A DNA stretch of 64,000 nucleotides from Mesorhabditis belari (Eukaryota > Nematoda > Chromadorea > Rhabditida > Rhabditidae): NCBI GenBank assembly GCA_958450365.1, contig CAUEEP010000753.1, positions 987,413 through 1,051,412 on the forward strand, written 5' to 3'. Below, piece by piece: positions 1-64,000 of this stretch. The position numbers and the translations under genes are program-made. Each line of letters opens with the position of its first letter. The stretch's first letter is position 1. The notes under the pieces were generated by a model. That model had not been told where the DNA came from and did not search any database. It saw nothing but the letters and a program-made list of their open reading frames with translations.

Positions 1-600
1 CCGATATATAAAGCTGGGCGTATATAAGGCGGTCGATATATAGGGCAGCGCGTATGTAAGGCGGTCGATATATAAGGCGGCGGGCATATAAGGCCGCCGA
101 TATAGGGCAGCGCGTATATAAGGCGGTCGATATAGGGCAGCGCGTATATAAGGCGGCCGATATAGGGCAGCGCGTATATAAGACGGTCGATATAGGGCAG
201 CGCGTATATAAGGCGGTCGATATATAGGGCAGCGCGTATATAAGGCGGCCGATACAGGGGAAACGCGTATATAAGACGGTCGATATAGGGCAGCGCGTAT
301 ATAAGGCGGTCGATATATAGGGCGGCGGGCATATAAGGCCGCCGATATAGGGCAGCGCGTATATAAGGCGGCCGATACAGGGGAAACGCGTATATAAGAC
401 GGTCGTATATAGGGCAGCGCGTATATAAGGCGGTTGATATATAAAGCGGCGGGCATACAAGGCAGTGCGTATATAAGACGGCGTATTTAAGGCGACGTAT
501 AGAAGGCGGCGTATATAAGACGGTGTATATAAGACGGCGTATAGAAGGTGGCGTATATAAGGCGGCGTATATAAGGCGGCGTATATAAAGCAGCGCGTAT
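1..600. repeat. TATATAAGG-rich satellite, unit about 30-45 bp
   Basis: Degenerate tandem array built from GTATATAAGGCGGTCGATAT followed by a GGCAGCGC segment; unit length varies and the copies decay toward 600. It probably lies in an intron of the RGS gene, since the next exon starts at 950. The rest, 601-949, shows no exon. Confidence 0.85.
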
Positions 601-949
601 TAGCCGCGAACTAGCAGAAGTTGTCGTACTTCAATTTTTGCGGCTTCACCGTATCCTACTGTCTTACAAATTCTAGAATCTAACGCCTTATAGTGGCTCA
701 GAAATCAAACTATGCATTTTCCACTAAACTTGTGACTAGAGTAAGACCTGGAACACTATTCTGGGGTCCCAAAAGACCCAGAAGATGAGAACTTGACAGG
801 ACCTGTTCCCAGAAGAACTCTTGACTCTAAATGGAGACCTATTCTTGAATCTCATAGGATCTTAGGTCTTGAAATAGCCTGCAGAACTTGCAGGACCCTG
901 TAAGAGCAATATAGACGACTGTATCATATCCATTGATTCCTGATTCCAG

Positions 950-3900
950 AATGGTCCAATGGGTCGACCAGCTGCATGACTACGATCCACTACTAGCCCA
1001 GCCGCAACCCTCGAATCCGTGGATCACTGATGATACACAATTGTGGACATTGAATACGGATGCGTGAGTTGATTGGATAGAAATTGATCTATGAGTCCTT
1101 TCCAGAGTCGAAGTGCCCACGGAGCGACGGGTGAAACGATGGGGTTTATCAGTGCAAGAATTGGTCAAAGATCCGATTGGGAGACAGGTATTGTATAAAG
1201 CTAGGCTGTATTAAGCTAGGGCTGGGCCTAGGCTGGCCTAGAGTCAGCCCTGGAGGCAAGGCTTTGTAGGCAAGGCCTAGTGGGCAAGGCCTAGTAGGCC
1301 AAGGTCCAGTAAAACTTGACTCTAGGCCAGCCTAGGCCCAGCCCTTGTAAGCAAGGCTTTGTAGGCAAGACTTTGTAGGCAAGGCTTTGTAACCTAGGCT
1401 TTGTAGGCCAAGGTCCAATAAAACCCCCGTCCAATCCTGTCCAATAGGCCACAGAAGCTCGCCTTTCTTCAAAGCACTTGATCAGCTAGTGATCAGCTAG
1501 TGATCAGCTAGTGATCAGCTAGTGATCAGCTAGTGATCAGCTAGTGATCAGCTATCGATCAGCAGATTTTAGTCAAATTTAGCTACAGATTAGAGATCAA
1601 TAAAGCCAAAAGTCTAATGCTAATTTCTGTAGAAAACCTTAGAATATAATATAGTTCTGCCATCTAAAACAAAATTTGAAAAGTCGAGATTGAGCGTCAC
1701 TACGGGGAGTCGAACCCGGATCGTGCGGCTTGCAGACCAGGGCGCTGCCGACTGCGCCATGGCGACAATAGAGACCGGCCGGAAAAATCCGGTCTTAACC
1801 GACCAACAAAGCTTTTTAGTCTAGCCAGATTTTAGCCAATTTTACCCACAGATCATTGATAAGACCCCTTTTTTCACAGACCGGTCAAGCGGTCTCGTGG
1901 TGTAGTGGTTATCACATCTGTCTAACACACAGAAGGTCGGCGGTTCGATCCCGCCCGAGATCATCTTTTTCCTTTTATGATAAAATTAGGATTTAGTTAA
2001 TAAAACATTGTCTTAAGAGCTTTTTAACATTATTTACATCAAAAATATTCCTAGCTAGATAGCTTCAATTCCCTAGTCCATACAGCCTAATAGTAACCGA
2101 TTTACAACACTTTAAACTACAATATGCAATACCGGGTTCTTGAAATATCCAATACCGAAAGTTTTCAGGTCCTTGAAACATTCTTGGAAAGCGAATTCTC
2201 CTCGGAAAACATTCGCTTCTGGATCGCGATCCAGGATCTCAAATACTCGGCAAATGCCGAAATCGAGTCCAAAGCTGAACGCATCTATGAAGAGTTTTTA
2301 GGGCCTGGAGCGCCGTGTCAGGTACGCTCAAACGAAAAGATTTAGAGGCTAGCTTTGATAACTGTTGTTAGAATACGATTCCTGGACCCAGATTCTGGGC
2401 CTAGATCCTGGACCCAGATCCTGGACCTAGATCCTGGACCCATATCCTGGACCCAGATCCTGGACTCAGATCCGATTCCTGAGTCCAGTACTAACTACAG
2501 TACTCAGTTCCCCAGTTTACAGGCTCCAGGGTTTGATTACTGTAAATGAGACTGGGGCTAGGTAGATCTGGATCTGGATAAGCTAGATCTGGATTCAGGC
2601 CAGCTGGCTAACTGGACTCTAGGATTGTTTCAGTTGGGTCTGGAGAGGTCTGTCCAGGTCTAGACGGGTCTGAACGGGTCTGGACGGGTCTGGACGGGTC
2701 TGGACGGGTCTGGACGGGTCTGGACGGGTCTGGACGGGTCTGGACGGGTCTGGACGGGTCTGGACGGGTCTGGACGGGTCTGAACGGGTCTGGACAGGTC
2801 TGGACAGGTCTACACTGGTCTGGACAGGTCTACACTGGTCTGGTCTTGTCTGGACAGGTCTGGACAGGTCTGGACAGGCCTGGACGGCTCTGGACAGGTC
2901 TGGACGGGTCTGGTCCTGTCTGGACTGGTCTGGACAGGTCTGGACAGATCTGGGCGGGTCTGGACAGCTCTGGCCAGCCTAGGCCTAGGCCAGCTAAGAC
3001 TAGATCCTGGAAATTTTAATGAGTCCAGACCAGGCTTAGTCTGGATTCAAGCCAGTTGACCCAAATTTGTTTAGATAGAGCTTCACCGCCCAGATATAGC
3101 TTCTAACTGGTCTAGAGAGTCAAGTCTGGCTCAGGAGTCAAGTCAGGCTGAGGCTAGACACACTTCCAGACCTGGATTCATTGTTCTAGCTATTTTAGTC
3201 TAGTTCTTTAATCGTCCAGCCTTAGGTTTCGGCTTGGCTTTGCTTGCTTTTCCTTATCAAACTGAATGATCAGTTTAATTCAACAGCTTTGTCCGGGGCT
3301 AACCTGGCCCGTTTCTATGAAAATTAAACACTCATGCTCAATTTTTTCAGGTAAATGTCGACCAGCGAACCCTGGAGAAAACGATGGAGTTGCTGAATTC
3401 GGGGAATCCGAGGAGACACGCGTTTACGTATTCGGAAGAGCATGTGTTCACGTTGATGAATAAGGATTCGTATCCGAGATTCGTCAAATCAGCTATTTAC
3501 AAGGTTAGTTGAAACAGAGCTGGGAAAGGTATTGAGCTGGTCATTTGCCTTGAGATGAGATCAAGTCCATCTTATAGAGTCGGAGATCTTGTGTCTGTTT
3601 TAGAACACTTCACAAACCCATGCTCCTTCTAGCTCTTTCTAGCTCTTCCTAGCTTCTTCCAAGCTTCGTTCTAGCTTCTTCCAAGCTTCCTTCTAGCTCT
3701 TCCTAGTTCTTTCTAGCTCTTCCTAGTTCTTCCAAGCTTCTTCCTAGCTCTTTCTACCTCTTTCTAGCTCTTTCTAGCTCTTTCTAGCTCTTTCTAGCTC
3801 TTTCTAGCTCTTTCTAGCTCTTTCTAGCTCTTTCTAGCTCTTTCTACGCGGAGATCGAACCCGGATCTTCTGGGCGATAGACCAAGCTCTGAAGTCCTTA

Positions 3901-6559
3901 AGGCCAGCTTAATTCTCGAGGCCAAGCTCTCGAGATCTCAAGGCCAAGTCCAAGTCCGAGGCCAAGCTCTTGAAGCCTTGGGGCCAAGTTCAAGCCCGAG
4001 GCCAAGCTCTTGAAGCCTTGAGGACCAGCTCTCGAGGCCTTGAGGCCAAGCTCTCGAGGCCTTGAGACCTAGTCCAAGCAAGAGGCCAAGTCCAAGTCCA
4101 AGGCCTAGCTCTGGAGGCGCTTGAGGCCAAGCTCTCGAGGCCCTGCGACCTAGTCCAAGCAAGAGGCCAAGTCCAAGTCCAAGGCCTAGCTCTGAAGGCC
4201 TTGAGGCCAAGCTCTCGGGGCCTTGAGGCCTAGCCCAAGCAAGAGGCCAAGTCCAAGTCCGAGGCCAAGCTCTGGAGGCCTTGAGGCCAGCTTAAGTCTC
4301 AAGACCAACTTCTCCTTTCCCTTGTAACCCTCAAAAATGATTCCACAGCAGCCCGGCTCTTAAATCGATGTTACCGTAACCGAACTAGGCATCAGCCAAG
4401 GTTTAAACCTATAGGCTGCTCAAGCCTAAGCTATGAGTAGTTACGGTAGCCAAGCTTTAGAGCTAACGATACCCAGGCTTACGGTAGTCTAGCAAGCTTT
4501 AAAGCCGAGTATCAGAGTCTGTTGATGCGTGGCTAGATAGTGTTGATGCCTGGCTAGATAGGCCTAAGCCTAAGCTATGAGCAGTAGGCAATAGTAAGCT
4601 CTAGGCCAAGAGTAAGCTCTAGGCCAATAGTAAGCTCGAGGCCAATAGTAAGCTCGAGGCCAATAGTAAGCCAATAGTAAGCTCTAGAATCTTTTCTAGA
4701 GCATTAGATTGTCTAGAGCATTATCTGGATCCGTTTTTGGATCCGTTTTCTAAAAATCAATCTTCAGGGTGTCCTGTCCGCTGCTCAACAGCAGGGTTCT
4801 CGTCGATTGGGCTGGCGAAATTTCGTCTTTAACATGGGCGCCGCTAAAAAGCCACTTGGTAAGTTGATGTAGTTTTGTTTAAAACTTCTTTACAACACTA
4901 GCACTTTTGTGAGGGAAACTTTCACGACACAAACTACCGTATACCCTGTCTGAAAAAGCTGAGCCTTATAAAGCACGTAAGCTACAGTAATCTAAATAGT
5001 AACCTAAAAGCACCTAAGCTACAGTAACCTACAGTAACCTACAGTAACCTAAAAGCATCTAAGCTACAGTAACCTACAGTAAACTGTCGCTAAATAGTCG
5101 CGAAAATTACTGTCATAATGTAGCTCTTTATTACCCAGAAAAGCCAAAAAAACCAAAAAAACTGAGAAACCTGGTTAACTACGAGTTCTTCTCGACAAGT
5201 CTTTCCGCCCCCGTGGCTCAGTCGGCAGCACGCTTGTCTACAACCCACACGATCCGGGTTCGACTCCCGGCTGTGTCATGACTTTTGGTTTTTTAAAAAA
5301 CGAGATATGAGATAAACAACTACATCGAATTTTAAGCCTAATAAACTAAAAAGCATATAAATTGGCTCATAGAAAGCTGAGAACCGACCGACGAACAGAC
5401 ACTTTTACAGAGGTACAGCACAGCGGGTCTAAAAATTTCTAAAAATTCTATTTCTAAAAATCTGTTCAACACAAATTTTTACATGCTATCCAACTAAGAA
5501 AAAGCCAAAGTTTTATTCAAATTTGTCCACTCAAAAAGAAGTTATGAGGGTGAACACGTTTCAAGGAGTACTCCAGTCAAAGATTGGGCGCTTTTTAGCT
5601 ACAGATTTTGAGATTTTGAGATAATTGCTTGAAAACTGGGTGATCTGGGAGGCAACTTAGAGTCCTAAGCAACAACTTAAAGTTATTTGGCGCGTTATGG
5701 TAAATGGGCTACTGCAGTCAAAGATTGGGCGCTTTTTAGCTACAGATTTGAAGATTTGAAGATAATTGCTTGAAAACTGGGTGATCTGGGAGGCAACTTA
5801 GAGTCCTTAGAGATTGGGTGATCTGGGAGGCAACTTAGAGTCCTTCGAAATAGCTTCGAAACGTGTTCACCCTCATCACTTCTTTTTGAGTAGACAAATT
5901 TTAATGAAACTTTGGCTTTTTCTTAGTTGGATAGCATGTAAACATCTGGTATGGCTCAGATTTTTAATTCTTAGAAAATAAATCATTGCCCAGCTTCCTA
6001 CTACCGTATCCTGGCACTGTAGAGTACTGTAGGGTACTGTAGCGAAAACTCGCCTCTCCCAGCCTCCAGGGTATACGGTACTTCTACAAAAACGTTTCCG
6101 AAAAACGCCTTTTCTTTCACGTCTTTCTGTATCTATAAATATCAAATGTTTCGAATTTTTTCCATTTCTTCTACTAACCGTTTTTTTCATTTTCGCAGAC
6201 CTTGGCCTCTTCAGGCAGCAGGCAACCCAAGATGAGTCGGGATGAGTCACAATCACAAGGCGGGGCGCACCCTGTACAGCCACAACAGCCATCCCCATCC
6301 CCATCTCAGCCTCAGCCTCAACCCGGCAATCCTCTCCCCAAACAACTCTCCTCCGACTCGCTGCCCGTCAATCGACAACCACAACATTTAGCCAAGTACG
6401 GGTTTTCAACTTTAGTTTTGAAGTTTTCACATTTTCAAAGCACTTTTTTATTACTACAGTATCCCAGGGCTATCCAGGCTCTCGGGTTTACGATGGCCTT
6501 TTGACTCTGATATCACAGTGTTCAATAATTCCCGGACTCCAACGGATCGCCCGCTTTGA
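950..6559 (+). CDS. R7-family RGS protein (3' part, 5' end outside window)
   Basis: GTPase-activating protein for G-alpha subunits, R7 type (RGS6/7/9/11, nematode EAT-16/EGL-10); such proteins act at the membrane with a G-beta-5 partner. Visible exons: 950-1063, 1106-1187, 2169-2321, 3351-3503, 4768-4858, 6215-6395, 6460-6559; all phases join. The first two encode the R7 linker (YDPLLAQPQPSNPWITDD, then RRVKRWGLSVQELVKDPIG); the next three the RGS box (FLESEFSSENIRFW, DSYPRFVKSAIY). A Gln/Pro/Ser-rich tail follows and the frame stops at TGA 6557-6559. DEP and GGL domains must lie upstream of base 1. I chose acceptor 6214 over 6198 because only it keeps phase. The last acceptor could also be at 6466, giving a different short tail. 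EAT-16 is my first guess for the orthologue, from memory only, so no symbol is given. Confidence 0.88.
1188..1560. repeat. Two intronic minisatellites (AGGCAAGGCTTTGT-like; GATCAGCTAGT x7)
   Basis: About 1200-1420 is a degenerate array around AGGCAAGGCTTTGT and AGGCAAGGCCTAGT. About 1480-1556 is a clean 11-bp tandem of GATCAGCTAGT. Both lie in the RGS intron 1188-2168. Confidence 0.8.
1695..1766 (-). pseudogene. tRNA-Cys(GCA)-like pseudogene
   Basis: On the minus strand the acceptor arms pair at 6 of 7 positions, the D stem is GCGC/GCGC and a TTCGACT T-loop is present. The anticodon loop CTGCAAG reads GCA, but the anticodon stem does not pair and the T stem has a mismatch. Most likely a tRNA-derived repeat. 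Relatives lie at 5207-5278 (+) and 19780-19845 (-). Confidence 0.6.
1891..1963 (+). tRNA. tRNA-Val(AAC)
   Basis: A complete 73-nt cloverleaf: the 7-bp acceptor stem has one G-U pair, the anticodon stem is TCTGT/ACAGA around loop CTAACAC (anticodon AAC), and the T stem GGCGG/CCGCC encloses TTCGATC. The discriminator is A, and a T-run follows at once as a pol III terminator. It is nested in sense orientation in an intron of the RGS gene. Confidence 0.95.
2380..2990. repeat. Minisatellites CCTGGACCCAGAT (12-bp) and TCTGGACGGG (10-bp)
   Basis: In RGS intron 2322-3350. About 2385-2480 repeats a 12-mer around ATCCTGGACCCAG. About 2640-2980 repeats TCTGGACGGG/TCTGGACAGG, purest at 2675-2780. Confidence 0.85.
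3630..4300. repeat. Minisatellites CTTTCTAGCT (10-bp) and GAGGCCAAGCTCT-type
   Basis: In RGS intron 3504-4767. About 3630-3846 is a 10-bp array of CTTTCTAGCT with decayed left copies. About 3900-4300 is a more complex array around GAGGCCAAGCTCTCGAGGCC; the long reading frame across its minus strand is only a by-product of the period. At 4560-4690 there is a shorter GTAAGCTCTAGGCCAATA array. Confidence 0.8.
5207..5278 (+). repeat. tRNA-like element, family of 1695-1766
   Basis: A-box-like GTGGCTCAGTCGGCAGC and B-box GGGTTCGACTCCC are present and the middle matches the element at 1695-1766. The acceptor arms GCCCCCG and CTGTGTC do not pair, so this is not a working tRNA. It lies in RGS intron 4859-6214. 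Confidence 0.6.
5560..5865. repeat. Two-unit 141-bp array carrying CTGGGAGGCAA
   Basis: Units contain AAAGATTGGGCGCTTTTTAG and the motif CTGGG-AGG-CAA at 5645 and 5786 (141 bp apart), with a truncated third at 5823. The same family lies at 39200-39745 (+) and inverted at 25820-26200. Confidence 0.75.
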
Positions 6560-7590
6560 AGCCCTATAACTTTGTCTAGAGACAATATTTTCGCTAACTT
6601 TTTATATCATTGTACAGAGGACATTTCAGGCTTTCAAATGATACCAAATAGAGGTTGATTGAAAAATCTAATCCAAGAAAATCAAACCCAACTCTGAGCA
6701 AATGAGGCATAGGTCGATTCGATTTCCGATTCGATTCACATTTTGACCCGATTTGTTTCCCATTTAGGGCGGATTTGGTTCAGATTTGGTTCTTTTTGGG
6801 TACAGATTTGGTTCCATTTTGGTTTCTATTTGTTTCTATTTCTATATTGGAACCGTAACCGAACCATATTGGAACCATATTGGAACCATATTTGAACCGT
6901 ATCCGAACCATATTGGAACCGTATTGGAACCGATTGGAACCATATTGGAACCGTATCCGAACCATATTGGAACCATATTGGAACCGTATTGGAACCATAT
7001 TGGAACCGTATCCGAACCATATTGGAACCGTATCCGAACCATATTGGAACCATATTGGAACCGTATTGGAACCGTATTGGAACCATATTGAAACCGTAAC
7101 CGAACCATATTGGAACCGTATTGGAACCATATTTGAACCGTAACCGAACCATATTGGAACCATATTGGAACCGATTGGAACCGATTGGAACCAATTGAAA
7201 CCGACCGAACCGTATTGGAACCATATTTGAACCGTAACCGAACCATATTGGAACCATATTGGAACCGTATTGGAACCATATTGGAACCGTATTGGAACCG
7301 TATTGGAACCATATTTGAACCGTGTCCGAACCATATTGGAACCGTAAACCAAAATGGCTGATTCGTCCCCATTCGTTTCCAATTCGTTCCCCATTCGTTT
7401 CCCATTCGTTTCCAATTCGCCTTGTTCGCATAGGAATGAAAAGTCGAATCAACCTCTATTTGGTATCATTTGAAAGCCTGAAATGTCATCTGTACAATGA
7501 TCTAAAAAGTTAGCAAAAATATAGTCTCTGGAAAAAGTTATAGACCGTTAAAGTGTGGGAATTATTAAACACGGGAATTATTAAACAAAA
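6511..7590. mobile_element. Foldback element with a minisatellite core
   Basis: The left arm (about 6511-6665) is the inverted complement of the right arm (about 7445-7590). Matching landmarks are ATACCAAATAGAGGTTGATT, GACATTTCAGGCTTTCAAAT, CGCTAACTTTTTA and TAATAATTCCC. Between the arms is a minisatellite of GGAACCATATT and GGAACCGTATT units (about 6850-7345). It encodes nothing; the long frames across it come from the period. The same core motif occurs in the foldback at 42712-43767. Confidence 0.75.
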
Positions 7591-8523
7591 GTCTTTTCGT
7601 TTCTTTTCGTACTTCCGTTCGTACTTTAAAACCAACAAATGCACCAATTGAACTACGATTTTTTTTTATTCGAAAGGTCACTTATTTACTATTACAGTAG
7701 ATTAATTGGTGAATTTGTTATTTTTCAACGGAATTGCGAAAAGTTTAGCAAAAATCAGTCTAGAAAACAGAAAAGTTCTGCGCGAATCGCTTTACAAATA
7801 ATGAGGGTTCCATTTGATAACATTTTGAAACACTTTTATCCAACTACAATAACTCATCAACAATTTACGGGTTTTTCAAGCACTTTAACTACTCAACTCC
7901 AACATTTTAACTACCTAAATTAATATTTTTGAGGCACTCTTCCCCCAAATTACAATAACTTTTTTTTTCTGCACATTTTGTAGTTCAAGTTCAGCCTTGA
8001 ACTTATGAAATTCTATGTATTTTATACCAGCAATGAAAGAACAAGATAGAGAGAGAAGAAAAATATTAAAATGATCAGGGAATGTTCTTTTTGTTTGTAC
8101 ATGTATCAAAACAACAATTTTTGGGGAAAAAATAGGAGAAAACTCGAAAAACAACCGATTTTTGGAGCGCACGTAACCGTTTATGGGACATAAAAAGGAA
8201 AAATGGATGAAAATTTCGACAAATGGATACCGTAGATATAGGATTTTATCTAGATCTAAAAATTTCTAAGTCCAAATTCAGGTCTGGATGGATTGAATGT
8301 AAATTTTAGTAGGCAAATTGTAGAAAAAAAACTGGGGCTTGAGCTTGATTTGATTATCTAGATAACAGAAAATGATATAAAAAGTCAGGACTACAGATAG
8401 AATTAATTATCCAGTTATAAATGATATATGTAAATTTCAGATTGGAACCCCCGTCCGAGTGATTTATCAACCGCATCATCCACCCATCAGCAACAACACC
8501 TCGTCCCGCCGCCATTCCTCGTC
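7591..8523. other. Convergent intergenic, AT-rich
   Basis: This stretch lies between the RGS gene end and the MCRS1 stop codon. It is AT-rich with no convincing exon on either strand, and part must be the MCRS1 3' UTR. Confidence 0.6.
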
Positions 8524-11500
8524 CTACCGTCCACTGGCACTTCCACTTCCACTTCCGCTCATTCCAGTCCCTCCCAAGGGCATCGCGGCAGTGTGCGGAG
8601 TGCTCATTGATGACGAAGCCGATGCTGGCTGAGATTGACCACCGGACATTGGAGCACAACAGAATCGCAGACGGAGGAAAGCGATCTAGAAAATGGTGGG
8701 ATTAGTTGGAGATTTAAAATAGACCGCTTTCGCTAATATCGGCTTTGATTTAGCTCGCAAAACATTAAAGGTAGCTCAAAAACTGCAGTTGACTAGACAT
8801 CTCAAGCTTAGGTAAGAGTTTAGCTTTTGAAAGCTAAAGAAAAAGCCCAGCTCTTTCCATGATAAAGTTTAGCTCTAAATAGACTACCGTAATGCATAAA
8901 AATATAGAAATATCCAGCTAATCCAAAGCACTCACCTCAATATACGCGCCATCGTACAATTTCGTCGATTCACCGGGCATCAGAGCGCGCGAGTCGACGA
9001 GCATTGGGCGTTGGCCGACACACTGCAACCACCAGCCATCATTCGCGCGGCGTTCCATGATTGCCTAAATTGCACAAATGTTATCGTAATCTTTTGGTAA
9101 CGGTTTTATGGCTTAAATGTCGTCAAAGCTAGCGTAACCCGTTGACAAGTTTAGGTTGGTCTAGAGTGTTTCTATTGGTAAAAAGTTCGTGTAATACGTT
9201 TAAAACTGATTTAAACACTTTAACGAAATAATTTTTAGCTTTAAATATACTGGCTAAACACTTTTTAAACCATTATCAAAAGAATACGGTAAATCCCCGC
9301 CGCAAACGCACCTGTTTCCTCGAGATTTTCAACGCCGGTCCCTCTAGCGCCAAGTTCACGTCCGCCGATGAATCCGCTGTACTTCTAAATGAAAATTTAC
9401 ATAGATAAGTACTATAGAGATAAATGTTTTACCTTCCAATGACCACTTTTTCCGACTTTATATTGTAGCGAGTGACGCGGCCGTGAAGACGCGCGAACAC
9501 GCCCGATTCAAAGCGATCCGGTCGAACGATTCCCGTCACGGGAAGAGCTGTAACCTAAAAATGGCTGATTTAAAGTCGATAAGTTGCAGAATATAGCCAG
9601 ATTTTATATCTAATTAGAAAACTAAACCCACTTTCGTCCAGTTTCTCACGGTTGCTTCCGCGTTGATCACCTGCGCGGTCACCCGGGACAGTATCTAAAA
9701 GAAGAAATGTGGTTTTTGAAATAAAGATTACAAGTACTATTGTACTATGTACAAGGAAGGCCTGGCTTTACTTTACTACCCTACGCTACACCACAATATA
9801 CAGTAGTCTGTCCTAGTAAAGTAGTAGTACTGTGCACCACTTACTCAACTGTACTTTACCGTACTATGCACTAATAACACTTTGTTATGCAAAATAGTAC
9901 TGTAGCTTACTATGAACTAAGCTCTAGAGTACTCAGTACACTACTTTACTATATACACAACCCTTTTACCTCATCAACGGGCTCATCGGTGGCTAAACTG
10001 AACGTGTTTTCCAGTCGATCCAATCCCATCGTTTTCTCCCGATCGCGTTCCCTCGTCTCCAGCATTGCGTACCTAAAAATATCCAAAATTATCCAATTTC
10101 CTAGTCAAAATTTGATGTTTTGTGCAGTTTTTTTTTGGAAATTTTTGGGAAATGACTAAATTTTCGAATTCCCCATACTCGCTAACCTCGATAAAACGAC
10201 ATACGGAACTTGGAATCAATGAGTTATATCTAGATAGTCTTATCTATATATCTAGATAAGTACCGTAGCCTAGAGTACTGTCTCATACTCAGATCCCGTA
10301 TGTCGTTTAAAGGTTATCGACTATGGGAAGCTCGAAAATTCGACTCATTCCCTTGGTTTTTAAAGAAAAACTGAAAATCCCTATCATTCATTCATTATTT
10401 CATTCATTTACGCGCGCCGTATATCACTTTTTTGTGTGTTTTCTCTTCCCGCAAATCATGATTTTGCTGCTCTGTGAATAAAAAAAGAGAGGAATCCCCT
10501 AAAATTTTGATATTTTTAAAGTGAGATTAGGCTTGTTTATGGATAAAATGAGTGTAAAATAAGAATCGGAGTACTGTAATGAGCCAAATTTACAGTATCT
10601 TGAATATCCGTTAAAGTTACAGTACTCCTCTTGTTCTTTTGCACTAAATTCTATCAGCTAAGCAAGCCTAATTTTACTGTACCGTTTTCTCTATACAAAT
10701 CCTAATAAAAGTCCCAAATTTTCCTTTAAAATTGTACATTTTTGCATAATGCCTCCCAATGCCTTCTCTATTTTTATCAGGAAAAATGATCGCCCCGAGA
10801 GAAAAAAAGAAAAAACCCATCAAATACCGTAATTATTCCGATAGAACCAGGGGTCAACTCTAGGCCCGGCGATTCGAATCAGAGTCCGACTGGCTCTGAA
10901 CCAGATAAACTTGAATATAATTTAGCCGGGCCCGATCCTTCTATTAGAATGATTATGGTATCTAAAATTTTCCAAGTTATCCACCGATTTTAGTCATTTC
11001 TCCCTTCTTAAACCCCCAGGAGGGAGCATTTTTATGGGGAAAAAGTTGGGGTAAATCATCCAATTCAAGGTAGATTTGATCCTAAAAATGCTCTTTCCCC
11101 CCAAAAATTTCCCAATTTCACCCATTTCCTCCTCGAAAACCCACAAAAAACACGCCGAGAAATCTCGCTTTTTTTTATTTCCTCGTTTTCCTGTGCAATT
11201 TACTATGTTTGTATGCAAAATTTTTAGCCGTTTATGGAAATTTTTTTCATATTTTCTTTTGTTTTTGCGATTTAGAGTGTTCACGAATTGTCCTGCCATG
11301 AGAAATGCTATTTTTTTTTTTCTGAAACTTTCTCGTTTTTCAAAGAGTTTTTTGTGTTTTTTTTATGAATTTTCTCATTTTCTCTTGTTATTAATATGTA
11401 TATGTGCCCCCCGTGACATATTATTTTAGCTAACTGAATGTGTTTGTTTTTCATTTTTGCCGTAATTTCAATTTTCGAGTAAATTTCGAGATAAGTAACT

Positions 11501-14500
11501 TCTGTTTTAAAGAAGAGACATCAATTTTTAGTCAAATTTTCATTGGGATTTGGGGGTTTTGAGTAAATTTTGGCAAAAATTTGATGCTAAAACCTGTTTT
11601 TGAAACAATTTTGCACTTCAAAACCTGCAAACCCAAGAAAATTGATGACTAATATTTGCGTTTTTTTTTGTATTGAGCACTTGATCGGCTTTGTTTCCCC
11701 TAATATTTTCTCCAATCTCTAGTCGAATTCTTTGGAAAACTTTAATTCTCTTTTTTTTTTGCAAATCCGTTAATCATTGATTGCAAAGCTTTTCCCCAAT
11801 TGTTGTGTGTAAAAGAAGCAAAATTTCTATTCAAATTTTCACACCTTTTTGTCTACCGATTTTGCTCAATAAATATTACCAAAATGCGGTGATTTACGAA
11901 AAAATGACATAACAATTGAGTGATTTCTGATAAAATTTGCAAAATTTGATCAGCTCAAGGGTAATTTTGGGCCAAATTTCCCAAAATGGCTGATTTGATT
12001 AGTAGAATTTTATGATTCTCTTATATAGACCTTTAAAATGGTCCACTTCTTATTTAAAAGTACCACCTAATTTGTTTAACGAGATGATACTTTTCACATT
12101 TGAAAACGAATGGTTTTACCCACATCTTCAGTTGTTGATAGTAGTCGCAGAGGATTTGCGCGGTGCGAGCCGGATGGAAAATCTCTCGCTTCTCGACGCG
12201 AAGACGCTCGAATTCCTGGAAAAAGTCTTAATTAGTAATATTTTTATTACTTTTGCATATTTAAGCATCATAAAGATCTCTTCAAGATCATGATCCAACT
12301 AGAGAATGAAGTTAAGTATTTACTTTACAGAATTCTTGAAAAAAGAAGGCATAAATTGGACGAATTTCAAATACCTTCGTTTTCTAAAAGATACTTGGTC
12401 TGGTTTTTAACTCAATTTTGATTTAAGAAAGCTCATAATATGCTTTTTAGCTCATAAAGTTTTAACATTTTTATGATTTTGGGTTGATTGGTTAGCAAAA
12501 TCTACCTCAAGTGACGGTGTAGTCGTTCTTCCAACGCTCATTCCTGCAAGAAGATCCTCTTCAGCAACCGAGAAAATGGTTTTACCCTAAAAAAATTAAT
12601 TTTATAAGATGAACAATGCTAGAACGGTCTAATGATTTAAAGTAACTCACTTGAATCCGCAAAATCTCTTCGGGTTTCATATCTGCAAAGCGTTTATTTG
12701 CCAGTATGCTGAGATTCTTATCATACATCAATTCAAACCATCTAAAAAAAGAATAAATTTGCAAATTCATGAAAAAGTTACCGTTCTTCAATCTCGGAAA
12801 GACTGTACGGCTTTGAGAAGCGGATACCCGCGTAGACAACGGCCAAATCGCAAACCTAAAACCATTCGTGAACTTGAAATTTATAATTTTCTAATAAATC
12901 ACATAATCAAAACCTTAAAGTACTACTTCTTAAACATTATAATCACTAACACATAGCTTTTAAAAGCTTTCATCAAAAACTTACATGTGTTCCAGCTGTT
13001 AGAAGCATCACATCATCAGCGGCCGTCCATTTCTTCAGCGTTTGCGTGATCGTCGAGTCGACATGCTGAAATTTGAACATAAAAGCTTGTGAATGCTTAT
13101 CTAGATAGCATATCACTAATCAAATCTACAAAGCTTGTATCTACATCTCTCAAATCTACAAATCAAATCAATCTACAAAGATTTTGCTGAAAACTCTTTA
13201 AAAGCAACCTTTGTATTTAAATGCAGGAATTTCTTGAGCCAGTCTCAAGCCAAGACAAGTCAATCCCTTACACTTTAATGTTAAAAGTTACCTCATTGGC
13301 TGCCACCAATTCTTTTGATTTCAAATCCTTGCTCGCAATTCGCGCTTCTCTTTTTCGTCGTTCCAAAGCGACAGCCTCTTCGGCGGCTTTCTGATTTGCT
13401 TCTTCCAATTTGTCCGCTTTTGAGATCCGTTTACGAAGACCTAAAAGTTAAAATCTTTAAAAGATGTTCAGCCAAGCTACTTAGTTCTCTATTATTCTGC
13501 ATTGCCAAAAGTTCGTCGGTAAACGTTTGAATCAAACCTTATTCTAAGTCAACTCACCAGCTTTCGAGCTTGCCGTCGCTTCTGGTTTGTCCTTTTCCTT
13601 GTCCTTTTCCTTGTCCTTGTCCTTGTCCTTGTCCTTGTCCTTTTCCTTCTCTTTTTCCTTTTCTTTTTCTTTCACTGGCTCCTTTTCCTCTTTCTTTTCG
13701 GGCTGCTCTTTCTCTGCCTATTTTAATTTTATTTTAACGGTTGGAATTTGCTATAGACTTAAAAAACATTAAACTTTGGTAAAATTTACCGGTGGAAAGA
13801 CATTTTGCGGTGTAGATTCAGATGAAGAGATTGGAGGTGAGTGAAGCATTCGTTCAGCGCTGAGGCGTTTCTAAAATCAATTTTGATTAACGTTTAACAA
13901 TAGGCTTTTAGCAAGGAATTGGGTTTTGCTAAACTTTAATTTAACAAAGACTGTCAAATCTAGCTCTTAAACTAGCTCTATAGCTTGTTTTAATATAATT
14001 AACCTTTAACAATAGGCTTTTAGCAAGGAATTGGGTTTTGCTAAACTTTAATTTAACAAAGACGTCAAACTAGCTCTTAAACTAGCTCTATAGCTTGTTT
14101 TAATATAATTAACCTTTAACAATAGGCTTTAGCAAAGAATTGGGTTTTGCTAAACTTTAATTTAACAAAGACTGTCAAATCTAGCTCTTAAACTAGCTCT
14201 ATAGCTTGTTTTAATATAATTAACCTTTAACAATAGGCTTTTAGCAAAGAATTGGGTTTTGCTAAACTTTAATTTAACAAAGACTGTCAAATCTAGCTCT
14301 TAAACTAGCTCTATAGCTTGTTTTAATATAATTAACCTTTAACAATAGGCTTTTAGCAAAGGATTGAGCTTCTTTAAACTTTAATTTAACCATGACTGTC
14401 AAATCTAGCTCTTAAACTAGCTCCATAGCTTGTTTTAATATAATTAACCTTTAACAATAAGCTTTTAGCAAAGGATTGAGCTTCTTTAAACTTTAATTTA

Positions 14501-15012
14501 ACCATGACTGTCAAATCTAGCTCTTAAACTAGCTCTATAGCTTGTTTTAATATAATTTTAGTATAAACTATCGATATGATTTATCTGGAGTGATACTCTG
14601 ACGCTAACAACCTAGCAAACCCGGTAATTCCTGGCCTAATCAAGCATTTTTAGCAAAAAGTTGTCTTTTTTAGAGTTTCCTCCTTAGTTTACATCAGTTT
14701 TAGCTTTTACATTAGCTTTTACATTAGTTAGCCGTAAAACAAGGCATATTTTGAGGGGGGAAAGCTTGCCCTGCTGTTAAACAAGTTTAAGAACAAAGAG
14801 TGCCACCCCAGTTTAACCACCGTTTACCCTCAAAACTAACCCACCTTTATATCCGGAATGCTCTCGACGATTTCGTCATCGAATTTAGGGCGTTTAATCT
14901 CGCGGGTCGAGCGTCGAATCCGCTTCTCATTCGAATCGTCCTCATTCTTTGGCCCGCTCGTTGAAGCTGACGATGATGGCCGATTCCCATCAATGTCCAT
15001 CGGTTCGTCCAT
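8524..15012 (-). CDS. mcrs1: Microspherule protein 1 orthologue (FHA domain)
   Basis: Nuclear/nucleolar protein; human MCRS1 is in INO80 and NSL complexes. Exons, 5' to 3': 15012-14845, 13870-13790, 13717-13558, 13440-13292, 13065-12985, 12855-12782, 12741-12651, 12586-12506, 12215-12120, 10471-10428 (tentative), 10072-9970, 9694-9632, 9554-9433, 9384-9312, 9064-8936, 8685-8524; 558 codons plus stop. Features in order: RRSTREIKRPKFDDEIVES; a Lys/Glu/Asp low-complexity run; the MCRS N domain (WTAADDVMLLTA, PYSLSEIEERWFELMYD); the FHA domain (VIGR, DVNLALEGPALKISRKQ); a Gly/Ser tail. Every phase joins if the 44-nt exon is included. That exon has a normal acceptor, a weak donor (GTGATA) and no clear homology, so it may be wrong. 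The start codon follows a TTTCAG by two bases. Confidence 0.9.
10155..10345. repeat. Small foldback in an MCRS1 intron
   Basis: The arms at about 10155-10205 and 10290-10345 are imperfect inverted copies, sharing AACGACATACGG/CCGTATGTCGTT and a CGAATT end. It is a MITE-like hairpin. Confidence 0.6.
10473..12119. other. Long AT-rich MCRS1 intron
   Basis: No repeat array or gene recognised. If MCRS1 has another conserved exon (the part after the DYYQQLKMW segment), it should be here, but I could not identify it. Confidence 0.5.
13885..14565. repeat. About 113-bp tandem array, six copies
   Basis: Units share TTTAACAATAGGCTTTTAGC and CTAGCTCTTAAACTAGCTC. The last two copies share diagnostic changes (AAAGGATTGAGCTTCTTT), showing later local duplication. 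It lies in MCRS1 intron 13871-14844; the rest of that intron is unremarkable. Confidence 0.9.
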
Positions 15013-15023
15013 GGCTGAAACGG
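15013..15023 (-). promoter_or_regulatory. Probable trans-splice acceptor for MCRS1
   Basis: On the minus strand GTTTCAG stands two bases before the ATG. In nematodes such an acceptor with no upstream exon is usually an SL addition site. Confidence 0.6.
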
Positions 15024-15432
15024 AAAAAAGATTAGCTGATAAGTCAGAAATAGACAGAGATATGGATATGGAAAATTGTAAAAGAAGGAAACGTTGTTGA
15101 AAAACGATGAAAAAGTTGAAAAATCCTCCTTTCTTTTATACCCCAATAGCGCATTTTACTAAAATTTGAGATTTAAGTTAATCAGCTGAACACCCATTAT
15201 TGGCCAAATTTGGCCCTAAAAAGCAGTTTCCAGCAAAAATTTCATTTTCTTTAACAACTCCATGCCAATCGGTTGCGCGCTTTTGTTGTGTGCTTAAAAT
15301 TTTAAAGCTTTGCCATTGTTAGACGCAATTACCTTAGCTAATCCTATGCTTTACATGAAAACGATGCAAGTTTACGGCTTGATTTAAAAAACTCTTCATG
15401 TTACTCTTCATTGTTAAACGCATTTCTATCCC

Positions 15433-15860
15433 AAAAGCTTTGTTTTATGTAAAACTTGGTACTTTGCTGGCTGGGAGGGGCCACTTTTGGATGGCTTAGT
15501 CGAATCTAGTGTTTTGAGCGGTTCGTGTCGATACTTTTCTTCTATTCTGAAGAAAGATATATGCTGAAGCTATTGGTGCTAATTTAAACACGTTTTTGAT
15601 AATCCTATTCGATGATTTGCCCTCTGTCCTAGCCTGCTGTTCTTTAACCACTGAACATAATCTCAAAGCTGACAATACTAACTTGAAACATGTTGGAAAT
15701 ACTATAAAATTAGCACCAATCGCTTCAGCATATATCTTTCTTCAGAATAGAAGAAAAGTATCGACACGAGCCGCTCAAAACACTAGATTCGACTAAGCAA
15801 TGCCAAAAGTGGTCCCTCCCAACCAGCAAAGTACCAAAAACTTGGCAAATGAAAGCTTTT
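15433..15860. mobile_element. 428-bp foldback MITE
   Basis: The arms 15433-15583 and 15708-15860 are near-perfect inverted copies, sharing GGTACTTTGCTGG, TCGAATCTAGTGTTTTGAGC and TTCTTCTATTCTGAAGAAAG. They open and close with AAAAGCTTT/AAAGCTTTT. It sits between divergent MCRS1 and atp-1, where shared control elements would be expected. Confidence 0.8.
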
Positions 15861-16124
15861 CGTCGTTGTTAAGCGCATTTTTGATTAAATGAGAAACGGC
15901 GGCAATTCAATTCGAATCGCTTAAAGTAGATCCGCGCTCTTGAATCTTGGCAAAATGTCAACTTTTCGAACGGGCGCCGCATAGGACCCTGGGAAACGGG
16001 CGCACATTTACCGTATTTCCCCAAATCCCTTTCTTTCTCGGACTCTTTCTCTTTGCAATTGCTATTCCCGGTTGGTGTAAGAATTACTTTTTTCCTTGAA
16101 TCTTTTCAAGTTTAACCAGTTTGC

Positions 16125-16131
16125 TTTGCAG
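16125..16131 (+). promoter_or_regulatory. Acceptor before atp-1 (trans-splice or 5' UTR intron)
   Basis: TTTGCAG ends at 16131, 25 bases before the ATG. It fits SL trans-splicing or a 5' UTR intron. Confidence 0.5.
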
Positions 16132-16156
16132 ACGTTCGGCAGCGCCCGAGGGAAAA

Positions 16157-18692
<2,536 letters not shown>

Positions 18693-18882
18693 ACTTAGGT
18701 ACACACTTTTTCTTTGAGCGATCTTCGATTAACGTGTAATCCCTCATCTGTTCATTGTAGTGTTACAACGTTTGTAGTTTGATTTTTATTTATGCTAGAT
18801 AAGGTAAAAAGATTTTTTAATATATAAATTGTTTTCCCTCTAGTGTCTTTGTTTCTTGTTACCGCAAAAAATTGGTTTGTAG

Positions 18883-18888
18883 AATAAA
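18883..18888 (+). terminator. Poly(A) signal AATAAA, candidate for atp-1
   Basis: A canonical hexamer about 190 bases after the stop codon. The nearer 3' region, 18693-18880, has none. Confidence 0.4.
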
Positions 18889-18899
18889 TTCAAAAGTCT

Positions 18900-19950
18900 A
18901 AAACGTTTAAAAATTCCAGACGATTTAGTTGCTGGTATACGGACACACATTTTGGAAGCATTTTAAAAATTTGGACCTGTGTAGGAAAAGAGCAAGTGAA
19001 TAATGCGAATTCGATCGATTTTCTTTTCAACGGCGATTATATTTGCTTACGCGCATTACAGGCGCGAAGAGTTTTTGCTGAGTGAATTGCTGAATTTTTC
19101 TTTCTGGCCTAAAAACGGAAAGGAGTATTAAAAACTAAACAAGTTTTAGATATTTTCTATCAAAATAGAGTTTAGCCATTAATCTTCTCAATTATTTGCA
19201 AAGTACTTGTTAAGATAGACCTGTCAAGTAAAATTGAAATTTTCATTTCGCTGAATTTTAGTGGACAGTATTTGCAAATTTGTGGCCCTTGAAATTTAAA
19301 GAGAAAAAGGAAAACAGTTTAAATTTTATTTTTAACCGTTCACTATGTTTCTAAAATCAAAATAGACAGTTTTCTAATGGGTTTTTGCGAAAAATTGCGG
19401 CCCTGATGGAAAATGAAAAAAATGGAAAATTTTTTTGACGACAGATCAAAAAAATCAGTTACAATTGTCATGTGCGTTCCAACTAAGAGAAAAAACGATG
19501 AAATTATGGATTCTGTCTCCAGAGCGCTAAACCTCATCGCAAGCAAAGGAGAGAGTGTAGACTCGTTGTTATCGGTTGTGAAGCGACCTTGTAAAAAAAC
19601 TCTGTAAAACGAAACTCAATATCGATTACCCAGTATAGATAGCAGTCTAGGCAGTACCGTAGCTAGTATTGTACCGTAGCTAGTATCATACTGTAGCTAG
19701 TATTGTACCGTGGCGATGAAAAACAATACAGTAACAATAGAGTTAATTAATTTAAAAGAAAGAAAAACCGTGTCAGCAGGGCAGAACCCAGATCGTTTGG
19801 GTTCTAGGTAAGCACCCTCCCGACTGCACCATAGCAACATGGCTGGCAGCCAGAAAAACTCACCCTTAAGTCTCGCTGTTATAAAACAGTAGTCCAGTTG
19901 CCAATTCCCTTTCCCCAACGAGAAACGCCCTTTTTTCGGAACGCCATCTC
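18900..19950. other. Intergenic, mostly featureless
   Basis: AT-rich. A 64-codon frame at 19413-19607 is not supported by any recognised family. At 19625-19715 there is a short GTACCGTAGCTAGTATT array. A decayed tRNA-like copy of the 1695-1766 family lies at 19780-19845 on the minus strand. Confidence 0.5.
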
Positions 19951-19953
19951 GCA

Positions 19954-20026
19954 GCCGCATTAGCTCAGTTGGTAGAGCGTCAGACTTTTAATCTGAATGT
20001 CAGGGGTTCGAGCCCCCTATGCGGCT
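19954..20026 (+). tRNA. tRNA-Lys(TTT)
   Basis: A complete 73-nt cloverleaf: acceptor GCCGCAT/ATGCGGC with all 7 pairs, D stem GCTC/GAGC, anticodon stem TCAGA/TCTGA around CTTTTAA (anticodon TTT), and T stem AGGGG/CCCCT around TTCGAGC. A T-rich stretch follows. Confidence 0.97.
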
Positions 20027-20454
20027 AATCACTTTTTGCGTTTTTGTTTTTTTAGGGAAATTATTTGCTGGGGTTCTTGAAGGGTTTTCAAGAAGATTTT
20101 TTTTTGGTTTTAGCTCGTTTTAATGGATTGAATTGGTTTCTAGCAGTTTTTGGGTGAAAATTGGCTCTCGATCAGACAATATGAGACGGGAGAGAGCCAG
20201 ACTGCTGTCAGTCACAACGATCCAAGGGTAACGTTAAAAGCGATTTTCTAAAAATCTGTTCAATCCAAATTCTTACATGATATCCAACTAAGACCAACCC
20301 AAAGTTTCATCAAAATCCTTCTACTCAAAAAGAAGTTAATGGGGTGAACAGGTTCCAGGCAATTCTTCCAACAACCAAAAACAATTTTTGGCTCTATTTT
20401 TCTTAAAGAAGCGCTTTCTTGTGCTTATTTTTATGTAAAAAGGAAATTGTCCAA

Positions 20455-20565
20455 TCGGGAATGACTTGGAGAACGAATTTTGTGAGAAATTTCATCAACC
20501 AATCAACGCAATGCCATCCATAACAAGAAACCTTTAGCGCGATTGACGTCACGTCTCAATAAAGC
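20455..20565 (-). repeat. Partial third copy of the GRDP exon 12/intron 12 segment
   Basis: It contains TTGGAGAACGAATTTTG and ACAAGAAACCTTTAGCGCG, matching in inverse the exon 12 end, intron 12 and exon 13 acceptor at 33815-33925. The middle is rearranged and exon 13 is missing. Confidence 0.65.
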
Positions 20566-20599
20566 TTGGCCAATCTCGTATCAAATCTCTTTACTTTTT

Positions 20600-20712
20600 G
20601 TCCGAGGCCGGATTCGAACCGGGGTTCGAACTCGATTCGAAATCGAGAGATCCGCAGACTAAGTTAAGTAGCTTGTGTCGCCTGTTGTCGTCACTAGGCC
20701 GCGGCGACTCGA
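20600..20712 (-). repeat. tRNA-Ser-like degenerate element
   Basis: On the minus strand there are CGGTTCGAATCCGG (B-box-like) and a CTCGATTTCGAATCGAG hairpin, but no full cloverleaf. Low certainty. Confidence 0.35.
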
Positions 20713-20848
20713 GGCAACAAGGCGTAACTTTACGTTTTATGCCGAAAAAATGCCATTTTGACGTAAACTCTTTAGTTTTTTGGGTTCAAGGGTTGGTTCG
20801 AATAAGTAATAAAGTGAAGATAGGTGTTCCCTTCGCCCCAATTCCATT

Positions 20849-21104
20849 GGCCCGGTAGCGGCTCCGCCAGTCATCAACTCGGCCCGGTAGCGGCTCCGCC
20901 AGTCATCAACTCGGCCCGGTAGCGGCTCCGCCAGTCATCAACTCGGCCCGGTAGCGGCTCCGCCAGTCATCAACTCGGCCCGGTAGCGGCTCCGCCAGTC
21001 ATCAACTCGGCCCGGTAGCGGCTCCGCCAGTCATCAACTCGGCCCGGTAGCGGCTCCGCCAGTCATCAACTCGGCCCGGTAGCGGCTCCGCCGCAAGCGC
21101 CTGA
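20849..21104. repeat. 32-bp satellite, about eight copies
   Basis: Near-identical 32-bp units containing CCCGGTAGCGGCTCCGCC then AGTCATCAACTCGG. About four copies of the same unit stand in inverse orientation at 36209-36357, so the array bounds both copies of a large inverted duplication. Confidence 0.95.
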
Positions 21105-22000
21105 CGGCGCGGCTCGCTACGCTCCCTTTTCAGAAAGTATTCCTAGGTAACTCGTTCTATAAACGCTCGAAGGATACCCCCATCCTTTTAATGGGGCATC
21201 CCGACGATACCCCATTAAATCCATACTCTATCAAAGGTTTACCCCATAACCTTTGATGGGGACATCCTGGATCCCATGGGGTATCCTGGATACCCCATGA
21301 GCCATAAGTAGAGCAATTAGATCAATTAGATCAATTAGATCAATTTTACAGAAACTAATAGTAAAAGTACTTGTTTCTGCGAGAGATCCGCGTTGAAAGT
21401 CGTCACTTTTTTGTTCCCATAGCACAGCTTTAGCCGGAGTTGCTCGCGTTGCACGGGAATGTCCTGGAGAACGAATTTTGATTTCATCAATCAATTTCAT
21501 TGAAATTTCATCAACTAATCAACGCAATGCCATCCATAACAAGAAACCTTTAGCGCGATTGACGGCACGTGCAAATCTCCGTACGCAATGTTCGACAAAT
21601 CCTGTGACTCGAATCCGAGGAACGCCGGTGCGTTATGGCCTCTGGAAATTGAGTTTAAATGGCGAGAATTCTTGTGTGACATCCAGAATACAGTAATCTT
21701 TACGTTAAATATTTGTAGTTCACCGTATAACCAACTACAAGCCTCGATCATTTTCGCACAAAACCACCTTCGAAAAATCTTTGATTTATACATTTTTTTT
21801 CCATTCTAAACTGTTGTGTGACATCCAGAATACAGTAATCTTTACGTTAAATATTTGTAGTTCACCGTATAACCAACTACAAGCCTCGATCATTTTCGCA
21901 CAAAACCACCTTCGAAAAATCTTTGATTTATACATTTTTTTTCCATTCTGAACTGTTGTGTGGCATCCATTGACACACATTGACTGCTGAGAAAAAGAAG
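21105..22000 (-). repeat. Inverted duplicate of GRDP exons 12-13 and flanks
   Basis: 21371-21463 matches exon 13 (33922-34014) and 21548-21641 matches exon 12 (33743-33836). Both are inverted, have the same lengths as the originals and keep an open frame. 21105-21340 matches 35975-36200. 21660-21990 holds copies of the 141-bp array found before exon 12 (motif at 21676, 21818 and 21960). With no other GRDP exons nearby it is not a whole gene. Confidence 0.9.
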
Positions 22001-22097
22001 AAACCATAAAGGAACTTTCTTTTGAAACAACGCTGATCGAGGGCCGGATTGTCATTGGCGTAAATGACTAGATCTTTTCGGGGGCCCTATGGCAGAC

Positions 22098-22172
22098 CCC
22101 CTTGGTGTAGTGGTTAGCGTCGCCGGTCATAGGCTGAAACCCTAGTGGGTTCGATTCCGACCCAGGCTTTTC
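22098..22172 (+). repeat. tRNA-Met-like degenerate element
   Basis: A-box TGGTGTAGTGGTTAGCG, loop GGTCATAG, B-box GGGTTCGATTCC and a following T-run are visible. The acceptor arms do not pair. Confidence 0.5.
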
Positions 22173-22254
22173 AGGGTTTCTTTTATTTTCTTTTTGGATA
22201 GAATGCATTTTGTATAGAATGCGAAGGCCAAATTGAGAGCTTTAGACCAATTTT

Positions 22255-22345
22255 AGGGCCAAGATAGGGAATGAGCTAGACAGGGAATGAGCTAGACAGG
22301 GAATGAGCTAGACAGGGAATGAGCTAGCTAGCGAATGAGCTAGCA
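22255..22345. repeat. 16-bp minisatellite AGGGAATGAGCTAGAC
   Basis: About five copies. From here to 23200 the DNA is intergenic and presumably holds the GRDP promoter; a CT-run lies at 22573-22594. Confidence 0.8.
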
Positions 22346-23210
22346 ATGCTGCCAATTGCTCTGGTTTGTTAACGATTTTTGAGTAGACTGAATCGAAGGC
22401 AGACTGATCTCCTCTAATCGAAGAAAATCGCAATTCTAAAACCATCAAAAGCTAGCGGGACTTCCAGTTCTCTTGGTTTCATTTTCGGATTTGCGAAAAT
22501 CTCAAAAATTTCCCCGTTTTTTTGTGACCAAATGAATCATAGCTATACATCGGAACAGCCCCACTTTCCCTCATCTTTCTCTCTCTCTCTCTCCTCAACT
22601 TGAGGTGCCCATTGAGGAGTTGGAAAAGAGGCAAAGAGGAAAATGGGAAAATGGAGGCGTGGCTTGCTCTCGAGGGTCCCTATCTCTTCTTCGCTACTCT
22701 TCCTCGTACTCCCCGCTACCAACTCTCTCAAATCTCCACTTTCCCCCCAGTTTCTCTCGATTTTCTTTCCTTGTGCCATCCATAAAGCCCTCCCCTCACC
22801 GGGCTTTTCCCCTTCCCGTTAACATACGAGCTTTTTTTCGCCCAATCTTCTTTTGGCACTTCCGACTTTGTGATAGCTCAAGTTTTCGATTGGATTTTTG
22901 TTTTTTCAGCTATTTTGCCTGCCAGCTTGGCAAGATTTAATGAGAAATTTGAGTTTTAACCATTTCTCGACCCTCTAGCCCGCCAATCTTTTTTCGTTGA
23001 TCATTTTTGGTCAAGGTTGCGCCCTTGCAAGCGATCGCTTACCTGCAAGCTCACCTGTAGCTTTCATGACATCCAGCTTGGCGATTACTTTTGAAAAAAT
23101 TCGGATTCGAACGCTTTCCGCAACTTTACGCCGCCAATCTTTTTCTTTGGGATGAGATTTTGGTGCTCTTCCGTTTTTTGACTGAAAATTTGTTTGAAAA
23201 TACAGTTTCT

Positions 23211-23220
23211 AGTTTTTCAG
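23211..23220 (+). promoter_or_regulatory. Probable trans-splice acceptor for the GRDP gene
   Basis: AGTTTTTCAG ends nine bases before the ATG at 23230. No upstream exon is recognised, so SL addition is likely. Confidence 0.6.
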
Positions 23221-23229
23221 GGTATCACA

Positions 23230-26200
23230 ATGGCCTCCTCGTCTTCTTCGTCGGCGCCGCCACCACCCGACTATCTGCACACGACGGCGCCCACTCTGCG
23301 CTCGACGCAAACACAAATGGCCAATGGATTGACCGTGGATTTAGTGTCAGCGGCTCAGGTTTGTCGAAAAATTGTCGAAAATCGCAATCCTGGCACGCAC
23401 AAGAGATTTTAAACGAACTAAATTGCAAAGATTTTCAAAAATGACGAAGTTGGTTTTTTCGAATTTCATTCACTTCTCGATTTCTGAAAAAAATTACAAA
23501 AATTTTCTCGAAAATCAGAATTTTTTTGCTTATCTGGATGTCACATTAGCTGAAAATAAGATTTAAAAAAATTAAAATTGAGTTTGAAAAAAATCGAGTT
23601 TAGCAAAAATCTCGAAATCCTGAAAAATCACGAAAAACCCGAAAATTCGAAATTTCAGCGTGAAGCAAACTTTTTGCGAATGATCGATCGGAAAGCGCCA
23701 TTGTTGTACGAGCCGGATGTGGTATGGCTGAAAATCGAAAACCAGAAACAATTCTGACAATTCCAGGTGAATCAGGCGATCCGGCGATACGAGAAATACT
23801 GGCTACCGATGCAAGTAAGTCGATCCCTCAAAAAATTCGCATATTTTAAAGGGTTTTTCTTGAAATTTCTGAACTTTTTACTCATTCTGGAACGCACGAC
23901 ACAGCTAGAGATTCGAGTTTTCAATTTTTTTTTGGAATATCTGACTTTTCGATTTTCGGTGTTGCCGTTCTTCCCGATTTCTCGGCTGTCGCTCAAGCTA
24001 GGGCCCCAAATTTTTGGCAATAGCTTTTTTGGAACGCACGTAACATTGTGAAATTGATATTCTTTGGAAAATGGCACTTTTAAAAATTAGGACTTGAGGT
24101 TGATCGGACAAAAGTACTGTAGACAAGCGAAAAAGTTTAAAAAGCCTTAAATGCAAATTTCTCCATGACAACAGGCACGGTGCGTTCCAGAAACGCAAAA
24201 ATAAAAAAAAAAATGATAACTTTCTCGGAACACTTTCGGTTTAAATGCTCAAACTGGTTTCACTTAGTTGAAATAATTTAAAAAGCCTTAAATGCAAATT
24301 TCTCCATGACAACAGGCATAGTGCGTTCCAGAATCACAGAAATTCAAAAAAAATTCATAACTTTATCGGACTTCTACCGGTTTAAATGCTCAAACTTGAT
24401 TCACTTAGCTGAGAAAGTTTAAAAAGCCTTAAATGCAAATTTCTCGATGACAACAGGCACAGTGCGTTCCAGAATCACAGAAATTCAAAAAAAATTCATA
24501 ACTTTATCGAAACACTTTCGGTTTAAATGCCCCTTAAATGCAAATCGCATAATCACTAGCTCATTGGCTTCCGTGCGCCCCAGGATTTCCAAAAAATCCT
24601 CGAGAATTGAATTCCCGAATTCCAGGCCCGACATCCGGACATCAACGTGATTCCTCCATTGGACGTTCACTGGGTAAGGGAAATGATCGAATTTCTGATA
24701 ATACTTATATAGTGTGACTTCCAGAATGCTACTTTTGACGATTTAAAAAGCTTATCCAGTCATGTAGCTCGATAATCAGAAACATTCAGATCTGGCACAC
24801 TCATATGCTCTCTCCATTGCACTACCACGAGGTAATTTTCATTTCTTATTTCTGCCTGACATCCAGGATTTCCCTTTTTTAACCTTAATTTTCTTTTAAA
24901 CACATCATATTGCATAAAATCGGCTTGATCAGGGTTTGCTGCTTTTCTCAACGTTTGGTGCAATAACTTTTCTTGTTTTTCTGATTTTCTCTGATTCTGG
25001 ATGGCACCGAAATTTTCTAGCCATCCGGAAACCGAAAAATAGCCTTGAGGATATTTTTGCTTCTTTTGGATCTTGAGGATTTAGCAGGTTGGACCAGGTT
25101 GGACCCTCAAGGACCAGGTCCAGGTTGGACCTTCAAGGGCCAGGTCCAGGTTGGACCCTCAAGGGCCAGGGCCAGGTTGGACCCTCAAGGGCCAGGCCCA
25201 GGTTGGACCTTCAAGGGCCAGGTCGGACCCTCAAGGACCAGGTTCAGGTTGGACCCTCAAGGGCCAGGCCCAGGTTGGACCCTCAAGGGCCAGGGCCAGG
25301 TTGGACCCTCAAGGACCAGGTCCAGGTTGGACCCTCAAGGGCCAGGTCCAGGTTGGACCCTCAAGGACCAGGTCCAGGTCGGACCTTCAAGGGCCAGGTC
25401 GGACCCTCAAGGACCAGGTCCAGGTTGGACCCTCAAGGACCTTTTGCTTAAAATAGCTAGGATTTAGAGTCAGTCTGCCCGTAAAGCTTTCCAAAATAGG
25501 GCCAATACATCTCTGAGAAATGGGAAGAAGCCTGGGAAAAGGAAAGAAGAAAAGGAAAGAAGAAAAGGAAAGAAGAAAAGGGAAAGAAGCCCGATCAATG
25601 TCTTGGCCACATTCTTTTTTTTCGTGTGTCTTTCTTTTCTTTTGGCTTTAAGGCATTTCGGTTGATGCTGAGGAAGAGGGGTGACACGTGAAAGGAAAAT
25701 AAGCGGCTGAGGGACTGAAAGATGTTGGGGAGGCTCGACTATTCGAACTTCGACCGTTGCAAGCAATCCAGTGCCAAACAAACCAGCAATCCAGCAATCC
25801 AGTAGAGGAATTGAAGCAAGAACTTTAAGGACTCTAAGGAATCTAAGTTGCCTCCCAGGTCACCCAATTTTCAGAAAATTATCTAAAAACCCTGAAAGCT
25901 GTAGCTAAAAAGCGCCCAATCTTTTGACCTACAGTACTCCTTACAGCCCATTTACTGTAAATCGCCGAGTAAACCATTTAGGACTCTAAGTTGCCTCCCA
26001 GATCTCCCAATTTTCAGAAAATTATCTTCAAATCCTGAAACCTGTAGCTAAAAAGCGCCCAATCTTTTGACCTACAGTACCCCTTACAGTCCATTTACTG
26101 TAAATCGCCGAGTAAACCATTTAGGACTCTAAGTTGCCTTCCAGATCGCCCAGTTTTCAAACAGTTATCTTCAAATCTCAAAATCTGTAGCTTAAAAGCA

Positions 26201-29200
26201 CCCAATCTTTTCGAAATCAATTTTGATCCGTTGTGCACTCGGATTTTAGGTATGATGACTCTAATTATAAGAGGCCAAATCAGGCCCAAATCTGCCCAAG
26301 ATATAAGCCTTGGTTAACAACGAGGCCCAGAATAGCCAAATCTAGCTAGGTTTTTGAATTCTGGATCAAAAAATTATGCAAGATACCGAATTGCTAAGGA
26401 AAAATCGAAAAATTGACGTTTAAGTGGGCTTTTTTCCAAGCTCTATCTCAATTCTGGATGTCAGTATAGCAAAATTTGAAATCAGAATCAAAAATGGATG
26501 ATTTTAAGATTTTTGAGGTTTTGGTCAAGTGGTAGAGCGCTTGGTTACAAGGCGAACGCCCTCCCCCCCTGGCCCGGGTTCGAGTCCCCTTGCTGCCAAA
26601 ATTTTTTTCTTTTTTTGATTTGTTCAAAATTTTGAGCTTTGAAATGTTTCTAGCTGTAAGCACAAAGCCAAAGATCAAAGCTAGATCATTTAGCTGTTGA
26701 GTTGGACCAAAATAACCCACCCAAATGTTTTGATGTTTCCTTTGTGTTTTGTGATGTTTTGACACAAGAAATCCCTTATCAAGAAGTCATATTTTTCATG
26801 TTTTTCCTCAAAGTTCTTGATCTCTAATGAATCGGTGATTAGGAGAAGAAAGAAAAAAGAAGAGAGGATGACGGGTGATCGATGGACGCCGAGAGAAAAG
26901 AGCTATGGCCTCCTGATCAAGAGATCATCCTGACACCTCAAAAATCGACTTGACAAGTGTTGTGCAGTCCAGCATTGAGAATGGCGCAAGAAATTTTTCA
27001 ATCACGCTTCATGGTCGCCGAGAAAATCGTCCATTCTGCTACTGCCACCAATGCTCACCCACTACTCCAGCCCCCGCGGCCCCCCAACCTGCCCCATCCT
27101 CTCCGTGCCTTCCAGAATTCGCATTCCCCTACATAGCGATCCGCTAAGTCTTTTCCTTTTCTCTTTTTTGAAGCCAGCTCTCTTTTCTCACCCCATACGG
27201 CCAAAAGCAATTCGCTCCGAGTGCTCCTCGCTCCTCCTCCTCTTTTCCTTGCCACATACAAATAAGGGGGAAGCCTAGAGGGCTCGAGTGAACCCCTCTT
27301 TGCATTTATTTAAGAAAAAAAAGGGAAATAATTGGAGAGATCGGGGAATCCCCGGGAAAATACGGGAATTAGAGGGAAAAAGATAAAAACCGCTCGTGAA
27401 TACAGTAATCCTGGGAGGCACACTTGGTACTGGATATCGGGATTTTGAGGAATCTGTCGGTTTTAGTTTGTGACTCTTACCACGATCATTTAAGCTGAAT
27501 TCTTGAGCAAAACTAAAAAGATAACCAGGTTTACAGTAATCCTGGAAGGCACACTTGCTATAGGAATTCTGAGAAAACTGATATTTGACACTGAACTATT
27601 CGGTCATCACGGTCCATCCAGGGTCCATTTCTGACTTGTTCCCAATCCACATTTCACCTATTTTTCTTTAATAGTCGTCTCCTGTGACCTCCAGAACTCA
27701 TCTTTCTTCCCGTTTAGACTCTTTCAAAAACTCAGAAACCAAGAAAAACTGCCCAGTCCTGTTTTGGTTCTTGGTTTTGGTCATTCGTCAAGTCGGAGAG
27801 AGGCTTTTAAGCGAAAAAAGCAGGAAAAGAAGGCGATTCTCTCAGAAAGGAGTCTTTACTTGATAAAAGCTCAAAGCTCAGATGTGTATAATCCTTAAAA
27901 ATAGAGATTTACACTTAAAATCATTCGTGAAAGCTTTCCCCGCCATTTCTGACTCATACAGTAAGCAAAACTCAAATCTAACCGGAGATCCAGTAATCCT
28001 GGAGGTCACACAAGATTTTCCAATATTTAAAATGGCAAATATTCAAAGTTTTCCCATGGCGCAGTTGGAGTGCGTTGGTTCACGGCGAATGAATGAGGGT
28101 TCGATTCGGCCGGAAAACCTCAAACTAGCCAAAAGAATTCAAACGGGCCAGCAAGCTCAGATGTGTATAATCCTTGACACCAAAACATCCTTGAGCTTCC
28201 CCCATTTCTGACCAAGAAACGAATCCTGAGGTCACACAAGATTTTCCAATATTTAAAATGGCAAATATTCAAAGTTTTCCCATGGCGCAGTTGGTAGTGC
28301 GTTTGGTCCACGTGCGAATGAATGAGGGTTCGATTCCGGCTCCTGTAAAACCTCAATACTAGCCTTAAAAATGAAATTTTCATTTAACGTGCGTTCCAGT
28401 TCAAAGCTCAGATGTGTATAATCCTTAAAAATAGCGATTTACACTCCAAATCATCCTTGAAAGCTTTCTCCGCCATTTCTGACTCATACAGCAAGCAAAA
28501 CTCAAATCTAACCGGAGATCCAGTAATCCTGGAGGTCACACAAGATTCTCCAATATTTAAAATGGCAAATATTCAAAGTTTTCCCATGGCACAGTGGTAG
28601 TGCGTTTGGTCCACGTGCGAATGAATGAGGGTTCGATTCCGGCTTGTGTAAAACTCTATTATTAGCTTTAAAAATGAAAGTTTCATTTAACGTGCGTTCC
28701 AGATCGAACACTGGCACGTCATTTCATTCTCAAAACCCCAAAGAAACCTAAAATCTAGCCTCAACACAAAAAAATGTGTCAACTCATTGAAAATTTCTTT
28801 CTCGCCTTCATTCTTTTTTGATTTTTCTTAGGGAAAATGCTCAAAAAGGCCATTTTGAAGGAAAGACGGGCATAAATCAAAGGATTCTTTGTCTCTTTTT
28901 ACCCTTTTCTTTTCAACAAACCTTCAGGCAAACGAAAAACGCTTTATATCCACCCTCAAGAATTTCCGAAATCACCAATAGCTATCCTGGAAGTCACACT
29001 AGAAAATGGGAATCTTAGACAAAAGAAATAAAGAGATGACCCGTATGGCGCAGTGGGAAAATTCATGGTAGCAGGCGATCGACCCTCGGGGCCACCCAGG
29101 TTCGAGTCCTCCCACGAGCAAAAGTGCAAAAATTTTTTCTAGTTCAGCGTTTTTTTTCTAGCTCAACATTTAAAGTGCATTCCAGCTTGCTCATTTTTCG

Positions 29201-32200
29201 AATTTTTGACTTTTGAAGTTTGTTTGATGGTCGGGAACTTGGTCATTCTCAAAACGGCTCAAGTTACAGAGAAATTTTTGCTTGGAAAACGAGGGGCAAG
29301 GGAATTCTTTCAACATTCTTGTTCTAGTTTCAAGTTTTGATTGTCTAATGACGATAGACTAAACAGAAAAATAGAAAATAGTGAAAATTGGAGTGATCCA
29401 GTTGGAGTATTGTAAAAATGTTAAATATCAACAATATCGAAAATTTTCTTTTTCCAGAACCTAGTGTGAGCTCCAGGATTACGAGATTTTTAACTAAAAA
29501 CCATTTTTTTTAATAAATTCATTGAGAATTTTGAGTCAACAGATTCGACCACCTCAATCCCTAAAAATCCCCTCGGATTTAATTAAAAAAATCCAATTGC
29601 CTTCCAGGATTACCGAATCAAAAATCAGAAATCGATTTCGAAACGTTTTATGTGGCTAAAAAAGAGCCAATCTTTTTTTCCAAACCTTTTTTCCAACTCA
29701 ACTAGTGCACCAGATCGATTGTGTTTCTGGAAATTCTCCAAGAAAGTGATTCTTTCTTCTTTGGACTCCACAACGCCCGAAAATGCTCAAATTTCGCTCA
29801 TTTCGCTCATTTAGCTCATTTCGGCGCTTTTTTTCGCACCAGAGTTCCCGATTCGGAAATTTTCGGGGAAAAAAGAAAGAAAAAGTTGGAAAGCAGAAAT
29901 TTGAACGCTTTCCAAAGCAGAGATCAATGATCTGATTTTGAAATTTTGAAAAAATCAAAAAGAAAAAATTTTTGCAGCAAGGGGACTCGAACCCGGGCCA
30001 AGGGGGGAGGCGTTCGCCTTGTAACCAAGAGCTCTACCACTTGACCATGACCTCGAAAATCTTAAAATCATCCATTTTTGATTCTGATTTCAGATTTTGC
30101 TATACTGACATCCAGAATTGAAATAGAGCTTGAAAAAAAGCCCACTTAAACGTCAGTTTTCCGAGCTTTTCCATCAGTCAACGAATTTTGAGTGATTTTC
30201 GTGAATTTTCGGATCTTTTTCAGATCTTTCGGTTTTTTAAAGAAACCGAAATGAATTAAATGTATAAAAAGGCTTCCCTAATATATTGCAAGCCCTGATT
30301 TTAAAAGGATTTCTAAAAATTTCGGAAGTTTTTGAGATTTGAAGGGCTCTTCATTGACATTCTTGAACGGACTAAAGATTGTTTTTTTTAAGAATAAAAC
30401 TTTAGGGCCCAATTTTTAGGCCAAACTCTCATGTGACCTCCAGGATTCACAAATTAAGTGCTGAATTCTTTCAAAAGTCCCCATTTTTTCGAAAAATTGA
30501 GCCGGTTAGGATCCGGCTCGGACACCTTCTCTCAATTCAAGCCCAGACTTCTCCCAAACCTCCTAGCAATCAAATTGCGTTCCAGATCGGCCAATTTAAG
30601 TCGAGAAAAATTTTCTGATCAAGCGGATTTTTTTAAATCCACCCAATCTTTTGTCGAGATTCAACAAATTGGATTCTCGCCTCCTTTGTGTTTTTTTTTT
30701 TTTTTTCTTTTTTCTTTTTGAGAAAATCAGAGAACCCTTCATAAAATTGAGCAAATTCACTGAGTTATTTGAGAGAAAAGAGCGAAAAGAGGAAATAAGG
30801 AATTGAAAAAAAATTGAATTCTTTAAAATCCTTTGAAAATTCTTTAAAATCAACGACGAAAATTCAGGACTCAGAGAAAATTTGCGGAAAAGTGATCGAT
30901 CACAAGCTATTATCCTCCGATGAGATCCAGAAGAGGTGAATTTTTGAGAAGAAAGTCTTTAAGGCAAGAAGCCAGCAAGAAATTTGACCAGTCCTGAAAC
31001 TCCGGCTCTTCGAAAGCTCTTCGAAGCTCTAGCGACTTAGTGCCGTGACTTCTGGGCATTTTGAGTTGAAAATCTTTCAAGCTGGATATCACATAAGCGT
31101 TCTGAACAAAAATTTACACAATAATTCAAAAAAGAAAATTATTTTATATTTTTTGATATTTTTTGATCTATTTTGATATCAAAAATTGAAAAATTTCAGA
31201 ATTTAAAAATTCGAGAAAATAAAACGGCCAATAGGTCTCGTGACTTCCAGGATGAAAGAATATTCTAGATACGAGGCCTCAGTGCGCGCTTGGGACGAGT
31301 ATTGTAGCCCGGAGCCGTACGACTTCTTGGCCTCGCCCACCCCGGCGGCCACCTACGAGCCACAGTCAAGCTACGACATCGCGGGCGCTGTCCAGAGGCA
31401 AAGGAATTTCAATTATCAGGTAACTAAGCCAATTTTATAGTAATTCCGCACTTTCCAGGCCTCTCTACCGCATTACACGTCGACGAAATTCTTGAGCGAC
31501 GCCGTGCGCCGATATATTCAAGTAAGCGACATTTCTAGCGATTCAAGAAAGCGCATTGCTTGAGTTGGAGGTCACAAGAACTAGTTAGAGTAGGTTGAGA
31601 CAGGTTGAGACAGGTTTTGGTAGGCCTAGGCTAGCCGGTGGCACTTGCCCCCAGCTCCGACCCACTCCAACCTACAATCTCCCCCTTTGAGCTGAGATTC
31701 TTTTAAGCTGGAACGCACAACACCTTCTCCGATCAAAAACTCTTTCAGTTCTTGCTTTTAAAGCAAACCTATCATGACCAATTCTTCACACCCAGCTACG
31801 ACCCATTCCAATCTACAAACTCCCCCTTTTGGAGCTGAGATTCCTTTAAGCTGGAACACACAACACCTTTTCCATGAAACAAATCTTTCAGTTCTTGCTT
31901 TTAAAGCAAACTTATCATGACCAATTCTTGACACCTAGCCCCACCCAACACAACCCCTTTTGACCAGATTCCTTTGTGACGCCAACACCTTTTGAAGTTT
32001 TCTTTTGCTTTTAAGAAACTTATCATGACCAATTCTTGACACCCTGCTACGACCCATTCCAATCTACAATCTCCCCCTTTTGAGCTGAGATTCCTTTAAG
32101 CTGGAACGCACGACACCTTTTCCAATCAAAAAAAATCTTTCAGTTCTTGCTTTTAAAGCAAACCTATCATGACCAATTCTTGACACCCTGCTACGACTTC

Positions 32201-35200
32201 GACATCATCTGGCACACTCATCAGGTAGGCTCAGGACAAATCAATTGTTATCAATTGCTCAATCAATTGTTCTATCAATTGTTATTTCTAGGTCCATCCG
32301 CTTAATTATCAACGAGACTGCACGGCGATCTTCGGAAATCTGTTGAAGCACGATGATGGGGTAAAAATCGAAAATTTCGAAAATCGCCAAAATGAAATCG
32401 ACAATCTGGAACGCACGGAAGAAGCTAGATTAAGAATTCTTTCAAAAAAACGATTTTAAGTTTCGAGCTCAAAGGCTCAATCGGTTAGCGCATTGTTTGC
32501 CAATCTGGAAGCGAGGGTTCGATCCCTAGCCCGAAAAATCGGCGATCTGGAACGCACGGAAGAAGCTAGATTAAGAACTTCAAAAAAAAACAACTTCTAA
32601 GCTTCGGGCCCAAAGACGCAATCGGTTAGGGCATTGTTTACGAGTTTTGAGTCGAGGGTTCGATTCCTTTACCCGAAAAATCGTCAATCTGGAACGCACG
32701 GCACAATCTAGATTAAGGGTTTTCCAAAAAAAACAACTTCTAAGCTTCGAGCTTAAAGGCTCAATCGGTTAGCGCATTGTTTACCAGTCTGAAGTCGAAG
32801 GTTCGATTCCTTAGCCTAAAAAATAGGTTATCACAAAGAAAAAAGACAATTTTAGGTAAACGATCGTTCGAAAGGCAGCAAATTGCTAAAAGGGGAGGCG
32901 CTGACAAAGAAATTGTGGAGCACCCATTTCGATGAACCATTTTGGCGACGCGGATGCATGTACAGGTGCGGAATTTGTCTCAAAATTAAAAAATACCGTC
33001 TTCTGGATGTCACATAATAGTTTAGAATAGAAAAAGTGTATAAATCAAAGGTTTTTCGAAGGTGGTTTTGTGCAAAAATGATCGAGGCTTGTAGTCGGCT
33101 ATACGGTGTCCTACAAATATTTAACGTGAAGATTACTGTATTCTGGATGTCACCGAATAGTCTGGAATAGAAAAAAGTGTATAAATCAAAGGTTTTTCGA
33201 AGGTGGTTTTGTGCAAAAATGATCGAGGCTTGTAGTCAGCTATACGGTGCCCTACAAATATTTAACGTGAAGATTACTGTATTCTGGATGTCACCGAATA
33301 GTCTGGAATAGAAAAGTGTCTAGATCAAAGGTTTTTCGAAGGTGGTTTTGTGCAAAAATGACGAGGCTTGTAGTCAGCTATATGGTGACTACAAATGTTT
33401 AACGATTACTGTATTCTGGAAGTCACACAACAGTTTAGGATGGGAAAAAATGTATAGATCAAAGGTTTTTCGAAGGTGGTTTTGTGCAAAAATGATCGAC
33501 GCTTGTAGTCAGCTATACGGTGCCCTACAAATATTTAACGTGAAGATTACTGTATTCTGGAAGTCACCGAATAGTTTGGAATAGAAAAAAGTGTCTAGAT
33601 CAAAGGTTTTTCGAAGGTGGTTTTGTGCAAAAATGATCGACGCTTGTAGTCGGCTATACGGTGAACTACAAATGTCTAACGTAAAGATTACTGTATTCTG
33701 GATGTCACACAAGAATTCTCGCCATTTAAACTCAATTTTCAGAGGCCATAACGCACCGGCGTTTCTCGGATTCGAGTCACAGGATTTGTCGAACATTGCG
33801 TACGGGGATTTGCACGTGCCGTCAATCGCGCTAAAGGTTTCTTGTTATGGATGGCGTTGCGTTGATTGGTGTGATGAAATTTCAATGAAATTGTTTGATG
33901 AAATCAAAATTCGTTCTCCAGGACATTCCCGTGCAACGCGAGCAACTCCGGCTAAAGCTGTGCTATGGGAACAAAAAAGTGACGACTTTCAACGCGGATC
34001 TCTCGCAGAAACAAGTACTTTTACTTTTACTGATTGATACTTTTACTATTAGTTTCTGTAAAATTGATCTAATTGATCGATTGGGTTGTCCAGTTATGAA
34101 TGCGCGTTTTTACTATTTTGTAAATTCGCTCAAGATATCGAAAAGATTTATATGAGTGTTATATATCATTCGAAAGCTGAAGATCTCCTCTGGAGCTGGG
34201 GGCGGGGGCGGGGGCTGGGGGGCGGGGGGCGGGAGAGAGCGGGGGGCTGGGAGGAGCGGGGGAGCAATTATCAAGATATCTTCTAGATATCTAATTATAT
34301 TAGGTTGTCCAGTTATCAACCCAATAATTGATCTATTGATTTAATTGATCTACAGTACCGAGCAAAAGTCTTGCAACATCACTTTTTCAAAAAAATCGAT
34401 GAAATTTTTTTATAGAAAATGCCACCCGTTCGTAAAGCTTTTTTGTTTTTAATTAAAATAATACATGTGCACTTTATTTACAAAAACAAATTTGAAGTTC
34501 AGCGTAAAACAAAAAAGTAAATGACAAAACTACTAAAAAATACCCTAAAACTGGGTGCAAAAGTCTTGCAACATTTTATGTTTCTCATTTTTATTGTTTT
34601 CAAATTTATTAATTTACACTAATTTTTGTTTTTTTCAGATGCCAGGTACCTACTTGACGACTCCCGAAAGAGAAAAATCATGAAAGCAAGAAAAAGGAAT
34701 TTCTCGAGCCGTTGTCTGCGATCTCTTCAAATGCGATCCTTCGACCGTTTCTCGCATTGTTTCAAAAGCAAAACAATTGACTTATGCACCGAAGAAAGAA
34801 GAAAGGACGGCCAAGAAGAACAACAGCAAAAGAGGATCGAATACTTGTGATGGCTCCAAGAAGGATCCGAACATGACATCAACTGAGGGAGCCGGCTGAT
34901 CAAGGATGTTGCAAACAAGGATATCTCTCGATGGACCGTTTCTCGACGATTGACTCAAGCAGGACTGTATAGCCGGCGGGCCTACGAAAGCCTTTGATGA
35001 CCGCTGGCCATAGGAAACAACGGCTCTATTCGCCAGGACGTACCAAAGTTGGACAAAGCAGGATTGGGCCAACGTGATTTTTGTCGATGAAACAAAAGTG
35101 GATATCTTTTCTCCAAAAGGCAACCACTTGATCAGACGACCCATTGGAAAGCGAATACTCCTTAAATATGTGCGACCTACAATGCGAGCTGGCGGAGGAT

Positions 35201-38200
35201 CAATCATGTGTTTTGGTAAGCCTTATTTCTAATAAATGCATTAATTTGTCTTTTTCTAGGGGCGATGACAAAAATTGGCAGGTCCGCTCGTCCTCGTCCA
35301 GTCAACCATGAATGCTCGCCAGTATATGGAAATACTAGAAGGATTCGACTTCCATTTACTCAGGATCACATGGCTCCTGAATGGTTTCTCTACCAGGACA
35401 ACTCGCCGGTCCACAAGAGCAAGCCATGATGGGTCGCACCGTGAATCTCTCAAATGGAGGAAAGCTCATCTCCCTGGATGGTTTGCCCTAATAATGTTTT
35501 GTTAGTCAAAGTGCCCCCATTCGCCTGATTTAAACGTTATTGAGAATTTATGGGCTTACGTGAAGGCAAAGTTACGAGGAAAAGACTTTCACACAAAAGT
35601 TGACTTATGGTTCTACATACGAAAAGTTTGGAGCTCAATTCGCCCAGCAATTCTTCACGAATTAGTCGACTCAATGCCTAAACGACTTAATGAAGTGATT
35701 TTGGCAAAAGGTGGACCGATTGAATATTAATTTTTGATGTTTCTGTAAAATGTTGCAAGACTTTTGCACCCAGTTTTTAGGGTATTTTTTAGTAGTTTTG
35801 TCATTTACTTTTTTGCTTTACGCTGAACTTTAAATTTGTTTTTGTAAATAAAGTGTACATATATTATTCTAATTAAAAACAAAAAAGCCCTACGAACGGG
35901 TGGCATTTTCTATAAAAAAATTTCATCGATTTTTTTGGAAAAGTGATGTTGCAAGACTTTTGCTCGGTACTGTATTGATTTAATTGCTCTACTTATGGCT
36001 CATGGGGTATCCAGGATGTCCCATAGATTTTCATTTTCATATAGTATGCTTTTTATGGGGTAAACCTTCGATGGGTATGGATTTAATGGGGTATCGTCGG
36101 GATGGGGTATCCATTAAAAGGATGGGGGTATCCTTCGGGCGTTTATAGAATGGGTTGCCTAGGAATACTTTCTGAAAAGGGAGCGTAGCGAGCCGCGCCG
36201 TCAGGCGCTTGCGGCGGAGCCGCTACCGGGCCGAGTTGATGACTGGCGGAGCCGCTACAGGGCCGAGTTGATGACTGGCGGAGCCGCTACCGGGCCGGTT
36301 GTGATGGCGGAGCCGCTACCGGGCCGAGTTGATGACTGGCGGAGCCGCTACCGGGCCAATGGAATTGGGGTGGAGGGGGGACACCTATCTTTGCTTGATT
36401 ACTTATTCCGGGCCGTCAGGCGTACCGGACCGTCAGGCGCTAGTCTTTTGATTCAAGACCAGTTGAGGCTACCCTTTTAAGGCATCCAAGCTACCCTATC
36501 TAGCTGAAATTGTGCTAATCATTAGCTGCTGGTGATTCTAATAACATCAAGAACATCAAGAACATCAAGAACCGCATTCTCTCTAATAGTAGTCCACCGA
36601 GCCGAGTTGATAACTGGTTTGCGATGATTCCAAAAAATTGGCAAGAGTTCTTTTATTTTAATGACGTTTTTTCTTCGATCTGGATATCACACTAGAATTT
36701 TTAGGATTCCGATTTTCGATTTTCACCAAAAAATTTGTCCTCGATGAGTACAGCTAAGAGTTTGCGATGATTCCGAAAAATTGGCAAGAGCTGATTTCTT
36801 GAAATGGCTTTTTTTCTTCGATCTGGATGTCACACTAGAATTGCTAGCATTCGGATTTTCGATTTTCGCCAAAACAGTTATACTTGATACGGCAGCCAAG
36901 AGTTTGCGATTATTCCGAATAATTGGCAAGAGCTCTTTTAGTTTCATTGCGTTTTTTCTTCTACCTGGATGTCACACTAGAATTGCTAGCATTTAGATTT
37001 TCGATTTTCAGCAAAATAGATTTCTACTCGATTTCTACTTGTTCAGGTGACGAAATCGGGTTTCTCTCTCGTTTGGCAGCCAACCGACAGCTCATCCTCG
37101 GCGTCAATCGTGAAATTTCCATTCGAGCGTAAATGCTCGAAAGATTTATTCGTTGAATTGGAAGTAAGTTCTTTCATTTTTCCCGAAAATCAGATATTCA
37201 GCTATTCGACAAAATGTTCCTGCAGAAGAAAGATCTCGTTCGGCTGATCGGTCGAGTCTCTTTGGATGATGTGAGTTCCAGGATTGGCAAAAAAAGTCAA
37301 AAAACAAGCCTTTTTTCACAAAGCAGCGAAGAATTTTGACCAAAATGGTGTTCACCGCGTTTTCGTAAACGCTAAGCATCTAGTGCACGAAATTCTCAAT
37401 TTATCTTCTAAGCTGGAACTCACACAAGCCATTTTTGTTGATTTCAGCTCCTCCCGCCATCAAATAGCAAATCCGCTCACAACGTCGCCGATGTACCGCT
37501 ACAGACAAAAGATTACGAGCCAGAATTGAACGCTCGGGTTACGGTAACCACCAGGTGAGTGCTACAGTCATGCTTGGGTTACGGTAGCTTCTTTTCAGAC
37601 ACTTTTTTGATCTTTAGTGTCACGCTCAATCGAGAATTGCAACTGTTGGCTGGGGAGTTTCAGGTGAGAGCTTGGGATTACTGTAGGGATACTGTAGCGA
37701 AATCAGTCAGGCACAGAGTACTGTAACGGAATACTGTAGTCAAGTCTTACATTTCTTCACTTTTTTCGAGTAAACGGGACCTTTTTTAGGCGAATTTGTT
37801 GACCCTCGACAAAAGATTGGGTGCATTTTAAAAAATCCGCTTGATCAGAAAATTTTTCTCAACTCAAATTGGCCGATCTGGAACGCAATTTGGTTGTTAG
37901 GAGATTCGGGAGAAGTCGGGGCTTGAATTGAGAGAAGGTGTCCGAGCCGGATCCTGATCGGCTCAATTTTTCGAATAAATGGGGACTTTTGAAAAAATTC
38001 AGCACTTAATTTGTGAATCCTGGAGGTCACATGAAAGTTTGGCCTAAAAATTGGGCCCTAAAGTTTTATTCTTAGAAAAACAATCTTTAGTCCGTTCAAG
38101 AATGTCAATGAAGAGCCCTTCAAATCTCAAAAACTTCCGAAATTTTTAGAAATCCTTTTAAAATCAGGGCTTGCAATATATTAGGAAAGCTTTTTTATAC

Positions 38201-41200
38201 ATTTAATTCATTTCGGTTTCTTTAAAAAACCGAAAGATCTGAAAAAGATCCGAAAATTCACGAAAATCACTCAAAATTCGTTCACCGATGGAAAAGCTCG
38301 GAAAACTGACGTTTAAGTGGGCTTTTTTTCAAGCTCTATCTCAATTCTGGATGTCAGTATAGCAAAATCTGAAATCAGAATCAAAAATGGATGAGTTTAA
38401 GAGTTTCGAGTTCATGGTCAAGTGGTAAAGCTCTTGGTTACAAGGCGAACGGCCCTACCCTGGCGCTGGTTCGAGTCCCCGTGCTGCCAAAATTTTTTTC
38501 TTTTTGATTTTTTCAAAATTTGGAAACCAGAAGCAGATCAGTTTAAAAACCAGAGTTTTGCATGAAAATTGCGCCTTAAAACCTTGATTTTCCTGGGCGC
38601 GAATCCTATTTGTTGAATCTCCACAAAAGATTGGGTGGATTTAAAAAAATCCGCTTGATCAGAAAATTTTTAATTGGTGAAATTGGCCGATCTGGAACGC
38701 AATTTGATTGCTGGGAGGTGTGGGAGAAGTCTAGGTTTGAATTGAGGGGAGGGTGTCAAAGCCGGATCCTAACTGGCTCAATTTTTGAGGAAATGGGAAC
38801 TTTTGAAAGAATTTAGCAGTTGATTTGTGAATCCTGGAGGTCACATGAGAATTTGGCCTAAAAATTGCGCCCTAATGTTTTATTATTAGAAAAAACGATA
38901 CGGTGGCTTTCAAAATTGGTCCACTGTTTAGAAAGCGAGCAGATACTGCAGATTACGGTACTGTAGATACGGTTTAGTAATTTTTATGTCTCTGTCGAAT
39001 TTCTATATTGTAGGAAACCCCTCTACAAGCTGACACGCATCTCTGGTTCTTGTGTCAGTGTGCCTCTCTGAATCGACAAGCCATGCAGCCAGGAGTTACC
39101 GTACACCTCGCGACACACACGTAATAAAGCCTCCCTTGACTTTGTAAATGCAAATTTTAGCGTTATGGACACCAGGGATGGCACCAAGTTCACTGTGCAG
39201 GTGAGTTACGGTAAATGGGATACTGCCGTTAAAGATTGGGCGCTTTTTAGCTACAGTTTTCGAGATTTTAAGATAATTGCTTGAAAACTGGGTGTTCTGG
39301 GAGGCAACTTAGGGTCCTAAGCACCAACCTAAAGTTATTAGGCGCGTTACGGTAAATGGGCTACTGTAGTCAAAGATTGGGCGCTTTTTAGCTACAGATT
39401 TCAAGATTTTAAGATAATTTTCTGAAAACTGGGTGTTCTGGGAGGCAACTTAAAGTCCTAGGTGGTTCACTTGGCGATTTAAAGTAAATGGGTCTGTAGG
39501 GGTACTGCAGTCAAAGATTGGGCGCTTTTTAGCTACAGGTTTCAAGATTTTAAGATAATTGTTTGAAAACAAGAGCAATCTGGGAGCGCAACTTAGAGTC
39601 CTAAGCAACAATTTAAAGTTGCTTGGCGCTTTATGGTAAATGGGGTACTGCAGTCAAAGATTGGGCGCTTTTTGGCCACAGATTTCAAGATTTGAAGATA
39701 ATTGTTTGAAAACTTGGCGATCTGGAACGCAACTTAAAGTTCTAGGTGGTTCACTCGGCACAATTGCTCCTCTCGATGATCCTTGTTTACGGGCGAGAAC
39801 AGAGGCTTTTGTCTATGGCTCACCTGATCGGTGCCGACAGTCTGCCAAGTAGAGAGCAATTGGATAGCAATTTGGTGAGTTATGGATGTCACAGCAGCAT
39901 AAAACGCTATAAAATTGGCGATAGCTGCAGATTTGAATATTAGGATTACGGTGGGATTTCCCCAAGGGCACGTTTTAGAATTTGAAAACTAAAATGCTCG
40001 AAAATGTTTCAAAATTTTCTAAAAGCTCTCGTGAGTTCCAAATCGTAATTTCCGGCAATTTCCAGCAATTTCTGCCGCATCTTTCATCAGCAGAAGAGCG
40101 TGCTTTCGTCATCGTGAACCGTGAGGGTGACTACGCGATTGTGAAAGGAAGATGGACAGGTTTTGTTAGGAAACAGGTATGCCCATGGCGATTCACAAGG
40201 TCCTACAAGGCCCTAGAAGGCCCTACAAGGCCCTAGAAGGCCCTACAAGGCTCTATAAGGCCCTACAAGGCTCTATAAGGCCCTACAAGGTTCTATAAGG
40301 CCCTACAAGGCTCTACAAGGCCCTACATGGTTCTATAAGGCCCTACAAGGCTCTATAAGGCCCTACAAGGCTCTATAAGGCCCTACAAGGTTCTATAAGG
40401 CCCTACAAGGCTCTACAAGGCCCTACATGGTTCTATAAGGCCCTACAAGGCTCTATAAGGCCCTACAAGGCTCTATAAGGCCCTAGAAGGCCCTACAAGG
40501 CTCTCCCTAGGTTCTCTAGGGGTTTCAAAGTCCACTATCCATTCAAATCTCTAATTTAATTTCAGGAAGTGCAAGGCGGTAGTGGGAAAGGTCAAAAGGC
40601 TAAGCCTGGCTCACCAGGTCGGCTCCTTGTCGACGCTTTCAATCTCCTTAAGAACACCGTCCAAAAACTGGAGGTTCCCACAGCTGAAGGGAGCACCCTT
40701 TTCGTGATTGGAGGTCAGTATTGAGAATGGATCATTATACGGCTTAAAACTAAGTTTCTCTGAAATTTGCGCTAATAGTCATTCATCCTGGAATGCACAG
40801 AGATTACTGAAAAATTTTCAGATGCACAGGCTCGTTTACCAGGGAAACGGATTGAGGTCAGGTCGACGGCCACCGCTGAACACATTGCCGCCGTTTTTTG
40901 TGTATCGACTCTCTTCGTTTTGTGCAATCCGGATAAGGTAGGGGAATTGGGCTTATTACCGTAGTACGAGACAGTAGAAGAGACAGTAGACGAGACAGTA
41001 GACCAGACATTAGACGAGACAGTGGACGAGACAGTACTCGAGACAGTAGACGAGATAATACTCGAGACAGTAGACCAGAAATGAAATCTGTATTGATCTG
41101 GTTAACCCTCAGCTTTCTAGTATCGTAGATAAAGGTTAGCTCAGGGATACAGTGAATAAAGCGTTGGCTACAGTACCCAGAAACAATTCTGGATGATACT

Positions 41201-42508
41201 TAGTCTATCTATGTGACTAAACTACCTCCAGCCACCTCCCCCCTATAAATTTTTAGCAAGACTACCCTCCCCCGCCTGTTGCTGTGAAGCACCCAAAAAC
41301 CGCGGTAAGTCATCACCTGCAAACGCAAACGGAAATCGGCCAATTGTGGCAAGAATTGGAGATGCTTTTGGGCTTTGGGGGAGGGGGATCGAAGATGAAT
41401 TCAGAAGAACAATGTACTTCTCGATAGTTGAAGTCAAAGTAGCAGCTGATTGATTGGAGAAGCAAAGTAGCTGCTGATTGGTTGGAGCAGCACGCTGATG
41501 TCTTCACAAACCATCGTTGATCAGAACTTTCAAAAACAAAATCAATTAGAATCAAGTGGAAAATGAACGGAAAAGATTCCCTTCAGCTAATTTTTTTCTA
41601 AGATCCCCAGCTAATACAAAAGTACCTCAACAAGCCAGGGCACCAAGTTTTGCATTCATAAACCATACTGAGCCAGGCCTAGATGATGTAGCTGACTCAA
41701 TTCGGATCTAACCCAATGGGCCTGGTCCTGGTCCTGGTCCTGGTCCTGGGCCTGGTCCTGGGTCTGGGCTTGGGCTTGGACCTGGGCCTGGTCCTGGGCC
41801 TGGTCCTGGACCTGGGCCTGGTCCTCTAAATTGTTTCCCGAGCTGTAAATTTTCAGGTACGAGCCCGTACCGAGTGCACATCGGTCGGCCACCAGGCTCA
41901 CAAATGGCCATTGACGCTGGCGTGTGGGTATGGAAAGCAATTGCCGTCTAATAGGATTATTGCCGCCGGCGATTGTGGAGGAACTGAGGTTGGTTGCAGA
42001 CTATAGTACTCTAAAGTACTCAAAAGTTGTAGTACTCAAAAGTTTCGAGTTTGGACGTATTTAGAAGACAAATGAGACGATTTGCGGTAGCTAAATAGAT
42101 TTTATGTAATTCTGGAACACACACAACTGAATAAAACTTTCTAACTTCAGGTCGTTCCACTAATGTTCGGCCTATGTGCTACCGGGTGTGATGGAGGCGC
42201 TTGTGGAGCCTGTGGAGCATGTGGTGAGTTCTTTTTTGACCATTCTGGATGTCAGGACATATTCCTAGTAAACTAGGTTCACGAAAGCTAGAATTTTAAT
42301 AACTCCAACAGCTACATAGTTGAACTGTAGCCTGGCCAGAGTACCAAGCATTCTAAAAGATCCCGTAATGACCTAATTCACCACTCCAGAATCCAGTGCG
42401 CTCCAGAATCACCATTTATCTAACTAAAAAACAATTTGAGGTGCTTGCGGCGCTTGCGGTGGCTGCGGTGGATGCGGAGGCTGTGGTGGTTGTGGAGGGT
42501 GCGGCTAA
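23230..42508 (+). CDS. Glycine-rich domain-containing protein (DUF1399/GRDP family)
   Basis: 26 exons: 23230-23358, 23659-23721, 23767-23814, 24626-24673, 24790-24831, 30868-30935, 31269-31419, 31459-31521, 32144-32224, 32292-32360, 32856-32965, 33743-33836, 33922-34014, 37047-37163, 37202-37270, 37448-37554, 37618-37663, 39014-39120, 39161-39200, 39746-39874, 40066-40176, 40566-40713, 40822-40937, 41857-41988, 42151-42223, 42441-42508. They join in phase to 773 codons plus stop. Family marks: RRYEKYWLPM; PPLDVHWIWHTHMLSP (residues 91-105); ICGKVIDHKLLSSDE; a second YDFDIIWHTHQVHPLNYQRD (residues 220-239); a C-terminal (Gly/Cys)-rich tail (about 730-773). Plant relatives are linked to development and stress; animal function is unclear. 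Introns 5, 13 and 17 are very long and full of repeats. The last acceptor is TTTGAG, weaker than the rest. Confidence 0.93.
24060..24530. repeat. 141-bp array in GRDP intron 3
   Basis: Three units with GTGCGTTCCAG at 24180, 24321 and 24462 (spacings 141 and 141), sharing CCTTAAATGCAAATTTCTC and ACAACAGGCA. The same motif, decayed, continues past the array at 24573, 24714 and 24856 across exons 4 and 5. Confidence 0.9.
25085..25445. repeat. Minisatellite GGTTGGACCCTCAAGGACC
   Basis: Units of about 18 and 27 bp mixed (CAGGTTGGACC plus CTCAAGGGCCAGGTC). Frames across it are by-products. GRDP intron 5. Confidence 0.9.
25820..26200. repeat. 143-bp array in GRDP intron 5, inverse of the 39200-39745 family
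   Basis: TTGCCTCCCAG or TTGCCTTCCAG at 25848, 25991 and 26134 (143 and 143), with CTGTAGCTAAAAAGCGCCCA in each unit. Confidence 0.85.
26410..26625 (+). repeat. Dispersed repeat with long-arm tRNA-like segment, copy 1
   Basis: The tRNA-like part (about 26514-26598) has GGTCAAGTGGTAGAGCGC, TTGGTTACAAGGCGAACG, a C-rich stretch in place of a variable arm, and CGGGTTCGAGTCCC; the acceptor arms do not pair. The flank holds CTGGATGTCAG at 26454. Other copies are at 29950-30170 (-) and 38290-38515 (+). Confidence 0.75.
27380..28720. repeat. Motif-bearing repeats with tRNA-like segments
   Basis: The split motif occurs at 27411, 27542, 27684, 27999, 28389, 28529 and 28692. Units at 27880-28110, 28180-28400 and 28400-28690 are tandem copies containing CAGATGTGTATAATCCTT and a tRNA-like segment (GGCGCAGTTGGTAGTGCG, GAGGGTTCGATTCCGGC) at about 28055, 28281 and 28583. 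The tRNA-like parts vary in quality and none folds fully. Confidence 0.75.
29040..29125 (+). repeat. tRNA-like element
   Basis: Starts GACCCGTATGGCGCAGTGGG and has B-box CAGGTTCGAGTCCTCC. The middle is extended, and it is followed by GTGCATTCCAG at 29175. Confidence 0.5.
29950..30640 (-). repeat. Dispersed repeat with long-arm tRNA-like segment, copy 2
   Basis: Inverse of 37800-38510 over about 680 bp, including the tRNA-like part (29972-30054), ATTAAATGTATAAAAAGGC, and motif copies at 30109, 30433 and 30571. The two copies lie in GRDP introns 5 and 17 about 7.8 kb apart, facing each other. Confidence 0.85.
31560..32143 (+). repeat. 143-bp array made of the exon 9 boundary (decoy exons)
   Basis: Copies of acceptor plus first 16 codons of exon 9 (TTTCAG then TTCTTGCTTTTAAAGCAAAC) stand at 31749, 31892 and, decayed, about 31996, before the true exon at 32144. 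CTGGA-N3-CAC stands 41-43 bases before each good acceptor. The decoys differ after the GCTACGAC segment, lack the WHTH part and have no donor. Confidence 0.92.
32400..32830 (+). repeat. 141-bp array of tRNA-like units in GRDP intron 10
   Basis: CTGGAACGCAC at 32406, 32547 and 32689 (141 and 142). Each unit has GGCTCAATCGGTTAGCGCAT (A-box-like) and GAGGGTTCGATCCC or a variant (B-box). Confidence 0.9.
32998..33742 (+). repeat. 141-bp array before GRDP exon 12
   Basis: Motif at 33003, 33143, 33284, 33416, 33557 and 33698 (140, 141, 132, 141, 141). The unit body includes TCAAAGGTTTTTCGAAGGTG and TGTGCAAAAATGATCGA. Confidence 0.95.
34188..34268 (+). other. G-run cluster, likely G-quadruplex former
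   Basis: More than ten runs of three to six G in about 75 bases on the plus strand, in GRDP intron 13. It is flanked by copies of GGTTGTCCAGTTAT at about 34085 and 34304. Confidence 0.8.
34353..35972 (+). mobile_element. Tc1/mariner-type transposon with decayed transposase
   Basis: 1620 bp, flanked by TA on both sides. Terminal inverted repeats of about 235 bp begin CAGTACCGAGCAAAAGTC. Inside each arm the motif GCAAAAGTCTTGCAACAT occurs again near the inner end, an IR/DR layout as in some Tc1 elements. Transposase-like sequence runs from about 34640 to 35730 but needs several frame changes: an N-terminal helix-turn-helix part (LTTPEREKIM), VIFVDETKVDIF with the first catalytic Asp, DNSPVHKS with the second, and NVIENLW with the Glu. 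An intron-like gap follows a CFG segment near 35216. Non-functional as it stands. It sits in GRDP intron 13. Confidence 0.9.
35975..36370. repeat. Right boundary of the large inverted duplication
   Basis: Inverse of 20849-21330: GGATGGGGGTATCC, TAGGAATACTTTCTGAAAAG, then about four units of the 32-bp satellite (36209-36357). Confidence 0.9.
36640..37015 (+). repeat. 142-bp array before GRDP exon 14
   Basis: CTGGATATCAC or CTGGATGTCAC at 36680, 36823 and 36965 (143 and 142), with TAGAATTGCTAGCATT and CGATTATTCCG-like parts. Confidence 0.85.
37800..38890 (+). repeat. Dispersed repeat copy 3 plus partial tandem copy, GRDP intron 17
   Basis: 37800-38510 is the inverse partner of 29950-30640, with the tRNA-like part at about 38407-38490. 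38610-38880 repeats its first 250 bases. Motif copies are at 37878, 38020 and 38345, and again near 38693 and 38835. Confidence 0.85.
39200..39745 (+). repeat. 141-bp array ending at GRDP exon 20
   Basis: Motif at 39297, 39438, 39580 and 39722 (141, 142, 142). The unit has AAAGATTGGGCGCTTTTTAG. At 39461 a copy of the exon 20 acceptor and start (TCCTAGGTGGTTCACTTGGC) precedes the true one at 39746. Confidence 0.9.
40190..40510. repeat. 20-bp minisatellite AAGGCCCTACAAGGCTCTAT
   Basis: About 15 copies in GRDP intron 21, with GGTTC and GGCTC variants arranged in higher-order blocks. Confidence 0.95.
40970..41830. repeat. Minisatellites in GRDP intron 23
   Basis: About 40970-41075 repeats GAGACAGTAGAC (12 bp). 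About 41718-41825 repeats CCTGGTCCTGGG (6/12 bp). The part between them shows nothing coding. Confidence 0.85.
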
Positions 42509-42711
42509 ATGGGTCGCAAAGCATCCGGTCAACCCTTGTGCGCTCCAATTCATCCCTCCAAACGCAAATCCTTTCCCAAAACTCCTCCCTCCTCACCATA
42601 AACATCCCAATCTTTTTTCGAACTCTCTGTGATCTATTGTTTTTCATCCCAAAAAAAGCATTTTCCCAGGAATTTTTCGGTAATTTCCTTTTTCTTGGAC
42701 ATCATAGGTGT

Positions 42712-43767
42712 ATATGTCGTAGCCGTTTACGAAATTCAGCCGCTAACGAATGAGGGTATTTCCGGGCATCCAATCAAAAAGTCACCCACATAAAAAATGT
42801 TCATAATACATATATTTTATAAAAAATTTTCTACTCAGCCAAAAAACTTGCCTAATAGCTCATTTTGTAGCCAATTTGATGTAGTTTCTTAAAGTAAAGC
42901 CATCTAAAACAATTTTTCGTTGCAGGAAGGAGAAAGAGGGCGAGGAACAAATTCAGGGCTTTTCTCAAATGTGAAAACAGCGACCGAGTTCAACTGAAGT
43001 CGTTCCTCGCCCTCTTTCTCCTAGCTTTGAAAAACAAATGTTCAATGTAGCTTTACTTTAAGAAACTACATCAAAAACCGTATTGGAACCGTATTGGATC
43101 AAAAAAGGAACCGTATTGGAACCGTATTGGAACCGGATTGGATCAAAAAGAACCGTATTGGAACCGTATTGGAACCGTATTGGATCAAAAAAAGAACCGG
43201 ATTGGAACCGTATTGGAACCGTATTGGATCAAAAAAGGAACCGTATTGGAACTGGATTGGATCAAAAAAGGAACCGTATTGGAACTGGATTGGATCAAAA
43301 AAGGAACCGTATTGGAACCGGATTGGAACCGTATTGGAACCATATTGGATCAAAAAAAAAACCGTATTGGAACCGGATTGGATCAAAAAAGGAACCGTAT
43401 TGGAACATTTGTTTTTCAAAGCTAGGAGAAAGAGGGCGAGGAACGACTTCAGTTGAACTCGGTCGTTGTTTTCACATTTGAGAATTGCCCTGAATTTGTT
43501 CCTCGCCCTCTTTCTCCTTCCTTCAACGAAAAATTGTTTTAGATGGCTTTACTTTAAGAAACTACATCAAATTGGCTACAAAATGAGCTATTAGGCAAGC
43601 TTTTTGGCTGAGTAGAAAATTTTCTCCTGAACCAAATGAGTTAATTTCAAAAATTTATTATAAAATATATGTATTATGAACATTTTTATTTGGGTAACTT
43701 TTTGATTGGATGCCCGGAAATACCCTCATTCGTTAGCGGCTGAATTTCGTAAACGGCTACGACATAT
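42712..43767. mobile_element. 1056-bp foldback element with minisatellite core
   Basis: The arms of about 365 bp (42712-43080 and 43405-43767) are inverted copies, sharing TATGTCGTAGCCGTTTACG, GGGTATTTCCGGGCATCCAA and GAAACTACATCAAA. Each arm holds a smaller palindrome around AGAAAGAGGGCGAGGAAC. The core (43077-43412) repeats GGAACCGTATTGG plus ATCAAAAAA. It probably has a TA duplication. Encodes nothing; overlapping frames in the core come from the period. Confidence 0.9.
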
Positions 43768-43869
43768 AAAAACGAATATTTTTACGGTTTTTGATATCAT
43801 TTGTAGTTTTTTTCTTTTCATTTTTGCCAAATCTCTCCATTGGGTGCTACTGTATTGAACCAAAAAAAG

Positions 43870-45300
43870 CAAAGTTAGTTGAAAATTTTTAAAATCAAAA
43901 AAGTCACACATTTCTATATGAATTTTTTTCATTTTCTATATGAATTTTTTCATTTTCTTTCAAATTTCGAGAAATTTTCGTTTGAAAATAAAGTTTTTTT
44001 TTTGAAGAAAATTGAGAAAAACATTGGAAAATACGAAATTTTGTTTTGCCAAATATTGGGTCAACTCCGGATAAAGAAAGGATCGTCGAGGCAAGGAAGG
44101 CAGGAATGCCACGACAAGACGTTGCTCTCCTCTTAGGATGTACGCCCACAACAGTTTCTCTTGTTACGGCAAAAATGAATGCGTCTAGAAATGTGCACAG
44201 ATTTAGGAAAAAGGGACGGCCAAGGATTACAACAAAGAATGAAGACCGATTCCTTACGAGAGTTTTCAAGAAGGATCCGAATTTGACGCTGAACGATGGA
44301 GCCATTCTTTTCAAGCAAACTTCAAACAAGAATATTTCCCGCTGGATCTTGCATCGAGCTGGACCTTGCATGGTTGCTTCAAGCAGCATTGTATAGTAGA
44401 AGACCTGCTCGCAAGCCTTAGAAGACCTGCTCGCAAGCCTATGATGACAGCCAAACACAGGAGGCAACGCCTTCAATTTGCTCGAACCTATTCAAATTGG
44501 ACAATCGATGATTGGGCCCGAGTGAGTTTTGCTGATGAAACAAAAGTTGATATTTTTCCTTCAAATCGAAATCATCTGATCCGACGTCCAATTGGAAAGC
44601 GATATCAACTCAAGTACTTGCAGCCTACGGTGAAAACAGGCGAAGGATCAATGATGTGTTTCGGTAAGGATTATTTTCTTTTTATGCAGCTCAACATGAT
44701 TTCTTTAGGTGCGATGTGTAAAAGTTCAACGGGTCCACTTGTCCTCGTAAATCAACAATGGATTCCCGCCAATCTATTGAAATATTGGACAGATGTCTAC
44801 TTCCATTTGCGACTGCTTCAATGAATCCAGATGAACATTGGAAAATACGAAATTTGCTTTGTCAAATATTAGTTTGGAAAGAAAGTTCTCGGAAAAAGTT
44901 TGTACTGTCAGTCAAACTGATATTTTAGTTACTATTGTTATTCTCTTGAATGATTTGTCTATTCTTATGTAAATGTGTTCTCCTCTGTGCTCTTGTTATG
45001 GCAAAAATGAATGCGTCCGGAAATGTGCACAGATGTAGGAAAAAGGGACGGCCGAGGATTACAACAAAGAATGAAGACCGATTCCTTACGAGAGTTTTCA
45101 AGAAGGATCCGAATTTGACGCTGAACGATGGAGCCATTCTTTTCAAGCAAACTTCAAACAAGAATATTTCCCGCTGGATCTTGCATCGCCGGTTGCTTCA
45201 AGCAGCATTGCATACTAGAAGACCTGCTCGCAAGCCTATGATGACAGCCAAACACAGGAGGCAACGCCTTCAATTTGCTCGAACCTAGCACTAGCTCGAA
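43870..45300 (+). mobile_element. Tc1-like transposase relic with partial tandem copy
   Basis: A frame at 44046-44396 gives the DNA-binding half: a helix-turn-helix (DVALLLGCTPTTVSLV), then a GRPR hook (KKGRPRITTKNEDRFLTRVF). A second frame at 44366-44824 gives KHRRQRLQFARTY and SFADETKVDIFPSNRNHLI with the first catalytic Asp, an intron after MCFG (44664), then GPLVLVNQQW. It ends before the second Asp and the Glu, so it cannot be active. 44995-45290 repeats the first part. No clear terminal repeats seen. Confidence 0.85.
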
Positions 45301-45399
45301 TCCCTTTCATCGCCGAGAAGGGCCGGTCGAAATTCGGAATCTACGCATACGATTCCCCTATGTGAAAACATTTTTGAAGCTCTACGGCCTTTCCTAAGG

Positions 45400-45765
45400 C
45401 TTTTTCCAGCGAAAAAAAGGTGCGCTTTTGGCCGGGTGCGCAAAAAAAGGTCGCATTTGTCCCACCCCCAGCAAAAGCGCCGCGTTTTTTGCGCCAAAAT
45501 CCTCTGCGCCAATTTCATTTGCGCCGCGTATCATTTGCGTCTTTCTCTAATAGTAGTTCTCTAATAGTAGTGCACCCCGGCGAGCCGAGTTGATGCCTAT
45601 TTTATGGTTTCCAAGCTTTTGCAGAAGCTCAACACTCTAATCCCCCACTAGATCTCATCGTCAGCTACATTTTCCGACCCCACATCGATAGGTTCTGATA
45701 AGAGGTTCTCGAGATTTCGAGGAATTTAGGCGACGCTCAGGGTGCACTACTATTAGAGAAAATAC
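45400..45765. mobile_element. Solo end of the 46217 element and a short TIR element
   Basis: 45405-45475 matches one end of the element at 46217-46765 (GGTCGCATTTGTCCCAC). 45557-45761 is bounded by TTCTCTAATAGTAGTGCACC and its inverse at 45740-45761; a solo end of this type lies at 36579-36598. Confidence 0.6.
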
Positions 45766-46216
45766 GGTACTCAAAATTTTTATTATTTCGTGAGCGCACT
45801 CCGTTCCTGTAGCTTTTCAATTGAAATTCTTAGTTTTACCGTTTTTTTTGCTCCGCTACATCGGATAGCATCATTCATTTGCTATCTTGCTCATTTCGAC
45901 GATAAAAGCGCGCTTTCCACGCAAAGAAACCATTGTTCCTCGAGATTTCATCCCATTTAGCTCATTTTTTTTTGAAATTTCGAGAGAAATCCTTCTCAAT
46001 TTGCTCACTTTGCGTGAATCTTTAGCTTAATTGATGAAAATTCGAAAGTTTAGCCTTGTTTTTGGTGGTATTTTGGTGCTTTGTTTTTAAAAATTGCCGA
46101 TTTGCAGCAGTTTAGCCTATTTTTGCTGAGATTTTGCAGAAAACAACCGTTTTAGAGCTTTACGAGTGGATTTTACAGAACAAACCGGTGTATTTAGCTT
46201 TGGTTTGACTCAAAAT
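45766..46216. other. AT-rich intergenic
   Basis: No gene or repeat recognised. Confidence 0.5.
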
Positions 46217-46765
46217 GGGAGTGGGACAAATGCGACCTTTTTTTGCGCATCCGGACATTTGCGCACCTTTTTTTCCGCACTTAGCCGATTAGCGCACCTT
46301 TTTTCGCGTTTTAAAAAGCTCTAAAAGCTAATATTAACCAATTCCTATTCCAAAAGTTGTTTTTCTAGGTAATTTGAGGGCGTAGAATCGAAATTTTGAC
46401 ATAACAGAGCTTCTGGAAGCGAACGGACGGAGTTATACAAGAGACAAACCAATTTGAAAGACAAAACGGCTAGGTCAAATTGTTGAATGTCAAATTACAG
46501 AAAATTGTTGATTTTTCTCTTTGTATAACGCCGTCCGCTCGCTTCCAGAAGCTCTGGTAGGCCAAAATTTCGATTCTACGCCCCAAGATTACCTAGAAAA
46601 ACAACTTTTGGAATAGAGATTGGTTAATATTATCTTTTAGAGCTTTAATATTATCTTTTAGAGATTTAAAACACGAAATAAAGGTGCGCTAATGGACTAA
46701 GTGCAGAAAAAAAGGTGCGCAAATGTCCGGGTGCGCAAAAAAAAGGTCGCATTTGTCCCACTCCC
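46217..46765. mobile_element. 549-bp foldback MITE with 8-bp target duplication
   Basis: Arms of about 250 bp start GGGAGTGGGACAAATGCGAC and end with the inverse. CTCAAAAT stands directly on both sides, an 8-bp duplication as made by hAT-type transposases. No coding capacity. Confidence 0.8.
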
Positions 46766-47339
46766 CTCAAAATGGGCAAATTGAGAAGAATTTTCATAGT
46801 TTAACGTGTTTTTAGTCAAAAGTTAAGAAAATTCATCTTTTTCGAGCTTTACGAGTGGAATTTTACGGGAAAACTTGCGTATTCTGCTTTGATTTTGACG
46901 AATTTGATGGTTTAATGAGCTTTTCAACCAGTTTAAGAGCTTTTCGAGTGAAATTTTAAAGCAAAAACAACAATTTTATGTGTAAAACTTGATCAACAAC
47001 GCGGTTTCCCTTGAAATTTTGTAACAACCATCGTTTTTAAACTGATTTATAAACCCCCCATTGTTCATTTTTCTGTCAATTTTCACGATTTTCTTGTATA
47101 GCTTACACTTGTTAATCATTTCTCTCCTTTAGAGCCTCGAATTCGCGTCGTTTTGGGTGAAAAGAAGAAAGGACCGGTTTGGCTCTTCCTTCTCTCACGA
47201 TCTCATCTCTCCACTCTGCCCGTTTCATCCGTTCTCTGTCAAGGACTCTTCTGCGTGTCTCCCATCAATCCATCGGTTTTCCCTTCTCAGCTGCCAACGG
47301 CGACACACATTTCCTTCTATTGCTCACTGAAACGATAAA
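46766..47339. other. moag-4 upstream region
   Basis: AT-rich, then a TTTAG acceptor at about 47133 and a 5' UTR-like stretch rich in CTC/TCC up to the ATG at 47340. A 61-codon frame at 47153-47338 overlaps this leader and is not supported. Confidence 0.5.
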
Positions 47340-49240
47340 ATGACGCGTGAGTTTTTTGGGTTTTCTAAAGTTTAGTTGCTAGCTTTTATTACTAAAGTCA
47401 AACTTTTACGAGCCATTTTGGCTAAATTTGAGCCAATCTTGAGCTAAATTTGATAGCAAACTTGCGTAAGGGCTTTAAGCATTACTTGTGAAGCATAATG
47501 GTATAGCAAGACTGCAAATTGATCGATTTTTAGCCAAGTTTGCACAATGTTAGATATGTTAAAGCTTGAAATGGTTATGAAAGACTGACCTAGTTAAGTT
47601 AAGCCTACTTTAACGGGCATTTCATGCTAAATTAAAAATCTGGCATCGTTTTTAGCTCTTGAAAGTTTGTAAAGCATTAAAAGCATTAAAGTTTGTAAAG
47701 CATCTCCAAAAACCTTTCTAAATTGCAGCTTTTCCTTGAATTAATGATTTCTCAAAGCTGAATTGCACGAATCGGTTTAATTTCAACAATTGATCAACAA
47801 CAACCATTGATTTCAACAACAATTGATCAAAAGCCTTTCACAACAATTTGCAAGCTTTAACAATACCTAACATTGTGCAATCTTTTATATAGCTGAAAAT
47901 CTATCGATTTGAGATCTTGATGTACATTATTGCAAAGATAAAGTTGTGGCTGTTAAATTAAATCCGTTTATCTTATGAATTTGGTTTCGTTTAGGTGGTA
48001 ATCAACGAGATCTCGCTCGTGCCAAGAACCTTAAGAAGCAAGAGGAGCAAAAGAAAAAGCAAGGATCAGGGAAAGGAGCAAATGCTGTAAGCTTTTGCGC
48101 CATTTGAAGAAATTTCAACTTTGCAACTTAGTCATGCACAAAATAAACGTGTACATTGCTGATTTCCGATTTTGCTAGTGCTATGCTAGTGCTAGTGCTT
48201 GCTAGGCTAGTGCAATATTTTGATTGACTATTCTTTCGAGAATTAGCCGACATTCAACAAAATTATAAAGCTTTCCCATAAATTTAGTCTTGTATAGTGC
48301 AATAAACATGAACCTAGCTCTAGAACATGTAAAATTGAGTAAATCAGTTAGAATTACTTTGTTATTAACTCTTGTCTTCTTTCAGGGAACCAGTCTTGAT
48401 GCTCGAATGAGTCGCGATGCGGACGTGATGCGAAAGAAACAGGAATTGGCTGCTGCTAAGAAGGTACGAGATTGCGAGAGATGAATGAACGTCATCGTGA
48501 ATTTACATGACATTTTGTTTGAATAGCTGGCTCAGTGACGTGTGAATAGCCATGAGAGAAACTTTGAACTGGTAGATTTAGGGAAAAGATGTTTAGTAAC
48601 GCCTTAAAGCTTTGGCTTAAAAGCTTTGGAAAGCAGTAAAGTTGTTATTAAGATAGGCATGACGTTGATCCTGGATGATCATATAAGCAATTGGACACAG
48701 CTGAAGCCCGTCTAAAACCTTCTGTAATCTAGTATTTTGGGAATAACTATGCTGAATTGATTGGTGATAAGCAGAGAATGTTATAAAAACTTTAATCTCT
48801 TAATCAAGCAGACTGGCTTATTTGTCAACAATAGCTTTATCATTTGCGATTTCACCTAAACCCTAACTTTCGAAGGTTTTATATAGGCTTCAGCTGTGTT
48901 TTCCCAAATCCCGAATCCCGTCCGTTTTAAAACTGATATAGCTTTGTTTGGAATTTGACAAAACTGTAGCCAATAACGCTTTTTTTGCAAGTTTTGAACG
49001 TGAAATTTATTGTATGTACGTGAAAGTTTAAGTCTTGAAGAACAAGAAACTCTTGAACGGTCTTGTAGAACAAGAAAATATTCCTTAAAAAAGCATTTGA
49101 CGTCTAAATTTAAAGTATTTAAAGATTACAAACTATATCTTTCTTAAATCGTCTAATTTTCCTTTGTTTAGGCCGAAGAAGACGCAGCGAAGGCCGGAGG
49201 CGCGGGAAAAGTGGCAAAAGTGGACCCGTTGTCGATGTGA
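47340..49240 (+). CDS. moag-4: MOAG-4/SERF family protein
   Basis: Small charged protein of the SERF family; C. elegans MOAG-4 promotes aggregation of amyloid-prone proteins. Exons: 47340-47346, 47995-48086, 48386-48463, 49172-49240; 81 codons plus stop, close to the usual 82. The N-terminus MTRGNQRDLARAKNLKKQ is the 4F5/SERF signature, followed by a Lys/Gln-rich helix, SLDARMSRDADVMRKKQ and the ending KVAKVDPLSM, all as in MOAG-4. The first coding exon is only seven bases (ATGACGC), so the second codon boundary depends on that splice. Introns are AT-rich without repeats. The next gene starts 415 bases downstream on the same strand. Confidence 0.96.
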
Positions 49241-49655
49241 CGAAGAAAAATGGAAATGGAGAAAGGAACTGTCTTCTCATTTCAATGCCCGATTGATCAT
49301 CACGACAACAACATTTTCATTGATTGATCGCCTTCCCATCTTTCCTTTTCCTCTCCACTTCTGTTGTTTTCCAGTCAATTACGGGTCTTTCCGCTATTTT
49401 GGGCCCGTTTCTATATAAAAAGGTCCTTTTTTGATATAAAACCATATACCAATCCCCATTTTTCATTCAATTGATCGAAATTGATTTGTATATGTGCCTT
49501 TTATGTGTCTGTTCTCCTTTTCCACTGGTATAATATTTGGATTCTTGATGATAAACCTTCTATTTGAGGAAAAAAAATGAGTAAGAAAGGCTATAAAGCA
49601 GCACGTTTTTAAGGAAAAGTGGTATTTCATGACTATTTCTACCTTGCAGAACATC
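49241..49655. other. Short gap between moag-4 and the BTB gene
   Basis: It holds the moag-4 3' UTR. An acceptor, ACCTTGCAG, ends at 49649, six bases before the next ATG. A shared transcript is possible but the gap is longer than typical nematode operon spacing. Confidence 0.4.
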
Positions 49656-52600
49656 ATGAATTCCTCAGCGGTGGTGCTGAACATTGGTGGGAAAAGGTTC
49701 GAAACGACAACCGATACGTTGCAATCGGTGGAGAACACGTATTTTGGTGGGTTTTCGAGGGGTACTGGTTAAAAAAACCCGAAATCTCGAGTTAAAGATG
49801 AACTTTACTTTATAATGAAAGGTTATCATTGAATCTGACTTGCTTATTGGTAAATGAATGCAAAATTGGAAATGCATTGCTGTAGAGAATAGAAAAAAAA
49901 AACCGATCACACCTTTGAATATTCAGTAATCGGTGATTTCTATTTTACATTATATTTGATATTTGATTTTACTACTGTAGATATATTTGACTGTAGGCTA
50001 GATAAATTAGGAAACAAATCCACATATCTAGACGTTTCTAGATAGGAAAACTAAGATAAAATAGTAATTGACGCTTTTTGGTTTTGGTTTTGACATGGTT
50101 TTGACACTTCAAAAGCTTTAAAGAGTGAACTCTAGATGCGCTATTGAAACGATGGAGTGCGAAGATGAACGAGGAGATCTTCATCGATCGAGATTCAACA
50201 CAGTTTCGGTGAATCTTTTTTTTTTTTTGTTTTTTTTTTTGTTACCAGTCAGACTTGCAGAAATAGCTTTTAGCTGTTTAGCTTTTAGCTTATTTAGCTT
50301 TTAGCTTATTTAGCTTTTAGCTGTCACCCGGGATAATCTAGCTTTTCTCATCCAGTTTTCTCATCCATCCAAAAAGCCAGAGATCTCATCAAATTTTCTA
50401 GATATATTCTGAATTATTTGCGAACTCGTGAACTCCCGATTGGATTGAGTTCGTCGGCGTGGAATGAGCTAAAAATCGAGGCTGAGGTTTGGATTGGTTT
50501 TGATAGTTTGGAAATCGGATTTTTTTTTTGCAGCCCCCCGGAATCGAATAGATTTCAGACTATTTTACGGTTACAAGATCGATTTTAGTTCTACAATTTA
50601 CCCCAACTGATCCTCCCCGAACCACCCATTTCCTCGAGTGACAATGAGGATTTGCGTGAAGGAGATTTGGTGAGTGCGGAAAGGTAGTACTGTTTTCTTA
50701 GCGTATGCTTGTGCGGTTTAATACTTGGCCAATCAATGCCAGGTCTTGTCCCTTTCCCTTCTTCTTGCTAGATCTTGTCCCTTTCCCTTATCCATCCCAG
50801 ATCTTGTCCCTTTCCCTTCTCCATGATCTAGTCCCTGCATTCGAATGCCTCTGAAAAATAAGATTTTGCAGAGACATTCGAATTTTATCACAAAGAGTCC
50901 TCTCGAATACATTTTGGCTTTCTATTACAGTTTTCTATAGGCTTTCTATTACAGCTTACAGCTATAAGGGCCTTAAGCCTTGATTGGACATTTTGATGTG
51001 ACAAAATTGCCATGTTAACCTAATCCTGTATAAAGCCTTGTATAAATCTAGTACTTGAAACGATTCTGCACACAATACAGTACAAGAACTAGATGATAAC
51101 TAGAAGATGCCATAGATACGGCTCCCCTAGCTAGATCTACTAGCTAGATCTAGCTGGATCTAGAAGAAGCAGTTTAAATGGATTCAAGAGCTGCCGTAGT
51201 CCTAGATCTTGACTGAGCTGCGTACTATATTATCAACTTTCAGGTTTCCCTGAAGAGTCAAGCTGTTTCCGAGTTCGGTCATGTACTCGGCTCGTATCCT
51301 CATGAGAAATGTCACGAGTGCCGCGAGGAAACTTTGAACATCAATTTGTTCAGTGAGTTGCTTAGAAAGTCGAGAAATAGCCATTTTTCTAGAAAACCTT
51401 TGTTTTTAACCATTTTTAACCAGCAATCCTCTGTTGTTTGTGTGTAGTCGCTGAGTTTTTTTTTAAAGCGCTAACAATCCTATGTTCAAGAAGCCAACGA
51501 CAAGCCACAACCCTTTGAAATGACAAAAAACGACTCCAACTCAACAACCACAAATCCAAGACCAAAACAAAGTCGAGAAATCATCACCAAACAGCCAATC
51601 GAATCGGAAAAAGTCGTTCCCGCTGTTTTCTTCGGTTTATGTTGTTGTCCGAATGCTGATCTCAACAATGGTTGTGATATTTGTCTAGCCTGTTTTCTGC
51701 TTTGTTCTCAACTTTAGTCTGTCAAGCTTTGTACCCATTGAAAGTCAATTGAAAGTCAAGAGTTTTTGCTAGCTGCAACGCACAGTACACAACAAATAAA
51801 TGAATATAGTGCTAAGGTGGTTACGGTGATTGACCCTTGAACTCTAGGGAACAGGGCTCTAGGGAACAGGGCTCTAGGGAAGTCTAGGACTCTAGGGAAC
51901 TCTAGGACTCAATAGGGTTCCTATTTTGATCTAATACGGTTCCAATACGGTTCCAATACGGTTCCAATACGCTTCCTATTTTGATCTCTTGAGAACTCTA
52001 GGGCTCTACAGAATTCTAGGACTCTAGAGAACTCTAGGACTCTAGGGAACAGGGCTCTAGGGAACAGGGCTCTAGGGAACAGGGCTCTAGAGAACTCTAG
52101 GACTCTAGAGAACTCTAGGGCTCTAGGGAAGTCTAGGGCTCTAGAGAACTCTAGGGAACTCTAGGACTCTAGAGAACCCTAGGGCTCTAGGGAACAGGGC
52201 TCTAGAGAACAGGGCTCTAGGGAACAGGGCTCTAGGGAACAGGGCTCTAGAGAACTCTAGGGCTCTAGGGAACTGAACTAGATTGCAATTTTTCTAGCTG
52301 AAATGAAAAGTTACAGAAAGATAACTCAATGTTTCTCAATGTAACTCAATAACGAATTTTTTATTAATAACGAATTTCTCAGAGAGCTCCAATAAGTTAT
52401 GTCTCTCCAATAGTGCCGCTCAACACTTGTATTGCCTGCACTATCAGTAGCACTGCACTATTAGTAGCACTCTTAACAATCAGTATCACTTAAATATAAG
52501 TTTGAAACCATTTTTATGGGTTTTAAAAAGCTAATCAACATGACCGGATTATTTGATAAGTTTTAAGGCGTTCTGGATAAGTTTTATGCAAGTTTGCAGT

Positions 52601-54132
52601 TGCCTTCACGCGTAAAGCATCTCTTTTTTTTTTGTTTGTGGTGACTGCAATGCTGTGTGAGGTGTGAATTCCTCTAGCCAAATGCTAAACAATAAAGTTT
52701 CCCCAATCTTTCAGCGCACTCCTACTGTCCTCTATGCGAGAAACCTTTCAAAAATGGTTGGTGGACGTGTGTTGAGGTGAGCAAAAAAGTACAGACAGTA
52801 CAGATAGAGGATACAGGACAGATAGAGGATACAGTACAGATGGAGAACATAGTACAGGTAGACAACACAGTACAGGTAGACAATACTAATAACTAAGTAA
52901 AAAGAATACTAATATTTCCTGTGTAGATCATTTCTATTGACACGTGTACAGAAAAAGCTATGCTAACAAGCTATACCAATTGGATCAGCTTCAAATCACG
53001 ATCCGAGAACTTCTATTGGGTAGCAGGGGATCTAGTCAAGCCTCTAGACGATCTAGTCAGCCTCTAGGGGATCTAGTCAAGCCTCTAGGGGATCTAGTCA
53101 GCCTCTAGACGATCTAGTCAGCCTCTAGGGGATCTAGTCAAGCCTCTAGAGGATCTAGTCAGCCTCTAGGGCATCTAGTCAAGCCTCTAGAGGATCTAGT
53201 CAGCCTCTAGAGCATCTAGTCAGCCTCTAGGGGATCTAGTCAAGCCTCTAGAGGATCTAGTCAGCCTCTAGGGCATCTAGTCAAGCCTCTAGAGGATCTA
53301 GTCAGCCTCTAGGGCATCTAGTCAGCCTCTAGAGGATCTAGTCAGCCTCTAGGGGATCTAGTCAGCCTCTAGAGGATCTAGTCAGCCTCTAGGGCATCTA
53401 GTCAAGCCTCTAGAGGATCTAGTCAGCCTCTAGACGATCTAGTCAGCCTCTAGGGGGATCTAGTGAAGCCTCTAGGGGATCTAGCCTCTAGAGGATCTAG
53501 TCAGCCTCTAGGGGATCTAGCCTCTAGAGCATCTAGTCAGCCTCTAGGGGACCTAGTCAAAGCCTCGAGTACCCAAGAAGCTACTGTAATCCTGTCTTTC
53601 TTGAATCCTGTCTTTCTTGGATTATTTACAGCACTGTACCTAATTACTGCATTACAAACTAAGCGATAGTTGTGCCTATAACGATAGTTGTGATACGATA
53701 ACTTATAATAATTGTGCTTATAACGATAGCTACGATAGATTACGGTAGTTCGATAGAAAACTGAAAGTCGAGAATTTAGAGAAAGCTCGAATCACGCATT
53801 CGACCACTTCACAACGAGATTTTCTTCAAGGGAATCCGCTTTGTAGCGACGAAATCAGTGTTTCGAATAGAACAGGTATTAGATAAAGATCTGTAGAAGA
53901 TCTGGAGTCAAGATCTGCAGAAGATCTGGAGTCAAGATCTGTAATCATTGATTGATCGTCAATCCATGGATTTCTGGATTTCAACAAGTTCAACGCATTT
54001 CAGCTAACCGATCACTGTGGCTTGCTTCGACGGATTTTCCCGAGAACCGCCGAGAATGTCTCAAGAATTCATCTACCACGAGATTTCGTTACGAAAACCG
54101 ACTACATGCCACCAGAATCCGAGCTGAATTGA
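49656..54132 (+). CDS. BTB/T1-domain (KCTD-like) protein
   Basis: Exons: 49656-49746, 50136-50208, 50402-50486, 50589-50669, 51244-51352, 52715-52776, 53780-53875, 54004-54132; all phases join to 241 codons plus stop. Residues 5-95 are a potassium-channel-tetramerisation-type BTB fold (VVLNIGGKRFETTTDTL, EEIFIDRDSTQFRYILNYLR, ELPIG). Most KCTD proteins are cullin-3 adaptors; no channel segment is present here. After a short acidic linker come two CxxC pairs (KCHECR and YCPLCEK), suggesting a zinc site; this is inference. The C-terminal 75 residues are not recognised. Introns after exons 5 and 6 carry large minisatellites. Intron 5 also holds a candidate alternative end exon (51491-51717). Confidence 0.92.
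51491..51717 (+). CDS. Candidate alternative last exon or small ORF (Cys-rich)
   Basis: After TTCAAG at 51490 an open frame joins exon 5 of the BTB gene in phase and runs to TAG 51715-51717. From the internal ATG at 51520 it is 65 codons: a polar Ser/Thr/Asn/Lys-rich start, then a Cys-rich end (VFFGLCCCPNA, GCDICLACFLLC). Base composition is less AT-rich than the intron around it. It could be an alternative 3' end, a nested small gene or chance; no family recognised. Confidence 0.35.
51835..52290. repeat. Minisatellite GGGAACAGGGCTCTA / GGACTCTAGAGAACTCTA
   Basis: Mixed 15- to 18-bp units in BTB-gene intron 5. At 51935-51975 it is interrupted by AATACGGTTCC units, the inverse of the foldback core motif GGAACCGTATT. 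Confidence 0.9.
53030..53575. repeat. 20-21 bp minisatellite GATCTAGTCAGCCTCTAGGG
   Basis: About 26 copies in BTB-gene intron 6, alternating GTCAGCC and GTCAAGCC forms. Confidence 0.95.
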
Positions 54133-54222
54133 TCTGTCAAATGATGTTGTCATTTTGATTGATCAATTCAGCTCGGACATCAATGTCATGATGTCCGAGC
54201 TGAATTGATCTGCACTGAAAAT
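54114..54222. repeat. Triple repeat around the BTB-gene stop codon
   Basis: TCCGAGCTGAATTGATC occurs at about 54118 (+, containing the stop TGA), 54159 (-) and 54199 (+), so the stop codon can pair into a hairpin with the copy behind it. Confidence 0.85.
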
Positions 54223-54329
54223 GATTCAAGTGTTGTCAAATGATTGATTGATTTATTGAAAATTGAACAATAATATTTACGTTTAGAAATCTTGTCTTAT
54301 TCATTTACTCAAAGCATAGCACTGGTTAA

Positions 54330-54382
54330 GTGTCTTTTTATCTTAATCGGAAGGTCGAGGGTTCGAACCCCACATGCGACAT
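54330..54382 (+). repeat. 3' half of a tRNA-like element
   Basis: TTAATCGGAAGGTCGAGGGTTCGAACCCC-type sequence with a good T arm, but no 5' half. Confidence 0.5.
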
Positions 54383-54889
54383 GGTCACCCACTTCGGATT
54401 TCCTTTCCCTTCAGGTTGAGAGGTTTTCTGGAGGGCAGTCTGGTGGTTGTGGCCCCAGTTCTTTAAAGTGACAAGCCACTCCTTCATCGTCATCTTCCCT
54501 TCACCACCAAAAAAGCTATTTCGTTCCCCATTGAGCTTAGGGTTAGGGAGCCGTCTGTCATGACGTGGGTTAAGTTAAGATATAGCCTAGTATTGTGTGT
54601 GTCGTTGTATTGTGATTGATATATTTCGTGTATGCGATAAATTCACCACTGGTAGCCCCAGTCGGTTTTTTTTAAAGGCCTTTTTGATCTCAATCCTATT
54701 CGATTCCCAACTCTTTCCGATTCTCTATCCTATCCGATTCTCAATTCTTACTCGTTCTCAATTCTTACTCGTTTTCAAATCTACTCCTCTCTTATTCTAG
54801 CCCATTGAACTTTCGAAATTTCGTACTTTCGAATTCAATTGTGAATCAAAACTTGTGAATCATAAACCTAATCCTTCTAGCGCACTGGA

Positions 54890-55075
54890 TTTGCGAGAAA
54901 ATTGAAGAATCCTGTGCAAGGGAAGAATCCTGTGCAAGGGAAGAATCCTGTGCAAGGGAAGAATTCTGTGCAAGGGAAGAATTCTGTGCAAGGGAAGAAT
55001 CCTGTGCAAGAGAAGAATCCTGTGCAAGGGAAGAATCCTGTGCAAGGGAAGAATCCTGTGCACTAGAAAGAGAGC
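54890..55075. repeat. 18-bp minisatellite GAAGAATCCTGTGCAAGG
   Basis: About nine copies. The same segment occurs once, unexpanded, in sister repeats at 57868 and 61496. Confidence 0.95.
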
Positions 55076-56290
55076 CTTTTACGTGAGAGCACAAAGTACG
55101 CGTAGACCCGTGTTCGAAAGCTATTCGAGTGTCTGCTGCCTGTCTGTCTGCAATTTTTCGAAATCTTCCAATAAATTGATAAAGTTTTTCAAATTTTCTC
55201 CCAATCTGGAACGCATGTTATACAGCTAACTGAAAATTTTTCGAAAATTCCAACTTTAAAAATGATCTTTGAGATTTTCAAGTACTCGGTGGATTTTCGG
55301 GTTAAATATGGCGAATTCTAAAATCCGATAACTTTTTTCGAGGTTCTGGAAGGCATTCTTGAAAATTTGCTAATCATTTTTGAGAAATTCGAAAAAAAAT
55401 TCACGTGAGATTGATCGAGGGTTCGATCCCGGGTGCGGTCAAAAATTTTTGTAAAAAACAAAAATCGATTCTTTTCTGTAAATTTAGCATTTCTACATAG
55501 TCAACCATCCAAATTGCGCCTATTCTCAAGTGAAATTTCCGAGAATTTTTCGAAAATTCCAACTTTGAAAGTGATTTTTGAGATTTCAAGTTTGAGCGTT
55601 TACGTGAGAACACAAAGTACGCGTAGACCCGAAAGCTGTTCGAGTATAATTTTTCGAAATCTTCCAATAAATTGATAAAGATTTTCGAATTTTCTCTCGA
55701 TCTGGAAGGCATGTTATCCAGCTAATTAAAAAATTTTCGAAAATTTGGCATTTAAAAATGGTCGTTGAGATTTTCAAGTACTCGGTGGATTTTCGGGTTA
55801 AATATGGGGAATTTAAAAATCCGATAACTTTTTTCGAGGTTCTGGAATGCATTCTTGAAAATTCGCTAATCATTTTTTTGAGAAATTCGAAAAAAATTCA
55901 CGTGAGATTGATCGAGGGTTCGATTCCGGGTGCGGTCAAAAATTTTTGTAAAAAACAAAAATCGATTCTTTTATGTAAATTTTAGCATTTCTACATAGTA
56001 AATCATCAAAATTGTGCTCATTCTCAAGTGAAATTTCTGAAAATTTTTCGAGAATTCCAACCTTGAAAATGATTTTCAAATTTTTGAGATTTTCAAGTAC
56101 TCAGTGGATTTTCGGGTTAAATATGGGGAATTTAAAAATCCGACAACTTTTTTCGAGGTTCTGGAATGCATTCTTGAAAATTCGCTAATCATTTTTGAGA
56201 AATTCGAAAAAAATTCACGTGAGATTGATCGAGGGTTCGATCCCGGGTGCGGTCGAAATTTTTGGCAAAAAGCCAAAATCGATATTTCAT
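55076..56290 (+). repeat. B-box dispersed repeat, three copies
   Basis: Unit order: ACAAAGTACGCGTAGACC; CTGGAACGCATG-type motif; GGTGGATTTTCGGGTTAAAT; a second motif 140 bases after the first; then GAGGGTTCGATCCCGGG and GTGCGGTC ending in a T-run. Motif pairs are 55206/55346 and 55702/55842; the third copy has only 56161. B-boxes are near 55420, 55919 and 56236. Confidence 0.9.
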
Positions 56291-56589
56291 CCAGGGAAAC
56301 TGGTTTAATTACCCGAATATGCTAATAAAAGAGTCGATTTTTGAATTTCCCTCAAATCCCCGTTTCTAAAGAAGAGTCGTCGCAAAAAAATGAGCCGCTT
56401 GGGAATTTTTTTTTTCAAATTTTTGAGATTTTCAAGTAGTCGGTGGATTTTCGGGTTAAATATGGCGAATTTAAAAATCCGACAACTTTTTTCGATGCCT
56501 CTAGCAAATGCCAACCGTTTTTCTAGGGTTTTCGGCGATGCTAAATCGATTGCTAATATTTTTAGAGTCACCGCCTTTGCAGAGGCAAT

Positions 56590-57060
56590 TCTAGAGGCCC
56601 CGTCCACTGGCCCCGAGCCCGTATAGCCTTCTTTGAGCCTTGTTTTTCTTGTAAGCAGTAAGCTTGAGCTTATTTTTGAGGATCCGACGCAATGAGGTGC
56701 TTGAAATCGCCATTTTCTTTGCTATCTGTCTTGCCGAATGGTTTGGCTTCTTCCGAATTCGGATGTTTGTCTTTGTGACGATAGTTGAGCGTCTACCGGC
56801 CATCAGCAATTGTTCCCGTAGCTTCGTAGCGTTGAATAGTGCGGAAAATGGTGCTTCTGTTGACTTTAAGACGCTCTCCGGCGGTGCGACTCCATTTTGG
56901 GATTGGGATTTGGGTTGATTTTGGGTTGATTTGGGTTGATTTGGGTTGATTTGGGTTGATTTGGCTTGATTTTGGGTTGATTTGGCTTGATTTGGCTTGA
57001 TTTGGCTTGATTTTGGGTTGATTTTGGGATTTTGGGACGATTTCAACTCGTTTCTCCAAT
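56590..57060 (-). pseudogene. Tc1-like transposase N-terminal fragment
   Basis: On the minus strand two overlapping frames give RLKVNRSTIFRTIQRYEATG and ARQIAKKMAISSTSLRR, two helix-turn-helix-like parts around a basic segment. The upstream side dissolves into a GGGTTGATTT minisatellite (56925-57040). No catalytic part. Confidence 0.7.
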
Positions 57061-57124
57061 GTACTTTTGTACCAGATGAAGACTATCTAAATAACTGGAC
57101 TGCTGAGGGCGAACTCACAAAATA

Positions 57125-57300
57125 CTTGCGTGTACTTGCGGTACTTGCTGTCCTTGCTGTCCTTGCTGTCCTTGCTGTCCTTGCTGTCCTTGCTGTACTT
57201 GCTGTACTTGCGGTACTTGCTGTACTTGCTGTCCTTGCTGTACTTGCTGTACTTGCTGTACTTGCTGTACTTGCGGTACTTGCTCGTGTCCGTCCTCGTG
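57125..57300. repeat. 9-bp minisatellite CTTGCTGTC/A
   Basis: About 19 copies of CTTGCTGTA, CTTGCTGTC or CTTGCGGTA. A shorter GAATTTTGTT array lies at 57547-57597. Confidence 0.95.
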
Positions 57301-57839
57301 TTACTTTCACAAGCTAGGGCATTAAAATCTAAAAATCCATAATGATCCTTGTTAGAATGACAATATTATAATTCTGTATTGACTAACATCTTGGGCTTGT
57401 CATTTCTCGATTTGGTCGATCATTTTAAGCTTCTTCGTGTCACCGAAAGTTTGCGAGAGTGAGATGCGTTTTGTTGGCTTTTTCTCGAGCTCTTGATCCT
57501 CTATGCGTGCCAGATGGCTCAGTTTTTCATTTAGAAAAGCAGATTTTGTTGAATTTTGTTGAATTTTGGTGAATTTTGCTGAATTTTGCTGAATTTCTCG
57601 ATTCTTGAGTGAACAAATGATTTCCGCGAACTCCGGAAAAATAATCGCATTTTATGAGATCGCATGAGACAAAATTTGAGTCTTTTCCAGGGCCAAAAGC
57701 TCACAAATTGATTCAATTTTTGAAATTCTGATTCCCAGGGGAATTGTTGAGGATTTTCGAGGGATTTCTGAAAGTTCACACATTTTGACGACTCATTTGT
57801 TTTGCTTTCATTTATTCCGAGCTCTACGTAAACGCTCTC

Positions 57840-58860
57840 CTTCTAGCGCACTGGATTTGCGAGAAAATCGAAGAACCCTGTGCACTAGAAAGAGAGCGTT
57901 TTACGTGAGAGCACAAAGTACGCGTAGACCCGAGCTAGAAAGCTATTCGAGCGTGACTTTTCGAAATCTTCCAATAAATTGATAGAGATTTTCAAATTTT
58001 CTCCCGATCTGGAACGCATGTTATTCAGCTGATTCAAAATTTTTCCAAAATTTGCCATTTAAAAATGGTCTTTGAGATTTTCAAGTACTCAGTGGATTTT
58101 CGGGTTAAATGTGGCGAATTTAAAAATCTGACAACTTTTTTCGAGGTTCTGGAATGCATTCTTGAAACTTAGCTAATCATTTTTGAAAAATTCGAAAAAA
58201 ATTCACGCCAGATTGATCGAGGGTTCGATCCCGGGTGCGGTCAAAAATTTTTTTATAAATCAAAAATCGATCTTTTTATGTAAATTTCACATTTCTACAG
58301 GGTAAATCATCAAAATTGCGCCCATTCTCAAGTGAAATTTCCGTCAAATTCGCCAGGATTCGATTGATTTTTCATAAATTCTCTCATAAAGAAAGCTATT
58401 CGAGCTTAATTTTTCAAAATCTTCCAATAAATTGATAAAAATTTTCAAATTTTCTCTCAATCTGGAAGTCATCTTAGCCAGCTATTTAAAAATTTTTCGA
58501 AAATTTGACATTTAAAAATGACCGTTGCGATTTTCAAGTACTCGGTGGATTTTCGGGTTAAATATGGAGAATTTAAAAATCTGACAACTTTTTTCGAGGT
58601 TCTGGAAGTCATTCTTGAAAATTTGCTAATCATTTTTGAAAAATTCAGAAAAAAAATTCACGTGAGATTGATCAAGGGTTCGATCCCGGGTACGGTCAAA
58701 AATTTTTGGCAAAAAGCCAAAATCGATATTTCATCCAGGGAAACGGGTTTAATTACCCGAATACGCTAATACAAGAGTCGATTTTTGAATTTCCCTCAAA
58801 TCCCCGTTTCTAAAGAAGAGTCATCGCACAAAAATGAGCCGCTTGGGAATTTTTTTTTTG
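57840..58860 (+). repeat. B-box dispersed repeat, two copies
   Basis: Motif pairs 58009/58149 and 58462/58602 (140 each); B-boxes near 58219 and 58677. The second copy is followed by a tail shared with 56240-56410. Confidence 0.88.
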
Positions 58861-58997
58861 CTTTTTCAGCTTTATGCTGAATTTTTAGACTCACTCTCGA
58901 TCTTTTTTTGGGTTTTTTTTTTGAGCTAAAGCTAAAGCTAAACTCTTTTAAGCTAAAGCTAAAGCTCAGAAAACTTCCGGTTTTTTGATCTATTCTA

Positions 58998-59557
58998 GAT
59001 TTGTGACGAAAACATCAGTCGGTTTTTTTGTTGGCAATTTAGAGTTTTTCTTGTTTATCTTAGCCCTAATCCTTTTATTTTGATTGTATTAACTATCATT
59101 CGATTCAGAATAAAATTGCGCGTCGAATGACACCAAAATCAACTCAAAATGTAATATCCACGCAAAGTTATGAGGCAAAAAGTTAAGTCCGGTCCATTGT
59201 GGGTTTTAAGCCAATTACTTTGTTTGGATATTACATTTTGAGTTGGTTTTGGTATCATTCAAGGCGCAATTCTATTCTGCGTTGAATGACACCAAAATCA
59301 ACTCAAAATGTAATATCTACGCAAAGTTATGAGGCAAAATGCTAAGCCCCGCCTATAATGGACCGGACTTAACTTTTTGCCTCATAACTTTGCGTGCATA
59401 TTACATTTTGAGTTGATTTTGGTGTCATTCGACGCGCAATTTTATTCTGAATCGAATGATAGTTAATACAATCAAAATAAAAGGATTAGGGCTAAGATAA
59501 ACAAGAAAAACTCTAAATTGCCAACAAAAAAACCGACAGATGTTTTCGTTACAAATC
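58998..59557. mobile_element. 560-bp nested foldback element
   Basis: Outer arms (58998-59105 and 59450-59557) are inverted copies with TTATCTTAGCCCTAATCC. Inside, a segment with ACTCAAAATGTAATATC occurs four times in alternating orientation. Non-coding. Confidence 0.88.
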
Positions 59558-59784
59558 GAATCTATTTAGATATGATTTTTTACAAATTTTGTTTTTAGAA
59601 ATGGTCTGCTTGATCGGGCTTTGCAGGGTGAGTTTTTCTCCGTTTATTTTAGTAAGCTTTAATGAAAGGATTTTGAAGAAAAGAGAATTGGGAAAGATTT
59701 TCGAAAGCTTCAATCTTTGAACTTTTCACACTTTTGAGCTCTTTCTTTTGAGTAATTGAACCGGATGATCGATTGAATTGAAGC

Positions 59785-60150
59785 TAAGCTTTGAGCCAAA
59801 ACATTGAACCAAAGCTTTGAACCAAGACATTGAGCCAAGACATTGAACCAAAGCCTTGAACCTAAGCCTTGAACCTAAGCCTTGAACCAAGACATTGAAC
59901 CTAAGCATTGAACCAAAGAATTGAACTAAAGCCTTGAGCCAAAGCCTTGAACCTAAGCATTGAACCAAAGCTTTCAACCAAGACATTGAACCAAAGAATT
60001 GAACCAAAGTTTTGAAACAAAGCCTTGAACCAAGACATTGAACCAAAGCCTTGAACCTAAGCATTGAACCTCAGCTTTGAACCAAAGCCTTGAGCCAAAG
60101 CCTTGAACCCAAGCATTGAACCTAAGCCTTGAACCAAAACAGCTTTGCTT
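59785..60150. repeat. 12-bp minisatellite TTGAACCAAAGC
   Basis: About 30 degenerate copies (TTGAACCTAAGC, TTGAACCAAGAC). The minus-strand frame across it comes from the 12-bp period. Confidence 0.9.
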
Positions 60151-60239
60151 TCCTTTGGTCCAGATTAACCAAATTTTTATACCAGTTTTTGACCCGACTC
60201 AATCACCCAAATGAATCCCGATTTGCTCGCGGAAATGCA

Positions 60240-60560
60240 CGCTTTCTGGCATACTCCAGCGGGAAGGTTGGCTCAAAAAGTGCTTGACTGAAATTCCATA
60301 TTGAAGGAATCTGATCAATCCAAATTTCTCTGTGACATCCAATTAGAATATCGCCAAAAGATTAGAAAGCCTACTCTTTCTAGAACAAGAGTTACTCCAG
60401 CGGAAAAGTTGGCTCTAAAAGTGCTTGACCGAAATTCCGTATTGCAAGCATTTGCTCAATTCAATTTCTAGTGTGACATCCAATTAGAATATAGCCAAAA
60501 TCTTAGACAGCCTACTCCTTCTAAAACAAGAGTTATACCAGCAAGGAGTTCCACCAGCAA
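60240..60560. repeat. 141-bp two-unit array
   Basis: GTGACATCCAA at 60332 and 60473 (141), with ACTCCAGCGG and AAAGTGCTTGAC in both units. Confidence 0.8.
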
Positions 60561-60899
60561 GAAGGTTGACTCCAAAAGAAAATCAAAGGATTTCAATGCC
60601 CCCAGACAATTTCAGAAATCAAAAAAAACACAATATTTACTCAAATATCCAATCCCGTCGGATCAAATTTCACTCAAAATTTTTTGAAATTTTGAAAATT
60701 AGAAATTTTTTGATTTTCTTCCAATTAAACGATGATTTTTCTAGTGATTTTCCGGAAAAAATTCGAAATGGTAAGCTTTTAAATGAGAAATTTAAGCTCA
60801 AAAACGCTTTTCCAAGTGTCTTTGAGCTTTTCGACTCAAAAATCAACTCCTTTCCTTTCCACTTTCTTTTGTTTACCCCGCTAGGATTAGTGAATCGAG

Positions 60900-62300
60900 T
60901 TCGAGCGTAATTTTTCGAAATCTTCCAATAAATTTATAAAGATTTTCAAATTTTCTCTCGATCTGGAAGTCATGTTATTCAGCTAATTGAAAATTTTTCG
61001 AAAATTTGACATTTAGAAATGGGCGTTGAGATTTTCAAGTACTCAGTGGATTTTCGGGTTAAATATGGAGAATTTAAAAATCCGACAACTTTTTTCGAGG
61101 TTCTGGAATTCATTCTTGAAAATTTGCTAATCATTTCTGAAAAATTCGGAAAAAAAATTCACGTGAGATTGATCAAGGGTTCGATCCCGGGTACGGTCAA
61201 AAATTTTTTTAAAAATTAGATATCGATCCTTTTATGTAAATTTAACATTTCTACATATTAAACCATCAAAATTGCAAGTGTCTTTGAGCTTTTCGACTCA
61301 AAAATCAACTCCTTTCCTTTCCACTTTCTTTTGTTTACTCCGCTAGGATTAGTGAATCGAGTTCGAGCGTAATTTTTCGAAATCTCTCAATAAATTTATA
61401 AAAAATTTCAAATTTTCTCTCGATCTGGAAGTCATGTTATTCAGCTGATTCAAAAATTTTCGAAAATTCCAACTTTGAAAATGATCTTTGAGATTGAAGA
61501 ATCCTGTGCACTAAAAAGTTAGCGTTTACGTGAGAGCACAAAGTACGCGTAGACCAGAAAGGTATTCGAGAGTAATTTTTCGAATTCTCTCAATAAATTA
61601 AAAAAAATTTTCGAATTTTCTCCCGATCTGGAACGCATGTTATTCAGCTGATTCAAAATTTTTCGAAAATTTGACATTTGAAAATGGGCGTTGAGATTTT
61701 CAAGTACTCAGTGGATTTTCGGGTTAAATATGGGGAATTTAAAAATCCGAGAACTTTTTTCGAGGTTCTGGAATGCATTCTTGGATTCATTTTTGAGAAA
61801 TTCGAAAAAAAATTCACGTGAGATTGATCGAGGGTTCGATCCCGGGTGCGGTCAAAATTTTTTTGTAAATCAAAAATCGATATTTGATCAATTCAATTGA
61901 TTCAAGTGTTGTCAAATGATTGAGTACGCACAAAGTACGGGTAGACCTGAGCTAGAAAGCTATTCGAGCGTGATTTTTCGAAATCTTCCAATAAATTAAT
62001 AGAGATTTTCAAATTTTCTCCCGATCTGGAACGCATGTTATTCAGCTGATTCAAAATTTTTCGAAAATTTGACCTTTGAAAATGGGCTTTGAGATTTTCA
62101 AGTACTCAGTGGATTTTCGGGTTAAATATGGCGAATTCTAAAATCCGAAAACTTTTTTCGAGGTTCTGGAAGGCATTCTTGGAAATTTGCTAATCATTTT
62201 TGAGAAATTCGAAAAAAAATTCACGCTAGATTGATCGAGGGTTCGATCCCGGGTGCGGTCAGGAATTTTTGGGAAAAAGCCAAAATCGATCTTTTTATGT
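60900..62300 (+). repeat. B-box dispersed repeat, three copies plus fragments
   Basis: Motif pairs 60963/61103, 61628/61768 and 62026/62166 (140 each); an unpaired motif at 61426. B-boxes near 61181, 61834 and 62238. Confidence 0.88.
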
Positions 62301-63195
62301 AAATTTCACATTTCCACATAGTAAATCATCAAAATTGGGCCATTCTCAAGTAAAATTTGTGTCAAATTCGCCAGGATTGGATCGATTTTTCATAATTTCT
62401 CTCATCTTAGTCAAAATCGAGTAAAAAGTTGAAAAAAAAGAGAAAAATAATTCCTTTTTCGGGTAATAACTGTAAATTTGCTTTGTTTATAGGTTTTTTT
62501 TGCTTTTTTGCCTTTGAAAATTGCTTGGAAGGCCAAAAATTAGCCATTTTTGTTTATGAGAAAAAGGCTAAACGGGAAAAAGTCGAAAAATTTCTGTCTT
62601 GAACACTTTTGAAGGAGAAAAAGCTCTCATTTTTGCATTTAACAGCCCAATTTCCGTCCTTTATCCTCTCCTTTTTTTTTTAAAGCACACAATCTCCCTT
62701 TAGAAAATCGAAATTAATCGATTTAAATCAAGAAAAAGGCCGGAGTCCTATGGTTGAACTTTCGGCCAAGTCAAAACTGCTAAAACTTGTTTAAAAACTC
62801 TTTTCATCTATATCATCTGACGCAAAATTTCACGCTGATTCCGAATATATATTCCGTTTTTGATAAAAAGCACTCTATCAAAAGTTATAAGTGGCTAAAG
62901 TTTGGGAGGATTTTGTGAGGGTTTTGTTAGAATCTGTGGACATTTGGGGCTTATAGTCGGCATTTAAGCTGGCTCCTTGCCGTCTCAACGCTCTCAACGC
63001 ATTGCAGCAAAGGTCTAGCCACGTTTTCGTGACTTTCACTCTAATAGCTGGGCCTCGAGCCCTCGAGCTTTGCCTTGGGCCTCGAACTTTCCCCAATCAA
63101 TTTGACGTTGGCCATTTTCACTTTTTGATCGCGAAAATCTCGAAAACTAGATGGCCAACCGTTAATTTTCTGAAAATGATAACGTTAGTTTTGTA
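62301..63195. other. Intergenic, no gene recognised
   Basis: AT-rich to 62900, then a GC-richer stretch with no supported frame. Confidence 0.4.
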
Positions 63196-63199
63196 GAAT

Positions 63200-63760
63200 C
63201 AGTCGTGGTCCTGTAGTCGTGGCTGCAATCGTGGCCCTGCAATCTTGGCCCTGCAATCGTGGCCCTGTAGTCGTGGCCCTGCAATCGTGGCCCTGTAGTC
63301 GTGGCCCTGCAATCGTGGCCCTGTAGTCGTGGCCCTGCAATCGTGGCCCTGTAGTCGTGGCCCTGCAATCGTGGCCCTGTAGTCGTGGCCCTGCAATCGT
63401 GGCCCTGTAGTCGTGGCCCTGCAATCGTGGCCCTGTAGTCGTGGCCCTGCAATCGTGGCCCTGTAGTCGTGGCCCTGCAATCGTGGCCCTGCAATCTTGG
63501 CCCTGCAATCGTGGCCCTGTAGTCGTGGCCCTGCAATCTTGGCCCTGCAATCGTGGCCCTGTAGTCGTGGCCCTGCAATCGTGGCCCTGCAATCTTGGCC
63601 CTGCAATCGTGGCCCTGTAGTCGTGGCCCTGCAATCGTGGCCCTGCTCTTGGCCCTGCAATCGTGGCCCTGTAGTCGTGGCCCTGCAATCGTGGCCCTGC
63701 AATCTTGGCCCTGCAATCGTGGCCCTGTAGTCGTAGCCGAGTGGTAGAGCACTCGTTTCC
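63200..63760. repeat. 14-bp minisatellite GTGGCCCTGCAATC / GTGGCCCTGTAGTC
   Basis: About 37 copies, the two forms alternating to give a 28-bp higher-order period. Three minus-strand and one plus-strand long frames are by-products. It ends in a tRNA-like 5' half (TAGCCGAGTGGTAGAGCACTC). Confidence 0.95.
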
Positions 63761-64000
63761 AGAGCCAGAGCCACATCGATCTTTCTTTTGCTTCTTTTCA
63801 AGAACTGCTGTTCTTTGTTCGATTTCCATCTGGCACATCGCTTTCCATATAAAGCCATAAAGTAATCTTGATCAATCGCTATCAACTGCTCGTCAGTTCC
63901 AGGAGAAGCCAGCTCTTAATCCAAGTTCCGGTTCAACTTCCGAACCAGTACAGACCAGGCAAACGTAGTCATGAGTCCCCTGGTCGATACTAGTTCAATC

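What the first reader, a model, noticed from the sequence alone, without database searches (positions are those of the whole stretch)
23534..62176. Split motif CTGGA-N3-CAY recurs in unrelated repeats with a shared 140-143 bp unit
In one orientation or the other the motif occurs at 23534, 24180, 24321, 24462, 24573, 24714, 24856, 25848, 25991, 26134, 27411, 27542, 27684, 32406, 32547, 32689, 33003, 33143, 33284, 33416, 33557, 33698, 36680, 36823, 36965, 37878, 38020, 39297, 39438, 39580, 39722, 55206/55346, 58009/58149, 60332/60473, 61628/61768, 62026/62166 and more. Spacing is mostly 140-143 bp although the array bodies do not resemble each other. The three middle bases vary (ACG, TGT, GGT, AGT, ATG, ACT), mostly array by array. 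Two fixed halves around a variable gap suggest a protein-binding or junction site; the length is close to a nucleosome. GRDP introns over about 100 bp nearly all have it (1, 3-6, 8, 10, 11, 13, 15, 17, 19, 22, 24, 25; not 21 or 23). Introns under about 90 bp (2, 7, 9, 12, 16, 18) do not. An introner-like element is one explanation.
Basis: partly seen in the sequence, partly recalled or inferred. Interest (0 to 1): 0.92.

Follow-up and report, generated by a model that had tools for sequence, protein, structure and literature searches.

The report
Genome-wide DNA box spaced like nucleosomes
A short DNA signal occurs thousands of times in the genome of a nematode whose chromosomes have no single centromere, spaced roughly one nucleosome length apart on either strand inside otherwise unrelated sequence, as if one protein used it to line up nucleosome-like particles.

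Summary
The window lies in the Mesorhabditis belari assembly, a holocentric nematode. CTGGANNNCAY occurs 21,598 times against 2,742 for the reversed pattern. Same-strand pairs 128-158 bp apart number 6,388 against 79, peaking at 141-145 bp; many are tandem copies. Opposite-strand pairs, which simple duplication cannot make, are also constrained: inward pairs number 30 / 569 / 267 in 31-bp bins from 97 bp, controls 0 / 0 / 1, in steps of about 10.2 bp up to 158 bp. In 36 families A/T dinucleotides form a 10-bp ladder phase-locked to the box over 85 bp upstream (0 of 2,000 nulls), not seen around six other short words. Bodies differ because units copy local DNA: one array is built from a GRDP intron-exon boundary. 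Best reading: a protein bound at the box registers nucleosome-like particles, most likely holocentromere-type chromatin like the Meloidogyne 19-bp-box repeats. That role is inferred, not shown. Introner and single-satellite readings are not supported.

The parts
21672..21969 (-). array of 142-bp units with box CTGGATGTCAC; inverted relative of the 32994-33708 array; the unit search found no copy outside the window
24129..24530 (-). array of 141-bp units, boxes 24180, 24321, 24462 (CTGGAACGCAC)
24573..24583 (-). one-mismatch box (CTGGGGCGCAC), first of a three-box chain in successive GRDP introns
24626..24673 (+). GRDP exon ending ..NVIPPLDVHW, between boxes 141 bp apart
24714..24724 (-). exact box (CTGGAAGTCAC), 141 bp from 24573
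24790..24831 (+). GRDP exon IWHTHMLSPLHYHE (boundaries read by eye), between boxes 142 bp apart
24856..24866 (-). one-mismatch box (CTGGATGTCAG), 142 bp from 24714
25837..26211 (-). array of 143-bp units with degenerate boxes; inverted relative of 39205-39744
27542..27694 (.). inward box pair, 142 bp, no body homology
28389..28539 (.). outward box pair, 140 bp, no body homology
31650..32197 (+). array of about 143-bp units made of copies of a GRDP intron 3' end plus up to the first 54 bp of the exon; boxes 31708, 31851 and 32101 (one irregular copy lacks it)
32144..32224 (+). source GRDP exon (..LLLKQTYHDQFLTPCYDFDIIWHTHQ), PF07173
32395..32824 (+). array of 141-bp units, boxes 32406, 32547, 32689; units carry tRNA-like words
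32994..33708 (+). array of 141-bp units, six boxes, one step of 132 bp
36617..37032 (+). array of 143-bp units; family with matches on 21 contigs
37271..37423 (.). outward box pair, 142 bp, in one predicted 177-bp GRDP intron; the left box overlaps the predicted 5' splice site
39205..39744 (+). array of 141-bp units with degenerate boxes
55206..62176 (+). region with seven same-strand pairs exactly 140 bp apart, in copies of one repeat; the two boxes of a pair have unrelated surroundings

Best explanation
CTGGANNNCAY (wider consensus about AWYCTGGADNKCAYNNNA) is the binding site of an unidentified sequence-specific protein in Mesorhabditis belari that registers nucleosome-like particles. Same-strand neighbours sit about 142 bp apart, one particle's worth of DNA; opposite-strand neighbours use the same class and others about one helical turn away (near 121, 131, 150-153 bp). 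A 10-bp A/T ladder fixes the rotational setting of the DNA upstream of each box. Arrays grow by tandem duplication of whatever host DNA lies between boxes, intron and exon included, and correctly spaced copies are kept, so bodies are unrelated while box and spacing persist. Shown: genome-wide excess, spacing classes in all three arrangements, lower limit, phase-locked ladder, exon capture. Inferred: the protein, the particle, selection on spacing. The likeliest role, also inferred, is specialised (CENP-A-like) chromatin along the holocentric chromosomes, a rhabditid analogue of the Meloidogyne 19-bp-box repeats.
For: Box excess 21,598 against 2,742. Same-strand pairs 6,388 against 79, 77 of the 100 listed at 141-145 bp. 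Inward pairs 30 / 569 / 267 at 97-127 / 128-158 / 159-189 bp, controls 0 / 0 / 1. Outward pairs (CTGGAWGTCAC on one side): 28 rows at 97-127, 430 rows at 128-158, controls 0 (a place can give two rows). Discrete classes: inward 129-133, 139-143, 148-154 hold 8, 18 and 22 of the 50 listed, 120-122 holds 13 of 30; best period 10.2-10.3 bp over 97-158, with 0 of 2,000 nulls as strong for 80 pairs and 1 of 2,000 for 75 after dropping near neighbours; outward 140-143 and 152-155 hold 34 and 31 of 74. A/T ladder upstream in 36 families: power 0.454 against a null 99.9% of 0.162, 0 of 2,000; scaled statistic 0.463 for the box against 0.005-0.042 for six other 5-mers, one of them CTGGA without the second half. 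Three boxes 141 and 142 bp apart lie in successive GRDP introns with two dissimilar exons between. Exon capture: three upstream copies at 91-92%. Species and holocentricity.
Against: No chromatin, CENP-A or protein-binding data were available. 142 bp is short for canonical nucleosomes with linkers. Many same-strand pairs are plain tandem copies: 13 of 21 in the window and 31 of 33 in the C5 stretches have homologous bodies, so the 6,388 overstates independent events. Opposite-strand pairs do not prefer 142 bp alone: inward pairs are as common at 148-154 and go on to 189 bp, outward pairs are split between 142 and 153. The inward ladder is not significant at 159-189 bp alone (980 of 1,000 nulls as strong) and borderline for 97-189 pooled (6 of 2,000). 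The A/T ladder is weaker downstream (7 of 2,000) and absent at -140 to -86 (212 of 2,000). Distance lists show only the first contigs (100 of 6,388; 50 of 569; 50 of 267; 74 places of 430 rows), and dispersed families can repeat a distance. Sites are clustered (0 in 10 of 10 samples of C4 and distant C563), whereas a holocentromere might be more even. In C. elegans no specific sequence is tied to CENP-A (PMC9071541, passages).
Confidence: 0.55

Rival explanations
1. Box arrays are germline regulatory or anti-silencing DNA (like C. elegans periodic An/Tn clusters), and the box is a germline transcription-factor or insulator site rather than a centromere element.
For: The 10-bp A/T ladder is phase-locked to the box; boxes lie in introns of GRDP. 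Periodic An/Tn clusters can prevent transgene silencing in C. elegans (PMC7725773, start of abstract in the listing).
Against: Sites also form arrays outside the GRDP gene (55-62 kb; whether other genes lie there was not examined). Close-packed 142-bp arrays and spacing classes in opposite-strand pairs are not known features of such DNA as far as I recall; the papers could not be opened.
Confidence: 0.2
2. The units are short DNA transposons or introner-like elements whose terminal inverted repeat is the box; pairs are element ends and arrays are tandem insertions.
For: The outward pair 37271/37413 is a perfect 11-bp inverted repeat within one predicted 177-bp intron whose 5' splice site it overlaps; one outward pair on C5 has longer matching inverted flanks (L023); one unit family is dispersed over 21 contigs.
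Against: Bodies are unrelated between families (36 among 118 sites); one array is copied host intron-exon DNA; same-strand and inward pairs are constrained too; no target-site duplication was seen by eye in the flanks of the nine inverted pairs printed.
Confidence: 0.08
3. All arrays are diverged copies of one ancestral 142-bp satellite in which only the box is still recognisable.
For: Common unit length; one family is dispersed with matches 77-90% alike to the query unit; homologous bodies dominate in the C5 stretches.
Against: Unit body derived from a GRDP exon; dissimilar exons between boxes at 141 and 142 bp; opposite-strand pairs in the same spacing class; 13 of 26 phased pairs in the window without body homology.
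Confidence: 0.07
4. The box is a promoter element of small-RNA genes (an altered piRNA or snRNA motif), each downstream body being a different RNA.
For: Nematode piRNA motifs also stand in thousands, in domains or introns, before different sequences (PMC6436959, abstract and passages).
Against: The motif described there has a GTTTC core, which the box lacks; positions +15 to +49 carry at most 0.14 bits in 52 clusters, so no start-site signal at a fixed distance; a promoter would not need the spacing classes.
Confidence: 0.04
5. The box helps programmed DNA elimination, known in Mesorhabditis, by marking kept or lost DNA.
For: The genus eliminates DNA, satellites are a substantial part of what is lost, and motifs mark elimination sites in related genera (PMC13370393, passages).
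Against: Thousands of sites seem too many for break points; no elimination map was available here.
Confidence: 0.06

Closest known systems
Meloidogyne holocentromere tandem repeats with a conserved 19-bp box (Despot-Slade et al. 2021; not held, known here only through passages of PMC9673304 and PMC11538461)
   Same: Nematode, holocentric; short arrays of divergent families sharing a short box
   Different: Here the box is an 11-bp split core, a unit length of 141-145 bp recurs in unrelated families, opposite-strand pairs and stretches with exons keep the spacing, one unit copies a host exon, and an A/T ladder is phase-locked to the box. CENP-A association is unknown here, and the two box sequences could not be compared
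CENP-B box and CENP-B-box-like satellites (PMC3694981 abstract and one section, PMC9673304 passages)
   Same: A 17-bp box kept in otherwise dissimilar satellites
   Different: No convincing match between CTGGANNNCAY and the human CENP-B box as I recall it (not aligned here); no fixed opposite-strand spacing in what I read
Introners, some biased to nucleosome linkers (PMC9860276, passages)
   Same: Link between short intronic DNA and nucleosomes
   Different: Introners are families of similar introns; here bodies are unrelated and units also lie outside the GRDP gene
C. elegans meiotic pairing-centre motifs bound by HIM-8/ZIM zinc fingers (PMC8455136 and PMC9071541, passages)
   Same: Short motif enriched in chromosomal domains of a rhabditid nematode
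   Different: No one triplet per chromosome region here (the window alone mixes many); no 142-bp spacing in the passages read
C. elegans periodic An/Tn clusters
   Same: 10-bp A/T periodicity in nematode non-coding DNA (recalled; abstract start seen)
   Different: Not known to me to be phase-locked to a sequence box or to have a unit length

Membership tests
Meloidogyne-type box-bearing holocentromere repeats | Divergent repeat families share one short conserved box | tested here: met
   118 sites fall in 36 body families (a few are probably chance sites) that share the box and little else
Meloidogyne-type box-bearing holocentromere repeats | Host has holocentric chromosomes | tested here: met
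   contig identified as M. belari; 2n = 20 holocentric according to PMC10456839 (passages)
Meloidogyne-type box-bearing holocentromere repeats | Repeats bound by the centromeric histone | not testable with these tools
   needs CENP-A ChIP or CUT&RUN
Meloidogyne-type box-bearing holocentromere repeats | Same box sequence | not testable with these tools
   the paper is not held and the passages read elsewhere do not give the sequence
Introner | Family of introns with similar sequence | tested here: not met
   bodies unrelated; arrays also outside the GRDP gene
Introner | Element ends at the splice sites | tested here: inconclusive
   one predicted intron fits at its 5' end (37271); other boxes lie at varying distances from predicted splice sites
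Single satellite family | Monomers align over their whole length | tested here: not met
   13 of 26 phased pairs in the window without homology; exon-derived unit
Nematode piRNA (Ruby) motif | GTTTC core and a start site at a fixed distance downstream | tested here: not met
   core absent from the box by inspection; no fixed downstream signal in 52 clusters
DNA-encoded nucleosome phasing | 10-bp A/T periodicity in fixed phase to the site | tested here: met
   0 of 2,000 nulls for -85 to -4, weaker downstream, absent at -140 to -86; not seen at six other 5-mers
DNA-encoded nucleosome phasing | Particle found at that place in vivo | not testable with these tools
   needs MNase data

The most novel reading that the evidence does not exclude
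M. belari has a sequence-encoded address for holocentric kinetochore chromatin: a split box read by one DNA-binding protein that locks CENP-A-type particles of about 142 bp per unit in register, evolving by copying whatever local DNA (exons included) lies between boxes, so that a centromere specification system spreads through introns and other non-coding DNA without a satellite of its own.
Probability: 0.3. Interest if true: 0.95.

Novelty: new variant of a known kind. Interest (0 to 1): 0.82.

Why it matters
Holocentromeres of C. elegans and its relatives are thought to lack sequence specification. A short box that constrains particle-sized spacing genome-wide, on both strands and past exons, would give a concrete, testable DNA rule for holocentric or germline chromatin in a relative of C. 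elegans that also eliminates DNA. It also suggests how unrelated satellites can arise again and again under one spacing rule, with host exons captured as units, rather than by descent from one satellite.

Tried and rejected
Second box: fixed-position profiles gave a G at -59 (20 of 36 families) and weak signals at -68 to -57, but motif discovery did not find a convincing second box (25 sequences: 51.6 against nulls of 38.5-46.4 for that region, and the other three regions stood out from their nulls as much or more); it may be part of the A/T-G/C ladder. A TACNGTA element visible midway in some listed inward pairs on C77 and C90 is not at the midpoint around sites in the fetched sequence. Transposon with array-bearing inverted repeats: inverted duplications exist in the window, but the unit of the 33-kb array was found only in the window, so they look like local rearrangements. 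One domain per contig: suggested (99 rows on 21 contigs), but the family is spread more widely along contigs, so dropped. Periodicity beyond 158 bp: not supported alone, borderline pooled. Gene model: a simple home-made predictor that gave 44 exons; only exons I could confirm by frame and GRDP similarity were used, the rest (for example 25-31 kb) is unreliable. The first A/T test compared family means with single-sequence nulls; one search repeats it with matched nulls. The spacing tests use nulls that do not model relatedness between dispersed families; and only drop near neighbours (100 to 83 and 74 to 62 pairs; 80 to 75).
Full report
What was checked. The window holds 67 exact CTGGANNNCAY sites; first-order Markov sequences of the same composition average 2.6 and do not exceed 6 in 40 runs. 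The three-base gap is exact: 67 sites at gap 3 against 0-10 at the other gaps from 0 to 8, except 27 at gap 5, which was not followed up.

Whose genome. The window is C563:987413-1051412 of a 207.6-Mb, 714-contig assembly. Among the 120 listed matches to the window's ATP synthase alpha protein the most identical, 97%, is a Mesorhabditis belari protein from a contig of 1,354,379 bases, exactly the length of C563; my hand-joined query need not be error-free. M. belari carries 2n = 20 holocentric chromosomes (PMC10456839, passages), and programmed DNA elimination is described in its genus (PMC13370393, passages). C159 and part of C569 share a constant offset for several matches and may be two haplotypes, so genome-wide counts may count some loci twice.

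Genome-wide counts. The box occurs 10,666 + 10,932 times against 1,405 + 1,337 for the pattern read backwards. Same-strand pairs 128-158 bp apart number 6,388 against 79; 77 of the 100 listed are at 141-145 bp, and 53 of the 65 listed outside contig C5. In the range 161-191 bp there are 239 against 59, and many of the 100 listed are runs of closely spaced hits of the kind short repeats give. Duplication inflates the same-strand count: 13 of 21 such pairs in the window and 31 of 33 in the C5 stretches have homologous bodies.

Opposite-strand pairs. Inward pairs (box, then reversed box) number 30 at 97-127 bp, 569 at 128-158 and 267 at 159-189, with controls 0, 0 and 1. Outward pairs, counted with CTGGAWGTCAC on one side, give 430 rows at 128-158 and 28 at 97-127, controls 0 (a place can give two rows). 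Of those 28 rows, 22 lie at 103-105 bp on three contigs; on C77 they alternate with inward pairs of 177-180 bp, which add up to two units. Simple tandem duplication does not make opposite-strand pairs, so the spacing itself appears to be kept.

Spacing classes. Of the 50 inward pairs listed at 128-158 bp, 8 fall at 129-133, 18 at 139-143 and 22 at 148-154, and none at 134-138; 13 of the 30 shorter ones fall at 120-122. Over 97-158 bp the best period is 10.2-10.3 bp; 0 of 2,000 jittered sets are as strong for all 80 pairs and 1 of 2,000 for 75 after removing near neighbours. Outward pairs fall at 140-143 (34 of 74) and 152-155 (31 of 74). So 142 bp is one of several classes in opposite-strand pairs, not the only one. 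Between 159 and 189 bp alone no period is significant (980 of 1,000 nulls as strong). The listed places are the first contigs only, and families spread through the genome can repeat a distance; this is the main weakness of the test.

Rotational phasing. 118 sites (window beyond 21.4 kb plus stretches of C5 and C10) fall into 36 families by body similarity. With one sequence per family, A/T dinucleotides peak at about -3, -11, -21, -31, -42, -52, -62, -70, -80 and -91 from the box. The power at 10.0 bp over -85 to -4 is 0.454; 2,000 sets with each sequence shifted by up to 10 bp give a 99.9% value of 0.162 and none as high. Downstream (+12 to +94) the signal is weaker (7 of 2,000), and at -140 to -86 it is absent (212 of 2,000). 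On a scale corrected for number of sites the box scores 0.463 and six other 5-mers, among them CTGGA without the second half, 0.005-0.042. Three further patterns, two of them one-mismatch boxes, had only 3, 4 and 16 sites and cannot be judged.

Why the bodies differ. The 143-bp array at 31650-32197 consists of copies of a GRDP intron end, its splice acceptor and up to the first 54 bp of the following exon; three upstream copies match the real boundary at 92, 91 and 92% over 98, 88 and 51 aligned positions; the exon matches the GRDP-like family. At 24573, 24714 and 24856 three boxes (the outer two with one mismatch), 141 and 142 bp apart, sit in three successive introns with two dissimilar GRDP exons between. 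Of 26 phased exact pairs in the window, 13 have homologous bodies and 13 do not; seven of the latter are copies of one repeat at 55-62 kb and an eighth lies within it. In the C5 stretches 32 of 34 phased pairs of any orientation are homologous. The unit of the 33-kb array was found only in the window, that of the 36.6-kb array 126 times on 21 contigs.

Interpretation. A site that is asymmetric, kept in unrelated DNA, found at nucleosome-like distances on either strand, in classes about one helical turn apart, rare below about 120 bp, and with a phase-locked A/T ladder, is best explained by a protein that registers nucleosome-like particles. A unit of 142 bp leaves no linker for canonical nucleosomes; a particle wrapping about 120 bp plus a bound box would fit, which is why I favour CENP-A-type chromatin, but that step is inference. 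Prior art: according to PMC11538461 (passages) the only known centromeric repeat feature in holocentric animals is the Meloidogyne 19-bp box; PMC9673304 (passages) describes short arrays of five divergent families with that box; PMC9071541 (passages) says no specific sequence appears associated with CENP-A in C. elegans. Among the titles and abstract starts listed by my searches for Mesorhabditis none was about such a motif; the library holds only open-licence papers.

Limits. No chromatin or expression data and no second Mesorhabditis genome could be used, and about 290 kb of this one besides the window (partly overlapping it) was read; several C5 stretches were chosen because sites had been listed there. 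The gene model is rough outside the confirmed exons.

Noticed in passing
window 34351-35974: Insertion with 229-bp inverted ends 96% alike and weak, below-cutoff matches to Tc1/mariner-type transposase families, sitting inside the right arm of an inverted duplication.
   Followed up: no
window 20486-21969 and 33004-36408; 29931-30670 and 37793-38531: Local inverted duplications, pieces 85-97% alike, within the box-rich stretch; the two arms of the first pair hold different numbers of box units.
   Followed up: partly
window 28389-29175, 32406-32824, 55346-62300: tRNA-like A-box and B-box words (recognised by eye) inside several units, as in tRNA-derived SINEs, though neither ARAGORN nor Rfam calls a tRNA there.
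   Followed up: no
window 37271 and 31240: A reversed box coincides with a predicted 5' splice site (GTGAGTTCCAG at 37271) and another may end at a 3' splice site (31240) in GRDP.
   Followed up: partly
C77:45418-46702 and 51894-52431, C297, C701: Outward pairs at 103-105 bp; on C77 they alternate with inward pairs at 177-180 bp, summing to two units.
   Followed up: no
C5 (L022, L025, L027, L037, L038): Arrays in inverted order in repeated segments that also hold a 440-residue open frame in two copies and a frame with a radical-SAM-like cysteine motif (recognised by eye, not searched).
   Followed up: no
C159 and C569: Constant offset of 1,228,161 bases between several matches suggests two haplotypes kept apart in the assembly.
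   Followed up: no
C280, C372, C286: Spliced-leader copies in tandem with periods near 869, 960 and 1,546 bp.
   Followed up: no
window, CTGGAN5CAY: 27 sites at gap 5, far above the other gaps except 3; possibly a minisatellite.
   Followed up: no
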